Below, in pieces: positions 1-64,000 of a stretch of DNA of 64,000 nt; position 1 is the first letter of the stretch; each line of letters opens with the position of its first letter. The DNA lies in contig OY757010.1 in assembly GCA_963580285.1 (NCBI GenBank), forward strand, positions 149,654,675-149,718,674, read 5' to 3'. This DNA is from Lucinisca nassula (lineage: Eukaryota; Mollusca; Bivalvia; Lucinida; Lucinidae). Position numbers and translations under genes: made by a program. The notes under the pieces are model-generated. The model saw only the letters and a list, made by a program, of their open reading frames with translations. It did no database searches and was not told the DNA's origin.

Positions 1-149
1 AGCACATTAGCCCAGTCTAGAATTGACAGATAACCCTCTTTACATAGCACTCTCACATCACAGCAGCAAGAATAGCTTGGCTATAAATAATCCTTACTTT
101 GATTTTGAACAAGTTTAACACAACATGATTGTGCGCAGATCAACTTTAA

Positions 150-1060
150 TTGTCACATGGACAATCACAGGGACGTAAACTTCAAGGTCAGTTCATTATG
201 TATACAGGTCAAATTTTTTGTATGGGCGTGCAGTCCTTGTCACAAGGAACCTACATGCAAAATATGAAGGCTCTATCTCAAACGGTTCAAAAGTTATGGC
301 CAATGTTATTTTTTCTTTTAAGTAGGTCAAAGGTCAAGGTCACAGGTCATTATTTTTTGTATGGACTAGACACCCTTGTCACAAGGAACCTGAATGCAAA
401 ATATGAAGGCTCTATCTCAATGGTTCAAAAGTTGTGACCAATGTTATTTTTTTCTTTTAAGTAGGTCAAAGGTCATAGTCATGGTCACAGGTCAGATTTT
501 TTTGTATGGATGGGAAGCCCTAATCACAAGGAACCTACATGCAAAATATGAAGGTTCTATCTCAAATGGTTCTAAAGTTATCACCAATGTTATTTTTTTC
601 TTAAAAGTAGGTCATGGGTCAAGGTCAAAGGTCAATTGTTTTTGTGTAAGTGGGAAGTCCATGTCACAAAGAACCCACATGCCAAATATGAAGGCTCTAT
701 CTCAAAAGGTTCAATAGTTATGAGCAATGTTATTTTTTTTCTTTAAAGTAGGTCATGGGTATTATAAGGTCAAAGGTCGATTTTTTCTGTATGTTTAGAA
801 AGCCCTTGTCACAAGGAACCTACATGCCAAATATGAAGGCTCTATCTCAAACGGTTCACAAGTTATGACCAATGTTAAAGTTGTCCACTTACAAAGAATC
901 AATTTTTTTCTTGAAAGCAGGTCATGGGTCAAGGTCAAGGTCACAGGTCAAATTTATTGTACGTTTGGAAAGCCCATGTCACAAGGAACCTACATGCCAA
1001 ATATGAAGCCTCAATCTCAAACGGTTCAAAAGTTATGACCAACCTTAAAGTTGTCCGCAT
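150..1060 (+). repeat. Tandem minisatellite, about 6 units of 130-170 bp
   Basis: Direct repeats with units beginning near 300, 445, 590, 725 and 890. Each holds the phrases 'cacaaggaacctacatgc', 'atatgaaggctctatctc' and 'ggttcaaaagttatgacc', then a run of AGGTCA half-sites. After the last unit comes a short unique tail with purine-poor 'gtccccctccc' (1098-1110). Open frames here are chance frames in the array. The organisation resembles the internal arrays of Helitron-like elements elsewhere in the window, but no terminus is visible because the array runs off the left edge. Confidence 0.85.
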
Positions 1061-1523
1061 ACAAACAAACAACAAACAGACAGGGCAAATACAATATGTC
1101 CCCCCTCCCACCTGCTATCGCTACCGAAGACATGCATATAGGGTGTAACAAATGAAAAAGGTTATCTTTTTTAAGCAGGCAATGGTGAGTAGTCAATGAA
1201 ATGAAAAGAAAAAAAAAAGAAGGAAATTTGTAGCCATCTAAAACTTAACACAGATGTTAGACATGTCAAAAATTAGAGTAATGACTGCTAATGGGTACAT
1301 TTGGTGTTTTATTGTTTTATTCTTGAAGTTAATGGTCCATTTATTCCTGAGTGTATAGTTGACCTGGAGTCTTCAGCCCCTCTAGGTGTGAGAAGGTCAG
1401 CCCCTGGCACCCTTGGTCAGGTCTCATGCTCATAAAAAGACCATTATTGCACCATGTCAAACCATTCAGAAAATTTTAATGCAATTTATGTTGATATTCC
1501 ATTTAAAGGTAGGAAGTGCCAGA

Positions 1524-1868
1524 ATTTAAAATTACCAGTTTATATAATGAAACAAAAATACACATGTAAAAAATGTTTTTGTTACTGTTCTTGTTTACTT
1601 TTCATTTGTATACCTATCTATTTATCTTTTTACTATTTCATGTATAATCACAGGTGATAATATAGTTTTCTGTTATTCCGAGACTAAAAAGTCAATGAAG
1701 CAAAAATTTATTTGGGCTTCCTTTGTGAAAACATTTTGAAAGAAAAATGAATACCCGACAAACCCACAATTATTCTTTATAAAGTGGAATTTTCATTAAA
1801 ACTAGATGGACTAGCCAGTCAGCGTTATTAAGACTTAATTATGTGTTTAGTGGTCAACATAGCAATTA
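1524..1868. repeat. Direct duplication, copy 1
   Basis: About 345 bp that recurs at 2088-2430 at high identity. Shared anchors include 'caggtgataatatagttttc' and 'tttataaagtggaattttc'. The two copies are separated only by MITE A1. No coding potential is seen. Confidence 0.85.
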
Positions 1869-1876
1869 AAATTAAT

Positions 1877-2089
1877 TTAACTCTTATCATGCTGTTCACG
1901 ACAACCCCTATCTTTGGAAACAGTGTAGATCCAGATCAGATGGCTTCTGAAGAAGCCATCTGATCAGGATCTACACTGTATGACATTTAATAAATGAATT
2001 TTTAGGAATAAATTACATCAAGTCATCTGATCGGTTCAAAGTCAGAAATGGGTGTGGCTAAACTGAATATTCAGCAAGAGAAGGGTTAA
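1877..2089 (+). mobile_element. Family A MITE (copy A1), TTAA target
   Basis: A 213-bp element bounded by TTAA at 1877-1880 and 2086-2089, with inverted ends related to CCCTTATCTTGCTG. The centre is a long hairpin (about 1921-1979) with arms around GATCAGATGGCTTC. TTAA duplication plus CCC-starting ends fit a piggyBac-type non-autonomous element. That class call is inference; no transposase is present. Confidence 0.85.
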
Positions 2090-2430
2090 TTTAAAAATAC
2101 CAGTTTATATAATGCAACATTAATACACATGTACAAAATGTTTTTGTTAGTATTCTGGTTGTTTTCTTTTCATTTGTATACCTATCTATTTATCTTTCTC
2201 TCTTTCATGTATAATCACAGGTGATAATATAGTTTTCTGTTATTCCGAGACTAAAAAGTTAATGAAGTAAACATTTATTGTGGCTTCCATTGTGAAAACA
2301 TTTTGAATGAATACCCTGCAAACCCACAATTATTCTTTATAAAGTGGAATTTTCATTAAAACTAGATGGAGTTTAATTAAGCCTCAGTGTTATCAAGAGT
2401 TTTGTGGTCAGTGATTGTAAAATATGCAAT
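2088..2430. repeat. Direct duplication, copy 2
   Basis: Second copy of the unit at 1524-1868, diverged by substitutions and small gaps, immediately right of MITE A1. Confidence 0.85.
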
Positions 2431-2696
2431 CAAGCTGAAGTGATACCTAACATTATAAACTTATTGTAGGCAGGAAACCCTGGGAAACAGTGCACGCCCA
2501 GATCAGGGCCAGTACTATTTACTAATAGAATTTTCTTTAAAAAAAATAGAATTAAAACCAAAAAATAGGCCGACCACCCCTTATACAACAAATGGACTTG
2601 ACCAACATTTAACACATAATTATTCTTAACAGAGGTGATGCTTATATAACTATCTTTTTACTTATCGAAAACAGCTATATCTTTCAATGCCCGCTA

Positions 2697-2965
2697 TTAA
2701 CCCATTTGGTACCAGGAACCCCAAAACAGGAACTCTAGCAATCAGTGCAGGCCCATATCAGACGCCTCACAATGCTATATCTTTCAATGCCCACTATTAA
2801 CCCATTTGGTACCAGAAACCCCGAAACGGGTACTCTAGCAATCAGTGCAGGCCCAGATCAGCTGTCGCAGAATGCTACGCCTGATCAGGAGTTCATTTCA
2901 AAATTATGGGGTGTCAGGTTGTGTTTTTCTTCAAAATTCTGGGGTTTCTGGTACAAAATGGGTTG
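2697..2965 (+). mobile_element. Family B MITE (B1) with internal duplication
   Basis: Starts TTAACCCATTTGGTACC and ends GGTACAAAATGGGTTGA. The first ~100 bp, including the upstream flank 'ctatatctttcaatgcc', is repeated in tandem (2673-2772 and 2773-2872). Contains a degraded central hairpin. Confidence 0.8.
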
Positions 2966-3006
2966 AACTGTGGAACAAGTAGATAATAATTTGATTAAGC
3001 AAGCCC

Positions 3007-3305
3007 CGGCCCCCGCCAATTGGGGCTTGAAGAAATAGATGGGCTGCATGATGCTTCCAGGCAGAGCTGAAACCGACCTCCACATGAGTACTGGTAAACC
3101 CCTTAGAGGATCTGAGCCTGCCAAGGCAAAACGGTGCGAGTCCGCCCGTCCATGCTTATAAATCCTATTGGTTTCATTGGGCTGCAGGGCTTGAGATGTC
3201 AGTTCATCTCAATGTCGGGTGAACTCCCACAAAATTGGAAGCAACCTCTCCAAATGACCTTTACTGTGTTGACAGGGACGTTAAACCTCGAATTAAACAA
3301 AACAA
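3007..3305 (+). mobile_element. SINE S1
   Basis: Non-LTR-dependent short element of about 300 bp: GC-rich head 'ggcccccgcc..ttggggcttg', body with 'tgggctgcatgatgcttcc', tail ending in a GTTAAAC..AAACAAAACAAA run. Flanked by imperfect duplications ttaagcaagccc and tttagcaagccc. Reading frames across it are incidental. Confidence 0.85.
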
Positions 3306-3419
3306 ATTTAGCAAGCCCTGATAGCATTATGGTACACTATACCAGTCCCTGGGTCTTTATTTCTATAAATCTGTTGGAAATAAAGAAGTGGTGACATTGA
3401 TGAATAACCTGACAGTGCT

Positions 3420-3830
3420 AGAAGAGGGGGTTAAAAACAGCTCCTTGCCTTAAGCCAAAGAAACTTAAACATATGCATATACAAAAAAAATAACCTTATG
3501 TAATGCAAATTTATAAGTCCAGTCAACTGATATATGGGAGCAATTTATGAGAGAAGAGTTTGTCAAATGAAGAGACAAAGTTTTAAATGATAGGAAAGAT
3601 TATAATCATTGTCTGCCAAATGACACTACAGTTTCCCTCCTACTTTCCACCAAATTTATGGGGACACCCTATTGAGATCCTCTAATAGCCCCATATATCT
3701 GTCTCAGTCATATTCTGTCAAACAGTAAATCAAATTTTCAAAAACAATGACAGCTGCCTTAAAGTTTCAAAAGCAAGAATATGGGCTAGATTTGATGAAG
3801 CATTTCTGTACAGAACAGATCATTATTACC
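3420..3830. other. No recognised feature
   Basis: AT-rich sequence without a repeat, exon or structured element that I recognise. Confidence 0.5.
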
Positions 3831-3832
3831 CT

Positions 3833-4005
3833 GGTAAACAATGCAGACCCAGATCAGACGCCTCAATTCTGCGGCATCTGATCAGGGCCTACACGGTTTG
3901 CAAAAAGTTCTGCTATTTTCCAAATAAATTTTAAAGTTAACACAACCTGTCACCCCAAAATTTCGAAATGGACTCCTGCCATTTTTAGGAGGAAGGAGGG
4001 TTTCC
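3833..4005 (-). mobile_element. Family B MITE fragment (B2)
   Basis: Retains the hairpin (3838-3905), 'ttttccaaataaattttaaa' and 'gaaatggactcctgccat', but has lost the terminal TTAA ends. Confidence 0.7.
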
Positions 4006-4032
4006 CACTTAAGAAATTTTGTCCTCAGAGGA

Positions 4033-4120
4033 GTGAGTGAATGTTAGAGTTTTACGTCCCACCAACAGTTAAGGTCATATGGAGACGGGACCTCGGTTTA
4101 AAGACTCATCCGAAAGTCTG
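4033..4120 (-). mobile_element. SINE S3, 5'-truncated, with TSD
   Basis: Only the 3' 88 bp of S3 are present (GAGTGAGTGA tail, then 'ttttacgtcccaccaacag'). Flanked by ttgtcctcagagga (4019-4032) and ttgttctcagagga (4121-4134). 5' truncation with a target duplication is typical of LINE-driven insertion. Confidence 0.85.
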
Positions 4121-4231
4121 TTGTTCTCAGAGGAACAGCTAGTAGAGAAGATGAAAGAGAGGAACACAGGAGAAAGAAAAAAATGAATAAAATTGAAGAC
4201 ATTATGAAAACACAACTATAATGCATTGTAA

Positions 4232-4395
4232 ATTTTTACCATTTCAAAATTTAGGGGTATCAGGTTGTGTTTTCTTCAAAATTTATTTGAGAAATGGCCA
4301 ACTTTTTGCAAACAGTGTAGGCCCTGATCAGACGTTGCGTTCTGCGGCATCTGATCTGGGCCTGCACTGTTTGCCAAGGTACCCCTTTAGGGGCC
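4232..4395 (+). mobile_element. Family B MITE fragment (B3)
   Basis: Contains 'atttcaaaatttaggggta', the hairpin at 4307-4372 and the start of the right end, which dissolves into a C-run at about 4396. Confidence 0.7.
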
Positions 4396-4439
4396 CCCCC
4401 CCCTGGGTTAATTTTAATAGCACAAAGTACAAAAATTTA

Positions 4440-5325
4440 CCTGGCAATTAAAAAATACTGAACTTTTTTTGAAATACCTCTGTGTACAAACTTCTTTACA
4501 AATTTCACGAATGCATTGTCATGTACGAAATCTTTTGGACAGTTGAAAGAGTTGACCCCTAGAAGAAGACCCTCATTAAAATACAAATATCCTGTCAGTG
4601 GTCAATAGTGATGTGTTTGTTCAGAGAATGACAATGATGAATAGGCCTGTTTGTTCTTATTTGTCTAACAGATGCACAGCAATTTTTTGACCTGTGCATG
4701 TCTTCAACAGTTCATCTATTCTCATACATGTCCTGTCTACATTTAATTTGTATGACAGACATTCAAAACAGAGGCAGGTGGTATTCTGTTTTTCAGTAAT
4801 TTAAAGAGAAAATATATACAGGTCTTGACATCTGAAATTACCATGTGATTTTTTTTCCAATTTTTTCAGAGCAAAACATGTATTAAATGTTGTCAGCTAG
4901 TCATGGGTGGTGGTATACATGTGTCACCCAGGAGGTTTGGTTAGGGAACCAACTTCAACCCACAGGTCTTGGACACTACCCTCTTGAGCTTAATTCCCCA
5001 ACTTTGCCAAGCGAGTGTCTCATGCGAAGAGGCAGGGACCCCCATTTAGCACCCTATCCCAGGAGACACCAAGACCCAGAACCCTTGTTTGTGACAGGGA
5101 TAAATTTTCTATTACTGATATCCAAAAGTCAGATTTTTTTATATATATGTTTTTGGAGGAACAAATAAGAAGTTTTTTTCCCATAAATACACAATTAAAA
5201 TGAAAGAATACCCAATTTAAAAAAGTTGGGGAGTAACAAAACGCAAATAAAAATTCCAAGATCCCCATATCAAAAGACATGCTTGCATATAATTCATACA
5301 GATTTAAAATTATAAGTCGCGCAGT
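4440..5325. other. No recognised feature
   Basis: No repeat family or convincing exon seen. Frames around 4887-5280 on both strands have no domain I recognise. Confidence 0.45.
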
Positions 5326-5622
5326 ATGTTGGTTGGTTTGTTGGTTTGAGGTTTAACGTCCCGGTCAACACAGTATAGGTCATTTTGGAGACGTTGCTTC
5401 CAATTTTGTGGGACTAAATTACCCGACACTGAGATGAAATGACATCTCAAGCCCTGTCGCCCAATGTAACCAATAGGGTTTATAAGCAGGGACGGTCCAC
5501 CTCGCACCGTGGTTCCGCGACAGGCTTAGATCCTCTAAGTGGTTTACCAGTACTCCTGTGCGGCTGGTTTCAGCTCTGCGTGGAAGCATCATGCAGCCCA
5601 TATATTTCTTCAAGCCCCTCAG
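5326..5622 (-). mobile_element. SINE S1
   Basis: Reverse copy: (TTGG/TTGT)n tail at 5326-5345, body, then the head cut off at 'caagcccctcag'. A family E end ('ggcgtgttttcgtgatgc', about 5632-5649) abuts it. Confidence 0.85.
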
Positions 5623-5833
5623 AATTATAAAGGCGTGTTTTCGTGATGCACACACTAGTTGAAGGAAATCGATTGAAAATGCAAAGGGACCTTTTCTAAT
5701 GTGTCAGCTCATAATTTATGTTCATTATAACACAATTTTGGATTGTTTCAAGATGGATCCCAAAATGTATAGATTATATAGAAAAATGACCATTTATGGT
5801 CATTTTTCTATATAATCTATACATTTTTGTTTG

Positions 5834-6001
5834 TGAGTGAGTGAGTGAGTTTTTAGTTTTACGTCCCACCAACAGCTAAGGTCATACGGAGACGGGACCT
5901 CGGTTTAAAGACTCATCCGAAAGTATGGAGAAGCCCGGGATCGATCCTGCGATCCCTGGTTTACAAGGCGAGTAGCGTAACCACTGTACCACGGAGGCTT
6001 C
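5834..6001 (-). mobile_element. SINE S3, full length, tRNA-derived
   Basis: Reverse orientation: GAGT tail, body 'ggtcatacggagacgggacc', head reading (on -) 'gcctccgtggtgcagtggtt' with box-B-like 'ggatcgatccc'. Exact 14-bp TSD tacatttttgtttg at 5820-5833 and 6002-6015. Confidence 0.93.
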
Positions 6002-6082
6002 TACATTTTTGTTTGGATATAACAAGGTTGTTTAACTGACACAGTTTCAGTGCTTTAGATCCCATTAATAGTGATATAAAGA

Positions 6083-6422
6083 GTGTGTGTGTGTGTGTGT
6101 GAATTCGGGTTTAACGTCGCTTTCAACAATTTTTCAGTCATATCATGACGGTGTCTGGTTGCGACAGGGAGCTCAATTCACACTTTTATAGTGCTGCCTC
6201 ACTGAAGTATCATGTCCCAGACACATTACATGATACCACACCCAGTCACATTATCCTGACACTGGGTCGACCAGTCCTAGCTCTACCCCGTAAATCTGAG
6301 TGCCAAGCGAGGAGCATCTAGTATCATTTTTAACGACTTTGGTATGTCGCGGCCCAGGATCGAACCCGTGACCTCCTGTTCCCCCGAGTGGACACTCTAC
6401 CAACTGAGCTATCGGGGCCGGT
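6083..6422 (-). mobile_element. SINE S4, full length, tRNA-derived
   Basis: Reverse orientation: (GT)n tail, body with 'ggtgtctggttgcgacaggg', tRNA-like head reading (on -) 'ggccccgatagctcagttgg' with box B 'gggttcgatcc'. TSD gtgatataaagag versus gcgatataaggag. The head is a SINE promoter, not a tRNA gene. Confidence 0.9.
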
Positions 6423-6570
6423 GTGCGATATAAGGAGGTTTTGGTGTAGTAATAAATGGGCATGCTAATTTATTTGTTTTTCATCTGTGAGTACAGTAAA
6501 TCTTTCTAAATTCTATTATCCTTACGAACTGCCAAGAAAAACTGCATCAGAAAATGTCTTTTTATGGTGT

Positions 6571-6826
6571 CTCATCATGGAAACACACCCCCCTTGAACC
6601 TCACCTTTATAAAGTAAAACTGGGTTTTACATGGGTTAACCTTATTTTTCTTATTTCTCCTCGAAAATTTAGATTGTTGCTGCCTCAATGAGGCGGTCCA
6701 AATGAGTTCCCACAATCTATATTTCGAGCAGAAGTAAGAAATATATTACAATTTTTCACTGTAAAATCTTTGTTTTTTGACGGTTAAATTTACAATGTAT
6801 TTGTATAGGCGTGTTTTCGTAATGTT
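6571..6826 (+). mobile_element. Family E palindromic MITE (E1)
   Basis: Left end 'catcatggaaacacacc', right end 'ggcgtgttttcgtaatg'. Central inverted repeat around 'tttcttatttctcc' and 'cagaagtaagaaat'. Confidence 0.7.
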
Positions 6827-6872
6827 CTGCATCCTCTAGCGGACTTTTAATACATATTTTTGCAAATTGCAT

Positions 6873-6948
6873 ACAGGTAAACAATGTGCCCCCACCAACC
6901 CCAGATCTAGAGGAGCAATCTGATCTGGGTCCACACTGCTTTCAAAAG
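6873..6948. repeat. Decayed copy of the shared hairpin core
   Basis: Reads 'gtaaacaatgtgccccc', then 'ccccagatctaga' and 'tctgatctgggtccacact'. The right arm is recognisable and the left arm degraded. Confidence 0.55.
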
Positions 6949-7404
6949 TAACTTAGTGGACAACAATTGTTGTGATCGACAACTTTTGCAAAGAATTTAC
7001 ACAGAACATAGAGCACATAACAAATTTGTTCAATATTATAATTAATTTAGAATAAAAGTGTCCACATAAAAATGCCAGTTTTTCATCTATTATTTCCAGT
7101 GCAATATGGCCAGAGATAATTATCTAGCTAATTATTGAACATTCAGGAACTAGAAGATAAGAAAAAATAATAACTTGATTTTGATGAGATTTAGGGATTA
7201 AGCAAACATCGCTTACTCACATCTCTTTGAAGTAAGGGCATGGCAAGGTCCTTATGGGATGAACAGATAATGAGTGATAAGGGGCTAAATGATCAATAGG
7301 GAGATCACAGCAACAGGAAATAGATTTCTATTCTCTTTGAGTCAGGAAACAACTACAAGAAGAGACAAGCCCTTACAGACCATCAAAGACCCGTTACTGG
7401 TAGA

Positions 7405-7641
7405 TGAGCCCCACCAAGCGAATTTGTGTCTTCGAGCATTCCCTCATGACAAATTTTAACTGCGCATGCCCAGTCATTCAGAGAGGCCAGGGATATAGAT
7501 ATGGCTTTCTGTCTGAAGGTTTCTCTTGATTCACTGCTTGTATGAGCGAGCAGCGAAGGTTCTGGCGAGACTGCGCAGGCTCGCCTGAACCTTCGTTGCT
7601 CGCATAGGCGATAAGTACCAAAAATTGCTTGACAGGGCCCA
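7405..7641 (+). mobile_element. Family G TIR element (G1)
   Basis: Ends TGAGCCCCACCAAGCGAA and TTGCTTGACAGGGCCCA (inverted). A subterminal hairpin around 7535-7600 has arms 'gagcgagcagcgaaggtt' and 'aaccttcgttgctcgc'. Copies also at 8492 and 20303. Superfamily not determined. Confidence 0.8.
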
Positions 7642-7786
7642 GATATAAAGCCTGTACAAGGTGGCCTGTGAGTGTCTATAAACCATTAAAATCCTAAAAA
7701 TTTGGACATTTTGAGGACTAGCCGTAATTCTCCTAAATTTTTGGCATATTGTTTCACAATCCAGCAAGAAGTCCAAAAAGGGTTAA

Positions 7787-8007
7787 AATTGTTTGATTGG
7801 AAGTTTAACGTCCTCGTCAACACTGTATAGGTCATTTTGGAGACGTTGCTTCCAATTTTGTGGGATTTTTACCCGACATTGAGATGAAATGACATCTCAA
7901 GCACTGTCGCCCAATGAAACCAATAGGGTTTTTAAGCATGGATGGTCCAACTCGAACCGCTTTACCTGGGCAGGCTTAGATCCTTTATGCAATTTTACCC
8001 TCATGAC
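7787..8007 (-). mobile_element. SINE S1, 3' part, cut by a LINE tail
   Basis: Tail-to-middle of S1, stopping at 'tttatgcaattttac' where LINE 3' sequence begins. The neighbouring S1 at 8150 shares the same private variant, so the two descend from one copy. Confidence 0.8.
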
Positions 8008-8142
8008 AGACAAAATTAATATGGAAATCTGGTGTGAGATCTGCCATGCGTGCAGCAAGCCAGCTAGCTGAAAGGGGACCCACTTATGTGGATGTTGCCC
8101 CTGTACCTGCACTTTAATCAAAACTCCAATGATGATGATGAT
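8008..8142 (+). mobile_element. LINE 3' tail, ending in (GAT)n
   Basis: Encodes, with breaks, the C-terminal peptide ending near VDVAPVPAL, seen also at 31412 and (reverse) 54857-54990. It then runs through a short 3' UTR into GATGATGATGAT. Pseudogenic. Confidence 0.8.
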
Positions 8143-8149
8143 GATTAAT

Positions 8150-8447
8150 TTGTTTTTGTTTGTTTGATTTGAGCTTTAACGTCCCTTCAACATTGTTAAG
8201 GTCATTTTAGAGACATTGCTTCCAATTTTGTGGGACTTTTACCTGACATTGAGATGAAATGACATCTCAAGCCCTGTCGCCCAATGAAACCAATAGGGTT
8301 TTTAAGCATGGATGGTCCGACTCGAACCGCTTTACCTGGGCAGGCTTAGATCCTTTATGCAATTTTACCTGTACTCGTGTGCAGTCGGTTTCAGCTCTGC
8401 GTGGAAGCATCATGCAGCCCATTTATTTCTTCAAGCCCCAATGGGTT
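8150..8447 (-). mobile_element. SINE S1, full length, directly behind the LINE tail
   Basis: Complete reverse S1. The same LINE-tail / S1 junction recurs at 31558-31562, so the pair looks like one composite unit. Confidence 0.85.
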
Positions 8448-8491
8448 AAAATATGACATATACTTAAATCTTGTTAAGTATAATTGTCATA

Positions 8492-8704
8492 AGCGGACCC
8501 GCCAAGCGATTTTGGTACTTATCGCCTATGCGCAGTCTCGCCAGAACCTTCGCTGCTCGCTCATACAAGCAGTGAATCAAGAGGAACCTTCAGACAGAAA
8601 GCCATATCCCTGGCCCCTGAGACTGAATGGCTGGGCATGCGCAGTTAAAATTTGTTATGACGCAATGCTCGAAGACACAAATTCGCTTGGCGGGGCTCAT
8701 ATCA
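8492..8704 (-). mobile_element. Family G TIR element (G2)
   Basis: Reverse copy of G1 with ends 'gacccgccaagcgatttt' and 'cgcttggcggggctcat'. Confidence 0.8.
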
Positions 8705-8805
8705 TGATTGTATTCTAATTTTTATTCATAAGTAAGATGCACATGTTTCATCTTATATTTCCAGATACATGCAGATTTATGTTTACCGGTATTTTTATTT
8801 TGGTT

Positions 8806-9018
8806 TTAACCCTTTTCTTGCTGAATATTCGGTTAAGCCACACCCATTTCTGACTTTGAACCAATCAGATTTCTTCATGTAATTTATTCCTACAAATTCA
8901 TAAGCTGAATGTCAAACAGTGTAGATCCTGATCAGATGGCTTCTTCAGAAGCCATCTGATCTGGATCTACACTGTTTCCAAAGATATGGGTTGTCGTGAA
9001 CAGCATGATAAGAGTTAA
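8806..9018 (-). mobile_element. Family A MITE (A2)
   Basis: TTAA at both ends (8806-8809, 9015-9018), length 213. The hairpin carries CCTGATC on the left arm and the CCAGATC partner on the right, so it lies opposite to A1. Confidence 0.88.
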
Positions 9019-9041
9019 AGCCCTTTCAAGATTATAATATT

Positions 9042-9573
9042 TTTATACCAAATGGAATCTTTCTCCTTATATATGGCAGGAGTCCATTTAGTAATTTTGG
9101 GATGACAAGTTGTGATATCTTAAAATTTTATAAGGAAAATAGCTGAACATTTTGCAAATAGTGCAGGCCCCGATCAGATGCCGCATTCTGCTGCGTCAGA
9201 TCTGGACCTGCGCTGTTTGCCCGGGTATCTGTTTTGAGGTTTCCGGTTTCGTTTGTGTGTTTGATTTGAGGTTTAACGTCGCCGCCAACGCTGAAAAAGT
9301 CATTTTGGAGACGTTGCTTCCAATTTTGTGGGACTTTAACCCAACACTGAGATCAAATGACATCTCAAGCCCTGCCTCCCAATGAAACCAATAGGGTTTA
9401 TAAGCATGGACGGCAGACTCGCACAGCATTGCCTGGGCAGGCTTAGATCCTCTAAGCGGTTTACCTGAGTACTCGTGTGCGGGTCGGTTTAAGCTCTGCG
9501 TGGAAGCATCATGCAGAAATATATGTCTTCAAGCCCCGATGGGCTATGAAGTTTCTGGTAGAAAATGGGTTAA
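9042..9573 (+). mobile_element. Family B MITE (B4) split by SINE S1
   Basis: B ends 'ataccaaatggaatc' and 'ggtagaaaatgggttaa'. The hairpin is at 9157-9222. S1 separates the two halves of the phrase 'gttttgaggtttccggt'. Confidence 0.8.
9250..9535 (-). mobile_element. SINE S1 nested in B4
   Basis: Reverse S1. Flanks gaggtttccggt and gaagtttctggt are a slightly diverged TSD. Confidence 0.85.
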
Positions 9574-9600
9574 AATTCATGTCATCAGAAATCTCATCTA

Positions 9601-9913
9601 CCGTATTCGCCCTAATTACCGCACATGCACCTATAAGCGCACACCAAAGCTATTTTTTGAAAAGGAAATGCATAAGCGCACACCTCTCAAAGTTCTCACA
9701 GTAAATCAATAAAAACTTGCTGTTATTTCTTCAACAGTGAAGGCAATGCTTAAGTATCCTTTTCTGTCCCATTATATATCAGTATGCATCATCTCGGAAG
9801 CTATTGTTTTCGTGTCAAGTGTGCGCTAATTAGGTAGATTTTTCACCAGGATTTTTTGACACGATTTTGAAAAAACTAAGCGCACGGTGCGGTAATTAGG
9901 GCGCATAAGGTAT
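9601..9913 (+). mobile_element. Family M TIR MITE (M1), TA-flanked
   Basis: Ends TACCGTATTCGCCCTAATTA and GTAATTAGGGCGCATAAGGTA are inverted repeats of about 25 bp with TA at the edges (mariner/Tc1-like target; inference). A second copy is at 15632. Confidence 0.85.
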
Positions 9914-10174
9914 ATAATTTTGACATCAGAATATTTTTATATGAAATTTTTCAGTTTTTTTGGTGGTAAATTGAATTCAAAGGTATGTTTTCGTAATGTG
10001 ATCAGAAAAGATTCTGATCAGACTGCATGAATGCCCAGGCTCATCCCAGTTTTCACTGGTCACACATTAGTATATTTCGTTTTGTCATGGGCTGGTATTT
10101 ATAGGTACCGTATTTACCCAAAGTATATGTATCCGGACACCTCAACTCCTTACCATACTTGTTCTTGTGAGATT

Positions 10175-10300
10175 CTTGTAAGTTCTAAAATGGAAGGTTG
10201 GGTGTTTTTTCTCTTGGTACTCTGGTTTCGCCCACCTCTGATTAACTATATCGGCTTGATACGAGCGCAATTATCTTGAAAGGGCCGTAAAACCAAGCCC
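10175..10300 (+). mobile_element. SINE S5 fragment, then C homopolymer
   Basis: S5 3' region ('cgcccacctctgattaac', 'cttgaaagggccgtaaaacc') followed by about 17 C at 10300-10316 in place of the usual A-rich tail. Confidence 0.7.
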
Positions 10301-10316
10301 CCCCCCCCCCCCCCCT

Positions 10317-10595
10317 GGAATCTGCTGAAAGTTGATGTAACAGGTATTAAATACAGATCTACCTGCCATGCATATGTCATCAGGGTAGTGATAAGCATGC
10401 AGAAACTGGCTGACAGTCATTAATTATCATTACATGCTGAATCTTGACAGGCCTGGTGAAAATCTGGATGGAATATGGCTACTCTGGGCTCCTGCAGGGC
10501 TTATAATCTATGGAAAATTCAGACTATTTTGCTCAAATGCTATAATAGAAGCAACTGTTGCAATACCTATTAAAGTAACATTATAGCTTCCATAT
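10317..10595. other. No recognised feature
   Basis: Single-copy looking sequence without features that I can name. Confidence 0.4.
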
Positions 10596-10808
10596 TTAAC
10601 CCTTATCTTGCTGTTCACGACAACCCCTAACTTTGCAAACAGTGTAGATCCAGATCAGATGGCTTCTGAAGAAGCCATCTGATCAGGATCTACGCTGTTT
10701 GTCATTTAGTTTATAAATTTGTAGCAATAAATTACATCAAGTCATTTGATTGGTTGATAGACAGAAATGGGTGTGGCTTAAATGAATATTCAGCAAGAGA
10801 AGGGTTAA
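10596..10808 (+). mobile_element. Family A MITE (A3)
   Basis: TTAA 10596-10599 and 10805-10808, 213 bp, same orientation as A1, intact hairpin. Confidence 0.9.
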
Positions 10809-11016
10809 GAAAGCTTGAGTTTGCTATTATTGAATCATCAATGTACCCTAGTTCAAACTCATTATCTGGACCACCCACCCCCAATTGTCGCTGTATGCTC
10901 TATAAACTGTTTAGATCAGCAATAGTGAAGGTATAGAATCAGAATCATCAGAATCAGAATTGTACCTGGTGACACCTCAAATGACATTCATACACCAGGA
11001 CCTGTGATGTGGGAAG

Positions 11017-11229
11017 TTAACCCTTATCTTGCTGAATATTCATTTAAGCCAAACCTATTTCTGTCTATCAACCAATCAAATTACTTGATATAATTTATTG
11101 CTACAAATTCTTAAATTGAATGCCAAACAGTGTAGATCCTGATCAGGTGGCTTCTGAAGAAGCCACCTGATCTGGATCTACACTGTTTCCAAAGATATGG
11201 GTTGTCGTGAACAGCATGATAAGAGTTAG
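11017..11229 (-). mobile_element. Family A MITE (A4)
   Basis: TTAA 11017-11020 and TTAG 11226-11229, 213 bp, opposite to A3. The hairpin has GGTGGC/GCCACC in place of GATGGC/GCCATC: both arms changed together. Confidence 0.88.
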
Positions 11230-11384
11230 TCACTTGCTCTTACAAAAGAGGTAAATTTAGCTACACAATCATCAGCACCTGATGGCTACTCCGGCAAGAA
11301 AACAGCCCACCAACCCACACACCATCCAAACTCTATACAACTTTACTCATTTTTTTATAAACACACATATCTTAAAACTCTCAA

Positions 11385-11672
11385 CCCCCACCCATCGGGG
11401 CTTGAAGAAATATATGGGCTGCATAATGCTTCCACCCAGAGCTGAAACCAACCCGCACACGAGTACTGGTAAACCGCTTAGAGGGTCTAAGCCTGCCCAG
11501 GCAAAGCGGTACGAGTCTGCCTGTCCATGCTTTTAAACCCTATTGGGTTCATCTGGCGACAGGGCTTGAGATGTCATTTCATCTCAAAGTAAAAGTCCCA
11601 CAAAATTGGAAGCAACGTCTCCATAATAACCTTTACAGTGTTGATGGGGACGTTAAACCTCAAATCAAACAA
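11385..11672 (+). mobile_element. SINE S1
   Basis: Forward S1 from 'cccccacccatcggggctt' to 'aatcaaacaaatg'. TSD ttaaaactc at 11372-11380 and 11675-11683. Confidence 0.88.
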
Positions 11673-11731
11673 ATGTTAAAACTCAATCTGCCGCTTCCAT
11701 ATTTCGATACATGACCTCTTACTTATAGCCA

Positions 11732-11944
11732 TTAACCCTTCTCTTGCTGAATATTCATTTCAGCCCCACCCTTCTCTGACGTTGAACCAATCAGATAACT
11801 TGATGTAATTTATTGCAACAAATTCATAATCTGAATGGCAAACAATGTAGATCCTGATCAGATGGCTTCTTCAGAAGCCATCTGATCTGGATCTTCATTG
11901 TTTGGAAAATGAGGCATATCCGGGCACAGCAGGCCAAGGGTTAA
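11732..11944 (-). mobile_element. Family A MITE (A5)
   Basis: TTAA 11732-11735 and 11941-11944, 213 bp. Confidence 0.88.
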
Positions 11945-11964
11945 CCTACTCAGCAAATGATGAA

Positions 11965-12090
11965 TTGATATTTTTTCCAGAAAACAGGATTTGACATTTT
12001 ATGAAAATTGTCTCCTATTGCATGAAATGTCTGTTATCTGGGAAAATATGAGAAAAATATTTCAAAATATCATCTGCTGAAAAATACCCA
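11965..12090. repeat. Family F palindromic repeat (F1)
   Basis: Inverted arms 'ccagaaaacaggatttgaca' and 'tgtctgttatctggg'. Related copy at 21392. Confidence 0.65.
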
Positions 12091-12250
12091 GCATGCTTGG
12101 GTTTTTCTTCTTTGTCAACTATGTAACACCGCAACCTCTTTATAACACCATAATAAGGTGGACTCTTCCATTGCTATATGTTGGACAAGTCCATTTTTCA
12201 TATAAAAGGTGTCAGGCCTATTTTTATTCTATTTTTGATGGAAAACCAGT

Positions 12251-13256
12251 GCTTCAGCTGAAGTGCAAGACCCGCCGGATGCTTTTAGCTTTATGAGTGT
12301 TACCATATATGGGTATGGCGGCCATTTTGGTCATGTGACCTGAACCTAAAACGGTTCCCCCAATAAATGCGCCTTATCGTATGGAGCAAAAATATATCCT
12401 ATACTTTAGCACTGTATTCTGAATCGTTTGCAGGATAAAATGCATTCTCACTTTTCCAATACAAAAGCATATGTGTCAAAGTTTGACCCAAGGCACAAAG
12501 AAGGTCAAGGTCAACCCAGGGTCACCATTTTAGCAATTTATGATGGGCCTACTTCCCAGATGCTATTTATCAAGTTTCGTGGAAATCGGCCCAATGGTTC
12601 TGGAGAAGACTATTTTTGAAGGGTTTTTACCATATATGGCTTGGCGGCCATTTTGGTCATGTGACCTGGACCACTTGAGCAAATTTTGGTTTCCCCCATC
12701 CCATAAAGGCTCCATATGAAATTTAACTTCAATCGGCGCAACGGTTTCAAAGGAGAAGCAGTTCGAATATTTTCACATTTTTCGCCTTGGCGAGGCTATA
12801 CTAAATGGAATGTAATATTTCGCAAGTTCATTGGTTAGATCTCATTGATATCTATCAGTATGCCAAAAATTGTTTAAATATTCCAAGCGGTTAAGTCAAT
12901 ATTACCAATTTTCACAAACGGGTTAGGGACGGACAGACAGACAGACCATATATGGCTTGGCGGCCATTTTGGTCATGTGACCTGGACCCTATGAGCAAAT
13001 TTTGGTTTCCCCCATCCCAAAGAGGCTCCATATGAAATTTGACTTCAATCGGCCCAACGGTTTCCGAGGAGAAGCAGTTCGAAAATTTTCACATTTTTCG
13101 CCTCAGCGAGGCTATACTAAATGGAATATTCGCAAGTTCATTGGTTAGATCTCATTGATATCTATCAGTATGCCAAAAATTGTTTAAATATTCTAAGCGG
13201 TTAAGTCACTATCACCAATTTTCACAAACGGGTTACGGAAGGACAGACAGACTGTA
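12251..13256 (-). mobile_element. Helitron-like element H1, short copy
   Basis: Read on the minus strand, it ends with a hairpin TTCAGCTGAA then GCACTGG followed by T, the pattern of a Helitron 3' end (hairpin + CTRR, inserted before T). Inside are three tandem units with 'atggcggccattttggtcat', 'aaacgggttagggacgg' and similar. No Rep/helicase is present, so it would be non-autonomous. Class is inference; the inverted copy at 45220-47449 is direct evidence of the unit. Confidence 0.7.
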
Positions 13257-13671
13257 TGTTGGTACTGTAATCCATGAATGGCTATTATGGACACTGACAA
13301 ACAGAGAAGGCACAAGGTGCCACAGACTGTGCAGGCATAACTCCAGGTGTTCACTGTTACTGTTTGCAAAAGTTCAACCATTATTAAAATAAATTTCTAT
13401 ATAAATTCAACCGGACACCCCATAATTTTAATATGGACCTACTAGTGAGAAAGATGCTTTTCATCTCAACCCATAAAATGCCAATCAAGACAACAGACTG
13501 TGGTCTGCTTTGCGGCCTGCCGGTTACCTTAAAAGTAATTCTTTGCAAACAGTGTGGATCCAGATAAGACTGCTGCCTATATGCAAAAATATTTTTAAAA
13601 AGTTTGCGAAGAAATTCAGCAGACGACATAAGCAGACGACATTTTCAGATCATGATGTAGTTCTCGGTGTC

Positions 13672-13855
13672 TTAACCCTTATCTTGCTGTTCACGACAAC
13701 CTCTATCTTTGCAAACAGTGTAGATCCAGATCAGATGGCTTCTGAAGAAGCCATCTGATCAGGATCTACACTGTTTGACATTCAGTTTATGAATATGTAG
13801 AAATAAATTACTTCAAATAATCTCATTGGTTCAAAGTCCATAAGAGAAGGGTTAA
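13672..13855 (+). mobile_element. Family A MITE (A6)
   Basis: TTAA 13672-13675 and 13852-13855. About 30 bp shorter than the norm through loss near the right end. Confidence 0.88.
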
Positions 13856-13981
13856 GGGTTAAATGGGTATGTAAATGTATCTGATCACCCTCCTGTCCCA
13901 CTCCTCCCTAAAGAGTTTCAGAATAGAAAATAATCAGTATGCAAATGTGCTTGCCAATTGCTTTCATGGTGTTTTTTTTTT

Positions 13982-14060
13982 TTAACGGTCATTTTCTCCC
14001 TTTCACTGATACAAGAAGGGCAGTGTTCAGTTTCTGGCAAAAAAAAAATTGCATTGTACT
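13982..14060 (+). mobile_element. SINE S2 fragment
   Basis: Matches the S2 body ('acggtcattttctccc', 'caagaagggcagtgttcag') and is interrupted by D1. Confidence 0.65.
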
Positions 14061-14065
14061 ACTAC

Positions 14066-14457
14066 TAGGGCTGACACAAATAATCGTATAATTGATTTAA
14101 TCGATCGATAAATTCCACAAAATGATAATCATTTCTGATTTGCTTGTAATCGATTACTAGATAGGTACAATTTACTTCCCAAAGGTATGCCTAAAATAGC
14201 TGGATGAGTGGCAAACAGTGCAGACCCTGATGAGACGCAGGATGATGCGGCATCTCATCTGGGTATACAGTGTTTGCTCGAGCCTGTCTGTTCAAATATA
14301 CATATGGTAAAGAGCAACATATGATAAGAGTCAAGCTCAGACAGAAAGCTGGACAGGTAAAATAATGACAAAAACCTTAGCGATTACTAATCGTTTATCG
14401 ATCGCAATGACAGGACTGATAATCGATTACCCTTTCAGCTCCGATTAGCCAGCCCTA
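14066..14457 (+). mobile_element. Family D MITE (D1), hAT-like, 8-bp TSD
   Basis: 392 bp with ends TAGGGCTGACAC.. and ..AGCCAGCCCTA and exact TSD actactac (14058-14065, 14458-14465). AT-rich subterminal ATCGATTA repeats. The centre (14214-14277) is the shared hairpin, here in its GATGAG/CTCATC form. TSD length and TIR fit hAT (inference). Confidence 0.92.
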
Positions 14458-14565
14458 ACTACTACTCAGGTTGATGGCTTATGTATAATGGTTAGGTAAT
14501 CTTACTGACTTGATATTGATTACTGGGCGGATAACCCAACGAGTGTTTACTGGGCAGTTGTTTTT

Positions 14566-14715
14566 TTTTTGTTTTGGTTTTACGACACTTTCAAGATTAT
14601 TTCACTCATATCGAGCTGACAGTTAATCAGAGATGGGCGAAAAAACGGAGTACCCGGAGAAAAACCACCTGACCTTCAGTTGCAGAACTTGGCGTCTCAC
14701 ATGTGACCCGAGCGA
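14566..14715 (-). mobile_element. SINE S5
   Basis: Reverse copy: 'ggttttacgacactttcaag', 'ggagaaaaaccacctgacc', head cut near 'cacatgtgacccgag'. Confidence 0.75.
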
Positions 14716-14984
14716 GGCTTACTGGGCAGTTAAATCAACAAACAACTAAGACATGTATCCTATATTTGCAGTAAAACTTGGGATTAGACTGATTATCATG
14801 ATATTAATCCCTGACTTGAAGGATTTGGAAGGGATTACAGAATTAAGAAGATGAAAATAACTTCTACTCAGTCTAAATCAACAGGTGGTGTGTGCATATC
14901 AAGAAGCCAGGAGACAGAGGCCTCCCAGGTGACCCATTACCAAAACAAGCCTATTCAACTAGGCTTGTTTTGGAGGAGAAAGTT

Positions 14985-15207
14985 TTACTACCTAAAAAAA
15001 AAAAATCTGATATTTTTCATATATCTGCTAACAACATGGATTGCGGGAATTCTTTAGAACTGCCTCAACCTACGATACTGTATGTTACAATATACGATGT
15101 ATATGTTTTTGAGAGAAATAAATATATTGTATACCCCTGTAAACCAAAGTTTTATTATATAAAAGTGGGGTCTAGGGGTCAAAATTATTTAGGCATGTTT
15201 TCGTGAT
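14985..15207 (+). mobile_element. Family E MITE, decayed
   Basis: Right half clear: 'tatataaaagtggggtcta' and end 'ggcatgttttcgtgatgg'. Left half damaged. Confidence 0.6.
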
Positions 15208-15378
15208 GGCTGACCCCTAGGTTACCAAACTTTTTTTCATGCTCAACTCAACTAAGTTTTATAGCCAAAAGTTCTGCCATTTTCTTTAAAATATAAACAA
15301 GCTGACACCCTTAAATTCTGAAAAATACAATTCATTCAGGAAAAATTGATTGATGAACAAATACATATGGAACCTGTT

Positions 15379-15600
15379 GATTTTGTTTGATTTGAGGTTT
15401 AACGTCAACAACAGCTGTATTTAGGTCATTTTGGAGATGCTGCTTCCAATTTTGTGGAACTTTTACCCAACATTCGGATACAATGACTTCTCAATCCCTG
15501 CGGCCCAATGAAACCAATAGGGTTTATAGGCTAGACGGGCCAACTCGCACCACTTGGCCACTACGTAGACTTAGACCTTCTAAGCAGTTTACCAGTTAGC
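15379..15600 (-). mobile_element. SINE S1, head-truncated
   Basis: Reverse S1, tail to middle ('gatttgaggtttaacgtca' to 'gcagtttaccagt'). Confidence 0.75.
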
Positions 15601-15631
15601 TAAGCCTAGCCACTAGGCGTTAAAATGAATA

Positions 15632-15953
15632 CCGTATTTGCCCTAATTACCGCACATGCTCCTATAAGCGCACACTAAAGCTATTTTTGAAAAGAAAATG
15701 CATAAGCCATACTTTACAGTAACCTCGCCTTGAAGCTCTCACAGTAAATCTATAAAACCTTTCCCTTATTCAATGGTGAAGGCAATATGCTTAAATATCC
15801 TTTTCCGTCCCGTTAAAGATCAGTATGCATCATCTCGGGAGCTATTGTGTGCGCTAATTAGGTAGATTTTTCACCATGATTTTTTGACACGATTTTGGAA
15901 AAAATAAGGGCATGATGCGGTAATGAGGGCGAATATGGTAATATGGATTTAAA
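15632..15953 (+). mobile_element. Family M TIR MITE (M2)
   Basis: Ends TACCGTATTTGCCCTAATTA and GCGAATATGGTA, colinear with M1. Confidence 0.82.
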
Positions 15954-16140
15954 ATCATCTTTTGCACTAAAATGAACAGTGTTTAAAAGTTTAGCTAGTC
16001 TAGTCTCTCTGGCTCAATTTTAATCCTAAGATTTGAGACTCTACCAAATAGAATTGCCATTACTAAGGTGATAAATTTTTAAACCAATAAAAAATACCAA
16101 AAAAACTGATCAGCCTTTTATTATCAGACTAGAAGCTAGT

Positions 16141-16230
16141 CTATTTACCAGTACTTGTGTGCGGTCGGTTTCAGCTCTGTGTAGAAGCAGCATGCAGCCC
16201 AATCTAGTTCTCCAAGCCCTGATGGGCAAA
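16141..16230 (-). mobile_element. SINE S1, head fragment
   Basis: About 90 bp of the S1 5' part ('cagctctgtgtagaagcag', 'caagccctgatgggc'). Confidence 0.75.
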
Positions 16231-16269
16231 CTGATAATTCTCAGATATAAAGCTCAGACTAAGATTCTA

Positions 16270-16422
16270 TTTAGTGAGACGCCAAGTTCTGCAACAGAAG
16301 GTCAGGTGGTTTTTCTCCGGGTACTCTGGTTTTCGCCCACCTCTGATTAACGATCGGCTCGATATGAGTGAAATAATCTTGAAAGGGCCGTAAAACCCAA
16401 ACCAAAAAAAAAAAAAAAAAAG
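16270..16422 (+). mobile_element. SINE S5 with A tail
   Basis: 'aggtcaggtggtttttctcc', 'ttgaaagggccgtaaaaccc', then an A-run (16404-16422). Confidence 0.78.
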
Positions 16423-16650
16423 ATTCTATTTAATTAATTAGAGCACAACAATGACAGGCAATTCAAAAACATAGAATAAATACAGGGAAATGCCAAAATT
16501 TCTGCTAATATTTGTTCATTTTGGGCTAGAATTTCAGGTCTACATGATCGCAAAGAAGTGGTCTTTGATGAAAAAAATTGAAAAGTTCAGAATAGAGCTG
16601 CTACATTATTAACTTTGAAACTGGGAGTATGACTGGAATATTAGGAAAAC

Positions 16651-16862
16651 TTAACCCTTGTCCTGCTAATCCCGGATATGCCTTATCTTTGAAACAATGT
16701 AGATCCAGATCAGATGGCTTCTGACAAAGCCATCTGATCAGGATCTACATTATTTGCCATTCAGATTGTGAATTTGTTGCAATAATTTGCATCAAGTAAT
16801 CTGATTGGTTATAATCAGTAGTGGGTGTGGCATATATAAATATTCAGCAGGACAAGAGTTAA
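16651..16862 (+). mobile_element. Family A MITE (A7)
   Basis: TTAA 16651-16654 and 16859-16862. Subtype with CCCTTGTCCTGCT ends, as in A8, A14, A15 and A17. Confidence 0.88.
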
Positions 16863-16875
16863 GAGCTATCAGAAG

Positions 16876-17267
16876 TAAAACTGACACGATTAATCGAAAA
16901 ATCGATTAATTGATCGATATGTTCCTCACAAATGATTATCATTATTGATTTGTTTGTAATCGATTATTTGATAAGTACAATTTCCTACAAAAAGCTGTGC
17001 TTAAAATAGCTGGATGAGTGGCAAACAGTGCAGACCATGATGAGACACCGCATTCTGCGGCGTCTCATCTGGGTCTACACTGTTTGCTCAGAGCTGTCTG
17101 TTCAAATATACATATGGTAAAGTACAACGTATGGTAAGAGTCATGCTCAGGCAGAAAGCCTAACAGGTAAAATTATAACAAAATCTTAAGTGATTACTAA
17201 TCGATTATCGATCATAATGGCAGGAATGATAATCGATTATCCTTTCAGCTCCGATTAGCCAGCCCTA
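16876..17267 (+). mobile_element. Family D MITE (D2), hAT-like, 8-bp TSD
   Basis: Again 392 bp. TSD atcagaag at 16868-16875 and 17268-17275. The left end has mutated to TAAAACTGACAC; the right end is AGCCAGCCCTA. Hairpin core at 17022-17089 in GATGAG/CTCATC form. Confidence 0.92.
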
Positions 17268-17462
17268 ATCAGAAGTTGGAAGATGAAAAAAGCTGAATTT
17301 TTGCTGAGGATAGTGTAGCTAAGTAACAATTCTGATTCTGAATCTACACTCATATTTCTTACTTGTTTATCAAATTCAATATGTTGCTTGCCAGTTCTTG
17401 TAAAAGGTAGGAATAAGAAAACTTGTTCACCAAAAAATCATGTGAAATTACCTTAAAAATTA

Positions 17463-17760
17463 TGCCGGCCTCATTAGCTCAGTCGGATGCGGGTCTGACT
17501 GGCGATTAGGAGGATGCGGGTTCAATACCTACTGGGGTCGGCAACATTCTTTCGTGGAGATGAAATCTTTTCTAAGGTCATTCTCTCCCTTCTGCTGATT
17601 CAAGAAGGACTGTTGTTTCTGGCAAAAGAATGTGCACTGTACTGGTTAACTGCTTACGTATAAGCCTACCAGAAAAAAGAATGAATAGATAAACTGACCG
17701 GCTCAAAAATGACCTAAATAGTGTTAACAGGGATGTTAAACCCCAATTCAAACAAACAAA
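17463..17760 (+). mobile_element. SINE S2, full length, tRNA-derived
   Basis: tRNA-like head 'ccggcctcattagctcagtc' with box B 'gggttcaatacc'. Body 'caagaaggactgttgtttc'. Tail 'gttaaaccccaattc' + (CAAA)n. The anticodon arm cannot fold as a normal tRNA and there is no gene-like 3' end. Confidence 0.88.
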
Positions 17761-18660
17761 CTTTTATTTAATACAAATGGATGCAGAGTAGCAAACAAAT
17801 GACATGAAGTTTGCAAAAGGTACTTACCATTATAAATCCAAGTATAAATTAAATTCAAAGTTGGTGCACTCAAAACCATTCTGACATATAAGCATAATCC
17901 ACAAACCAAATAAATCCAAAAACAAATTCTATGAGAAAACCAAGTTTGACAGCACAAATCACATTGAAGTATCAGCGACTAGACCTTGTTGATTCAATAG
18001 ATAAAATTAAACCTCTTACTTTACAAACAAACTGGATGTGAGAAAAAAAACCACAGGATTCCAATGAAGTATTTTTGTTCTTGTTTGCTCTTGTACTAAC
18101 TGTGACAAATATCTCACAGTTTACCAAAGAGATCTGCAGGTTTTGATTACAAAGCTATTTATACTGAGTAGATAAAACTATATCTACTACCCATGCATAT
18201 TACAATGATTAGATAACAATGCTGAGCTTAGTGGGAGTTCCACAAGGGGGTCCTCTTTCTGACACACTTATCCCAATAAAAGGCATTGTTTCAATAAGAA
18301 CTATGTGGGAGGCAAATTAGATAAATGCTTGTCATCCTGTCAACCATTATTTCCAGTTTCAACATAAATTTTCCATATAGCCTTGTCCTATGTACTGCAT
18401 TTATTGTAAATTTTGAAAAGTCTCAAAATCACTATTTTTGTCCAACTTTTGATTTCAATGTTCCTTATTCTGAGCAAGATCTTTGAAGTGTGTTTTTATG
18501 GCTGATGCAGTGTAATGACCAAAGTTCAATACAACCACACACTATTCAAAATCCATTCATCTAAATTCACATAAATTCTGTAAATGATAGCGTTACACAG
18601 TTCTGATGTCCAAATTGCTTCATATCTCTTAGATATTTGACAAAGCTTGAAATATAGAGT
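17761..18660. other. No recognised feature; (GGAAT)4 at the end
   Basis: AT-rich single-copy looking DNA. A short microsatellite ggaatggaatggaatggaat lies at about 18673-18692. No exon supported. Confidence 0.45.
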
Positions 18661-18721
18661 GAACTGGACAGGAATGGAATGGAATGGAATGATGTCACAG
18701 GATATATTATGTGTATTCTGA

Positions 18722-18805
18722 CCGGCAGGCCTTAGCAAACAGTGTAGACCCAGATGAGATGCCACAGAATGTGGCATCTCATCAGGGTCCTACACTGTTT
18801 GCCAT
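18722..18805. repeat. Stand-alone shared hairpin core
   Basis: 84-bp imperfect palindrome, 'agcaaacagtgtagaccc' to 'tacactgtttgcc', with no recognisable A, B or D ends around it. Keeps the CCAGAT/CCTGAT asymmetry. Confidence 0.85.
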
Positions 18806-18811
18806 ACATCT

Positions 18812-19112
18812 ATTTGTTTGTTTGATTTGAGGTTTAACGTCCCTGTCAACACTGTAAAGGTCATTTTGGAGACGTTGCTTCCAATTTTGTGGGACTTTTA
18901 CCCGACATTGAGATGAAATGACTTCTCAAGCCCTGTCGCCCAATGAAACCAATAGGGTTAATTAGCATGGACGGTCCGCCTCACACCGCGGTTCCAGGAC
19001 AGGCTTAGATCCTCTAAGCAGTTTACCAGTACTAGTGTGCGGGCTGGATTTAGCTCTGCGTGGAAGCATCATGCAGCCCATATATTTCTTCAAGCCCCCA
19101 TGGGCGGGGGCA
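18812..19112 (-). mobile_element. SINE S1 beside the core palindrome
   Basis: Reverse, full length. TSD tttgccatacatct (18798-18811) and tttgccatacagct (from 19113), i.e. it inserted at the edge of the hairpin. Confidence 0.88.
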
Positions 19113-19183
19113 TTTGCCATACAGCTAACAATTTTTAGACACAACATATGAGGTAGTGTATTGTACCTGTTCAAATTTTAGAA

Positions 19184-19471
19184 CTGACCCGGCCCCCGCC
19201 CATTGGGGCTTGAAGACATATATGGGCTGCATGATGCTTCCACGCAGAGCTGAAACCGACCCACACACAACTACTGATAAACCGCTTAAAGGATCTAAGC
19301 CTGCCCAGGCAAAGCGGTGCGAAGCCTGCCCAGGCAAAGCGGGACGGGCCGTCCATGCTTATAAACCCTATTGGTTTCATTGGGTGGCAGGGCTTGAGAA
19401 GTCATTTCATCTCAATGTCGGGTAAAAGTGTTGACGGGGACGTTAAACCTCAAATCAAACAAACAAACACA
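19184..19471 (+). mobile_element. SINE S1 with a small internal duplication
   Basis: Forward S1. TSD attttagaac at 19174-19183 and 19472-19481. The phrase 'gcctgcccaggcaaagcgg' occurs twice in a row. Confidence 0.88.
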
Positions 19472-19578
19472 TTTTAGAACAAGTATGGTTAGCAGTTGAG
19501 GCGTTCAAAATACATAGGGTAAATATGGTACACCAAATTTACTATAATAAAGGCAGAACGCCTAGACATTCAGTCTGT

Positions 19579-19853
19579 TTAGCGCACAGATGCTTGGGGT
19601 CAGGTCTGACTAGCTTTCTAGCCTGACAGAACAGGCCTACTATCGATAAAACTTAGTTGAAGGCCTCAAAACAATGTTTTGAAAAAGGTCCCCCATCACT
19701 GATAGGCTCTGTATATTAGAGCCTATCAGTGATGGGGACCTTTTTTAAAACCTTGTTTTAAGGCCTTCAAACAAGTTTTGTCGATAGTAGGCCTGTTCTG
19801 TCGGGCTAGAAAGCTAATCAGACCTGACCCCAAGCATCTGTGGTGTAGCGCAC
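19579..19853. repeat. Long near-perfect inverted repeat (family T)
   Basis: Arms of about 133 bp (19579-19712 and 19721-19853) meet at 'ctctgtatattagag'. Arm ends are 'tagcgcacagatgcttgggg' and its complement. No transposase; it could be a foldback MITE or a recent inverted duplication. Confidence 0.85.
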
Positions 19854-20302
19854 TGTCAGGCACAATCCTATGTACCTTATGCCGACTTTGGATGTGTTTG
19901 GTTGAAATACCCATGCACACAACACAGATATACAAAATTGTCCTTCAATTAACACAAAATACCCCCATTATCTGTTTCTGTGAGGTCATTGTTAGAGTGA
20001 TCTTTCAGCACAATAATAACTGGACTACCTGTATGTACCAGTCAGATATCATTGTCACAGATTGATCTTTGATCTTTCCATTGTGTATAGTTTTAAAAGG
20101 CTTTCAATTGCTAATCTTTTCCTTTTCTCTCTGATAGCAATCCATGGCATCTTGGGGAGATATCCCAGATGTCTGGCACAGAACTGGTCAAATCTTTCAC
20201 ATTTGCTAAAAAGTACAGAAGGGTTGTTGAACATGACATCCCTAAACAATGATACAACAGCAGATCTTGACCCCTTGATTTTTAATTGGTGCCAATAATC
20301 AT
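19854..20302. other. No recognised feature
   Basis: No repeat family or supported exon seen. Confidence 0.4.
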
Positions 20303-20534
20303 ATGAGCCCGCCAAGCGAATTTGTGTCTTCGAGCATTCCGTCATGACAAATTTTAACTGCGCCATTCAGAGGGGCCAGGGATATGGCTTTCTGTCTGAA
20401 GGGTTCTCTTGATTCACTGCTTGTATGAGCGAGCAGCGAAGGTTCTGGCGAGACTGCGCGGATGCGCAGGCTCCCTTAACCTTCGCTGCTCGCATTGGCG
20501 ATAAGTACCAAAATCGCTTGACGGGGCCCATATA
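20303..20534 (+). mobile_element. Family G TIR element (G3)
   Basis: Ends TGAGCCCGCCAAGCGAAT and ATCGCTTGACGGGGCCCA, flanked by atat on both sides. Confidence 0.82.
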
Positions 20535-20539
20535 CAGTA

Positions 20540-20849
20540 TTTGTTTGCTTGATTTTAGGTTTAACGTCCCAGTCAACACTGTAAAGGTAATTTTGGAGAC
20601 GCTGCTTCCAATTTGTGGGATTTTTATCCGACATTGAGATGAAATGATATCTCAAGCCCTGCTGCCCAATGAAACCAGTAGGGTTTATAAGTATGGACGG
20701 GCCGTCACTAGCACCGCTTTGCCTCAGGGCAGGCTTAGATCCTCTACGCTGCTACTACAAGTACTCGTGTGCGGGTCAGTTTCAGCTCTGCGTGGAAGAA
20801 TCATGCAAACCATATATTTTTTCAAGCCCTGATGGGCGGGGGCCGAATG
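20540..20849 (-). mobile_element. SINE S1
   Basis: Reverse, full length, just right of G3. Head 'tgatgggcgggggcc' intact. Confidence 0.85.
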
Positions 20850-20862
20850 ATATACATACAGT

Positions 20863-21268
20863 CAACTTCTGCTATTAAGACCACCTAAAATTAAGACTAA
20901 TTCTGCTATAAAAAGATTATTTTGGAGGTTGCAGTTATTATTTCTTTGTATATATTTTCCACATACAGTGTCCTTTGGTCAGAAACCAACTTTTGGATTG
21001 TTCAAAAGTGGTCTAAAAGACCACTTTTGAGTGAGTGAGCGAGCGAGTGTTTGAGTTTTACGTCCCACCAACAGCTACTGTCATATGGAGACAAGGCCTT
21101 GGTTTAAAGACTCATCCGAAAGTCTGGAAAGGCCCGGGATCGATCCTGCGACCCCTGGTTTTCAAGGCGAGTAGCATAACCACTACACAACAGGGGCTTC
21201 CAGACCACTTTTGAACAGTCCCACTTTTGAACAGTCCCAAAGGTGGTCTTAATATAGGAATTTTACTT
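20863..21268 (+). mobile_element. Family J MITE (J1) split by SINE S3
   Basis: Ends 'cttctgctattaagacca' and 'tggtcttaatataggaa', an inverted repeat. Internal hairpin 'caaaagtggtctaaaagacc'. Other copies at 31890, 49846 and 58566. Confidence 0.8.
21031..21201 (-). mobile_element. SINE S3 nested in J1
   Basis: Reverse S3 with (GAGT/GAGC)n tail. Exact TSD agaccacttttga at 21018-21030 and 21202-21214. Confidence 0.92.
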
Positions 21269-21391
21269 CATCTTGAATAAGCATAGGGTGTGCTTAATTA
21301 TTAAATCAGTGTACACTTTCTTGGCAAATATGATGTAAATGTCCTCCATTTTAATGATCTCTGCACTAATTCAGCAGACCACAAATTGCTG

Positions 21392-21545
21392 ATTATATGT
21401 TTCTGATTTTTCCCAGAAAACAGGACCTGACGTTTCATGCAAATTGTTTGTAGAGACAATTACGTGAGACATCAGGTCCTGTTTTCTGGGAAAAATAAGA
21501 AAAATATTTTAAAAATATTGTCTGCAGAAAAAATACTCAGCATAC
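21392..21545. repeat. Family F palindromic repeat (F2)
   Basis: Arms 'cccagaaaacaggacctgac' and 'caggtcctgttttctggg'. Confidence 0.75.
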
Positions 21546-21592
21546 AGATCTAGAGTGTTAACCAAGTTTGAACTTCAGAATCATGTGAATAT

Positions 21593-22004
21593 ACGTAACA
21601 CTATTAACCCTTTTTGTACCAAATGGAATCTTCCACCATATATATAGCAGGGGTTCATTTCAAAATTTAGGGGTGTCAGGTTGTGTTTACTTCAAAATTT
21701 ATTAGGAAAAAGGCTGAGCTTTTTGCAAACAGTGTAGGCCCTGATCAGACGCCGCAAAATGCGGCGTCTGATCTGGGCCTGCACTGTTTGCCAGGCAACC
21801 CGTTTTGGGGGTTTCTGGTACTGAATGAGTTAATGGGGTCCAAAGCAGAAACTGTGTTACTTAAACAACCGTGATATATCCAAACAAATGGCCAATTCAG
21901 GTCATTTTCCTATTTATCTACACATTTTTTGGATCTATCTTGAAGCTGTGTTATATCCAAACTGTGTTATAATGAACTCAGTGTTATAACAAGGTTGTGG
22001 TGTA
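21593..22004 (-). mobile_element. Family C MITE (C3) carrying B5
   Basis: Reverse C element ('caaagcagaaactgtg' side) ending GGTTGTGGTGTA. B5 sits at the same position as B6 in C2. Confidence 0.75.
21604..21833 (-). mobile_element. Family B MITE (B5), intact
   Basis: TTAA 21604-21607 and 21830-21833. Ends TTAACCCTTTTTGTACC and GGTACTGAATGAGTTAA. Hairpin 21725-21791 in GATCAG/CTGATC form with GACGCC/GGCGTC. Confidence 0.9.
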
Positions 22005-22104
22005 TGTACATGTATAAAGCAGGAGTCCATTTCAAAATCTAGGAGCATCAACAGGGTCTTCACATTCGTTTTTGGGAATGGGACCTTTAGACTTGTGAAA
22101 ATTA

Positions 22105-22269
22105 GAAGCCTCCATGGTAGCTGTGGTTATGCTACTCTCCTTGTAACCCAGGGGTCTTAGGATCGATCCCAGGCTTCTCCAGACTTTCGGATGAGTCTTT
22201 AAACCGAGGTCCCTTCTCTGTATGACCTTTGCTGTTGGTGAGACCTTAAACTCAAACACTCACTCACTC
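22105..22269 (+). mobile_element. SINE S3, full length
   Basis: Forward; (CACT)n tail. Exact 14-bp TSD acttgtgaaaatta at 22091-22104 and 22270-22283. Confidence 0.93.
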
Positions 22270-22529
22270 ACTTGTGAAAATTATGACATTTTGAACAAAA
22301 TTAGGAAAAATATACCGAAAAAGAAACGCAACTTTTTAACCCAAAAGATTTTCATGCAACCATCAGGTTGACTGAAAAATCATTTTGCGATTTACTTTCA
22401 GGCTTTAAATTTTCTTATGCAGAAAGCATTTTGGCGATATCTGTACATTTTAATGCTCCACTTGGTAATTCGTTGTTTTCAACATTTCCTCATGCAGTAC
22501 ATTAAATGTATACAGTAACCTCATCATAC

Positions 22530-23270
22530 TAAACTCCGATCAGAAATTCTGAATCATCGATTTTTTCGATTCTCGCGTTTAATACTCATTTTAGCCCATA
22601 CATCACTATGGGAAAGTTTTAGACCTCACCCTCCGCCGATTTCTCCGGCAAGTCGTATGCCTCTGCGATAGCAAGGAAAGTCTGTGATTATTTGGAGAAA
22701 AGTGCAAAATCTAAATTTTCTTCCACAGACTAAGACATTCTGACAGGTGCGACACACCCTTTTAAACCATATATAGAAGTGGTTACTGCTCTTGTAAATT
22801 ACAAGGGCGTCTATGTTTTATTTGCACGATCACTTCATGGAAAATCATAAGCTGTGACACCACATCCGATATCGGTATTTTTCTTTTTGACAACTGTTGA
22901 CAGCACATCGCGCTAATGGCTCCCCGTTCCTAGTGAGCCTCTATCTAGCCATTCGAATGTAAGGTGTGTCGTAACTGCATATCTATTTATAAAGTGCATC
23001 ACATGGCTTTGAATATATATTATTTTACCTGACAATCATCGTCAAATGGACTTAGTCTGTGGTCTCATTTCTTTGGTTTGCAATTTTCTCCAAATAATCA
23101 CAGCCTTCCCTGACTGTCGCAGAGGCATATGACCTGTTGGAGAAGTCGGCGGAGGGTCAGGTCTAAAACTTTCCCATAGTGATGTATGGGCTAAAATGAG
23201 TATTAAAAGGAAGAAACGAAAAAAACGATGATTCAGATTTTCTGAACGGAGTTTAGCATATTGTGATACC
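22530..23270. repeat. Inverted repeat inside the Tc1 leader
   Basis: Arms of about 200 bp (22530-22745 and 23050-23270), roughly 85-90% alike by eye, around a spacer of about 300 bp. Anchors: 'catacatcactatgggaaag' and its complement, 'gtgattatttggagaaaa' and its complement. Confidence 0.85.
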
Positions 23271-23314
23271 TGGAGTTTAGGTTTCAAAAGTCCGGTAAAA
23301 TTTCTCTACGGAAT

Positions 23315-24370
23315 ATGGTACGTTTGACGCAAGATCAACGTAATGTAGCGGTCCAAATGCTTCTACGTGGGATGTCTCAGGCTGTCATCGCCAGGAACTT
23401 CCAAGTGAGTAAATCGACGATAACTTGCTTGTACCAGCATCTACGTCAAACGGCTATGACAAATGACAGGCCCAGAAGTGGACGTCCACGCATCACGACA
23501 CGTCAACAGGACAGAAACATCCGTCTAACCCACCTTCCTAAATAAATATCGGTTCCGTACAGCCGTCGAGACGTCAAAGGTGACACCAGGAACGCACAAC
23601 AATCGAATAAGTGCAGATACTGTCAGGAATCGCCTTCGAAAGTTTGGCTAACGTCCTCGTTGTCCGTACGTTGGTATGCCATTAACACCACAAGGATGTC
23701 ATGTTAGAATGGCGTGGCTCACACAACATAGGCCAAACCTGTTTCCCCTTCGCAAGTGGCGTAACGTAATGTTTTCTGACGAGTCCAGGTACTTGTTGTA
23801 CAGAGCTGATGGCCGTCAATGTGTGTATAGGCGTGACGGAGAGTGTTATCGTGACAATTGTTTGGTTGAACGTGATCAATTTGGAGGCTGTGGGTTGATG
23901 GTGTGGGCTGGCATTTCTTATGGTCATAGAACCCTTCTGGTATTCATTGATGGATCTTTGACAGCTCAGCGTTACGTTGTCGTTTTACGACCGGTAGTTG
24001 TTCCATACATGTATGTACGACAGCACAACGTTACGTTTCAACAGGATAACGCTTGGGTGCATGTAGCAAGGCTCAGCCTGGTGTTTCTTCAGCAAAACAA
24101 CGTTGATGTGATGCACTGGCCTCCGTATAGTCCAGATCTCTCTCCTATAGAACATTTGTGGGACGTCTTGGATAGGCACATACGTAACCGCCCCCAGCCG
24201 CCAACAACGCGTCAAGCCTTGCGTCTCGTGCTCATACAGGAGTGGAATGCTATTCCCAGGCAGAGATCAATCGTTTAATTCTGTCCATGACCAGGCATGT
24301 GCGTGCAGGACTGAATGCAAATGGAGGGCATACTCGCTATTACCTAACTGCTTATGTTTTGAACTTGTGA
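23315..24370 (+). pseudogene. Tc1-family transposase, broken
   Basis: Transposase that would cut and paste the element at TA. The N-terminal 77 codons (23315-23545) form a paired-like helix-turn-helix with a MSQAVIARNFQVSKSTI stretch and a basic GRPR-type hook. A frameshift near 23540 moves reading to another frame, which meets a TAA at 23649-23651 and then stays open from 23676. That part holds the catalytic triad: D in FSDES (residue 35 of the 23676 frame), D in QQDNA and E in SPIEHLWD, with 34 residues between the last two (DD34E, Tc1 type; mariner would be D). A second frameshift near 24258 is needed to reach the natural C-terminus ending at 24370. Two frameshifts and one stop make it non-functional. 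Start chosen at the first ATG of the HTH frame, in good position behind the leader. Confidence 0.93.
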
Positions 24371-24559
24371 AATGACTACCTCTATGACAAAACGGATTTG
24401 TGTTCCAAACATTTTCACTGGAAATAGAACTCTCTATGGTAGTAACATTCAGGAATGATTATATTATTGCGTCATTAAATCGATTTTCTGCAAACATGAT
24501 TATTTCTGCAAATACTCGCATTTATATTTGGAGTTGAGTTTCTTTTTCGGTTCAGTATA

Positions 24560-24820
24560 TAAATCCAATAGCCTTTTCATAAAATAGAATACCCAAAACT
24601 TGGACTGTCTGCCATAATTCAGGATTGTCTGGCACAGGAATCTTAACATAAAATCAGATAATACATCTTTCAGTAGTTTGAAATGGAATATAGTGCCTAG
24701 AACCCAATGGCCCTGAAGTGAAGATGACCGTAACATTGGTGGGTGTGACGTCATTAAAAACATTGACATTTCCCAATGCAGGGTGCTTTTTCTGACGTGT
24801 CCATTTTATTTCTTTCAAAA
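24560..24820. other. No recognised feature
   Basis: Unique-looking sequence between the Tc1 element and C2. Confidence 0.4.
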
Positions 24821-25275
24821 TACACCACAACTTCATTATAACATGGTTCTTTATAAGACGGTTTTGAATATAACACTGTTTCAAGATGGATCCCAAAAGT
24901 GTATAGATTATATAGAAAAATGACCATAAATGGTCATTTTTCTATACAATCTATACATTTTTGTTTGGATATAACAAGGTTGTTTTAACTAACATGGTTT
25001 CTGCTTTGGTCCCCATGAACCCATTTAGTACCGAAACCCCAAAACGGGTACCAGGGCAAACAGTGCAGGCCCAGATCAGATGCCGCAGAACGCGGTGTCT
25101 GATCAGGGCCTCCACTGCTTGCTTAAAGTTCAGTCATTTTCCAAACAAATTTTGAAGATAACACAGCCTGACACCCCCAAATTTTGAAATGGACTCCTGC
25201 TATATATTCATATAGGGAGGAAGATACCATGTGGTACAAAAAGGGTTAATAGTGTTATAAAGAGGTTGTGGTGTA
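24821..25275 (+). mobile_element. Family C MITE (C2) carrying B6
   Basis: Ends TACACCACAAC and GTTGTGGTGTA. AT hairpin 24903-24958 (arms around 'gaaaaatgaccataaatgg'). B6 interrupts it at the TTAA that is empty in C1. Confidence 0.85.
25016..25249 (+). mobile_element. Family B MITE (B6) in C2
   Basis: Left boundary TGAA (mutated TTAA), right TTAA 25246-25249. Ends 'cccatttagtaccg' and 'gtggtacaaaaaggg'. Hairpin 25055-25120. Confidence 0.88.
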
Positions 25276-25388
25276 CTAGTCAGATTTCCGAACAGAAATT
25301 ATTGAATATCTAAACAGATGTTGCAGGTAGGTCATATTTGCTAGCATAACATGTGCTTTATGCCCTCTCAGCCTAACATTCTTCACTC

Positions 25389-25690
25389 TTGTTTGTTTGT
25401 ATATTGGAGTTTAACGGCCCAGTCAACACTATTTTAGGTCATTTTTGAGCCATTCAGTTTACCTATCCACAATTTATCTGGGCAGGCTTATACGTAAGTG
25501 ATTAACCAGTACAGTGCACATTCTTTCGCCAGAAACTGACAACTGCCCCTCTTGAATCAGCAGAAGGGGGAGAATGACCGTAGAAAAGATTTCATGATCA
25601 ATCTCCACGGAAGAATGTTGCTGCATTCTCCTGATCACCAGTCCCACGCGCATTCGACTGAGATACCAAGGCTGGCACATTCTTTCAGTC
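25389..25690 (-). mobile_element. SINE S2
   Basis: Reverse: tail 'gtttgtttgtatattggag', body, tRNA-like head at 25620-25685. Confidence 0.85.
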
Positions 25691-25707
25691 GAAACACCCT
25701 ACAATTG

Positions 25708-26005
25708 TTTGTTTGATTTGAGATTTAACGTCCCCGTCAACACTGTAAAGGTCATTTTGGAGACATTGCTTCCAATTTTGTGGGACTTTTACCCAACATT
25801 GAAATGACGTGACATCTCAAGTCCTGTCGCCCAATGAAACCAACAGGGTTTATAAGCATGGACAGTCTGACTCGCACCACTTTGCCTGGGCAGGCTAGAT
25901 CCTCTAAGCGGTTTACCAGTACTTGTGTGCGGTCGGATTCAGCTCTGCGTGGAAGCATCATGCAGCCCATTTATTTCTTCAAGCTCAGATGGGCGCAGGC
26001 CGGAA
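25708..26005 (-). mobile_element. SINE S1
   Basis: Reverse, full length ('gtttgtttgatttgagat' to 'agatgggcgcaggcc'). Confidence 0.85.
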
Positions 26006-26090
26006 ACGCACGACAAGAAAGTAGAACTTTCTACTGTGAACTAGACTGCTTATCTATGGGCAATATGAACTTGACTACGGGCAATATGGA

Positions 26091-26428
26091 GTGTGTGTGT
26101 GTGTAAATTCGGGTTAAACGTCGCTTACAACAATTTTTCAGTCATATCACAACGGTGTCTGGTTGCGACAGGGAGCTCAATGCTCACTTTTATAGTGCTG
26201 CCTCACTGATGTATCATGTCCCAGACACATTACATGATACCACACCCAGTCACGTTATCCTGACACTGGGTCGACCAGTCCTAGCTCTACCCCGTAAATC
26301 TGAGTGCCAAACGAGGAGCAGCTAGTACCATTTTTAACGAATTTGGTATGTCGCGGCCCGGGATCGAACCCCTGACCTCCCGTTCCCCGGAGCGGACACT
26401 CTACCAACAAAGCTAGCGGGGCCGGTTC
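26091..26428 (-). mobile_element. SINE S4, full length
   Basis: Reverse; (GT)n tail. TSD cgggcaatatgga at 26078-26090 and 26429-26441. Confidence 0.92.
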
Positions 26429-26524
26429 CGGGCAATATGGAAAGATATTGACCAGTAACTTCGGGACATTTTCAAGGTATATAATGGTGTTCTATCTGTG
26501 AAGTTTCTGTTGTTATCATGAGAC

Positions 26525-26760
26525 CTTAACAGGCCATGATGCATCGTGACCTGGTGGATAAGAGCCCTGACTCTAAATCATTATGTCTCTCATTGCTATG
26601 GTTTGAGCCTTGCCTGGGTCACATGTGGGACGCCATGTTCTGCAACGGAAGGTCAGGTGGTTTTTCTCCGGCTACTCCGATTTTTGCCCACCTCTGATTA
26701 ACAAATCTTCGATTTGCTCAAAATAAGATTATTTGAAAGGACCACTAAACCAAAACAATC
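26525..26760 (+). mobile_element. SINE S5 with head
   Basis: The fullest S5 here: a diverged tRNA-like head ('acctggtggataagagcc'), then 'gaaggtcaggtggtttttc', then 'gaaaggaccactaaacc' and an A-rich tail. Confidence 0.75.
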
Positions 26761-26817
26761 GAAAGATCATTTAGCAAGTTGCTATGGATGAAAAGGATAA
26801 TGAGAAAATGTAGATGT

Positions 26818-27342
26818 TTAAACCCTTGTCCTGCTGAACCCGGATATGTCTTATCTTTCAAACAACGAAGATCCAGATCAGATGGCTTCTGACGAAGCCA
26901 TCTGATCAGGATCTACATTGTCATTCAGCTCATGAATTTGCTGCAATAATTTGCATCAAGTAATCTGATTGGTTGACAATCGGTAGGGGCAGTGGCATAT
27001 ATTTGTTTGTTTGATTTGAGGTTTAACGTCCCCGTCAACACTGTAAAGGTCATTTTGGAGACGTTGCTTCCAATTTTGTGGGACTTTTACCCGACATTGA
27101 GATGAAATGACATCTCAAGCCATGTCCCCCAATGAAACCAATAGGGTTTATTAGCATGGACAGTCCGCCTCGCACCGCGGTTCCTGGACAGGCTTAGATC
27201 CTCTAAGCGGTTTACCAGTACTAGTGTGCAGGCCGGATTCAGCTCTGCGTGGAAGCATCATGCAGCCCATATATTTCTTCAAGCCCCTATGGGCAGGGGC
27301 TAAACAGTGGCATATATAAATATTCAGCAGGTCAAGCGTTAA
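26818..27342 (+). mobile_element. Family A MITE (A8) split by S1
   Basis: TTAA near 26818 and at 27339-27342. The hairpin is intact (26861-26920). The S1 lies in the right half. Confidence 0.88.
27003..27304 (-). mobile_element. SINE S1 nested in A8
   Basis: Exact 13-bp TSD cagtggcatatat at 26990-27002 and 27305-27317. This fixes the full-length S1 at 302 bp. Confidence 0.95.
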
Positions 27343-27453
27343 AGCATTTTTGCGACATGCTCTTGGACCAAATTGACTTGGTCAGATTGGACTATTTTTC
27401 ATCCAAATTTTGGCCCCTGATATTCGAGTTGTTTTAGAAAGTTATTTTAAAGA

Positions 27454-28552
27454 CAAGAGGGCCATGATGGCCCTGGATCGCTCACCTGATCCATAGAGTA
27501 ACAAGTGGGTCCCGGGGAGGGCCATTATTAACCCCAGGGCTATAATGTGCATAATGCTGAGGGAGGTCTGAAAAGGTGAAGCTTCATACCAAATATCAAC
27601 AGAGACTATAATTTGAACAATCTTGGCAAAGGTACTCTAGATGAAGCTACACACCAAATATCAAGACCTGGGCCTTGCGGTTTCGCTGAGAAGAAATTTT
27701 TTTTAAAGATATTCCCTACATAAGCCTATGTAAAACCAAATGGCCCTGGGCGGGGGCATTTTTGACTTCAGGGCTATAATTTAAACAACTTGATAGAGGT
27801 CCACTAGATGAAGCTTCATACCAAATATCAAAGACCTGGGCCTTGCGGTTTCAGAGAAGAAGATTTTTAAAGATTTTCCCTATATATGCCCATTTAAAAC
27901 CAAAAGGCCATGGGGTGGGGGCATTTTTGGCCCCAGCACTATTATTTGAACAATCTTGGTAGGGGTCCACTAGATGAAGCTTCATACCAAATTTCAAAGA
28001 CCTGAGAGAAGAAGATTTTTAAAGATTTTCCCTATAAAAGCCCATGTAAAACCAAAGGGCCCTGGGGTGGGGGCATTTTTGGCCCCAGCACTATAATTTG
28101 AACAAGCTTGGTAGGGGTCCACTAGATGAAGCTTCATACCAAATATCAAAGACTTGGGCCTTGCGGTTTCAGAGAAGAAGATTTTCCATATATAATCCTA
28201 TGTAAAACCAAAGGGACCCGGGGCGGAGGCATTTTTCGCCCCCAGCACTATAATTTGAACAACCTTGGTAGGGGTCCACTAGATGAAGCTTCATACCAAA
28301 TATCAAAGACCTGGGCCTTGTGGTTTCAGAGAAGATTTTTAAATTTTCGGTGAAAAAAAATCTATTTTTGGTTCCTGTAACCTAGATGTGCAATGGACCG
28401 GAACCATTTGAACAACTTTGAAAGGGGACCACCTAAGTAACATTCCTGTGAGGTTTGGTCAACATCTGATCAGTGGTTTAGGAGTAGATGTTGTTTGAAG
28501 CACTGGCGCACGACAGACAAAAAGTGATCCCAAAAGCTCACCTCAGCTAAAA
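27454..28552 (-). mobile_element. Helitron-like element H2, short copy
   Basis: On the minus strand it begins TAGCTGAGGTGAGC and ends with a hairpin (AGGGCCATCATGGCCCT) followed by CTTG and T. Inside are six tandem units of about 130 bp with 'tagatgaagcttcatacc' and 'agacctgggccttgcgg'. H2 also occurs at 61000-63182. Non-autonomous; Helitron class is inferred. Confidence 0.72.
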
Positions 28553-28559
28553 ATGGCTT

Positions 28560-29240
28560 CTTGCAAACAGTGAAGGCCTGACCTGATTGTCATTGCACTG
28601 AGACTGTGGTAACTTTTGCACTTCAGTCTGTCCAATTCTTTTTCATACCATGTTTTAAACTATGCCCAACATCAGATTAGCAAGAATCCCTAGGGTTTGT
28701 CAGCCAATGATAAGGGGTTAAATAACTTGATGTATGAGAAAATTTGATAAATCACAATTCCTGAAATTAAAGCCCAGACTGACAGTTAAACTGTCATCAA
28801 GTGTAAGAGTGAAATTTCCAAGAGCCCCAAGGGTGCTGTATCTTCTTCAAGTGTACAAACACTGCTGAGGTAATTACAGCCAGTATCAAATACTAATGAA
28901 GTGAGTTATGATTCAGCTGTTGATTTGGGACTTCCAAAAGCTCACAAAACTGTAGTGGAATCACTGAATTTGAAACTCAGGATTCTTTGTGCAGGGAAGG
29001 GGCCCTGTGCTAAAACGCCCATAGCTTTTCAAAAAGGCCTCTCTCTTTGAAAAGCATGGCCATTTTATAATGTAAATTTTATGCACTGGAACCCAGTTTC
29101 ATAAAGAATGCGTAAAAAAGGTCCATGATATACATAAGCCAGAAATAAATTAAATTTTAAATTGTGGGCAGAAAGGAGATAAAAGGGATAGTAGAGGGAC
29201 AGGGGGAGAAAGAAGAAACGGAAGAAATAACAACCTTATC
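28560..29240. other. Only a core-hairpin remnant at the start
   Basis: 'cttgcaaacagtgaaggcctg' (about 28559-28580) is a left-arm remnant of the shared hairpin. The rest is unrecognised. Confidence 0.4.
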
Positions 29241-29244
29241 TGTG

Positions 29245-29515
29245 CCGGCCTCGGTAGCTCAGTCGGATGCGCGTCTGACTGGTGATCAGAAGGACAAGGG
29301 TTCGATACCCGTCGGGGTCGGAAACATTCTTTCGTATAGATTGATCACGAAATCTTTTCTACGGTCATTCTCTCCCTTCCCCTGATTCAAGAAGGGCAGT
29401 TGCCAGTTTCTGAAGAAAGAATGTGCACTGTATAAACCTGCCCAGGAAAAGTGTGGATAGGTAAACTTACTGGCTCAAAAATGACCTAAATAGTGTCAAC
29501 TCCAATACAAACAAA
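29245..29515 (+). mobile_element. SINE S2
   Basis: Forward; the best tRNA-like head in the window ('gccggcctcggtagctcag', 'gggttcgatacccgtcgg'), body, tail 'tcaactccaatacaaacaa'. Confidence 0.9.
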
Positions 29516-29635
29516 CTACCCTTATCTGCTGCTAGGACAGCAGGCCTTGTCCAGTTGGACACCACAGTGATGCAAAACTCAGGAATTGCAAACACAGATA
29601 AGATGCCATTTTCTTCTTTCAATGCTATGTACAGA

Positions 29636-30331
29636 ACAAGAATTCTGCCGAAGCCTATGTCGCGTCTGTGGGGGATGCAAGTCACCGAACCAAGAAATCT
29701 GGGCCAAGGTCAAACATACATGTAAAGGTTGCTATTCCTAGTGGCAAGTTTGTACTAAGTATCATTAATGAAGCTCTTATAGTTCTTTAGGCTGAACACT
29801 GACTAGGGTTGATGCAATAGTTCACTAAGTCTGTGAACCATGAAATTTAAGTCAAGGTCAAATATGGATGCTTGCATCTAGATACAAGTATATACTAAGT
29901 ATCATTAATAAAGCTCTAGCCTGGTCGCTATATTTCACAAAGTCAGTGAACCATAAAATGTAGGTCAGGGTTGCTTGCATTTAAGTTGCCATCCCCAGAT
30001 ACGAAATTGCACCAGGTATCATTAATGAAGCTCTTGACTTATAGTTCTTGAGAAATTAACTTGACCATTAGGGTGAACGCTAGGGTGGTTACAATATTTT
30101 ACAAAGTCATTGAACCATGAAATGTAGGTCAAGGTCAAATATGGATGCTTGCATTTAAGTTGCCATCCCCAGATACAAAATTGTACCAGGTATCATTAAT
30201 GAAGCTCTTATAGTTCTTGAGAAATTAACTTGACCATTATAGGGTGAATGCTAGGGTGGTCGCAAATGTTGACTAACAGATGGACAAAAAACCGGACGCC
30301 TGCAGCGCGCCATGCTAATAGCAGGCGCGAC
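29636..30331 (-). mobile_element. Helitron-like element P, reverse copy
   Basis: On the minus strand it starts at GTCGCGCCTGCTATTAGC (hairpin with CATGGCGCG) and ends ..GACATAGGCTTCGGCAG + AATTCTTG + TT. About four tandem units ('atggatgcttgcatttaag', 'gtatcattaatgaagctct') between. Repeated at 60447-64000. Confidence 0.7.
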
Positions 30332-30538
30332 AATCCTTATCCTGCTGAATTATTTAATTAGCCCCACCCATTTATAACTATCAGCCTTTCAGATTACATA
30401 TGTTTTCATTCAAATTCACAAACTGAATGACACACAGTGTACATGTAGATCCTGATCAGATGGCTTCAGAAGCCATCTGATCTGGATCTACACTGTCTGC
30501 CAAAGTAGGGATGTCATGATCAGTGGGATAAGAGTTAA
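30331..30538 (-). mobile_element. Family A MITE (A9)
   Basis: Left TTAA decayed to 'caat', right TTAA 30535-30538. Abuts the start of P exactly. Confidence 0.82.
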
Positions 30539-30555
30539 GACCACCTTTGTGACAT

Positions 30556-30778
30556 TTAACCTTAATCCTGCTGTTCATGACAGCCCCTCCCTTTGCAAAC
30601 AGTGTAGATCCAGATCAGATGGCTTCTGAAGAAGATCTTCTCAAGAAGTCATCTGATCAGGATCTACTCTGTCATTCATTTTTTGAATTTGAATGGAAAC
30701 ATTATATCATGTAATCTGATTGGCTGGTAATCAGAAATGGGTGTGGTTTATTGAAATATTCAGCAGGATTAGGGTTAA
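30556..30778 (+). mobile_element. Family A MITE (A10)
   Basis: TTAA 30556-30559 and 30775-30778, opposite to A9. Extra 'gatcttctcaagaag' in the hairpin loop. Confidence 0.85.
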
Positions 30779-30992
30779 AAATACTGTCTGCTGAAGTTTT
30801 GTTTGGTGCCTACAAGACAATGCTGGCAGAGCTGCAAGCAGTGAAGACCTGTGTGCTCTGCATTCAAAAGCTGAATGATCTGTATCTACACTGTTTTCAA
30901 AAGTAGGGCTTGTCATGATCAGTGGGATAAGAGTAAGACCACCTATGGGCTGTTAAAAATATTGTCTGCTTAAATCAAGACAATGCTGACAG

Positions 30993-31324
30993 CAGGCCTC
31001 ATACTGACCAAGCTTTCCCATGCCTGAAAGACCCAACTTTGAACATGGAAACTGTTACATTTGCAAACAGTGTAGATCCAGATCAGATGGCCATCTGATC
31101 AGGATCTACACTGTTTGCAATACAGTTTGTAAAATGAACAAATACATTATATCAAGTAATTTGATTGGTTAATAGTCAGAAATGGGTGTAGCTAAATAAA
31201 TTTTTTCAGCAGCATAAGCATTAAATAGTCATTTTAAACAGACTAAGGAGGAAAAATCAGAATCAAGAAAAATGAAGCTCTAAAAGCCTGAAATCCTGCA
31301 AATGCCTGAAAAATATGAGGCCTG
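30993..31324 (-). mobile_element. Family H element with embedded A (hAT-like ends)
   Basis: Ends CAGGCCTCATACTGACC and AAATATGAGGCCTG are inverted, flanked by tgacag on both sides. A decayed A element (about 31049-31224) is in the centre. Two further copies, 47968 and 53485, have an A in the same place. Confidence 0.72.
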
Positions 31325-31411
31325 TGACAGACCTGCAAGCAGTATAGACCTGTGTGCTCTGCAGTCCGGTCTGTTACATAGTGAAATACCAATTCTTCTT
31401 TTCACTATATT

Positions 31412-31558
31412 CCCTTTCGACCCTCATGACAGACAAATATGGAAATCTGGTGTGAGATCTGCCATGCGTGCAGCAAGCCGGCTAGCTGGAAGGGGACCCA
31501 CTTATGTGGATGTTGCCCCTGTACCTGCACTTTAATCAAAACTCTGATGATGATGATT
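31412..31558 (+). mobile_element. LINE 3' tail
   Basis: Encodes a recognisable C-terminal peptide (DPHDRQIWKSGVRSAMRAA.. to VDVAPVPAL, stop at 31533-31535), then a 3' UTR and (GAT)n. Starts at nearly the same LINE position as the copy at 8008. Confidence 0.85.
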
Positions 31559-31561
31559 TGT

Positions 31562-31868
31562 TTTTGTTTGTTTGATTTGAGATTTAACGTCCCCGACAAC
31601 ACTGTAAAGGTCATTTTAGAGACATTGCTTCCAATTTTTGGGGACTTTTACCCGACATTGAGATGGAATGGCATCTCAAGCCCTGCCTCCCAATTAAACC
31701 AATAGGGTTTATACATGTAAGCATGGATGGTCCGACTCGCACCACTTTGCCTGGGCAGGCTTAGATCCTCTCAAGCAGTTTACCAGTACTCATGTGCGGG
31801 TCAGTTTCAGCTCTGCCTGGAAGCATCATGCAGCCCATCTATTTCTTCAAGCCTTGTTGGGCGGGGTC
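31562..31868 (-). mobile_element. SINE S1 behind the LINE tail
   Basis: Reverse, full length, followed by (GAT)7 at 31873-31890. Confidence 0.85.
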
Positions 31869-31889
31869 CATTGATGATGATGATGATGA

Positions 31890-32045
31890 TATACATTTAA
31901 AAGGCTGAAGGGGATATTCTTTCATTGTGTTTGCAACACTCAGTGTCCTCTAGTTTGAGACCACGCTTGAGACTGTTCAAAAGTTGTCTTAAAGACCACT
32001 TTTGGGCAGTCCCAAAGGTGGTCTTAACAGAGGAATTTTACTGTA
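31890..32045 (+). mobile_element. Family J MITE (J2), left-truncated
   Basis: Right half of J: 'gactgttcaaaagttgtc', 'aaaggtggtcttaacagagg', 'ttttactgta'. Confidence 0.75.
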
Positions 32046-32266
32046 TTCTTTAACAAACTTTCCAAACTATTTCTTGAGACCAAATCTGCTTTCAAAACAC
32101 AGCTTTAAAAGTATGTTTTTTATACTTCTATTTGCTTATAAAAACTGACTGGCTGTCAATCTCATGTGGCATATTATCCAATGTAGTGTATAGTTATGAA
32201 AATCAAAGACATTCTTTTTTAATCAAGGAATTATTTAGATTCTTTTTAATCAATAAAATTAATTAT

Positions 32267-32672
32267 TTAACCCCTTTTGTACCATATGGAATTAGAAGCC
32301 TCCGTGGTGCAGTGGTTACGCTACTCGCCTTGTAAACCAGGGATCGCAGGATCGATCCCGGGCTTCTCCAGACTTTCGGATGAGTCTTTAAACCGAGGTC
32401 CCGTCTCCGTATGACCTTAGCTGTTGGTGGGACGTAAAACTAAAACTCACCCATCACCATATGGAATCTTCCTCCTTTTATAATAGCAGGAGTCCATTTC
32501 AAAATTAAGGGGTGACAGGTTGTGTTTTCTTCAAAATTTATTTGGAAAATGACTGAACTTTTAGCAAACAGTGGTGGCCCTGATCAGTCACTGCATTCTG
32601 CGGCGTCTGATCTGGGCCTGCACTGTTTGCCAGGGTGCCCGTTTAGGGGTTTCTGGTAACTAAATGGGTCAA
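32267..32672 (-). mobile_element. Family B MITE (B7) split by S3
   Basis: TTAA 32267-32270, right end TCAA 32669-32672. S3 inserted 15 bp inside the left end. Confidence 0.88.
32293..32456 (+). mobile_element. SINE S3 nested in B7
   Basis: Exact TSD accatatggaat at 32281-32292 and 32457-32468. Intact head 'cctccgtggtgcagtggtta'. Confidence 0.95.
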
Positions 32673-32691
32673 TGTATAATACTATGAAGTA

Positions 32692-32871
32692 CAGTAAAAC
32701 CTGTCATAGTGGCCACCTCTATTAAGCAAGCAACCTGTCATAAGCAAGCATGGCTTCAGTTCCCAAAAAAGGAAAGTGCATTAAAATTCACCTGTATAAA
32801 GCAAGCACCTGTCTTAAGCAAGCACATTTTGATCATCCCTTAGGTGCTTGCTGAATACAGGTTGGACTGTA
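32692..32871. mobile_element. Small TA-flanked MITE
   Basis: Inverted ends CAGTAAAACCTGTCATAG and CTGAATACAGGTTGGACTG. Inside, repeats of 'aagcaagcacctgtctta'. Confidence 0.65.
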
Positions 32872-32877
32872 TCTTTG

Positions 32878-33190
32878 TTTGTTTGTCTGTTTGATTTGAG
32901 GTTTAACGTCCCCGTCAACACTGTATAGGTCATTTTGGAGACTTTGCTTCCAATTTTGTGGGACTTTTACCTGACATAGAGATGAAATAACATCTCAAAC
33001 CCTGTCATCCAATGAAACCAATAGGGTTTATTATAAGCACGGACGGTCCGACTCGTACCGCTTTGCCTGGGCAGGCTTAGATCCTCTCAAGCAGTTTACC
33101 AGTACTCATGTGCGGGTCAGTTTCAGCTCTGCCTGGAAGCATTATGCAGCCAATATATTTCTTTAAGCCCTGATGGGTGGGGGCCGTGAA
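32878..33190 (-). mobile_element. SINE S1
   Basis: Reverse; TSD gtatctttg at 32869-32877 and 33191-33199. It inserted at the edge of the preceding MITE. Confidence 0.9.
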
Positions 33191-33278
33191 GTATCTTTGC
33201 TGGCGATGTATAGTATACCAGTGTTCCAGTTAAATATCTTGCACCCTGGCTAGATATATTATATGTATATAAAATAGC

Positions 33279-33788
33279 TAGTGTTTCCCCCAGACTTGGA
33301 AAAGGGCAGCGTGCTGGTTCAGAAAAAGGGCACTTTTAACAGGTGGAAGTGTTCTAAAAGGGCACTTTTTTACCATCATGTTTCCAGAGAGCCTAAATAA
33401 AGGCTTAACCCTTGTCTTGCTGTTCACGACAACCCCTATCTCTGCTAACAGTGTACACTGTTTGACATACAGTTTATGGATTTGTAACAATAAATTACAT
33501 CAAATAATTTGATTGGTTGATAGACAGAAATGGGTGTGGCTTAAATGAATATTCAGCAAGATAAGGGTTAACATGCTTTAATTAATAACCAATATTTTAG
33601 AGCATACTGTAATCTCCTAAGATGACCAAAAGGCTTCTTTTATATACAGGAACTTGTTTTGACACTTATTCTCCAGAAAATGCTTTCACACCAACAAAGG
33701 GCAGCAGTGTGGGTGAGAGGGGCAGCAGGGTGGGTGAGAAGGGCAGCAGGGTGCAGCACCCTGCTATAACTCATTGGGGGAAACACTA
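33279..33788. mobile_element. hAT-like MITE with TAGTGTTTCCCCCA ends, carrying A12
   Basis: Ends TAGTGTTTCCCCCAGA and TTGGGGGAAACACTA, with repeated 'gggcagcagggtgggtgaga' near the right. The A12 MITE (33405-33571) is inside. TSD unclear. Confidence 0.75.
33405..33571 (+). mobile_element. Family A MITE (A12) that lost its hairpin
   Basis: TTAA 33405-33408 and 33568-33571. The whole hairpin between 'aacagtgta' and 'cactgtttg' is deleted, leaving the arm bases joined. Confidence 0.88.
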
Positions 33789-33859
33789 ATAGCCATAAGT
33801 AACACAACCCATAATACTATTTATTGATGAGGGGAAATAGACAATTAGGTCTTATTACA

Positions 33860-34361
33860 TGTACCCTCACCATGCCGAACCTGGACATGTCCTTTTTTGA
33901 AAACAGTATAGATCCAGATCAGCTGTCTTCTAAGAAGCCAGCTGCCAGCCTCGGTAGCTCAGTCTGATGGGCATCTGATTGGTGATCAAAAGGACGCGGG
34001 TTCGATATCTGCCGGGGTCGGCAACATTCTAAAATTTGTTGAGATTGATCATGAAATCTTTTCTACGGTCCTCTCCCATCGCTGATTCAAGAAGGGCAGT
34101 TGTCAGTTTCTGGTGAAAGAATGTGCACTGTAATGGTTTAAACCGCTTATGTGTAAGGCTGCCCAAGTGTGGATAGGTAAACTAACTGGCTAAAAATGAC
34201 CTAAAATAGTGCTGACTGTGCCGTTAAACTTCAACTCCAATACAAACAAATTAAACCAAGAAACCAGCTGATCTGCACCAAAACTCTTTTTGAAATCAAA
34301 CAGCATCAGGGAGGAATGTGGCATATTAAAATTTCCACTTTCAGTATGGTAAAAGGGTTAA
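33860..34361 (+). mobile_element. Diverged family A MITE (A13) split by S2
   Basis: Left part 'atgccgaacctggacatg', hairpin left arm 'gatccagatcagctg', right end GGGTTAA (34355-34361). Confidence 0.7.
33945..34257 (+). mobile_element. SINE S2 nested in the A13 hairpin
   Basis: TSD aagaagccagctg (33932-33944) and aagaaaccagctg (34258-34270). Full S2 with tRNA-like head. Confidence 0.92.
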
Positions 34362-34605
34362 TCTAAAAATCTAGGAATTCCGCCCCATAAACCACAAGCA
34401 CAAAGTTTTATCAATTAACATGATCAAAAACTTTTTAATGAAAAGCAGGCCAAAATTTTCTAGTTCATCACAAATAATCACATTAATGTCTGTATACATC
34501 TCCATGGGTCAACAAGAGCTATGACACTCCACAGCCCCAGATAAGAGGGAGTATCCATATACATCATTTTTCTAATTTCTGTACAGAAATATATGTTGTA
34601 GGTAC
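34362..34605. other. No recognised feature
   Basis: AT-rich, nothing supported. Confidence 0.4.
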
Positions 34606-34995
34606 TAGGGCTGGCTAATCGGAGCTGAAAAGATAATCAATTATCAGTCATGTCATTGCAATCGATAATCGATTAGTAATCGCTAAGGTTTTTGTCATTA
34701 TTTTAACTCTCTGGCTTTCCGTCTGAGCATGACTCTTACCATATGTTTCACTTTACCATATGTATATTTGAACAGACAGGCTTGAGCAAACAGTGTAGAC
34801 CCAGATGAGATGCCGCATAATGCGGCGTCTCATCAGGGTCTGCACTGTTTGTCACTCATCAAGCTATTTTAGGCATAACTTTGGGTAGTAAATTGTACCT
34901 ATCGAGTAATCGATTAAAAGCAAATCAGATATGATAATCATTTTGTTGAATTTATTGATTGATTAATCGATTATACGATTAATCGTGTCAGCCTC
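34606..34995 (-). mobile_element. Family D MITE (D3)
   Basis: Reverse of D1/D2: TAGGGCTGGCTAATCGG at left, 'gattaatcgtgtcagcct' at right. The right-hand TSD is lost. Hairpin 34785-34852 in GATGAG/CTCATC form. Confidence 0.85.
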
Positions 34996-35586
34996 ACTGA
35001 GGTGCTTAGAACTGATGAGTACCCACAATGCAGTGAGGTGCTTCTAATGAGTACCCTCTGGGTATGTTTTTGTGCAGAAGTAAGAAAAATATCACTACTT
35101 TAGTGCCTTATCTGGACCGGCTGAGCCCCATGAGAAAAGGGTATCTATCTTATAGGTGTCTATGTGCAGTAAAGGATCAGGCAACTCTCCACATGAGCCC
35201 AGTCTTGTCCAAGTTGCAAAAGGCCTTACTGACTGCATACATATACAGAGCTTGACGTAACTTCATGCAAGAAGAAATGTACATGTATTTATGTCTATTT
35301 AGATGGCCACTGATGCCAATTTAATGGACATAAATCAGAGAATTGTTAAGGCCTTTTTCCATACTTTCTCAGGACATTTAATGTTTCAGTGAATGAAAAA
35401 GTGAAGGGAAATAGATCAAAGGGTTGGTCAAACTGGGGTCAGGGATATGGCTGGGTGGAAACCTGTCAGACCCCCCATCAGACCTTGGACGTTTATACTA
35501 TGAATTTGTTCAGGTATCTCAAGTATTAGTTTTATGTTGGCTGGGAGAAAATAATGAATAATAGCCTGGTTCAGAATGTGCCAGTG

Positions 35587-35674
35587 GGGCTCATTGTAAT
35601 TTTAGGCTTAAAAAAATCAAATAGTTGGGACTCATTGTAATTTTAGGCTTAAAAAATCAAATAGTTCAAAAGGC
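35587..35674 (+). repeat. Tandem duplication, 2 x 43 bp
   Basis: 'ctcattgtaattttaggctt' plus 'aaaaatcaaatagtt' occurs twice in a row. Confidence 0.85.
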
Positions 35675-35822
35675 AAATATTTACACACACTTTCTTCATG
35701 TGACAATTGCGAGGTAGTGACCGAAGTACCGTAAAAAATCCCAAAAATTCTGACGCCTGGACGACTTGGTGTAATTCTCCTAAAATTTTAACAAATTGGT
35801 TTCATGATCCAGCAAGGAGTCC

Positions 35823-35905
35823 AAATGGCAAACAGTCCAGACCCTGATCAGAGTGCTCCTTTTGGAGCAGTCTGATCTGGGTTTGCACCGTTTCCTCAGG
35901 CCTAT
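35823..35905. repeat. Stand-alone shared hairpin core
   Basis: 'tggcaaacagtccagacc' to 'tgggtttgcaccgtttcc', with the CCTGAT/CCAGAT asymmetry. Left flank (35745-35822) resembles 7690-7780, so it may be the centre of another element family. Confidence 0.75.
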
Positions 35906-35968
35906 CTGTCCTAATACTTAGGATCATTAGGGTACTAGCCACTTTTTCAGTGGGTCTCTGTCTCAATA

Positions 35969-36158
35969 TTAACCCTTGTCCTTATTTTCCAAACAATGAA
36001 GATCCAGATCAGATGGCTTCTGACGAAGCCATCTGATCAGGATCTACATTGTTTGCAATTCAGATTGTGAATTTGTTGCAATAATTTGCATCAAGTTATC
36101 TGGTTGATAATCGGTAGTTGGTGTGGCAGATTAAAAAACCCAGCAGGACAAGGGTTAA
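35969..36158 (+). mobile_element. Family A MITE (A14)
   Basis: TTAA 35969-35972 and 36155-36158. Confidence 0.88.
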
Positions 36159-36234
36159 AAGGAAGTCAAAAAGTTACATGTATATTAACTCTCTCTTGTA
36201 GAATGGCAGAAAATAATTGGCAGGTACTTTGTAG

Positions 36235-36375
36235 TGAATGAAATCTTCCACCTAATATTATAGCACAAGTCCTTTTTAAAAATTTAGGGGTGTCAGGTTG
36301 TTATCTTCAACCACTATTCGGCTGAACACGACAACCCCTACTTTTGGAAACTCAGATGGCTTCCGAAACAGGATC
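36235..36375. mobile_element. Fragments of B and A
   Basis: 'gaaatcttccacctaat'..'ggggtgtcaggttgttat' is family B. It is followed at about 36306 by a decayed A left half ('gctgaacacgacaacccc'). Confidence 0.6.
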
Positions 36376-36487
36376 AGCGCAATTGAAGGTGCCTATGTAA
36401 TAAAATTGGAAAACCAGTATTGTCTACATATAGCATGTGTCTCTGCGTCATGAATTTCGGACAAACGTTATATAAACTTAGTTGATT

Positions 36488-37056
36488 TGTTTTGTTCGAA
36501 TTGGAGTTTAACGGCCCCGCCAACACTATTTTAGGTCATTTTTGAGCCGGTCAGTTTACCTATCCACACTATTCCTGGGCAGGCTTATACGTAAGTGGTT
36601 ACTCCGTACAGTGCACAATCATTCATTACGCAAACACGCCTACACAAATACATTGCCACCTTTATCGCCGAAAAATGAAAATTTTATGATGAAAAATTGT
36701 GATATTTTTCTTATTTCTGCTCAAATTATAGAATGTGGGCACTCGTTAGAACCGCCTCATCGAGCGATGAGGCGGTTCTTACCAGTACCCACAATCTATA
36801 TTTTAGAGCAGAAATAAGAAAAATTAGGTATACCCCTGGAAACCCCAGTTTTACTATATAAAAGTGGGGTTCAAGGGGTCAAAATTATATAGGCGTGTTT
36901 TCGTGATGCTTTTGCCAGAAACTGACAACAGCCCTTCTTGAATCAGCTGAATGGAGAGAATGACCGTAGAAAAGATTTCATGATCAATCGCCACGTAAGA
37001 ATGTTGCTACCCCGGCAGGTATAGAACCCGCGTCCTCCTGATCCACCGAGGCCGGC
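36488..37056 (-). mobile_element. SINE S2 split by family E
   Basis: Reverse S2: tail near 36490, head at 37000-37056. E5 interrupts the phrase 'gtgcac..attctttcgccag'. Confidence 0.88.
36636..36909 (+). mobile_element. Family E palindromic MITE (E5), intact
   Basis: Ends 'ttacgcaaacacgcctac' and 'taggcgtgttttcgtgatgc'. Long inverted repeat around 'agaaccgcctcatcgagc'; flanking arms 'tttttcttatttctgctc' and its complement. Confidence 0.88.
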
Positions 37057-37299
37057 AAACTTAGTTGAAAGCATTTTCTACATCACTTACAGTACAGGCT
37101 GATTTGGATCTCCAGCCGTTGCAAAGGTTTTCAGACTTGCATATATTCTGCCGGAATTATTGATAATAAACATTGCTTTGTCAGGATTTTGTGCTATACA
37201 CACTGTAGACCGGCACAAGATTGTTTGTCTGAAATTAATGAAGCCCCTGAGTGCTAAAAACAGCCCAGCTATAAATAGCTCAAACCTGCCAGAAAATCG

Positions 37300-37384
37300 A
37301 TCCCTATTATGTCACATGATTTGACTGGCTGATATAAAGAAATGGGTGTGTCTATATTAATTTATTCAGCAGGACAAGGGTTAA
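37300..37384 (+). mobile_element. Family A right-end fragment
   Basis: 'gaaatgggtgtgtctat'..'ttcagcaggacaagggtta'. Confidence 0.7.
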
Positions 37385-37727
37385 AATCAATTGAACATTT
37401 AGCAAACAGTGTTGGCCCCGATGAGATGCTGTGATCTGTGGCATCTGACCAGGGCCTGCACAGTGTTTAACCCTTGTTCTGCTGAGCCCGGATATGCCTT
37501 TTCTTTGAAACAATGTAGATCCAGATCAGATGGCTTCTGAAGAAGCCATCTGATCAGGATCTACATTGTTTGTCATTCAGATTGTGAATTTGTTGTAATA
37601 ATTTGCTACAGGTAATCTGATTGGTTGATAATCGGTAGTGGGTGTGGCATATATGAATATTCAGCAGGACAAGGGTTAACTTTGCCAGTATCCCATTTTT
37701 GGGTTTTCCAGAACAAAGTGGGTTAAC
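37385..37727 (+). mobile_element. Family B fragment carrying A15, then a second B left end
   Basis: B sequence 'gcaaacagtgttggcccc' to 'gggcctgcacagtg' resumes after A15 with 'tttgccagtatccc' and 'aaagtgggttaa'. A new truncated B begins at 37723. Confidence 0.75.
37467..37679 (+). mobile_element. Family A MITE (A15), intact
   Basis: TTAA 37467-37470 and 37676-37679, 213 bp. Confidence 0.9.
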
Positions 37728-37910
37728 CCATTTTGTACCGTAAACCCCAAAATGGGTACCCTGGCAAACAATGCAGGTCAAGATCAGCCACCTTCTTCTA
37801 AACATAACACAATGAATAGGATGAATAAATAATCAAATAAATAAATCAGTAAAAATTTTGGATACGGTACATGAACATAAAGACACAGTCACCATGGTCA
37901 CTGGACAATC

Positions 37911-38130
37911 TAGAAGCCTCTGTGGTGTAGTGGTTTATATATGCTACTCGCCTCGTAAACCAGGGGCTGTGGGTTGGAACCTTCAGACTTTAGGATGAGT
38001 CTTTAAACCCAGGTCCCATCTCTGAATGACCTTAGCTGGTGAAGGATTGTCTTCCTGAAGGATGTGTCACCAGTAAACAATTCTGATTCAATTCTGAGCT
38101 GTTGGTGGGATGTAAAACTCAGAACACACA
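37911..38130 (+). mobile_element. SINE S3 with an internal insertion
   Basis: Forward S3, interrupted between 'gaccttagctg' (38030-38040) and 'gctgttggtgggatg' (38098) by about 57 bp of 'aaggattgtcttcctgaagg'-type sequence. Confidence 0.8.
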
Positions 38131-38178
38131 CAAAGTACAAATCAAGGATATTGAATTTTAATGCAGTCAAATGAACCT

Positions 38179-38391
38179 TTAACCCATTTAGTACCAGAAA
38201 CCCCAAAATTGGTAGTTGACAAACAGTGCAGCCCCAGATCAGACGCCGCAGAACGCGGCGTCTGATCAGGGCCTACACTATTAGCGAAAAGTTCAGCCAT
38301 TTCCCAAATAAATTTTGAAGAAAACACAACCTGACACCCCTCTCCTGCCATATATAAGGAGGAAGATTCCATTTGGTACAAAAAGGGTTAA
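38179..38391 (+). mobile_element. Family B MITE (B8), intact
   Basis: TTAA 38179-38182 and 38388-38391. Hairpin 38219-38284 with a perfect GCCGCAGAACGCGGC centre. Confidence 0.9.
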
Positions 38392-38547
38392 AATATGGGC
38401 CAAGACTAAAAGACAGCTAGCTTAGCTAATCTTATTCAACCACATCTATTTCTTTATCTGGGCTGTTGTAGAAGCCATGTCACATGTCCAAATTTTACAA
38501 CTTTTAGATAAATTATTCTGAAACTGGAATAGCCAAAGTTTGGGCTA

Positions 38548-39128
38548 TATCCATATAGACACATCCAAACCCTACGTCATCACTCAATAATACTATTTGC
38601 CGGGACTTACCGGTGGTGGGCAAAAAACGTCTTTGGCCGTTTGTCGCTATTGTAAATACGATGTTATTTTCTGTAAACTCTTATTTTGTTTGGAATCGAA
38701 ACGACAAAATTGACCCTTAAACTTTTAAAATAGACATGTCTTGGCTAGTAATTGTTGGTTTCTAGAATATTTGAGGCTGTTTTGATGATAATTACCCGAT
38801 AAACTTAGGCAGGTAACGAGGCTGGATGTTCTTAATTATTTGTAATAAAAATGCGCAAAACGAATGATTAAAAATGCGGAAGATGCAGGAATGAAGTCTA
38901 GAATATATTTATCTACTCATTTAAAGTGTAATTTGATCGATTTTCTGTAACAGTCAACTAAAATATTCCCGTAATATTAAACATATTTACAATGTGTTTA
39001 TATGGAACCAACGGCTTTTTGCCAACCACGAAAGATCGCTATCCAAAGGAAAAGTAGTTTTGCGCATGCGCAGTGACAAGTAAACAAGGTCACGTGTCAA
39101 AACATTGGATCCGTCTATACCAATATAA
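38548..39128. mobile_element. TIR element of unknown family, about 580 bp
   Basis: The left 38548-38650 and right 39005-39128 ends align as inverted repeats ('atatagacacatccaa' / 'ttggatccgtctatacc'; 'gtgggcaaaaaacg' / 'ttttgccaacc'). The interior has no open frame. It holds TGCGCATGCGCA and CACGTG motifs near 39062-39094. Confidence 0.65.
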
Positions 39129-39372
39129 TTAATGGAAGCGCAATGGTTAACGCGTTGGACTTATGATCGAGAGGTGCATTTGAATCCGGCACCTGGTATG
39201 GAGGTGTGTCCTTGGGCAAAACACATAATGACACTGCCTCGCTCCACCCAGGTGTAAATGGCTAGCAGTGGTGTAATGGTCACTGCCTCTCTTTCGTGCG
39301 CGTGAAAACATCTGGAATGAGTGTTTGAGAGTGATTAAATACATGTAAGCTTGCAGCTTCCATCGCAATCGA
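39129..39372 (+). mobile_element. SINE S6, tRNA-like head
   Basis: Head 'gaagcgcaatggttaacgcg' with 'tttgaatccggcac' (degenerate box B), body 'cctcgctccacccaggtg'. A SINE, because the acceptor stem does not close. Confidence 0.65.
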
Positions 39373-39418
39373 ACTAAAATAAATTAGTATAAACTAACTA
39401 ATTAATGGAATATTATAT

Positions 39419-39637
39419 GACCCATTTTGTACTGGAAACCCCAAAAGGGACACCTTAACAAACAGTGCAGGCCCAGAATGCAGCGTCTCACCAGGTTCTA
39501 CACTATTTGCAGGCAGTTCAGCCATTTTCCAAATCAATTTTGAAGATACCACAACCTGTCACCCCTAAATTTAGAAATGGACTCTGGCTATATACATGTA
39601 TGAGGAGGAAGATTCAATTTTGTACAAAAAGGGTTAA
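39419..39637 (+). mobile_element. Family B MITE (B9), hairpin partly deleted
   Basis: Left TTAA mutated, right TTAA about 39634-39637. Only 'gcccagaatgcagcgtctc' remains of the hairpin centre. Confidence 0.82.
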
Positions 39638-39708
39638 TGGTATCTCATAATCTGATCTTTGTTTAATTTAATAGGATGCAGATATGATCATTGCTCACTG
39701 GTGCACAC

Positions 39709-39843
39709 TTAACCCATTTAGTACCAGAAACCCCAAAACGAGTACCCTGGCAAACAGTGCAGGCCCAGATCAGACGCCGCAAAATGCGGCATCTGATCAG
39801 GGCTTCCACTGTTTGCTAAAAGTTCAGTCATTTTCCAAACTAG
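39709..39843 (+). mobile_element. Family B MITE (B10), left part
   Basis: TTAA 39709-39712 and hairpin 39750-39816. Cut at 39843 by the next element. Confidence 0.85.
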
Positions 39844-39847
39844 AGAA

Positions 39848-40440
39848 AGTGACCAGTGGGTCACATATACCCCCGGCCAGGGTCATACTCTGATATAGCT
39901 TTCAAATTTGTATGTGATATGAACGAAGATGTCAAGAAGCTATAAGAATCTATAAATGTGCTTGTAAAAAGCTAAACATAGAATTTCTAAATGGACCAAG
40001 GGAGTGAGGGCATCAAAGTTACTGAAGGAGTGGGGGTATCAATGTTACTGAAGCAGCAGGGTGGGTTATGCATCAATGAAATCTTTGGACTGGTATGCAA
40101 CATCGATGCAAGTATCAATTGAATTTGTCTTAGAGTTTAGAACATACGGGCATCTATAAACTTTTACGCAAAACTTTAACCAAATGTTATATTTCTAAGT
40201 CTATGACCTTGACATCAAGGTCACTGTGGGGGGTGGGACATGCATCAATGAAATCTTTAGACCAGTATGTAACTTCAGTGTAAGTATCAATTAAATCTAT
40301 CAAACGGTTCAGCAGATACAATCTCCTAGAAACTTTGACGCAAAACTTTAACCAAAATGTTAAACGGACAGACGGACGGATGAACGGCAGGACGAAAACT
40401 ATATACTCCCATAGCATACTTCGTATGCCGGGGGTATAAT
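39848..40440 (+). mobile_element. Helitron-like non-autonomous element
   Basis: Left edge 'catatacccccggcc', right edge hairpin CATACTTCGTATG then CCGGGGGTATAA. Inside, two repeated segments ('acgcaaaactttaacc' at 40168 and 40339). Class inferred from the subterminal hairpin only. Confidence 0.55.
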
Positions 40441-40676
40441 AAATTTTGATTAAAGCTTATGTCCTGGAAATAATGTATACCCCTGTACGAGGGTTGAAAA
40501 ATAAGGCACTTTCAGCATGGACAAACCATTGGATCTTGGTCAGGCTCAAAACTTTTCAGCCTACCCTCGTAAGTGTAAACCCCATCTTCATATAAAGTGG
40601 GGTGCAGAGGGGTCCAGTCACTGGACATGTTCATTTCACGGACTTGTTAATGTGATGGAAATCAATGCAATTATGA

Positions 40677-40892
40677 CATCACGAATACACGCCTATATAA
40701 TTTTTACCCCGTTGAATCCCACTTTTATACAGTAAAACTCGGGTTTACAGGAGTAAACCTTATTTTTCTTATTTATGCTCTAAAATGTAGATTGTGGGTA
40801 CTCGTTAGAACTGCCTCGATGAGGCAGGTCTAACGAGCACCCACAATCTATATTTTGAGCAGAAATAAGAAAAATATCACAATTTTTATACC
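40677..40892 (-). mobile_element. Family E MITE (E6), right-truncated
   Basis: End 'catcacgaatacacgcctat', central palindrome 'actcgttagaactgcctcg' and complement, then replaced at about 40893 by 'atacccgctttttcgaag'. Confidence 0.8.
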
Positions 40893-40985
40893 CGCTTTTT
40901 CGAAGAAAAATCGGGTATATTGTTTTCGTACCACAGTTGAAAACCCTGCCATGCAATGTCATGCTCGACTGTAACTGAGGTAATG
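40893..40985 (+). mobile_element. Terminus of another repeat element
   Basis: Hairpin 'cccgctttttcgaagaaaaa' + 'tcgggtatattg'. Such starts are common on bivalve interspersed repeats. The body is cut short. Confidence 0.5.
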
Positions 40986-41029
40986 ACCAAATTTGATAGT
41001 CCTACCTATCTTAATTTAAATTGCAATCG

Positions 41030-41310
41030 GTCACATTTGACCATTACTCCCAGGTGAAAGCCTACACAGTAATCTATCTAGCAGCGGCGATAAATTTCTG
41101 TGTTCGAACACGCTCCATTGGCATCCACATCCCCTCGTGAGGATTACACGCAGGATAATTACGGGAGGGGTTTTTAACCTGCACTTGGGATGACATTCCC
41201 TGCACAGGGGGCCTCCAGTTAACGTCCCATTCCGAATGACGGTGCACTTTTTTGACATTCATCCCTGCAAATGTACCTTGGGGGAGTGTGTTCAGACACA
41301 GAAATAACAA
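41030..41310 (-). mobile_element. SINE S7, rearranged
   Basis: Holds S7 phrases 'acacgctccattggcatc', 'ctgcacagggggcctcc' and 'aatgacggtgcacttt', but in shuffled order and without a head. Confidence 0.65.
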
Positions 41311-41439
41311 CCACCCGCCAGGGATCTTGATAGCTCATAAGTATAGCAGCATGAGTTTTTCACTTTGAGAAATGCACAAGAGTTTTACTTAAGTACCTAG
41401 TATTTATAAGCAGCGTTAAAATGCTTTCTATATAAACAA

Positions 41440-41570
41440 CAACAGCATCAGAGGTTAGTGCACTTGCCTCTGATGCTAGAGGCTCCCAGTTCGATCCCTG
41501 GCAGCGTGATAAAATTTCGGTTTCTGAACACGCTCCATTGGCATCATTTGCAGGAATGAATGTCATTAAG
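41440..41570 (+). mobile_element. SINE S7, head part
   Basis: Head 'gttagtgcacttgcctctg' with box B 'cagttcgatccctgg', then 'gaacacgctccattggc'. Confidence 0.7.
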
Positions 41571-41589
41571 TGTGTAACAGGTGAAAAAA

Positions 41590-41950
41590 AAAATTACCTT
41601 TACCCGGCCGGGGATCGAACCTGGACCGCCTGAGTAACAGGCCAACACTCTACGGCGTTGCTATAAAAGCCGGCTTGTACCTCAAGGCAGTACAAGTGTA
41701 TTTTATACCTATCACTACTACATATTCCCCCTCCTATTTAAGATTCGTCCACGAATCTCTCAAACTTTCCAACGAAACTCGCCGGTACACGGATGTGGTC
41801 CGAGTCTCTGTGGGTCATTTACGTTGGATGCCAAATGTACATAACAGGTGAAAAAAAAATGCTAATCACCTTTACTTGGCCGGGGATCGAACCCAGTCTG
41901 CCGGAGTGACAAGCCAACACTCTACCACGTCGCTATAAAAGCTATATTTT
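41590..41950 (-). mobile_element. Two SINE S8 heads, tRNA-like
   Basis: Reverse heads at 41600-41680 and 41865-41945, both 'ggccggggatcgaacc' to 'gttgctataaaagc' type. Confidence 0.65.
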
Positions 41951-42189
41951 ATACATATCACCACTACAAGTGCACTATCCTTCGGATCGGTACATTAACT
42001 GGAGGCCCCCTGTGCAGGGAGACCATACCGTAATTACATGATTACTGTGTAGGCTTTCATCCTGCAAACCTGGAGTGTATATAATGTACACCGTCTGTGT
42101 CCACTTCTGGGCAAAATGGAAGAAAGAAAGGATCAAAATGGGGGCCGGCAAATGCACTAACCACTGAGCAATAGCGAATTGCGCCTATA

Positions 42190-43220
42190 GCCAAACAAAT
42201 GAAAAATGGGTGCATGCTTATGTAGATCTTGTTGGCCCTAAAAAATACACACTCTGGCTACTCATTTCAAATGTCATTTGGAATGTTTAGGCTCATGTAT
42301 ATTTTTTTTTTTTGGGGGGGGGGTCACAAGAAAAAGCTTGAGGCCTGGCCAAAATCGACAATTTTGATCGGTCTGCACACCGTTGCAACGCTTCGGTTGT
42401 ATTATTTTTATACTCAAATGATCTTTGTATATAGGAGATTTTACTGACACTGCCACACAGCACGCATTCTGGTAATACACCCCGTGAAACAAACAGCCAT
42501 AAAGCAAGATTTCTTGTGCACGGGTAGACACTACGAATTCATAAGCCCAAAATGGATTTTTGAGCGATTTGATGACCAACTGTAAGGTGAAAAAGGAAAG
42601 ATAAATATGTATTTATTCTTGGGAGACAAGAGCAAAAATGTCACAAACCTTTCTTTGTTAGCAAAATCCGTTGAGAAATATGTATTGTTTTTTCTGTGTA
42701 TTTTTTTCTCTTGAAATGGCCGCGTCAATTGCATTATCTGCTCAACGACAATTTGATTGGCTATGGGATCTGTTAGCGGTTAATTGATTGGTAAACACTC
42801 TACACATTCATTACACACTGACGGCGAGATGAAAGAAACACAACACATGTGCAAGGTGTCAACAGAGTTTCGACCTACTTTAGTGTCATCCTAGCTGTTT
42901 TTTCACACCTTTTGCAAGCCGATTTACAGGTGAATAATCCCTTTAACAGAAGATAATAATTTTATATATGTAGCTTTATGAACGAAGTGATTGGGAGAGA
43001 AGAAATTTATTTTGTTTCGCTTCTGAATTATAAAATTGTGTTACCGACCCGAACCTTTATTCGGCAGGCAGATATCTTTGTTGTGAATCCTCAAATGTCT
43101 TGATTGTTCAGTTGTCAAGTCTTCTATAGTAACATGAAAGTTTGATCTGCTTTCTTTTTACAAATTTTTATATGCAAGGAATATAGATCTATACAGTCGT
43201 GTAGGCTAATTCTTTTCTTT
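42190..43220. other. Repeat-poor stretch; possible upstream exon/promoter of APC4
   Basis: The longest stretch without known repeats. Two ATTGG boxes at about 42758 and 42788, and a donor-like 'tttacag|gtgaat' at about 42927. This is speculative; no coding sequence seen. A G-run is at 42315-42323. Confidence 0.25.
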
Positions 43221-43224
43221 CTTT

Positions 43225-43535
43225 CTACTGATACTGCATACTGCCCATTACCTCAGGTGTACATTACATACACTCCAGGTTTGCAGGATGAAAGCCTACA
43301 AAGTAATCGTGTAATTACGGTATGGATCTTTAACCGGCACAGGGGATGGTTCTCCCTGCACAGGGGGCCTTCAGTTAATGTCCCGTTCCGATGACATTCA
43401 TCCCTGCAAATCATGCCAATGGAGCGTGTTCGGACACAGAAATTTTATCGCCGCTGCTGGGAATTGAATCCAGGACCTCTAGCATCAGAGGCAAGTGGAC
43501 TAACCATTGAGCTATCACACGCAATTCTGCCCAGA
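43225..43535 (-). mobile_element. SINE S7, full length
   Basis: Reverse: 'tacatacactccaggtttgc' to tRNA-like head 'agcatcagaggcaagtgg' / 'ccattgagctatcacacgc'. Confidence 0.78.
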
Positions 43536-43560
43536 TTATTTCAAAATTAAATGAATCAGC

Positions 43561-44106
43561 TTAAGGGGAATGGGAACACCTGGCAGATTTTTCCACCATT
43601 TTTCAACGGGAGACAACTTTCTTTCTACTTATACTGCGATCTATCACATTTGACCATAATCGCAGGTGTACATTACATACACTCAAGGTTGCATGTTTGA
43701 AAGCCTACACAGTAACCGTTTAATTACAGTAGGGGTCTTTAACCTGCACAGGAGATGACTCTTCCTGCACAGGGGACCTCCAGTTAATGTCCCGATCTGA
43801 AAGACGGTGCACTTTTTGGCATTCATTCCTGCTAATGATGCCAGTGGAGCGTGTTTGGACACCGAAATAATCACCGCCTCCGGGGATCGAACCAGGGACT
43901 ATAGCATCAGAGGCAAGTGCACTTATCACTGAGCTTTCACGCTTTCGGAACTTCCTGTTCGATTTACTGTAAGCCCTGTCCCACTGACAAAGGGGTCTAC
44001 TCTTAAAGGAAAGAATTTGCTCCTGAGGAGCAAATTGACCCCTATTGACATGGGAGACAAAAATACTTTTGCAGGAGTTCCCTGAAAGTGTTTCCATTCC
44101 CCTTAA
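43561..44106 (+). mobile_element. Family Q MITE (Q1) split by S7; third TTAA family
   Basis: TTAA at 43561-43564 and 44103-44106. Ends TTAAGGGGAATGGGAACACC and its complement. Central hairpin 'gaatttgctcctgaggagc'. Confidence 0.82.
43620..43940 (-). mobile_element. SINE S7 nested in Q1
   Basis: Reverse, full length. Interrupts the Q phrase 'gacaactttc|ggaacttcctg'. Confidence 0.82.
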
Positions 44107-44600
44107 ATCATGTTAAATGCTTCCATTTTCCTGTGACAGGTACCTAACAAAGCTTCATATATTATTTTGGATGAGATTTGGACTGAAAACTGGGCGAATG
44201 AAATTCATTTTTTGCTTTTACCTTAGTCGGCACCACAAGCCCTTATGTTGCAAAAACCTTACTGAGAGCTATATATTTCAATCATCCTGACCATCAGCTT
44301 TTAAGCAACCAAGTATACCTACCAAACACTTTATCTAATGTACTGTATCTTGACTGGATGATATTGTTTGGGGGCGCAGAAGTAGGCAAAATTGATGGCA
44401 TCTCAACATGGGGTGTGTCTTTTTAAAGACAGACCACAAAATAACTGCAACAGAGATATTTGTTGTTGCTATATTCTTTTAACAAGCTAAGACAACTGTA
44501 GAGCAAGCTGCTGCAAAACTAGAATGGATGAAGCAAAATCTCAAAGTGCGCAGAATTCGCCTACATCACTGTAGAACGTTTTGACCCTTTTTAGCTGTCT
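44107..44600. other. No recognised feature
   Basis: No repeat family or exon supported. Confidence 0.4.
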
Positions 44601-45083
44601 GTGGCCATTACCCTGGAATCTTCTTATAAACTGCAGCAGTCCATTTCAAAATTTAGAGGTGACAGGTTGTGTTATATTTAAGATGTATCTGAAAAATAAC
44701 TGTACTTCTGATGCCTTCCACCCACCAGGGCTTGGAGAAATATAAATTGGGCTGCGTTGTGCTTCCTCGCAGAGCCGAAACTGACCGCACACTAGTACTG
44801 GTGAGTAAGTCTGCCTAGGAAAAGTGGTGGAGTCGGACCGTCCAATGCATGTATAAGCACTACTGGTTTCAGTGGGCAGCAGGGCTTGAGATGTCACTTC
44901 ATCTCAATTCAGGTAAAAGTCCTACAAAATTGGATGCAACATCTCCAAAATGACCTAAATAGTGTTGATGAGGACGTTAAACTTCAACTCAAACAAAACA
45001 AAAGCTGAACTTCAGAGGCGTCTTATCTGGTCCTTCACTTTTGCCAGTATCTGGTTTTGGTGTTTCCAGTGCCAAATGGGTTA
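44600..45083 (-). mobile_element. Family B MITE (B12) split by S1
   Basis: 'ccatttcaaaatttagaggt' left of S1; 'gaggcgtcttatctgg' and 'gtgccaaatgggttaa' right of it. Confidence 0.78.
44722..44998 (+). mobile_element. SINE S1 nested in B12
   Basis: Forward, diverged ('ccaccagggcttggagaaat'), tail 'aacttcaactcaaacaaaac'. Confidence 0.8.
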
Positions 45084-45219
45084 AGCACAAGACATTGTGA
45101 AGATGCATTTAAGCCTCTGCCAACAATAATTGCACGAACCGCAGAAAAAGCGACAGACTGAAGTCGGTTGATTTACTCAGAGTGCCCTAAAATCACCTTG
45201 TCATTCGGTCATTCTGTCA

Positions 45220-47449
45220 GTCTGTCAGTCTGTCTGTCCGTCCGTAACCCGTTTGTGAAAATTGGTGATAGTGACTTAACCGCTTAGAATATTTAAACAA
45301 TTTTTGGCATACTGATAGACATCAATGAGATCTAACCAATAAACTTGCAAAATATTACATTCCATTTAGTATAGCCTCGCCGAGGCGAAAAAACAGAAAA
45401 TTTTCGAACTGCTTCTCCTCGGAAACCATTGGGCCGATTGAAGTCAAATTTCATATGGAGCCTCTATGGGATGGGGCTAACCAAAATTTGCTCATGGGGT
45501 CCAGGTCACATGACCAAAATGGCCGCCAAGCCATACATGGTCTGTCTGTCCGTCCGTAACCCGTTTGTGAAAATTGGTGATAGTGACTTAACCGCTTGGA
45601 ATATTTAAACAATTTTTGGCATACTGATAGATATCAATGAGATCTAACCAATGAACTTGCGAAATATTACATTCCATTTAGTGTAGCCTCGCCGAGGCGA
45701 AAAATCCGTAACCCGTTTGTGAAAATTGGCGATAGTGACTTAACCGCTTGGAATATTTAAACAATTTTTTGCATACTGATAGATATCAATGAGATCTAAC
45801 CAATGAACTTGCGAAATATTACATTCCATTTAGTATAGCCTCGCTGAGGCGAAAAATGTGAAAATTTTCGAACTGCTTCTCCTCGGAAACCGTTGGGCCG
45901 ATTGAAGTCAAATTTCATATGGAGCCTCTATGGGATGGGGGAAACCAAACTGTGCTCATGGGGTCCATGTCACATGACCAAAATGGCCGCCAAGCCATAT
46001 ATGGTCTGTCTGTCCGTCCGTAACCCGTTTGTGAAAATTGGTGATAGTGACTTAACCGCTTGGAATATTTAAACAATTTTTGGCATACTGATAGAAATCA
46101 ATGAGATCTAACCAATGAACTTGCGAAATATTACATTCCATTTAGTATTGCCTCGCCGAGGCGAAAAATGTGAAAATTTTCGAACTGCTTCTCCTCGGAA
46201 ACCGTTGGGCCGATTGAAGTCAAATTTCATATGGAGCCTCTATGGGATGGGGCTAACCAAAATTTGCTCATGGGGTCCAGGTCACGTGACCAAAATGGCC
46301 GCCAAGCCATATATGGTCTGTCTGTCTGTCCGTCCGTAACCCGTTTGTGAAAATTGGTGATAGTGACTTAACCGCTTGGAATATTTAAACAATGTTTGGC
46401 ATACTGATAGATATCAATGAGATTTAACCAATGAACTTGCGAAATATTACATTCCATTTAGTGTAGCCTCGCCGAGGAGAAAAATCCGTAACCCGTTTGT
46501 GAAAATTTGTGATAGTGACTTAACCGCTTGGAATATTTAAACAATTTTTGGCATACTGATAGATATCAATGTGATCTTACCAATGAACTTGCGAAATATT
46601 ACATTCCATTTAGTATTGCCTCGCCGAGGCGAAAAATGTGAAAATTTTCGAACTGCTTCTCCTCGGAAACCGTTGGGCAGATTGTAGTCAAATTTCATAT
46701 GGAGCCTCTATGGGATGGGGCTAACCGAAATTTGCTCATGGGGTCCAGCTCACATGACGAAAATGGCCGCCCAGCCATATATGGTCTGTCTGTCTGTCCG
46801 TCCGTAACCCGTTTGTGAAAATTGGTGATAGTGACTTAACCGCTTGGAATATTTAAACAATTTTTGGCATACTGATAGATATCAATGAGATCTAACCAAT
46901 GAACTTGCGAAATATTACATTCCATGTAGTATAGCATCGCAGAGGCGAAAATTGTGAAACTTATGAACTGCTTCTCCTCGGAAACCGTTGGGCCGATTGA
47001 AGTCAAATTTCATATGGAGCCTCTTTGGGATGGGGGAAACCAAAATTTGCTCATGGGGTCCAGGTCACATGACCAAAATGGCCGCCAAGCCGTATATGGT
47101 AAAAACCCTTCAAAAATAGTCTTCTCCAGAACCACTGGGCAGATTTCCACCAAACTTGATAAATAGCATCTGGGACGTAGGCCCATCCTAAATTGCTAAA
47201 ATGGTGACCCTGGGTTGTCCTTTGTATTGGAAAATGTGAGAATGCATTTTATCCTGCAAACGATTCAGAATACGTACTACAGTACTAAAGTATAAGATAT
47301 ATTTTTGCTCCTTACGATAAGGTGCATTTATTGGGGGAACCGTTTTAAGTCCAGGTCACATGACCAAAATGGCCGCCATACCCATATATGGTAACACTCA
47401 TAAAGCTAAAAGCATCCGGCGGGTCGTGCACTTCAGCTGAAGCACTGGT
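45220..47449 (+). mobile_element. Helitron-like element H1, long copy with higher-order array
   Basis: Ends at 47432-47449 with hairpin TTCAGCTGAA + GCACTGG | T, identical to the other H1 copy. Seven tandem units start at about 45236, 45549, 45706, 46013, 46330, 46486 and 46798. Five are about 310 bp and two (45549, 46330) about 157 bp, cut at the same point ('gaggcgaaaaa|tccgtaaccc'). Each full unit has 'gtcacatgaccaaaatgg' and 'gaaaccgttgggccgattg'. Frames within are incidental. Confidence 0.75.
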
Positions 47450-47454
47450 TAGTA

Positions 47455-47735
47455 CAAATGTTTACACCCTTGGAGAAATAGGTTGGGCTGCATGATGCTT
47501 CCAAGCAGTGCTGAAACTGAACGCATATGAGTACTGGTATTGGAAACTGCTTAGGGCTAAGCCTGCCCAGGCAAAGTGGTGTGATTCGATGCATATAAAC
47601 CCTATTGGTTTCATTGGGTTGCAGGGACTGAGACATGTCATTTCATCTCAATGCACAAAATTGGAAACAACATCTCCAAAATGACCTAAATAGTGTTGAT
47701 GGGAACATTAAACCTCAAATCAAACAAACAAAAAT
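47455..47735 (+). mobile_element. SINE S1
   Basis: Forward, diverged, tail 'aaatcaaacaaacaaaaata'. Directly behind H1. Confidence 0.82.
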
Positions 47736-47794
47736 ACATGTAGTTATAATGTGGGTAATCAAACAAGAGATGCCCAGACATCACACCAGCCGCT

Positions 47795-48490
47795 GAAGCT
47801 CAGTCTGATACATGTCTAGGGTTGACGCATCGTTAAACACGAAATCATCATCATCTGATACATGTCTGACTGGTGAGCAGGAGGTTGTGGGTTCAATACA
47901 TACTGGAGTCAGCCACATTCTTCTGTGGAGATCATGAAATCTTTTCTTTGGTCATTCTCATGCCTCATATTGTTCGGGCATTTGTAGGATTTCAGGCATT
48001 TAGAGCTTGGTTTTTTCTTGATTTCAGGCTTTTAGATTTTGATTTTTCTTCATATTCTGTTTAAAATGCTATATAACTCTTATCCTGCTGAAAAAAGAAA
48101 AATAGCCACACCCATTTCTGACTATTCACCAATCAAATTACTTGGTATAATGTATTTGTTCAGTTCCCATATTGCATTACAAACAGTGTAGATCCTGATC
48201 AGATGGCTTCTTTAGTTTGCAAAGGTAATGGTTGTCCTGTTCAGCAGGTTACGGGTTACGGCTGCAAAATCGGTCCTCTCAGGCATGGAAGAGCTTGGTC
48301 AGTATGAGGCAAGCATTCTGTCCCTTCCTCTGATTCAAGAAGAGTAGTTGTCAGTTTCCCGCGAATGTGCTCTGTACTGGCTAACTGCTTATGTTTAAGC
48401 ATGCCCAGAGAAAGTGTGGTTTGGTAAACAGACCAGCTCGATATGACCTAGTGTTGACTGGGTCGTTAAACCCCAAACAAACAAAACACA
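47795..48490 (+). mobile_element. SINE S2 split by family H
   Basis: Degenerate head at 47800-47915, with a private insertion carrying 'atcatcatcatctg'. Body resumes at about 48312 ('cattctgtcccttcctctg'), tail 'aaaccccaaacaaacaaaac'. Confidence 0.78.
47968..48308 (+). mobile_element. Family H element with embedded A16
   Basis: Ends 'gcctcatattgttcggg' and 'ggtcagtatgaggc'. TSD about 8 bp (tcattctc / gcattctg). A decayed A (48077-48258) is at the centre. Confidence 0.75.
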
Positions 48491-48717
48491 TCCAGTCATC
48501 TCTAATGTTGAAAATAGTGGGTATTACCCAATACCAAGCAAAAGCTTATCTGTTCTTCTGTATATGTATATATGATGTTTCATATATGTGTATGAAATAT
48601 TTTCTAGTAATGTGCTGATTTTGCCCCAAGATGCAAAGATACATGTACTGACAAAGGGGAGAGATGAGATGTTGACCTGATCTGACCCCATTCTTGTTGC
48701 CAGTGAAGAATTCCAGA

Positions 48718-48834
48718 ATGCCGGATCAGGGAGCTTTTCGCCAGGTTGACGAGAAACATGTATCAGCAGAGGCTGATTTGATGATGTGGTCCCCAAAATT
48801 TGATCTGGTGGCCCTTTCAAATGTTCAAGGAGAG
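48718..48834 (+). CDS. ANAPC4: APC4 (anaphase-promoting complex subunit 4), first coding exon
   Basis: APC4 is a scaffold subunit of the APC/C ubiquitin ligase that drives mitotic exit. It folds as a WD40 propeller with an inserted helical domain and acts in nucleus and cytoplasm. This exon gives 39 codons from ATG 48718: MPDQGAFRQVDEKH.. then a first-blade MMWSPKFDLVALSNVQGE, followed by the donor gtaaat (48835). The WSPK-DL-AL-N--GE pattern is what I recognise from animal APC4 N-termini. The ATG was chosen because AFRQV-EKH is the usual start; an acceptor-like 'cttgttgccag' ends at 48702, so a 5' UTR exon probably splices in just upstream. Ends in phase 0, matching the next exon. Surrounding sequence is SINE S2 on the left and family E on the right. 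The opposite-strand frame here is a shadow. Confidence 0.87.
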
Positions 48835-49179
48835 GTAAATACAAAACCATGGAAATCATAACGTGACATTGTTTCAGAAGTGCAGAGACCAGTGGACCAT
48901 AGAGCATGTACATGTATTATAATATGCCTACCTGTACAGATATGTAGGTTGTGGAAATATTTATTATTTGCTGATTTCTTGCTGGATGGTGACTGCCAAT
49001 TATATTGATCCATGCAAACATAAAACACAATACCAAAACATGATTTCAACCAAGATATTCAGAGCAAAGTTAGGTTGTTGCATTGGGGGTAGAATCTTGA
49101 GAGTTTTTTGTTTACCGGTATATGAGCTGCAATAAAGATTCACAGACTGATCAGTCTCATCATGTTAACAAGTCCCAAC

Positions 49180-49350
49180 CAAACCCCACTTTATAGTTAT
49201 AGAAAACTTGGGTTTGCAGGGGTATACACCATTTTTCTTATTTCTGCTCCAAGACATAGGTTGTGGGTACTCATTAGAACCGCCTCAAAAGTAACGAGCA
49301 CACACAACCTTTGTTTGCAGTACAAATAAGAAAAATATGACATTACCATC
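49180..49350 (+). mobile_element. Family E MITE fragment (E7), APC4 intron 1
   Basis: 'ccatttttcttatttctgct', 'gtgggtactcattagaacc' and a diverged return arm 'acgagcacacacaacc'. Confidence 0.72.
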
Positions 49351-49367
49351 AGAAAAGTAGCCATTTT

Positions 49368-49505
49368 GGAACTGTGAAAAAATGCACTAGGTCGTACAGG
49401 TGTGTTATAATATTGTAATGGAGCTGTGAAAAAATGCACTAGGTCACGCGTGTGTATTATTGCAATGTGGAGATATGAAAGAATGCACTATGTCGCACAG
49501 GATTG
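49368..49505 (+). repeat. Tandem repeat, 3 x about 58 bp
   Basis: 'tgtgaaaaaatgcactaggt' recurs at about 49375, 49432 and (as 'tatgaaagaatgcactatgt') 49477. Confidence 0.82.
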
Positions 49506-49579
49506 TCGAAGTAATGGTTGTGCTCTATATAGATGCCTGTCAACCTACATCTTCATGCATACTGGGAAAGCTGCAATCT

Positions 49580-49745
49580 GACTGCCAGCCTTGGTAGCTA
49601 AGTCAGATGCGCCTCTGACTGGTGATCAGGTGGCTGGTTTGATACCTGCAAGGGTCCACAACAATTTTTCGTGGAGATTATGAGATCTTTTGTACAGTCG
49701 ATCACTCAGTTTTGCTGATTCAAGAAGGGCAGTTGTCAGTTTATA
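49580..49745 (+). mobile_element. SINE S2, 3'-truncated
   Basis: Head 'ccagccttggtagctaagtc' to 'agggcagttgtcagttt', then unrelated sequence. Confidence 0.8.
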
Positions 49746-49894
49746 TATAGGAGGTAAACCACTGACAATCACCCGTATGACCACAGAAAATGTGTCCTGA
49801 TCAGCCTCCATGAATTTCACGTGTCTGAAATGTACATCATATAAACAGTAAAATTTTGCTATTAAGACCAGCAAAAATTAAGACTAATTCTTCT

Positions 49895-50422
49895 TTAACC
49901 CTTGTCCTGCTGAGGCCCCCACCCATCGGGGCTTGAAGAAATATATGGGCTGCATGATGCTTCCCTGCAGAGCTGAATCCGACCCGCACACAAGTACTGG
50001 TAAACTGCTTAGAGAATCTAAGCCTGCCCAGGTAAAGCGGTGTGCACAAGTTAGACTGTCCATGCTTTTAAACCCTATTGGTTTCATTGGGCGACAGGGC
50101 TTGAGATGTCTTTTCATCTCAATGTCGGGTAAAAGTCCCACAAAATTGGAAGCGACGTCTCCAAAATGACCTTTACAGTGTTGACGGGGACGTTAAACCA
50201 CAAATCAAACAAACAATTGTCCTGCTGAACTCGGACATGTCTTATCTTTCAAACAATGAAGATCCAGATCAGATGGCGTCTGAAGAAGCCATCTGATCAG
50301 GATCTTCATTGTTTGTCATTCAGTTCATGAATTTATCGCAATAATTTGCATCAAGTAATCTGTTTGGTTGATAATTGGTAGTGGGTTTGGCATATATAAA
50401 TATTCAGCAGGTCAAGGGTTAA
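49895..50422 (+). mobile_element. Family A MITE (A17) nested in J3, itself split by S1
   Basis: TTAA 49895-49898 and 50419-50422. Intact hairpin (50252-50312). Confidence 0.9.
49914..50216 (+). mobile_element. SINE S1 nested in A17
   Basis: Exact 12-bp TSD ttgtcctgctga at 49902-49913 and 50217-50228. 303 bp, complete. Confidence 0.95.
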
Positions 50423-50431
50423 GCATGTCTA

Positions 50432-51409
50432 AAGGTGCATTATTGAGCTACCGGGTCTCAAATTTTTTTTTTCTGGTTTATATCTTCAATGCATACTCCT
50501 TTGTGTTGTGTACACTTTTGGAGCCAAATACAGCTTCAGAACTTTGTGAAAATGGTCGCTTTCATTCGTGTTTACCCTTCGCTCTGAACATGTGTTCAGA
50601 ATTTCTAGCAGGGCCCTGATTTGAAAAGAATATGGCATACATTGCCTTCTTGACGCTCATGGTCCGCTTTGCAATGCATGGTCTTTTGCAATACTTTGTT
50701 GTCCATATTTTGTTCTGAATCTTCGTTTTGGCTCAAAAAAGTGACTCCATGTCTCGTCACCTGTGATGACATTAGCGAAAGACCGTGCATTGTAATTTGG
50801 AAACTTTTTAAGCAGCTTCTTGGCGCACTGAACTCGTGTCTTTTTCTGCTCATCTGTCAACAGATGGGGAATCCATCTAGCACAGATATTTCTCATTTTC
50901 AAATCCCGTTTCAGAATTGTATGAGCTGCTCCTAATGAGATGCCAACCATACTAGCTATTTGCCTAGTGGTGTATCGTGCATCAGTAGCAACTTTTCGGC
51001 CGACGATCATGTGGTGCATCTTCTGTTGAGCCTAGCCCACAGCTGAATTTCTTGCACCAACGAAAAACTGTCGGAAAAGACATTTCATTATGCCCATAAA
51101 CCGAACATATTTCATTAAAAATGTCTTTGCATCGTATACCAAGAATACAACGATTCTTAATATAGGAGCGATTTCAACGGCGTACTCTGACCTTCTTCCA
51201 ACCATGTTTTGTATTAGTATACAAGAGTAGACAGTGTTTATCGAACGATATACATGGCTAAAGTCAACGGATTTTAACAGGTTTGGTATCAATGTATAGG
51301 TAAAATGTTTTTCTATGCTGTGATATTTATTTCCAGGTGATTTTCGCATTAGTGCATGAGAAAACGTTCTACTTGCATTCATATTTGAACAGTCCTCGTA
51401 GTGCACCTT
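50432..51409 (-). mobile_element. mariner element nested in J3, inactive
   Basis: 978 bp; ends AAGGTGCATTATGAG-type (left AAGGTGCATTATTGAG, right complement of AAGGTGCACTACGAG), TA on both sides (50430-50431, 51410-51411). Contains a broken transposase on the minus strand. Confidence 0.9.
50605..51130 (-). pseudogene. mariner transposase, broken
   Basis: Reading leftwards: an N-terminal piece in one frame around 51050-51120 (..MSFPTVFRWCKKFSCG, HTH region), a frameshift near 51025, then residues in the 50657-51019 frame with ARYTTRQIASMVGISLGAAH (second HTH), WIPHLLTDEQK and the first catalytic Asp in VITGDETWSHFFEPKRR. This matches mariner, mauritiana-like. A further shift near 50660 leads to AMYAIFFSNQGP, and no recognisable D34D motif follows, so two of the three catalytic acids are missing. 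The peptide beyond 51130 (to 51451) is not recognisable. Truncated and dead. Confidence 0.88.
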
Positions 51410-51535
51410 TAAAAGTTTCAGTTTTTCTTTCTTTGTGTTTTCTACACCCATTGTGGTGAACTAACAAGAGACCCATTTTGAACTGTCCCCAAGATGATCT
51501 TAAAATAGGAATTTTACTGTATGTGATAATTGCAG

Positions 51536-51635
51536 GTGATTCTACATCGACTGTCATGGCAGAAAGTCTGGACATTACCACCTCTCAGGGAAGACGTCAA
51601 GGTGAAGGCCATGTCTTGGAGAAGTGATGGCAAAG
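51536..51635 (+). CDS. ANAPC4: APC4, second coding exon
   Basis: Preceded by acceptor 'gataattgcag' and followed by donor gttggt (51636). The exon is 100 nt: 33 codons plus one base, beginning VILHRLSWQKVWTLPPL and ending AMSWRSDGK. This continues exon 1 (..NVQGE|VILHRL..) without gap and has the HRL-----VW and W-(R/P)DGK marks of blade 1-2 of the APC4 propeller. The single leftover G joins the next exon's first two bases. Phase agreement with both neighbours is the main evidence that this is a real, in-use exon although it sits only 15 bp from transposon J3. Confidence 0.9.
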
Positions 51636-51854
51636 GTTGGTTGGGATTTTGTCCAAAAAAAATAAATCCACCCATTTTGTATAAACTTTAATGAGCTTAA
51701 GTAAAAATAAATCCACAGAGTAATTTATGGTGAAACTTCAAATGGTACAAACACTGTTGGCTCATTTACAATGGCTGTTTTGAAGCTAAGGGCCAGTGGT
51801 TCAAAGCATCATTAGCTTAACAAGCTCCTTAGTGCACAGGCACTTGTGTTTCAT

Positions 51855-51928
51855 AGAGAAAAAAAATATCTACCCTCTACCTTTTCGGTAGAAGGTAGAT
51901 ATTTTTTTCTCTATGAAACAAGTGCCTG
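51855..51928. repeat. Hairpin palindrome in APC4 intron 2
   Basis: Arms 'tttcatagagaaaaaaaata' and complement around 'ctctaccttttcggtagaag'. Confidence 0.85.
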
Positions 51929-51986
51929 TGTGTTAGTGGTCATATTGTTAACTGTTCTATTAAGTACAATATCTAAAATTTGGGTA

Positions 51987-52055
51987 GTTTTGCTGAAAAA
52001 ATGTGAGCAGCTTTTGCATTTGCAAAAGCTGCTCACATTTTTTTTCAGCAAAAAT
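51987..52055. repeat. Second hairpin palindrome in APC4 intron 2
   Basis: Near-perfect: 'gctgaaaaaatgtgagcagc' + 'ttttgcatttgcaaaa' + complement. Confidence 0.88.
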
Positions 52056-52139
52056 ATTAGTATACTTCCCATGTGAAATGATCAAAGTTCTAATGAAATG
52101 TTAACTAGAGACATCGTTAGTTACAGAGTTCCAAAAACA

Positions 52140-52465
52140 CAAATATTTTGAGTCAATTATGGGAGAATTTTCTTATTTTTCTCCAAAATGTATACATGTA
52201 CATTGGTTTGTGTTTACACATTAGAATTGCCTTGTTGAGGAGATTCTAATGAGTAGCACAACATACCTTAATTTTTATAGGAAATTGAGTGAGTGAGTGA
52301 GTTTTAGTTTTACGTCCCACCAACAGCTAAGGTCATACGGAGACGGGACCTCGGTTTAAAGACTCATCCGAAAGTCTGTAGAAGCCCGTGATCGATCCTG
52401 CGATCCCTGGTTTACAAGGCGAGTAGCGTAACCACTGCACCACGGAGGCTTCTATAGGAAATTGA
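52140..52465 (-). mobile_element. Family E-type repeat split by S3
   Basis: 'ttttcttatttttctcc', 'acattagaattgccttgttg' and return arm 'gattctaatgagtagcac'. Confidence 0.7.
52288..52452 (-). mobile_element. SINE S3
   Basis: Reverse, full length. TSD around tataggaaattga on both sides. Head at 52390-52452. Confidence 0.92.
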
Positions 52466-52562
52466 AAAGAAATCCCTAAATTATCCGTGTATACCTTCTG
52501 ACCTGGCTATGAATAACCCTCAGTGGTTCAAACTACCCCTGTGTAGAATAAATTTATAATGT

Positions 52563-52839
52563 CATTATGAAAACACGCCTATACACATACATTGTAAATT
52601 TTACCTCCTAAAAAACGAAATATTTGGAGGAAAAATTGTGATATTTTTTCTTATTTCTGCGCCAAATATAGATTGTGGGTACTCGTTAGAACCGCCTTGC
52701 AAGGCGGTTCTAACGAGTACCAACAATCTATATTTTAGAGTAGAAATAAGAAAAATAAGACTTACCCCTTAAAACCCCAGTTACTATATGAAAGTTGGGT
52801 TCAAGGGGTTCAAAATTATATAGGCCTGTTTTCCTGATG
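52563..52839 (+). mobile_element. Family E MITE (E8), intact
   Basis: Ends 'cattatgaaaacacgcctat' and 'taggcctgttttcctgatg'. Perfect central arms 'agaaccgccttgcaaggcgg'. Confidence 0.9.
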
Positions 52840-52907
52840 CCATAAAAGCATTTGAGCTATTGAAGTTTGAACTTGTAGCTGAACATACATTTGTAACACC
52901 ACAAGCT

Positions 52908-53230
52908 TTGGGTTTGTTTGTTTGTTTGTATTGGAGTTTAACAACCCAGTCAACACTATTTAGGTCATTTTTGAGTCAGTCAGTTTACCTATCCACGCTT
53001 TTCCTGGGCTGGCTTATACATGTACGTAAACCGTTAACCAGTACAGTGCACTTTCGTTCGCCAGAAACTGACAACTGCCCTTCTTGAATCAGCGAAAGGG
53101 AGATAATGGCCCCAGAAAAGATTCATGACCAATCTCCACAAAAGAATGTTGCCAACCCCGTCAGGTATCAAACTCGTGTCCTCCTGGTCGCCAGTCAGAC
53201 GCGCACCCGACTGAGCAACTGAGGCCGGCA
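52908..53230 (-). mobile_element. SINE S2
   Basis: Reverse; tail (TTTG)n, head 'gactgagcaactgaggccgg'. About 120 bp of S1-like tail sequence (53237-53360) follows. Confidence 0.85.
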
Positions 53231-53484
53231 CTTCGGGTTTTGAGATGTCATTTCATCTCAGTGTCAGGTAGAAGTCCCACAAAATTTGAAGCATCATCTC
53301 CAAAATAACCTTAATAGTGTTGACGAGGATGTAAAACCGCAATTCAGATAAACAAATACGCTAAATCTGAACATAAAACCACTAGTTTTAAAATAGAGTG
53401 ATGAGAATTCAATAGAATACTAAGAATAAGGACACTTTAAACCATTTTGTACCGGAAAACCCAAAGCCTGTTATTGGCAAACAC

Positions 53485-53825
53485 AGGCCTCATATTTTTC
53501 AGGCATTTGCAGGATTTCAGGCTTTTAGAGCTTGATTTTTTTCTTGATTTCAGGCATTTAGTTTCTGATTTTTGTGTATATAGTCTGTTTAAAAAACTAT
53601 TTAACCCTTATTTCTGACTATAAGTCAACCAAATTACTTTATATTTTCATAAACTCCATTACAAACAGTGTAGATCCTGCTCAGATGGCTTCTTCAGAAG
53701 CCATCTGATCAGGATCTAAACTGTTTGCAAAGATAATGTAGTTGTATTTTATTCAGCAGGATAAGGGTTGAAGCTGCAAAATCGGGCCTTTCAGGCATGG
53801 AAAAGCGTGGTCAGTATGAGGCCTG
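53485..53825 (+). mobile_element. Family H element with embedded A18, inside a B remnant
   Basis: Ends CAGGCCTCATATTTTTC and GGTCAGTATGAGGCCTG. A18 53603-53769. Flanks 'gttattggcaaaca' and 'attaacagtgcaggtcc' are two parts of a B element. Confidence 0.78.
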
Positions 53826-53939
53826 ATTAACAGTGCAGGTCCAGATCAGATGCCGCAGACACCTGTTCGCTCTAATGATGTCTGCAGCACAAGCATTTTT
53901 GATATGAAAATGATCTGATCAGTATCTTCCTCATTTCTA

Positions 53940-54060
53940 GTTCAGATATAGATTGTGAGTGCTCGTTAGAACCGCCTTATTGAGGCTGTTCTAAAGAGTA
54001 CCCACAATTTATGTTTTTGAGCAAAAGTAAGAAAAAATAATGAATAGCCCTGTAAACCCC
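53940..54060 (+). mobile_element. Family E MITE fragment (E10)
   Basis: Central palindrome 'gctcgttagaaccgcc' / 'ggctgttctaaagagt' and 'gtaagaaaaaataatg'. Confidence 0.7.
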
Positions 54061-54189
54061 ACTGTTCTCTATATAAAGAAGGTTAAGAGGGATCTTCATT
54101 TCACAGACTTCTTAAACTGATAACATTTACTTCCCTGTACAGTTCGCCCTTAGCCTGTCTCCCCACCTATAGTTTCTAAGAACGATAAT

Positions 54190-54484
54190 TTGTTTGTTTG
54201 ATTTGAGGTTTAACGTCCCCGTCAACACTGTAAAGGTCATTTTGGAGACGTTGCTTCCAATTTTGTGGGACTTTTACCCGACATTGAGATGAAATGACAT
54301 CTCAAGCCCTGACGCCCAATGAAACCAATAGGGTTTATTAGCATGGATCGTCCGCCTCGCACCACAGTTCCTGGACAGGCTTAGATCCTCTAAGCGGTTT
54401 ACCAGTGTGCGGGCCGGATTCAGCTCTGCGTGGAAGCATCATGCAGCCCATATATTTCTTCAAGCCCCTATGGGCGGGGGCTAC
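54190..54484 (-). mobile_element. SINE S1
   Basis: Reverse; exact 13-bp TSD ctaagaacgataa at 54177-54189 and 54485-54497. Confidence 0.95.
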
Positions 54485-54856
54485 CTAAGAACGATAAAGT
54501 ACTATTTTTCTGACATATTGTCTCCCTTACCTGGCAAAAACTTATCACCTTACTCAGTGGGAAACCATTTGCAAATGAAAGATTTTCATATTAACCATTG
54601 CCCTGCTGAATAAATTAAGATGTGTCCAGATCTATGCATCACTCTTGACACTCTGAATCTCATCTGATACGTTGATCTGGAAACATCCACTCAACGTGAT
54701 ACAATGTGGCGGATCAAGTTACTGTAGATATAATGTGTATATTGTATATATCAGCAAATGTTTATGGGGAATGGATAGACCTGACTCATTGCCTGTCTTG
54801 GGACTTCTTGTTGGCATTCCTTTAATTAGTGTAGATCCAGGTTGATGGGGTCAACT

Positions 54857-55749
54857 CTATCATCATCATCATCATCATCAACGGATTTTTGATTAACATG
54901 CAGGTACAGGGGCAACGTTCACATAAGTGGGCCCCCTTCCAGGTAGCTGGCTTGCTGCACGCATGGCAGATCTTACACCAGATCTCCAGGCTTGTCTATC
55001 ATGAGGATCGATAGCAGAGAGCTTCCATTCTCTGCAATCTCTTTCTGTTAGCTGCTTCCAGGTAATCTTGGGCCTTCCTGGCCCCCGCTTTCCACCTACC
55101 TGTACCGGCCCCGATAGCTCAGTTGGTTGAGTGTCCGCTCCGGGGAACGGGAGGTCTCAGGTTCGATCCCGGGCCACGGCATACCAAAGTCGTTAAAAAT
55201 GGTACTAGCTGCTCCTCGCTTGGCACTCAGATTTACGGGGGTAGAGCTAGGACTGGTCGATCCAGTGCTAGGATAATGTGACTGGTTGTGGTATCATGTA
55301 ATGTGTCTGGGACATGATACTTCAGTGAGGCAGCACTATAAGAGTAAGCATTGAGCTCCCTGTCGCAACCAGACACAGTCGTGATATGACTGAAAAATTG
55401 TTGAAAGCAACATTAAACCCGAATTCACACACACTCACACACACCACCTACCTGTATGTTACAGGCAGTCTTGACTGCACCGTTTGAGCGTTCCACATGT
55501 CCATACCAGCGAAGCCTTCTCTCTTTCAGGATGAGGTCCAGGTCCTCAATGCCAAGACGCTCATAAACTCACTGGACCTGATGGTGACAGTGTCCTGTGG
55601 CTTGACATTGCAGATCTGTCTGATCATTGCCCTGTCATTTCGCTGTAGACGTTGGAGGTTTGGCTTTGTTAATGGCCATGTCTCACTGGCATGGAGCATT
55701 GCGCTCCGCACACAAGAGCTATACACACGGCCACGTGTCTGGAACGAGA
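54857..55749 (-). mobile_element. Non-LTR retrotransposon (LINE) 3' end, split by S4
   Basis: Minus strand, 5'-truncated, running into (ATC)n at 54860-54880. It encodes the C-terminal region behind a reverse transcriptase: VRSAMLHASETWPLT, LQRNDRAMIRQICNV, then past S4 the SGVRSAM..VDVAPVPA end. Frames are interrupted, so it is a pseudogene. Its 3' end is the piece found at 8008 and 31412. Confidence 0.85.
55105..55443 (+). mobile_element. SINE S4 nested in the LINE
   Basis: Forward; exact TSD ccacctacctgta at 55092-55104 and 55444-55456; (CA)n tail. tRNA-like head 'ggccccgatagctcagttgg'. Confidence 0.96.
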
Positions 55750-55852
55750 GGAGCAAATGCTTTCCTTTAAGAGTAGACCCCTGTAGTTAGAGGAGAGAGA
55801 AATGTTTTTGAAAGAGTTAACTCCCATGAAGGTGTTTCCATTCCCCTTAACA
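55750..55852 (+). mobile_element. Family Q MITE, right part (Q3)
   Basis: 'tttaagagtagacccctg', 'gaaggtgtttccattcccct', ending TTAA about 55849-55852. Joined to the LINE. Confidence 0.75.
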
Positions 55853-55915
55853 GATTTGGTTTTTCACATGCATAATAAAGACACTCTTTATTAGCTGGCT
55901 CATATTTATTTTCAG

Positions 55916-56123
55916 TATTGGCTGTGGGCTACTCGACTGGTCAGGTCAACCTTTGTTACATTGAAAATGCTGAGGTTCTCCACACCCTTACAGTTGAAGG
56001 GGAGATAACTTGTTTATCCTGGGTCTGTCAGCTGCTGCCCAAGGGTGAGACTTGGTCATGTGACCCATACCAAGAAGACAGCAGTGACCATTACCTACCA
56101 AAACTCCAAGCGCTGAACAAAAG
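55916..56123 (+). CDS. ANAPC4: APC4, third coding exon
   Basis: 208 nt between acceptor 'tatttattttcag' and donor gtagga (56124). The leading 'ta' completes a Val codon with the G left by exon 2, giving VLAVGYSTGQVNLCYIENAE (second blade), then VLHTLTVEGEITCLSW and an acidic loop ending LPKLQALNK. The DGKVLAVGY-TG---L---E pattern across the exon junction is the clearest WD40 signature here, and the E--V----W segment followed by an acidic insert and a LPKL motif is characteristic of APC4. It ends in phase 2 (AG + C from the next exon gives Ser). Human APC4 has the same order of segments; the loop sequence differs. Confidence 0.92.
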
Positions 56124-56152
56124 GTAGGAATAAGGGATCCATGCTCTAATAG

Positions 56153-56401
56153 TTAAAGGGGAATGTGAACACCTGGCAGTTTTTGTTTTTTCCACCATTT
56201 TGCAAAGGGAGACAACTTTCGGGACTTCCTGTTCACTTTTCTATAAACCCTGTTCCACTGAAAAAGGGGTCTACTCTTCAAGGAAAGAATTTGCTCCTTA
56301 GGAGCAAATTCTTTTCTTTAAGAGTTGACCCCTATTTACATGGGAGACAAGAATACTTTTGCAAGAATTGTCTCCCCTGAAGGTGTACCAATTCCCCTTA
56401 A
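56153..56401 (+). mobile_element. Family Q MITE (Q2), intact, TTAA target
   Basis: TTAA 56153-56156 and 56398-56401. Ends (A)GGGGAATG and ATTCCCC. Hairpin 'aatttgctccttaggagcaa'. Starts 30 bp after exon 3. Confidence 0.85.
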
Positions 56402-56434
56402 ATATTAAGTCTCACACCTATGGATTTGAGTGTC

Positions 56435-56570
56435 CCTCAGGTCACATGACTATGAGATACCAAGTCCAGTAACAGAAGATGAGTAGGGTATCTCTGGGTA
56501 CTTCGTTTTTTGCCCACCTCTGAATTACATGCATGATAGTGAAATAGTTGAAGAGACTGTAAAAACAAAT
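56435..56570 (+). mobile_element. SINE S5, diverged
   Basis: 'gcccacctctgaattacatg', 'gaagagactgtaaaaac'. Confidence 0.6.
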
Positions 56571-56627
56571 AAAAATCTATTAAGGGGTATTACTCCTTAC
56601 CAGGAACTGTATGTTACACCTGAGGGC

Positions 56628-56908
56628 CCCACCCATCGGGGCTTGGAGAAATAAATTGGGCTGCATGGTGGTTCATCTCAGAGCTGAAACCAATTGCACA
56701 CAAGTACTGATAAACCGCTTAAAAGGTTAAGCCTGCCGAGGCAAAGTGGTGAGAGTCTGTCTGTCCATGCATATAAATCCTATTGATTTCATTGGTCAGC
56801 ATGGCTTGATATGTCATTTCATCTCGATGTTAGGTAAAAGTCCCGAAAAATCTTCAAAATGACCTGAATAGTCTTGACAGGGACATTTAACCTGAAACTA
56901 AACAAAAA
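56628..56908 (+). mobile_element. SINE S1, diverged
   Basis: Forward, from 'ccccacccatcggggcttgg' to 'ctgaaactaaacaaaaacc'. Confidence 0.82.
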
Positions 56909-57128
56909 CCTTCATCAGATGCATCTTTAATGCATAGTGTCAGTTTGTGGTTTATACTGTAAATATGTTTTTGAGAGTTGCTGATGTGGCCTAGTTTGCT
57001 GAAACTAGCAAGGTTGTTCCCCCCAAAAACTGAAATTTCACAAATGAAAACCTGCTCAAGGATTACCAAGGAGACTAAAATAAATAACGTGCACTATTTC
57101 TTTAATTGCCATGTCAAACTTACCGTAG

Positions 57129-57424
57129 TGCCGGTCTTGGTAGCTTAGTCGGATGCACATCTGACTGGTTATCAGGAGGTCCCGGTTCGATACCTGCCAG
57201 GTCAGCAACATTCTTTTGTGGAGATTGATCATGAAATTTTTATACGGTCATTCTCTCCCTTCTGCTGATCCAAGAAAGGCAGTTGTCAGTTTCTGGTTGA
57301 AAAATATGCACTGTACTGGTAAGCATACCCAGAGAAAGCTACTGTGGTTAGGTAAACTGTCTGGTTTGATGTGAACAAAATAGTGTTGACTGGGTTGTTA
57401 AACTCCAAAACAGCAAACAAACAA
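57129..57424 (+). mobile_element. SINE S2
   Basis: Forward; head 'gccggtcttggtagcttagt', tail 'actccaaaacagcaaacaaa'. Confidence 0.87.
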
Positions 57425-57529
57425 ACACCTTAAAAAATACCTGTTTGACATTGTCAGATCTTTAATGTAATCAGACTTTAATGGTCATCTTGAAATTCTT
57501 CAAAGCCCCTGCATAGTAATTGCATATAT

Positions 57530-57600
57530 TACCCCCACCCATCAGGGCTTGGAGAAATAAATTGGGCTGCATGATGCTTCCATGCAGAGCTGAAACCGCT
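57530..57600 (+). mobile_element. SINE S1, 5' 70 bp only
   Basis: 'cccccacccatcagggcttg' to 'gcagagctgaaaccgctgg', then cut. Confidence 0.8.
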
Positions 57601-57604
57601 GGGA

Positions 57605-58012
57605 CTATGGGAATTGTTTTGGACCCGCATTATAACGACAGTATTTGTTCCCTATTATTGTGCAGTTATAATGAATTTTTCATTATAAAGAACCCCAGTT
57701 AGGAGTATGATAGGTTATAAAAGGTCTATTCCACATCATTACTCCAAGAAACAAATGTTATAGACATATGTTAGAATCGCTTTGGTGAGGCGATTCTAAC
57801 AAATATCTATTACAGTTTTTTCTTGGAGTATTAAATTACAAGAATCTTTCATGACTATGGATTTGACTTGGGCATTTCCAACCTGAGAGAAGCCCACATC
57901 GCTCAGAATTGAGGCTAGGCTTTTAGCTTTGATTTCAAAACATTGAAATTGTCGTTATAATTAGTTTCACCGTTATAAAGAATGTCGGTATAAAGAGGGT
58001 TGACTGTATTAT
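57605..58012 (+). mobile_element. Palindromic MITE, TA-flanked (family L)
   Basis: Inner hairpin 57735-57832 (arms around 'gttagaatcgctttggtg' and complement). Outer parts with GTTATAA repeats, right end 'aaagagggttgactgta'. Confidence 0.65.
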
Positions 58013-58383
58013 GAGCTACTGGGAGGTAATCGTAATGCCAGATCAGGAGACATAATGGTGATGATATACTAGGAATTCTAACACAGCGCGCCTATATAGG
58101 CAATGGAAAATAGCTGTGTTTTATTCGACAATAAATCACGACAAGGAAGAGCGTGAAGAGTGAAGTCATTAAAAACTGCCAATTAATGACGTCACGAGAC
58201 GATTTCCTTGACGTTAGATGGTGTAACGTCATTTTCTCGCATCGAAAACGTTAGAAAAGGATATAAATGCATGTGTTTCAGTAGATAATTTTAGCGGGAT
58301 TTCTTCTAACAATGGCGAAAAGTTGAGATTTTGAAGGAAACAACAGCATTATTGCCGATTTTCAGCGTGTTAGAATCGAAATA

Positions 58384-58546
58384 GATCAGCTCTAGTTTGT
58401 GATTTGTTGAGTAATAAATCACAGTTTGTCGGTCAGTTGTAAGTAGACAAATCACGCGCTACGCGCTCGTGATTTGATCTACATGACAACTGACCTCCAA
58501 ACTGTGATTTATTACTCAACAAATCACAGCTAGAGCTGATCTATTT
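58384..58546. repeat. Inverted repeat with ACGCGC centre
   Basis: Arms of about 70 bp: 'ctagtttgtgatttgttgag' ... 'acaaatcacgcgctacgcgc' ... complement, ending 'caaatcacagctagagctg'. Confidence 0.85.
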
Positions 58547-58565
58547 CTTAAATAGAATTAAGGTA

Positions 58566-58772
58566 CAGTAAAATTCCGCTATTAAGACCAACTAAAATTA
58601 AGACAAATCTGCTTTTAAAAGCTTATTGAGAAGGTTTCAGTCATTCTTTCTTTGTGTTTTCTACATCCAGTGTCTCCTAATAAGAGACCACTTTTGTGAC
58701 TGCTCAAAAGTGGTCTTTAAGATCAGTTTTCAACAGTTCCAAAGGTGGTCTTAATATAGGATTTTTTACTGT
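58566..58772 (+). mobile_element. Family J MITE (J4), intact
   Basis: CAGTAAAATTCCGCTATTAA to 'tggtcttaatatagg..tttactg'. The uninterrupted reference for J3. Confidence 0.85.
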
Positions 58773-59440
58773 TTTTTGAGTGTGCACACCACTTACTTTT
58801 CAAGACAGAATAAGAACAAAGTATCCGTTGCCAGTGCATGTCTTATTCTTTTAAGGTAGACCTGTCTACTAGTTTCAGTATGACGCATGTAATTTTATCC
58901 AATTTGCAAGAAACCAAACATGATTTGTGCCTGAAATTTTACCAGGGATGTTTGCCTTACACTTTTAAACTGAAAAGGTCATGGTTTGCCTTGAATGTCA
59001 CACATAAATATTTTCTAAATACATGTATGGAAAACTGGAATTTCCCTTGGAAAAGGCATTGAATGGTAGATACCTATGACATGTCAGTACAGAGTACTAC
59101 CTGATGATGACATTTACCTAAATAATCACTGATTATCTGGAACTACTGAAAGAACTCCTTAGGGACCTAAGAACAAGTTTGAATCAGCCCTAGAAAATGT
59201 TGCATTCAGAACAGGGCCCGACAAATCCAAAGTTCAAGCACTTGCCAACAGCATCTTGGAAATTTCTTGGAATTACAATTTTCCTTATATATTCTATACA
59301 TTTTTCTGGGCAAGTGAAATGAAAAATCATTTGCCCAGCCAAAATTTTGGACTTGTCCCGGGCAGCTGGGCAATGGATTTGTCAGGTCCTTCATTCATGT
59401 TTTACTCATTGAAGCTTTTCTGTGCATCATGTTTCTATTT
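58773..59440. other. APC4 intron 3, no recognised repeat
   Basis: AT-rich. Frames on both strands show no domain. Confidence 0.4.
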
Positions 59441-59444
59441 TCAG

Positions 59445-59471
59445 CTATGGCACCCTCACTAAAGGCATTGT
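59445..59471 (+). CDS. ANAPC4: APC4, putative 27-nt microexon
   Basis: Acceptor 'tgtttctattttcag' with a good pyrimidine tract, donor GTAAGT at 59472. The first base C completes Ser with exon 3's AG. The exon then reads YGTLTKGI and leaves two bases (GT). The position corresponds to the short stretch after the LPKL motif in APC4 (aromatic, small residues, Thr, Lys), and phase and splice signals are good. A 27-nt exon is easy to find by chance, so this is less secure than the other three. The next exon should begin with one base completing a GTN (Val) codon. I find no candidate before 64000. Confidence 0.62.
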
Positions 59472-59561
59472 GTAAGTAGATGTTAGTCTTTGTCTGTTAT
59501 TACACTCATCATAGTAATGTGCAAATATCAGTGTCCAACAACAGCAAAAGACATAATAAAG

Positions 59562-59712
59562 ATCTTACATGGGTGTGAGGGGTGGATAGAAAAATTCGTC
59601 CCTCGGGACCACTGTCTGGCATCAGAAGGAAAGCCTTGTTATGCCAGACAGTGGTCCCGAGGGACAGATTTTTCTGCCTACACCTCACTCCCATGTAAGG
59701 TTCTTTTTCTTG
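59562..59712. repeat. Family V hairpin, copy 1
   Basis: Arms 'cttacatgggtgtgaggggt' ... 'accactgtctggcat' and complement; total about 150 bp. Confidence 0.88.
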
Positions 59713-59865
59713 CATTTTAAGGTGCACTCACTTCGATTGTAGAAAGTCTGCCATATATTGACATCACTGTACATGCCAAGCTTCACAATAGCGTATGTGA
59801 TATCCTGTTCAACCAGTGCACTTCAAACGTGAATTTTTTTTTATCCTGTCCCTGGGTAGGATTAT

Positions 59866-60018
59866 AAGAATCTTATATGGGTGTGAGGTGGGGATGGTTA
59901 AATCCGTCCCAAGGGTCACTGTCCGGCATCAGGAGGCTTGCCGAGTGATGCCGGACAGTGATCCCGAGGGACGGATTTTTCTATCCACCCCTCACACCCA
60001 TATAGGATTCTTTTTCTT
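59866..60018. repeat. Family V hairpin, copy 2
   Basis: Same arms with substitutions ('cttatatgggtgtgaggtgg', 'agtgatgccggacagtga'). Confidence 0.88.
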
Positions 60019-60692
60019 GCATACCTTCCATTTCTATTGCGAATTTTCAATGCTGCTGTCACTTCGGTTACCAACGTCCGCCATTTTGTGATGACACAAC
60101 AGGAATGTTGAGTGACGCCACATATGACGCCGCCCCGCATGAGGTTGTAATCAACCAGTGCATTTATCAAACAAGCGATTATATTTGATTTGGGGTAGGA
60201 ACACCAGGGTCAGAACATAAATTTCTATCCCAGGGTAAAATCACGGATTTCCTTGTCTGGTGTGCAAAAAAATCTCTGTAGTATCCCAGGGTTTAGTCCA
60301 GAATTTCCTTGTCTGGTGTGAATGGAAGACATACATGTATTCTAAAAATTTTCACACACACTTGCATGGGGCTAGCAGCAAGTTTCATAAGTTTCATATA
60401 AAATCTTCACATTTCTGAGATTCTTTTCATCATTTGACCATTTTTGTTATGCCTGCTATTAGCATGGCGCGATATAGGCGCCCGGTTTTCCATCCTTTTG
60501 TCTGTTCATCCTTTTGTCAAGGCGTCAACATTTGCAACCACCCTAGCGTTCACCCAAAGGTTCAAGTTTATTTCTCAAGAACTATAAGAGCTTCATTAAC
60601 GATATTTGGTACAAACTTGTATCTGTGGATGGCAACTTTAGTGCAAGCATCCATATTTGACCTTGACCTACATTTCGTGGTTCACTGACTTT

Positions 60693-60988
60693 GTGGCCAG
60701 CCTCGTTGGCTCAGTCGGATGCGCTTCTGACTGGTGATCAGGAGGTCGCGGGTTCGACTCGGCAACATTCTTTCGTGGAGATTGATCATAAAATCTTTTC
60801 TACGGTCATTCTCTCCCGCTGATTCAAGAAGGGCAGTTGTCAGTTTCTGGCGAAAGAATGTGCACTGTACTGGATAACCGCTTACGTATAAGCCTGCCCA
60901 GGAAAGTGTTGATAGGTAAACTGACCGGCTCAAAAATGACCTAAATAATGTTGATTTGGCCGTTAAACTCCAATACAAACAAACAAAT
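60693..60988 (+). mobile_element. SINE S2 nested in P
   Basis: Forward S2, tail 'actccaatacaaacaaacaa'. TSD tcactgacttt on both sides. Confidence 0.88.
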
Positions 60989-60999
60989 CACTGACTTTT

Positions 61000-63182
61000 T
61001 AGCTCACCTGAGCACGAAGTGCTCATGGTGAGCTATTGTGATCAGTCAATGTCCGTCGTCCGTCATGCCTCGTGCGTCGTGTGTCGTGCGGCGTCAACAA
61101 TTTGCTTTAAATGCTAACTCCTCCTAAACCCTTGAGCCAATTTCAATAAAACTTTATAGGAATATTGCTCAGGTGACCCTCTACAAAAATAGCTAAAATT
61201 GTTCCGCTCCGCTAAACAAGATGGCCACCAGAGCTAAAAATAGAAAAATCTTTAAACGACAACTTCTCCTGTACCTTAAGGCCAATTTCATTCAAACTTT
61301 ATAGGAGTGTTGCTTAGGTGACCCTCTTACAAAATAGCTTAAATGTTTCCGCTCCGGTGAACAAAATGGCCACCAGAGCTAAAAATAGAAAATTCTTTAA
61401 ACGACAACTCCTCCTGTACCCTTGGGCCAAATTAATTCAAACTTCATAGGAATGTTGCTTAGGTGACTCTCTACTAAAATAGCTAAAATGGTATTGCGCT
61501 GATGAGCAAAATGGCCGCCATAGCTAAAAATAGAAAAACATCATAAATTTGCTTCAAACACAAACTCCTCCTCAACCCTTGGGCCAATTTGAATCAAACT
61601 TCACAGGAATGTTGCCCAAATGACTCCCTACCAAAATAGCTAAAATCGTTGTGCTCTGACAAACAAGAAGGCCGCCAGAGCTAAAAATAGAAAAAATCTT
61701 TTAAATGACAATTCCTCCTGTACCCTTGGGCCAATTTTATTCAAACTTCATAGGAATATTGCTTAGGTGACCAGCTACCAAAATAGCTGAAAAGATTCTG
61801 CTCTGATGAGCAAAATGGCCGCCATTGCAAAAAATAGAAAAACATCGTTAATTTGCATCAAACACAAACTCCACCTTAACCCTTGGGCCAATTTGATTCA
61901 AACCTCACAGGAATGTTATGTAGGTGACTCCCTAAAGAAATAGCTAAAATCATTCCGCTCTGACTAACAAGATGGCCGCCAGAGCTAAAAACAGAAAAAT
62001 TCTTCAAACGACTACTCCTCCTTTACCATTGGGACAATTTTATTCAAAAGTCATAGGAATGTTGCTTAGATGACCCACTACCAAAATAGCTAAAACATTT
62101 TTGCTCTGATGAGCAAAATGGCCGCCATAGCTAAAAACAGAAAAACTTTGTAAATTTACGTCAAAAGCGAACTCCTCCTCAACCCTTGGGCCAATTTGAT
62201 TCAAACTTCACAGGAATGTTAGTAAGATGACTCCCTACCAAAATAGCTAAAATCGTTCAACGCGGCGAACAAGATGGCCGCCAGAGCTAAAAATAGAAAA
62301 AATCTTCAAACGACAACTCCTCCTTACCCCTTGGGTCAATTTGATTCAAACTTCACATGAATATTATGTCGCTGACTCCCTACCAAAATAGCTAAAATTG
62401 TTCCTCTCTGACTAAAAAGATGGCCACCAGAGCTAAAAATAGAAAAATTCTTCAAACGACAATTCCTCCTCATCCCTTGTGCCAATTTGATTCAAAACTT
62501 CACAGGAATATTATGTTGTTGACCCTCTACCATATTAGCTAAAATGATCCTGCTCTGATGAACAAAATGGTCACCAGAGCTAAAAATATAAAAACATTGT
62601 AAATTGGCTTCAAACTTCACAGGAATGTTGCCCAGGTGACTCCCTACCAAAATAGTTAAAATCATTCCACTCTGATAAACAAGATGGCCACCAGGGCTAA
62701 AAATAGAAAAAATCTTCAAACGGCCGCACTGGGGCCGACCAGTTAAATACATGGGCTTGTATAGGAAAATCCTTTAAAAATCTTCTTCTCTGAAACCGTA
62801 GGGCCCAGGTCTTTGATATTTGGTATGAAGCTTCATCTAGTGGACCTCTACCAAGATTATTCAAATTGTAGCCCCGGGGCCAAAAATGCCCCTGCCACAG
62901 GGCCCACTGGTTTTACATAGGCTTATATAGGGAAAACCTTAAAAAATCTTCTTGTCTGATTTCAGAAGGCCCAGGTCTTTGATATGTGGTATGAAGCTTC
63001 ACCTAGTGAACCTCTACTAAGATTGTTCAAATTATAGCCCTGGGGCTAAATATACCCAAGCGCCGGGGACTACCAAATTTTTTAAATCACAGAGTTGGGG
63101 CCAAAAATTGCCCCACCCTGGAACACGCATGTACATATCTTAACTCAGGTGAGCGAATTAGGACCATCATGGTCCTCTTGTT
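61000..63182 (+). mobile_element. Helitron-like element H2, long copy, nested in P
   Basis: Starts TAGCTCACCTGAGC with a hairpin (GAGCACGAAGTGCTC) and ends with hairpin AGGACCATCATGGTCCT + CTTG + T. First array: about 11 units of 140-160 bp with 'gatggccgccagagctaaaa' (61080-62735). Second array: the 130-bp unit of the short H2 copy (62745-63090). P sequence resumes without loss on the right. Confidence 0.75.
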
Positions 63183-63725
63183 AAAATATTGCGACCACCC
63201 GAGCGTTCACCCAAGGGTTCAAGTTTATTTCTCAAGAACTATAAGAGCCTCATTAATGATACTTGGTACAAACTTGTACCTGTGGATGGTCACGTAAATG
63301 CAAGCATCCATATTTGACCTTGACCTACATTTCATGGCTCATTGATTTTGTAAAATATTGCGACCACCCTAGCCTTCACCCAAATGGTCAAGTTTATTTC
63401 TCAAGAACTATAAGAGCTTCATTAATGATATTTGGTACAAACTTGTATCTGTGGATGGCAACTTAAATGCAAGCATCCATATTTGACCTTGACCTAAATT
63501 ACATGGTCCACTGACTTAGTGAACTATTGCGTCAACCCTAGTGTTCAACCTAATGTTTAAGTTCTGTTCTCAAGAGCTATAAGAGCTTCATTAATGATAT
63601 TTGGTACAAGCTTGCATCTAGGAATGGCAACTTTCATGGAAGCATCCATATTTGACCTTATCCTAGATTTCATGGTTGGGTGACTTTGCGCCCTTTCAGG
63701 CGCGACATAGCCTTCGTCGGAATTC

Positions 63726-64000
63726 TTGTTGTCATACCTGCTGATAGCATGGTTCAATATAGGAGTCTGAATTTCTCTCCGTTCATCCGTTTGTCAAATG
63801 GTCAACATTTGCAACGACCCTAGCGTTCACCCAAATGGTCAAGTTTATTTCTCAAGAACTATTAGAGCTTTATTAGTGATACTTTGTACAAGCATATATC
63901 TAGGGGTGCCAACTTTCATGCAAGTATGCATGGCCTACAGTTTATGATTCACTGACTTTGTGAAAATTTGTGACCACCCTAGTGTTCACCCAACTGTCAA
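63726..64000 (+). mobile_element. Second P element, head-to-tail, runs off the edge
   Basis: Starts 'gtcatacctgctgatagcat' directly after the end of the previous P, followed by the same units. Confidence 0.7.

Follow-up and report, generated by a model that had tools for sequence, protein, structure and literature searches.

How does the same hairpin come to lie at the centre of transposable elements with different ends? The question is raised by a 64,000-nt stretch of the bivalve Lucinisca nassula (GCA_963580285.1, contig OY757010.1, positions 149,654,675-149,718,674 of the forward strand), which we call the window and to which all positions below refer unless a locus label is given. A first-pass annotation, made from the sequence alone, had described more than 30 copies of the hairpin in this window, and it had offered two readings, in which either a core that is mobile or recombinogenic in its own right spread into other miniature inverted-repeat elements (MITEs), or unrelated transposases mobilised elements that were built around it.

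A recurrent hairpin core

The hairpins claimed at 1921-1979, 21725-21791, 14214-14277, 17022-17089, 18722-18805, and 35823-35905 were all found. An iterated profile search seeded with seven window cores recovered 40 merged loci, 29 of them strong (at least 40 bits), while the top match in the reversed window reached only 4.9 bits. The core is 67 bases long and forms a near-perfect palindrome with a loop of 3-4 nt. Five cores folded as single-stranded DNA had energies between -21 and -37 kcal/mol and z-scores between -6.6 and -14.5, and none of 200 shuffles did as well. In the 2.93-Gb genome the outer 13-mer of the core was counted 349,906 times and the reversed pattern only 92 times, and extrapolation from 17 random stretches gives roughly 330,000 strong copies genome-wide. 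Reversed-sequence controls for the window, the genome, and the random stretches, together with the shuffles, rule out chance palindromes.

Stretches matching the core pattern in viral contigs (5 and 1) and prokaryote genomes (1) held no hairpin when read. A description of the core was not found among the titles and abstract openings that searches of the open-access literature listed, and a Repbase entry may already exist; strings from the core do occur in 8 open-access papers, on topics that are unrelated as far as titles and abstract openings tell.

Features of the window that carry the core, or parts of it
Feature	Position	Strand	Remarks
Family A element	1876..2089	+	Reported core 1921-1979; profile match 1916-1982
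Family A element	8806..9019	-	Core 8913-8979
Family A element	10595..10808	+	Left arm, core 10635-10702, right arm
Family A element	13671..13885	+	Core 13711-13777, top-scoring in the window; right arm fits the profile in part (1-91)
Family A element	33404..33571	+	Two arms; hairpin shrunk to an inner-deleted palindrome of ~20 bp
Family B element	21605..21833	-	Core 21725-21791
Family B element	25016..25248	+	Core 25056-25122
Family B element	32443..32672	-	Core 32564-32630
B-like core	37402..37468	-	GGCCC stem and short B-like right flank (by eye); adjoins an A element; sole exception in the core-flank test
Family D, hAT-like MITE, 392 bp	14066..14457	-	8-bp duplication GTAGTAGT; core 14211-14277; truncated E-like element inside
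Family D	16866..17267 (approximate ends)	-	Core 17021-17087
Family D	34606..34997 (approximate ends)	+	Core 34786-34852
Family H element	35722..35934 (approximate ends)	-	Termini CCGTAATGATCC / GGATTTTTACGG, placed at TA by eye; its core is 35828-35895
E-like left arm and core	18695..18812 (approximate ends)	+	Core 18735-18802; right arm interrupted by another dispersed repeat

Families with different ends

Elements carrying the core fall into families that are distinguished by their flanks. The consensus termini of A and B are 5' TTAACCC and 3' GGGTTAA, and a simple pattern search placed TTAA at both ends of 20 of 37 A loci and 12 of 29 B loci. piggyBac-type MITEs have TTAA at both ends and CCC...GGG termini, features that both consensuses contain, and A and B are candidate piggyBac-type MITEs. 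A TA target duplication would be expected of Tc1/mariner-type MITEs; among 11 H copies, visual inspection placed TA at each end in some, though not all, and in E the TA ends were judged by eye in the one copy examined.

Family D has short terminal inverted repeats, which in the measured rows read TAGGGCTG at one end and, at the opposite end, CAGCC(C/T)TA. Of the 10 rows measured, 7 have an exact 8-bp target duplication, 2 have one with a single mismatch, and 1 has none; the end was not located in another 5 of the 15 rows, two of which represent the same element. By its terminal repeats and 8-bp duplication, D is classed as a hAT-like MITE. The inner arms of D match the left arm of E and the first part of the E right arm, and D is a composite in which a right-truncated relative (E) of H lies inside a hAT-type MITE. 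Of 100 junctions between an E/H left arm and the core, 80 had no exact match to the D left end at the distance where one would be expected, and of 40 D-type left ends in the first 27.3 Mb of contig 1, 20 are without the exact junction. The first-pass reading of unrelated transposases agrees with the ends of these families (TTAA, 8-bp hAT-type duplications, and TA by eye).

The core follows its flanks

Among 93 family-assigned cores, the nearest core relative belonged to the same flank family in 92, and mean core distances for A, B, D, and H were 0.07-0.14 within families and 0.19-0.29 between them. Because some loci in the underlying set of 102 cores were chosen for D or for the E/H junction, the proportions in this set do not reflect the genome; translated copies received their flank labels from regular expressions written after the sequences had been read, with B as the right-side default, and family counts used only cores of at least 40 bits. 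The exceptional core at 37402 carries the label A in the family sets, its B identity being a reading of its sequence. The core is co-inherited with its flanks, and this nearest-relative comparison gave no sign of independent core movement.

Both cores once thought to stand alone have arms. On both sides of the core at 35823-35905 the sequence aligns with other H copies, and the one at 18722-18805 has an E-like left arm, with another repeat cutting in ~10 bp to the right of the core. Bare cores are ruled out for these two cases; among the 9 cores left unassigned, in which further flank types were seen by eye, five are without recognised arms and may be bare (L008 1501, L021 4216, L042 2685, L042 2920, and L048 943).

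Shared layout and dissimilar arms

The first-pass annotation had also held that the flanks of the families are unlike each other, and this stands for the right arms of A, B, and H, for which no likeness was detected (A-B p 0.77, A-H 0.06, B-H 0.46, longer arms), so that the core is common to three families whose arms show no detectable homology. It fails in that layout and orientation are common, that H and E are related (right arms alike at p 0.0005, the minimum for 2000 shuffles, with a single E copy), and that D has a piece of E as its inner part. A core-anchored consensus test of 15 pairs gave 0.046 for A-B, 0.053 for A-D, and 0.007 for B-D, and when profiles were compared with real positions in the window, the values were 0.02-0.08 for D paired with A or B, 0.32 and 1.0 for A-B, and 0.024 for the left-right pair of A left with B right. 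Homologous A, B, and D flanks had been named beforehand as the result that would count against the first-pass reading; after correction for the number of pairs, these tests are not significant, and a single diverged family, recognisable by homologous flanks, is not supported. Flank homology beyond H and E is unproven.

Left arms of A measure 39-41 bp in 20 of 24 measured copies and right arms 106-107 bp in 18 of 27. Those of B scatter (41 bp on the left in 8 of 16 copies, 121 bp on the right in 6 of 14), and the H consensus has arms of 39 and 114. A, B, and H are alike in core orientation, in their modal left arm (39-41 bp), and in an A.A mismatch within the stem; the chance of three equal left shares is 0.004, for a statistic chosen post hoc, after the values had been seen. 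Since the arms of A and B are without sequence similarity, common descent of this layout would rest on position, orientation, and mismatch only.

Pairing between and within families

In the 29 aligned window cores, 91.3% of cells are paired, compared with 29-39% for slid partners, and both sides have changed in 74 cells against 30.6 in shuffles, while further pair types are no more numerous than in shuffles. Across the 31 stem positions of the four family consensuses, two-sided Watson-Crick changes occur at 8 and a one-sided change at 1, and all four carry the A.A mismatch, which lies at stem position 17.

Within families, counted in cores of 60-72 nt only (31 of 37 A, 27 of 29 B, and all D and H), one-sided changes occupy 215 cells and two-sided Watson-Crick changes 27. 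Twenty of these 27 sit at three positions common to several copies, and in B, D, and H two-sided changes do not exceed their per-site expectation (8 vs 7.3, 0 vs 0.7, and 1 vs 1.7). The other 7 are confined to one copy each; three of them are attributed to the misplaced core at 37402, which leaves one in A, two in B, and one in H. Single copies decay mostly one-sidedly, and correction of one arm from the other in each copy has little support, given this predominance of one-sided changes. Arm-to-arm correction in source copies could be an alternative way in which pairing is maintained.

Origin and possible role of the core

Our preferred explanation, held tentatively and at a little under an even chance, is that the core is no mobile element of its own but an old, conserved and structurally constrained hairpin domain belonging to a group of nonautonomous DNA elements, that A, B, H, and their like inherited it along with their arms while D gained it by capture, and that it has a role in cis as DNA. 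A, B, and H, with the relative E and probably others, would have inherited the core together with arms in one orientation, ~40 bp from the left end and slightly more than 100 bp from the right end. Ends and arms would later have diverged or been replaced, so that different transposases may now act on them, a TTAA type on A and B and a TA type on H and E. On at least one occasion, a right-truncated E-like element would have been taken into a hAT-type MITE, whose ends then multiplied it as D. Pairing would be maintained in multiplying lineages and lost in copies left behind, so that the hairpin most likely works in cis and at the DNA level while elements are mobilised or amplified, perhaps through hairpin extrusion near the left end. 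That the core has a similar place and orientation in families with differing ends suggests that the hairpin matters for multiplication. It is conceivable, though we consider it rather unlikely, that the core is a portable cis-acting DNA module that boosts the mobility of small elements whatever their transposase; it would lie ~four helical turns in from the left end, would be selected for pairing in source copies, and would let TTAA, TA, and hAT carriers out-multiply non-carriers.

If separately born MITEs had instead each gained the hairpin long ago, by gap repair or nested insertion, the equal layout would be coincidence or functional convergence. This is an unlikely account to which D, as a capture, lends some weight, as do the undetectable likeness of the A, B, and H arms and the further flank types among the unassigned cores; it would not, however, predict the common orientation, the A.A mismatch, or the near-equal modal left arm. 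A mobile core as first proposed is a very improbable explanation. It would account for the many flank types that carry the core and for the five cores without recognised arms, but core sequence follows flank family, the two proposed bare cores are H and E-like, no bare core with a target duplication was shown, and D seems to have gained its core within a larger element.

The symmetry of the stem might also need no selection, if template switching during replication corrects one arm from the other and the core is functionless and common by descent only. We regard this as improbable: two-sided changes confined to single copies do exist, but the one-sided cells within families far exceed them, and the A.A mismatch, an obvious target for correction, is retained in all four consensuses. 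Transcribed cores could, at the RNA level, give hairpin RNAs that are diced or bound and that silence or protect the elements, and here the size and the fold (predicted as DNA) would suit a small precursor and the Made1 mariner MITE, which gives rise to mir-548 (PMC1784062), would be a precedent. Against such a role, which we think has a slim chance, stand the loop of just 3-4 nt and a search of the window against Rfam at gathering thresholds, which returned one tRNA and nothing at the core, though it would miss an undescribed RNA.

Relation to known elements

One highly conserved domain of SINEs can be common to families with unlike heads and tails. The present core resembles these domains in its conserved centre, variable ends, and open function; SINEs, however, are retroelements, whereas the inverted ends and target duplications of the present elements mark them as DNA elements. 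Among the SINE domains named in PMC6887750 are CORE, V, and Deu, and the same source describes MER6/MER6A as a Tc1/mariner MITE bearing the V domain. D appears to be built like MER6, in which nested insertion brought a conserved inner domain into a DNA element unrelated to it, whose ends then multiplied the domain; unlike in MER6, the donor here would itself be a DNA element with a hairpin, and the domain, a near-perfect palindrome that shows covariation, is found with several types of end. The best reading is of a hairpin domain that several end types carry and that was captured on at least one occasion, as the V-SINE was by MER6.

The likeness of A and B to piggyBac-type TTAA MITEs lies in TTAA at both ends, a target that PMC9587614 also mentions, and in CCC...GGG termini; unlike in those MITEs, the hairpin core is found in TA and hAT types as well. 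Made1, as a whole, is a palindrome. It is similarly a MITE capable of a small hairpin and differs in that its hairpin is the whole element, and sharing between families is not noted in the part of PMC1784062 drawn on here. KolobokP of bivalves (PMC9587614) has a TTAA target, is abundant in bivalves, and has a composite-like architecture, in all of which it resembles the present elements. Kolobok was rejected for A and B because its termini should be 5'-RR...YY-3' (PMC9587614) and A and B start with CCC; no long direct terminal repeats were seen here either.

SINEs are known to combine conserved centres, of still open function, with variable ends, and the present core may be the counterpart of such centres in DNA elements, present in hundreds of thousands of copies. 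The compensatory changes between families and the preferred place near one end make the function of the core directly testable. If our explanation is true, it would account for the likeness in the middle of MITEs that otherwise differ greatly in genomes of this kind.

Abundance of the hairpin core

Hairpins are present, as the first-pass annotation had described them, at all six places it named. A core profile seeded with seven window cores and run through four search rounds gave 79 matches on both strands in its last round, merging into 40 loci of which 29 are strong (at least 40 bits); these window matches are partly there by construction, and the independent check on the profile is the rest of the genome. 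The top match of the same profile in the reversed window reaches 4.9 bits. The 29 strong window cores align over about 67 columns as a 31-position stem with a 3-4 nt loop and an A.A mismatch, the left A of which is found in 27 of the 29 (it is T in the cores at 53661 and 37402). When five cores were folded as single-stranded DNA, they gave -21 to -37 kcal/mol, values equalled by 0 of 200 shuffles.

The whole genome comprises 2,926,205,003 bases in 696 contigs. In it, the outer 13-mer GCAAACAGTGNAG has 175,469 forward and 174,437 reverse occurrences, as compared with only 50 and 42 for the control, the same pattern read backward. Seventeen random 10-kb stretches, taken from preset positions (20 were requested, 3 of them nonexistent), contain 29 cores, and the 19 strong ones, spread over 10 of the 17 stretches, lead to an estimate of roughly 330,000 strong cores genome-wide; the reversed control gave 0. 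Strong-core density in the window (1-64000) is 29 per 64 kb, about four times that of this sample.

Element families around the core

Among 102 distinct strong cores from the window and the fetched loci, a script assigned 37 to A and 29 to B, both with TTAA ends, 16 to the hAT-type MITE family D, and 11 to H, in which some copies have TA at both ends by eye. Family A begins TTAACCCTTATC..., with a left arm of 39-41 in 20 of 24 copies in which TTAA was found and a right arm of 106-107 in 18 of 27; B begins TTAACCCATTTAGTACC..., with arms of 41 (8 of 16) and 121 (6 of 14). The H consensus begins CCGTAATGATCC... and has arms of 39 (left, including TA) and 114 (right), from which 3 of 11 aligned rows deviate (fetched stretches L047, L050 and L056). 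Judged by the resemblance of its arms (right arms p 0.0005, from a single E copy; left arms 0.016), E is a relative of H; E copies lie in L049 and, in shorter form, in L023 and to the left of core 18735. D is about 390 bp long, with an exact 8-bp duplication in 7 of 10 measured rows. A first look gave 1,706 candidates for its left end, of which 40 went on to scoring and 12 were fetched. All 12 loci carry the core, which in one is broken by a deletion, and one locus is the window copy itself.

Nine of the 102 cores fell outside A, B, D and H by script. By eye, 18735 is E-like, L034 2443 is H-like, and L034 2047 and L050 2852 have a B-like left arm with a different right arm; L008 1501, L021 4216, L042 2685, L042 2920 and L048 943 matched no family by eye. 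Three protein searches returned 380, 27 and 77 matches, 224 of which were listed (120 of the 380), all in ENA contigs. Among the matches listed, the arms around the core are of the A, B and D/E types, with two further types recognised by eye.

Inheritance of core and flanks

For 92 of the 93 family-assigned cores, the nearest neighbour belongs to the same flank family, and mean core distances in A, B, D and H are 0.07-0.14 within families and 0.19-0.29 between them. The sole exception, 37402, carries its A label because an A element adjoins it; the core itself reads B-like. These neighbours and distances indicate that core and flanks have largely been passed on together since the beginning of each family.

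Two cores that had been taken to stand alone turn out to have flanks. Both sides of 35823-35905 align with other H copies. At 18722-18805 the left arm is E-like, and about 10 bp beyond the right edge of the core the element is cut by a repeat, one that breaks up other window elements as well. Arm matches in the window that lack an adjoining scored core number 3 of 18 for the A right arm and 5 of 14 for the B right arm (listed in the table). Within the 17 random stretches, a core lies at most 15 bp away from 7 of 9 left-arm and 9 of 10 right-arm matches for A, and from 7 of 8 left-arm and 8 of 9 right-arm matches for B; in L017, a B left end stops within the beginning of the core. This small sample of window and random stretches yielded no clean core-less A or B copy. 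Half cores repeated in a row occur at L013 1637-2127 and L026 3975-4477, which looks as though satellite-like repeats had grown out of cores. Several core-bearing elements are broken up or bordered by a dispersed repeat other than the core, which contains TTTGTTTGATTTGAGGTTTAACGTCC or the reverse of it.

Locations of arm matches lacking an adjoining scored core and of other features (window positions unless a fetched stretch is named)
Feature	Location	Strand	Remark
A right arm	33466		part of A copy 33404-33571; palindrome remnant of 20 bp kept
A right arm	27286		severed by inserted repeat
A right arm	37286		fragment
B right arm	13367		preceded by degenerate half core
B right arm	15266		18.9 bits; no core seen
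B right arms	22090, 36329		fragments
B right arm	44710		severed by inserted repeat
TTTGTTTGATTTGAGGTTTAACGTCC repeat	about 9247-9280, 18812-18880, 27002-27040, 50190-50219; L021 near 4315		
tRNA match	29248-29320	+	exceeds Rfam gathering score
ORF	23676-24278	+	DDE_3 endonuclease match, E 5e-15
Second palindromic repeat	36723-36804, 40782-40856, 52664-52735		near AAATATAGATTGTGGGTACTCGTTAGAACCGCC; three copies listed
Long inverted repeat	18978-19325		arms 134 nt
Long inverted repeat	19585-19842		arms 109 nt

Origin of the core in D

The arms that adjoin the core in D are E-like, the left one ending ...GAACAGACAGGCYTGA and the right one starting CACTCATCCA..., and past a start of this type E runs on whereas D switches to other sequence and then to a hAT-type terminus. 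Genome-wide, the junction of E/H left arm and core occurs 6,495 + 6,466 times and the D left end 3,166 + 3,117 times (control 0 for each). A scan of the first 27.3 Mb of contig 1 covered 100 such junctions and 40 D left ends. For 80 of the junctions, an exact D left end is missing at the expected distance, and 20 of the D left ends have an exact junction; the other 20 may be mutated or core-less, and one of them has the outer 13-mer 180 bp on. D/E arms also flank the core in the translated ENA-contig relatives P0121-P0140, with P0130, P0131 and P0137 continuing, by hand translation, like the E copy in L049. We infer that an E element inserted into a hAT element, giving D its core, and that the direction was not the reverse, because the hAT ends are outermost.

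Pairing in the stem

In the 29 window cores, 91.3% of stem cells pair, as against 29-39% with slid partners; 74 cells have changes on both sides versus 30.6 in shuffles, and the covariation score is 0.235 versus 0.118. Pairs with two-sided change are moderately above shuffles (11 versus 8.7, with 30 of 500 shuffles as high), and further pair types in these cores are not above them (25 versus 25.0). The A, B, D and H consensuses share the A.A mismatch and differ by two-sided Watson-Crick changes at 8 of 31 stem positions and by a one-sided change at 1. Within families, 215 cells are changed on one side, 27 show two-sided Watson-Crick changes and 7 other two-sided changes, and 20 of the 27 represent three positions common to several copies. 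Two-sided changes are above the per-site expectation in A (25 versus 9.4) and do not exceed it in B, D or H. Among 141 matched translated copies, which are not independent and were drawn by queries of both kinds, 112 have the arm pair Q...D, 27 have E...H and 2 are mixed; a Fisher value for these counts is therefore not to be read as a fair probability. From these patterns, pairing looks to have been kept in the lineages that multiplied and lost from the copies left behind.

Interpretation

The core works like the highly conserved domain of SINEs, but it is not a member of the SINE domain families. D works like the MER6 case, as described in PMC6887750, without belonging to that family. On our reading, nonautonomous DNA elements carry the core as a conserved hairpin domain whose modal layout and orientation are common to the families. 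On this reading it goes with at least three kinds of ends, of which the hAT kind came to it by capturing another element. The core may have a role in the mobilisation of these elements.
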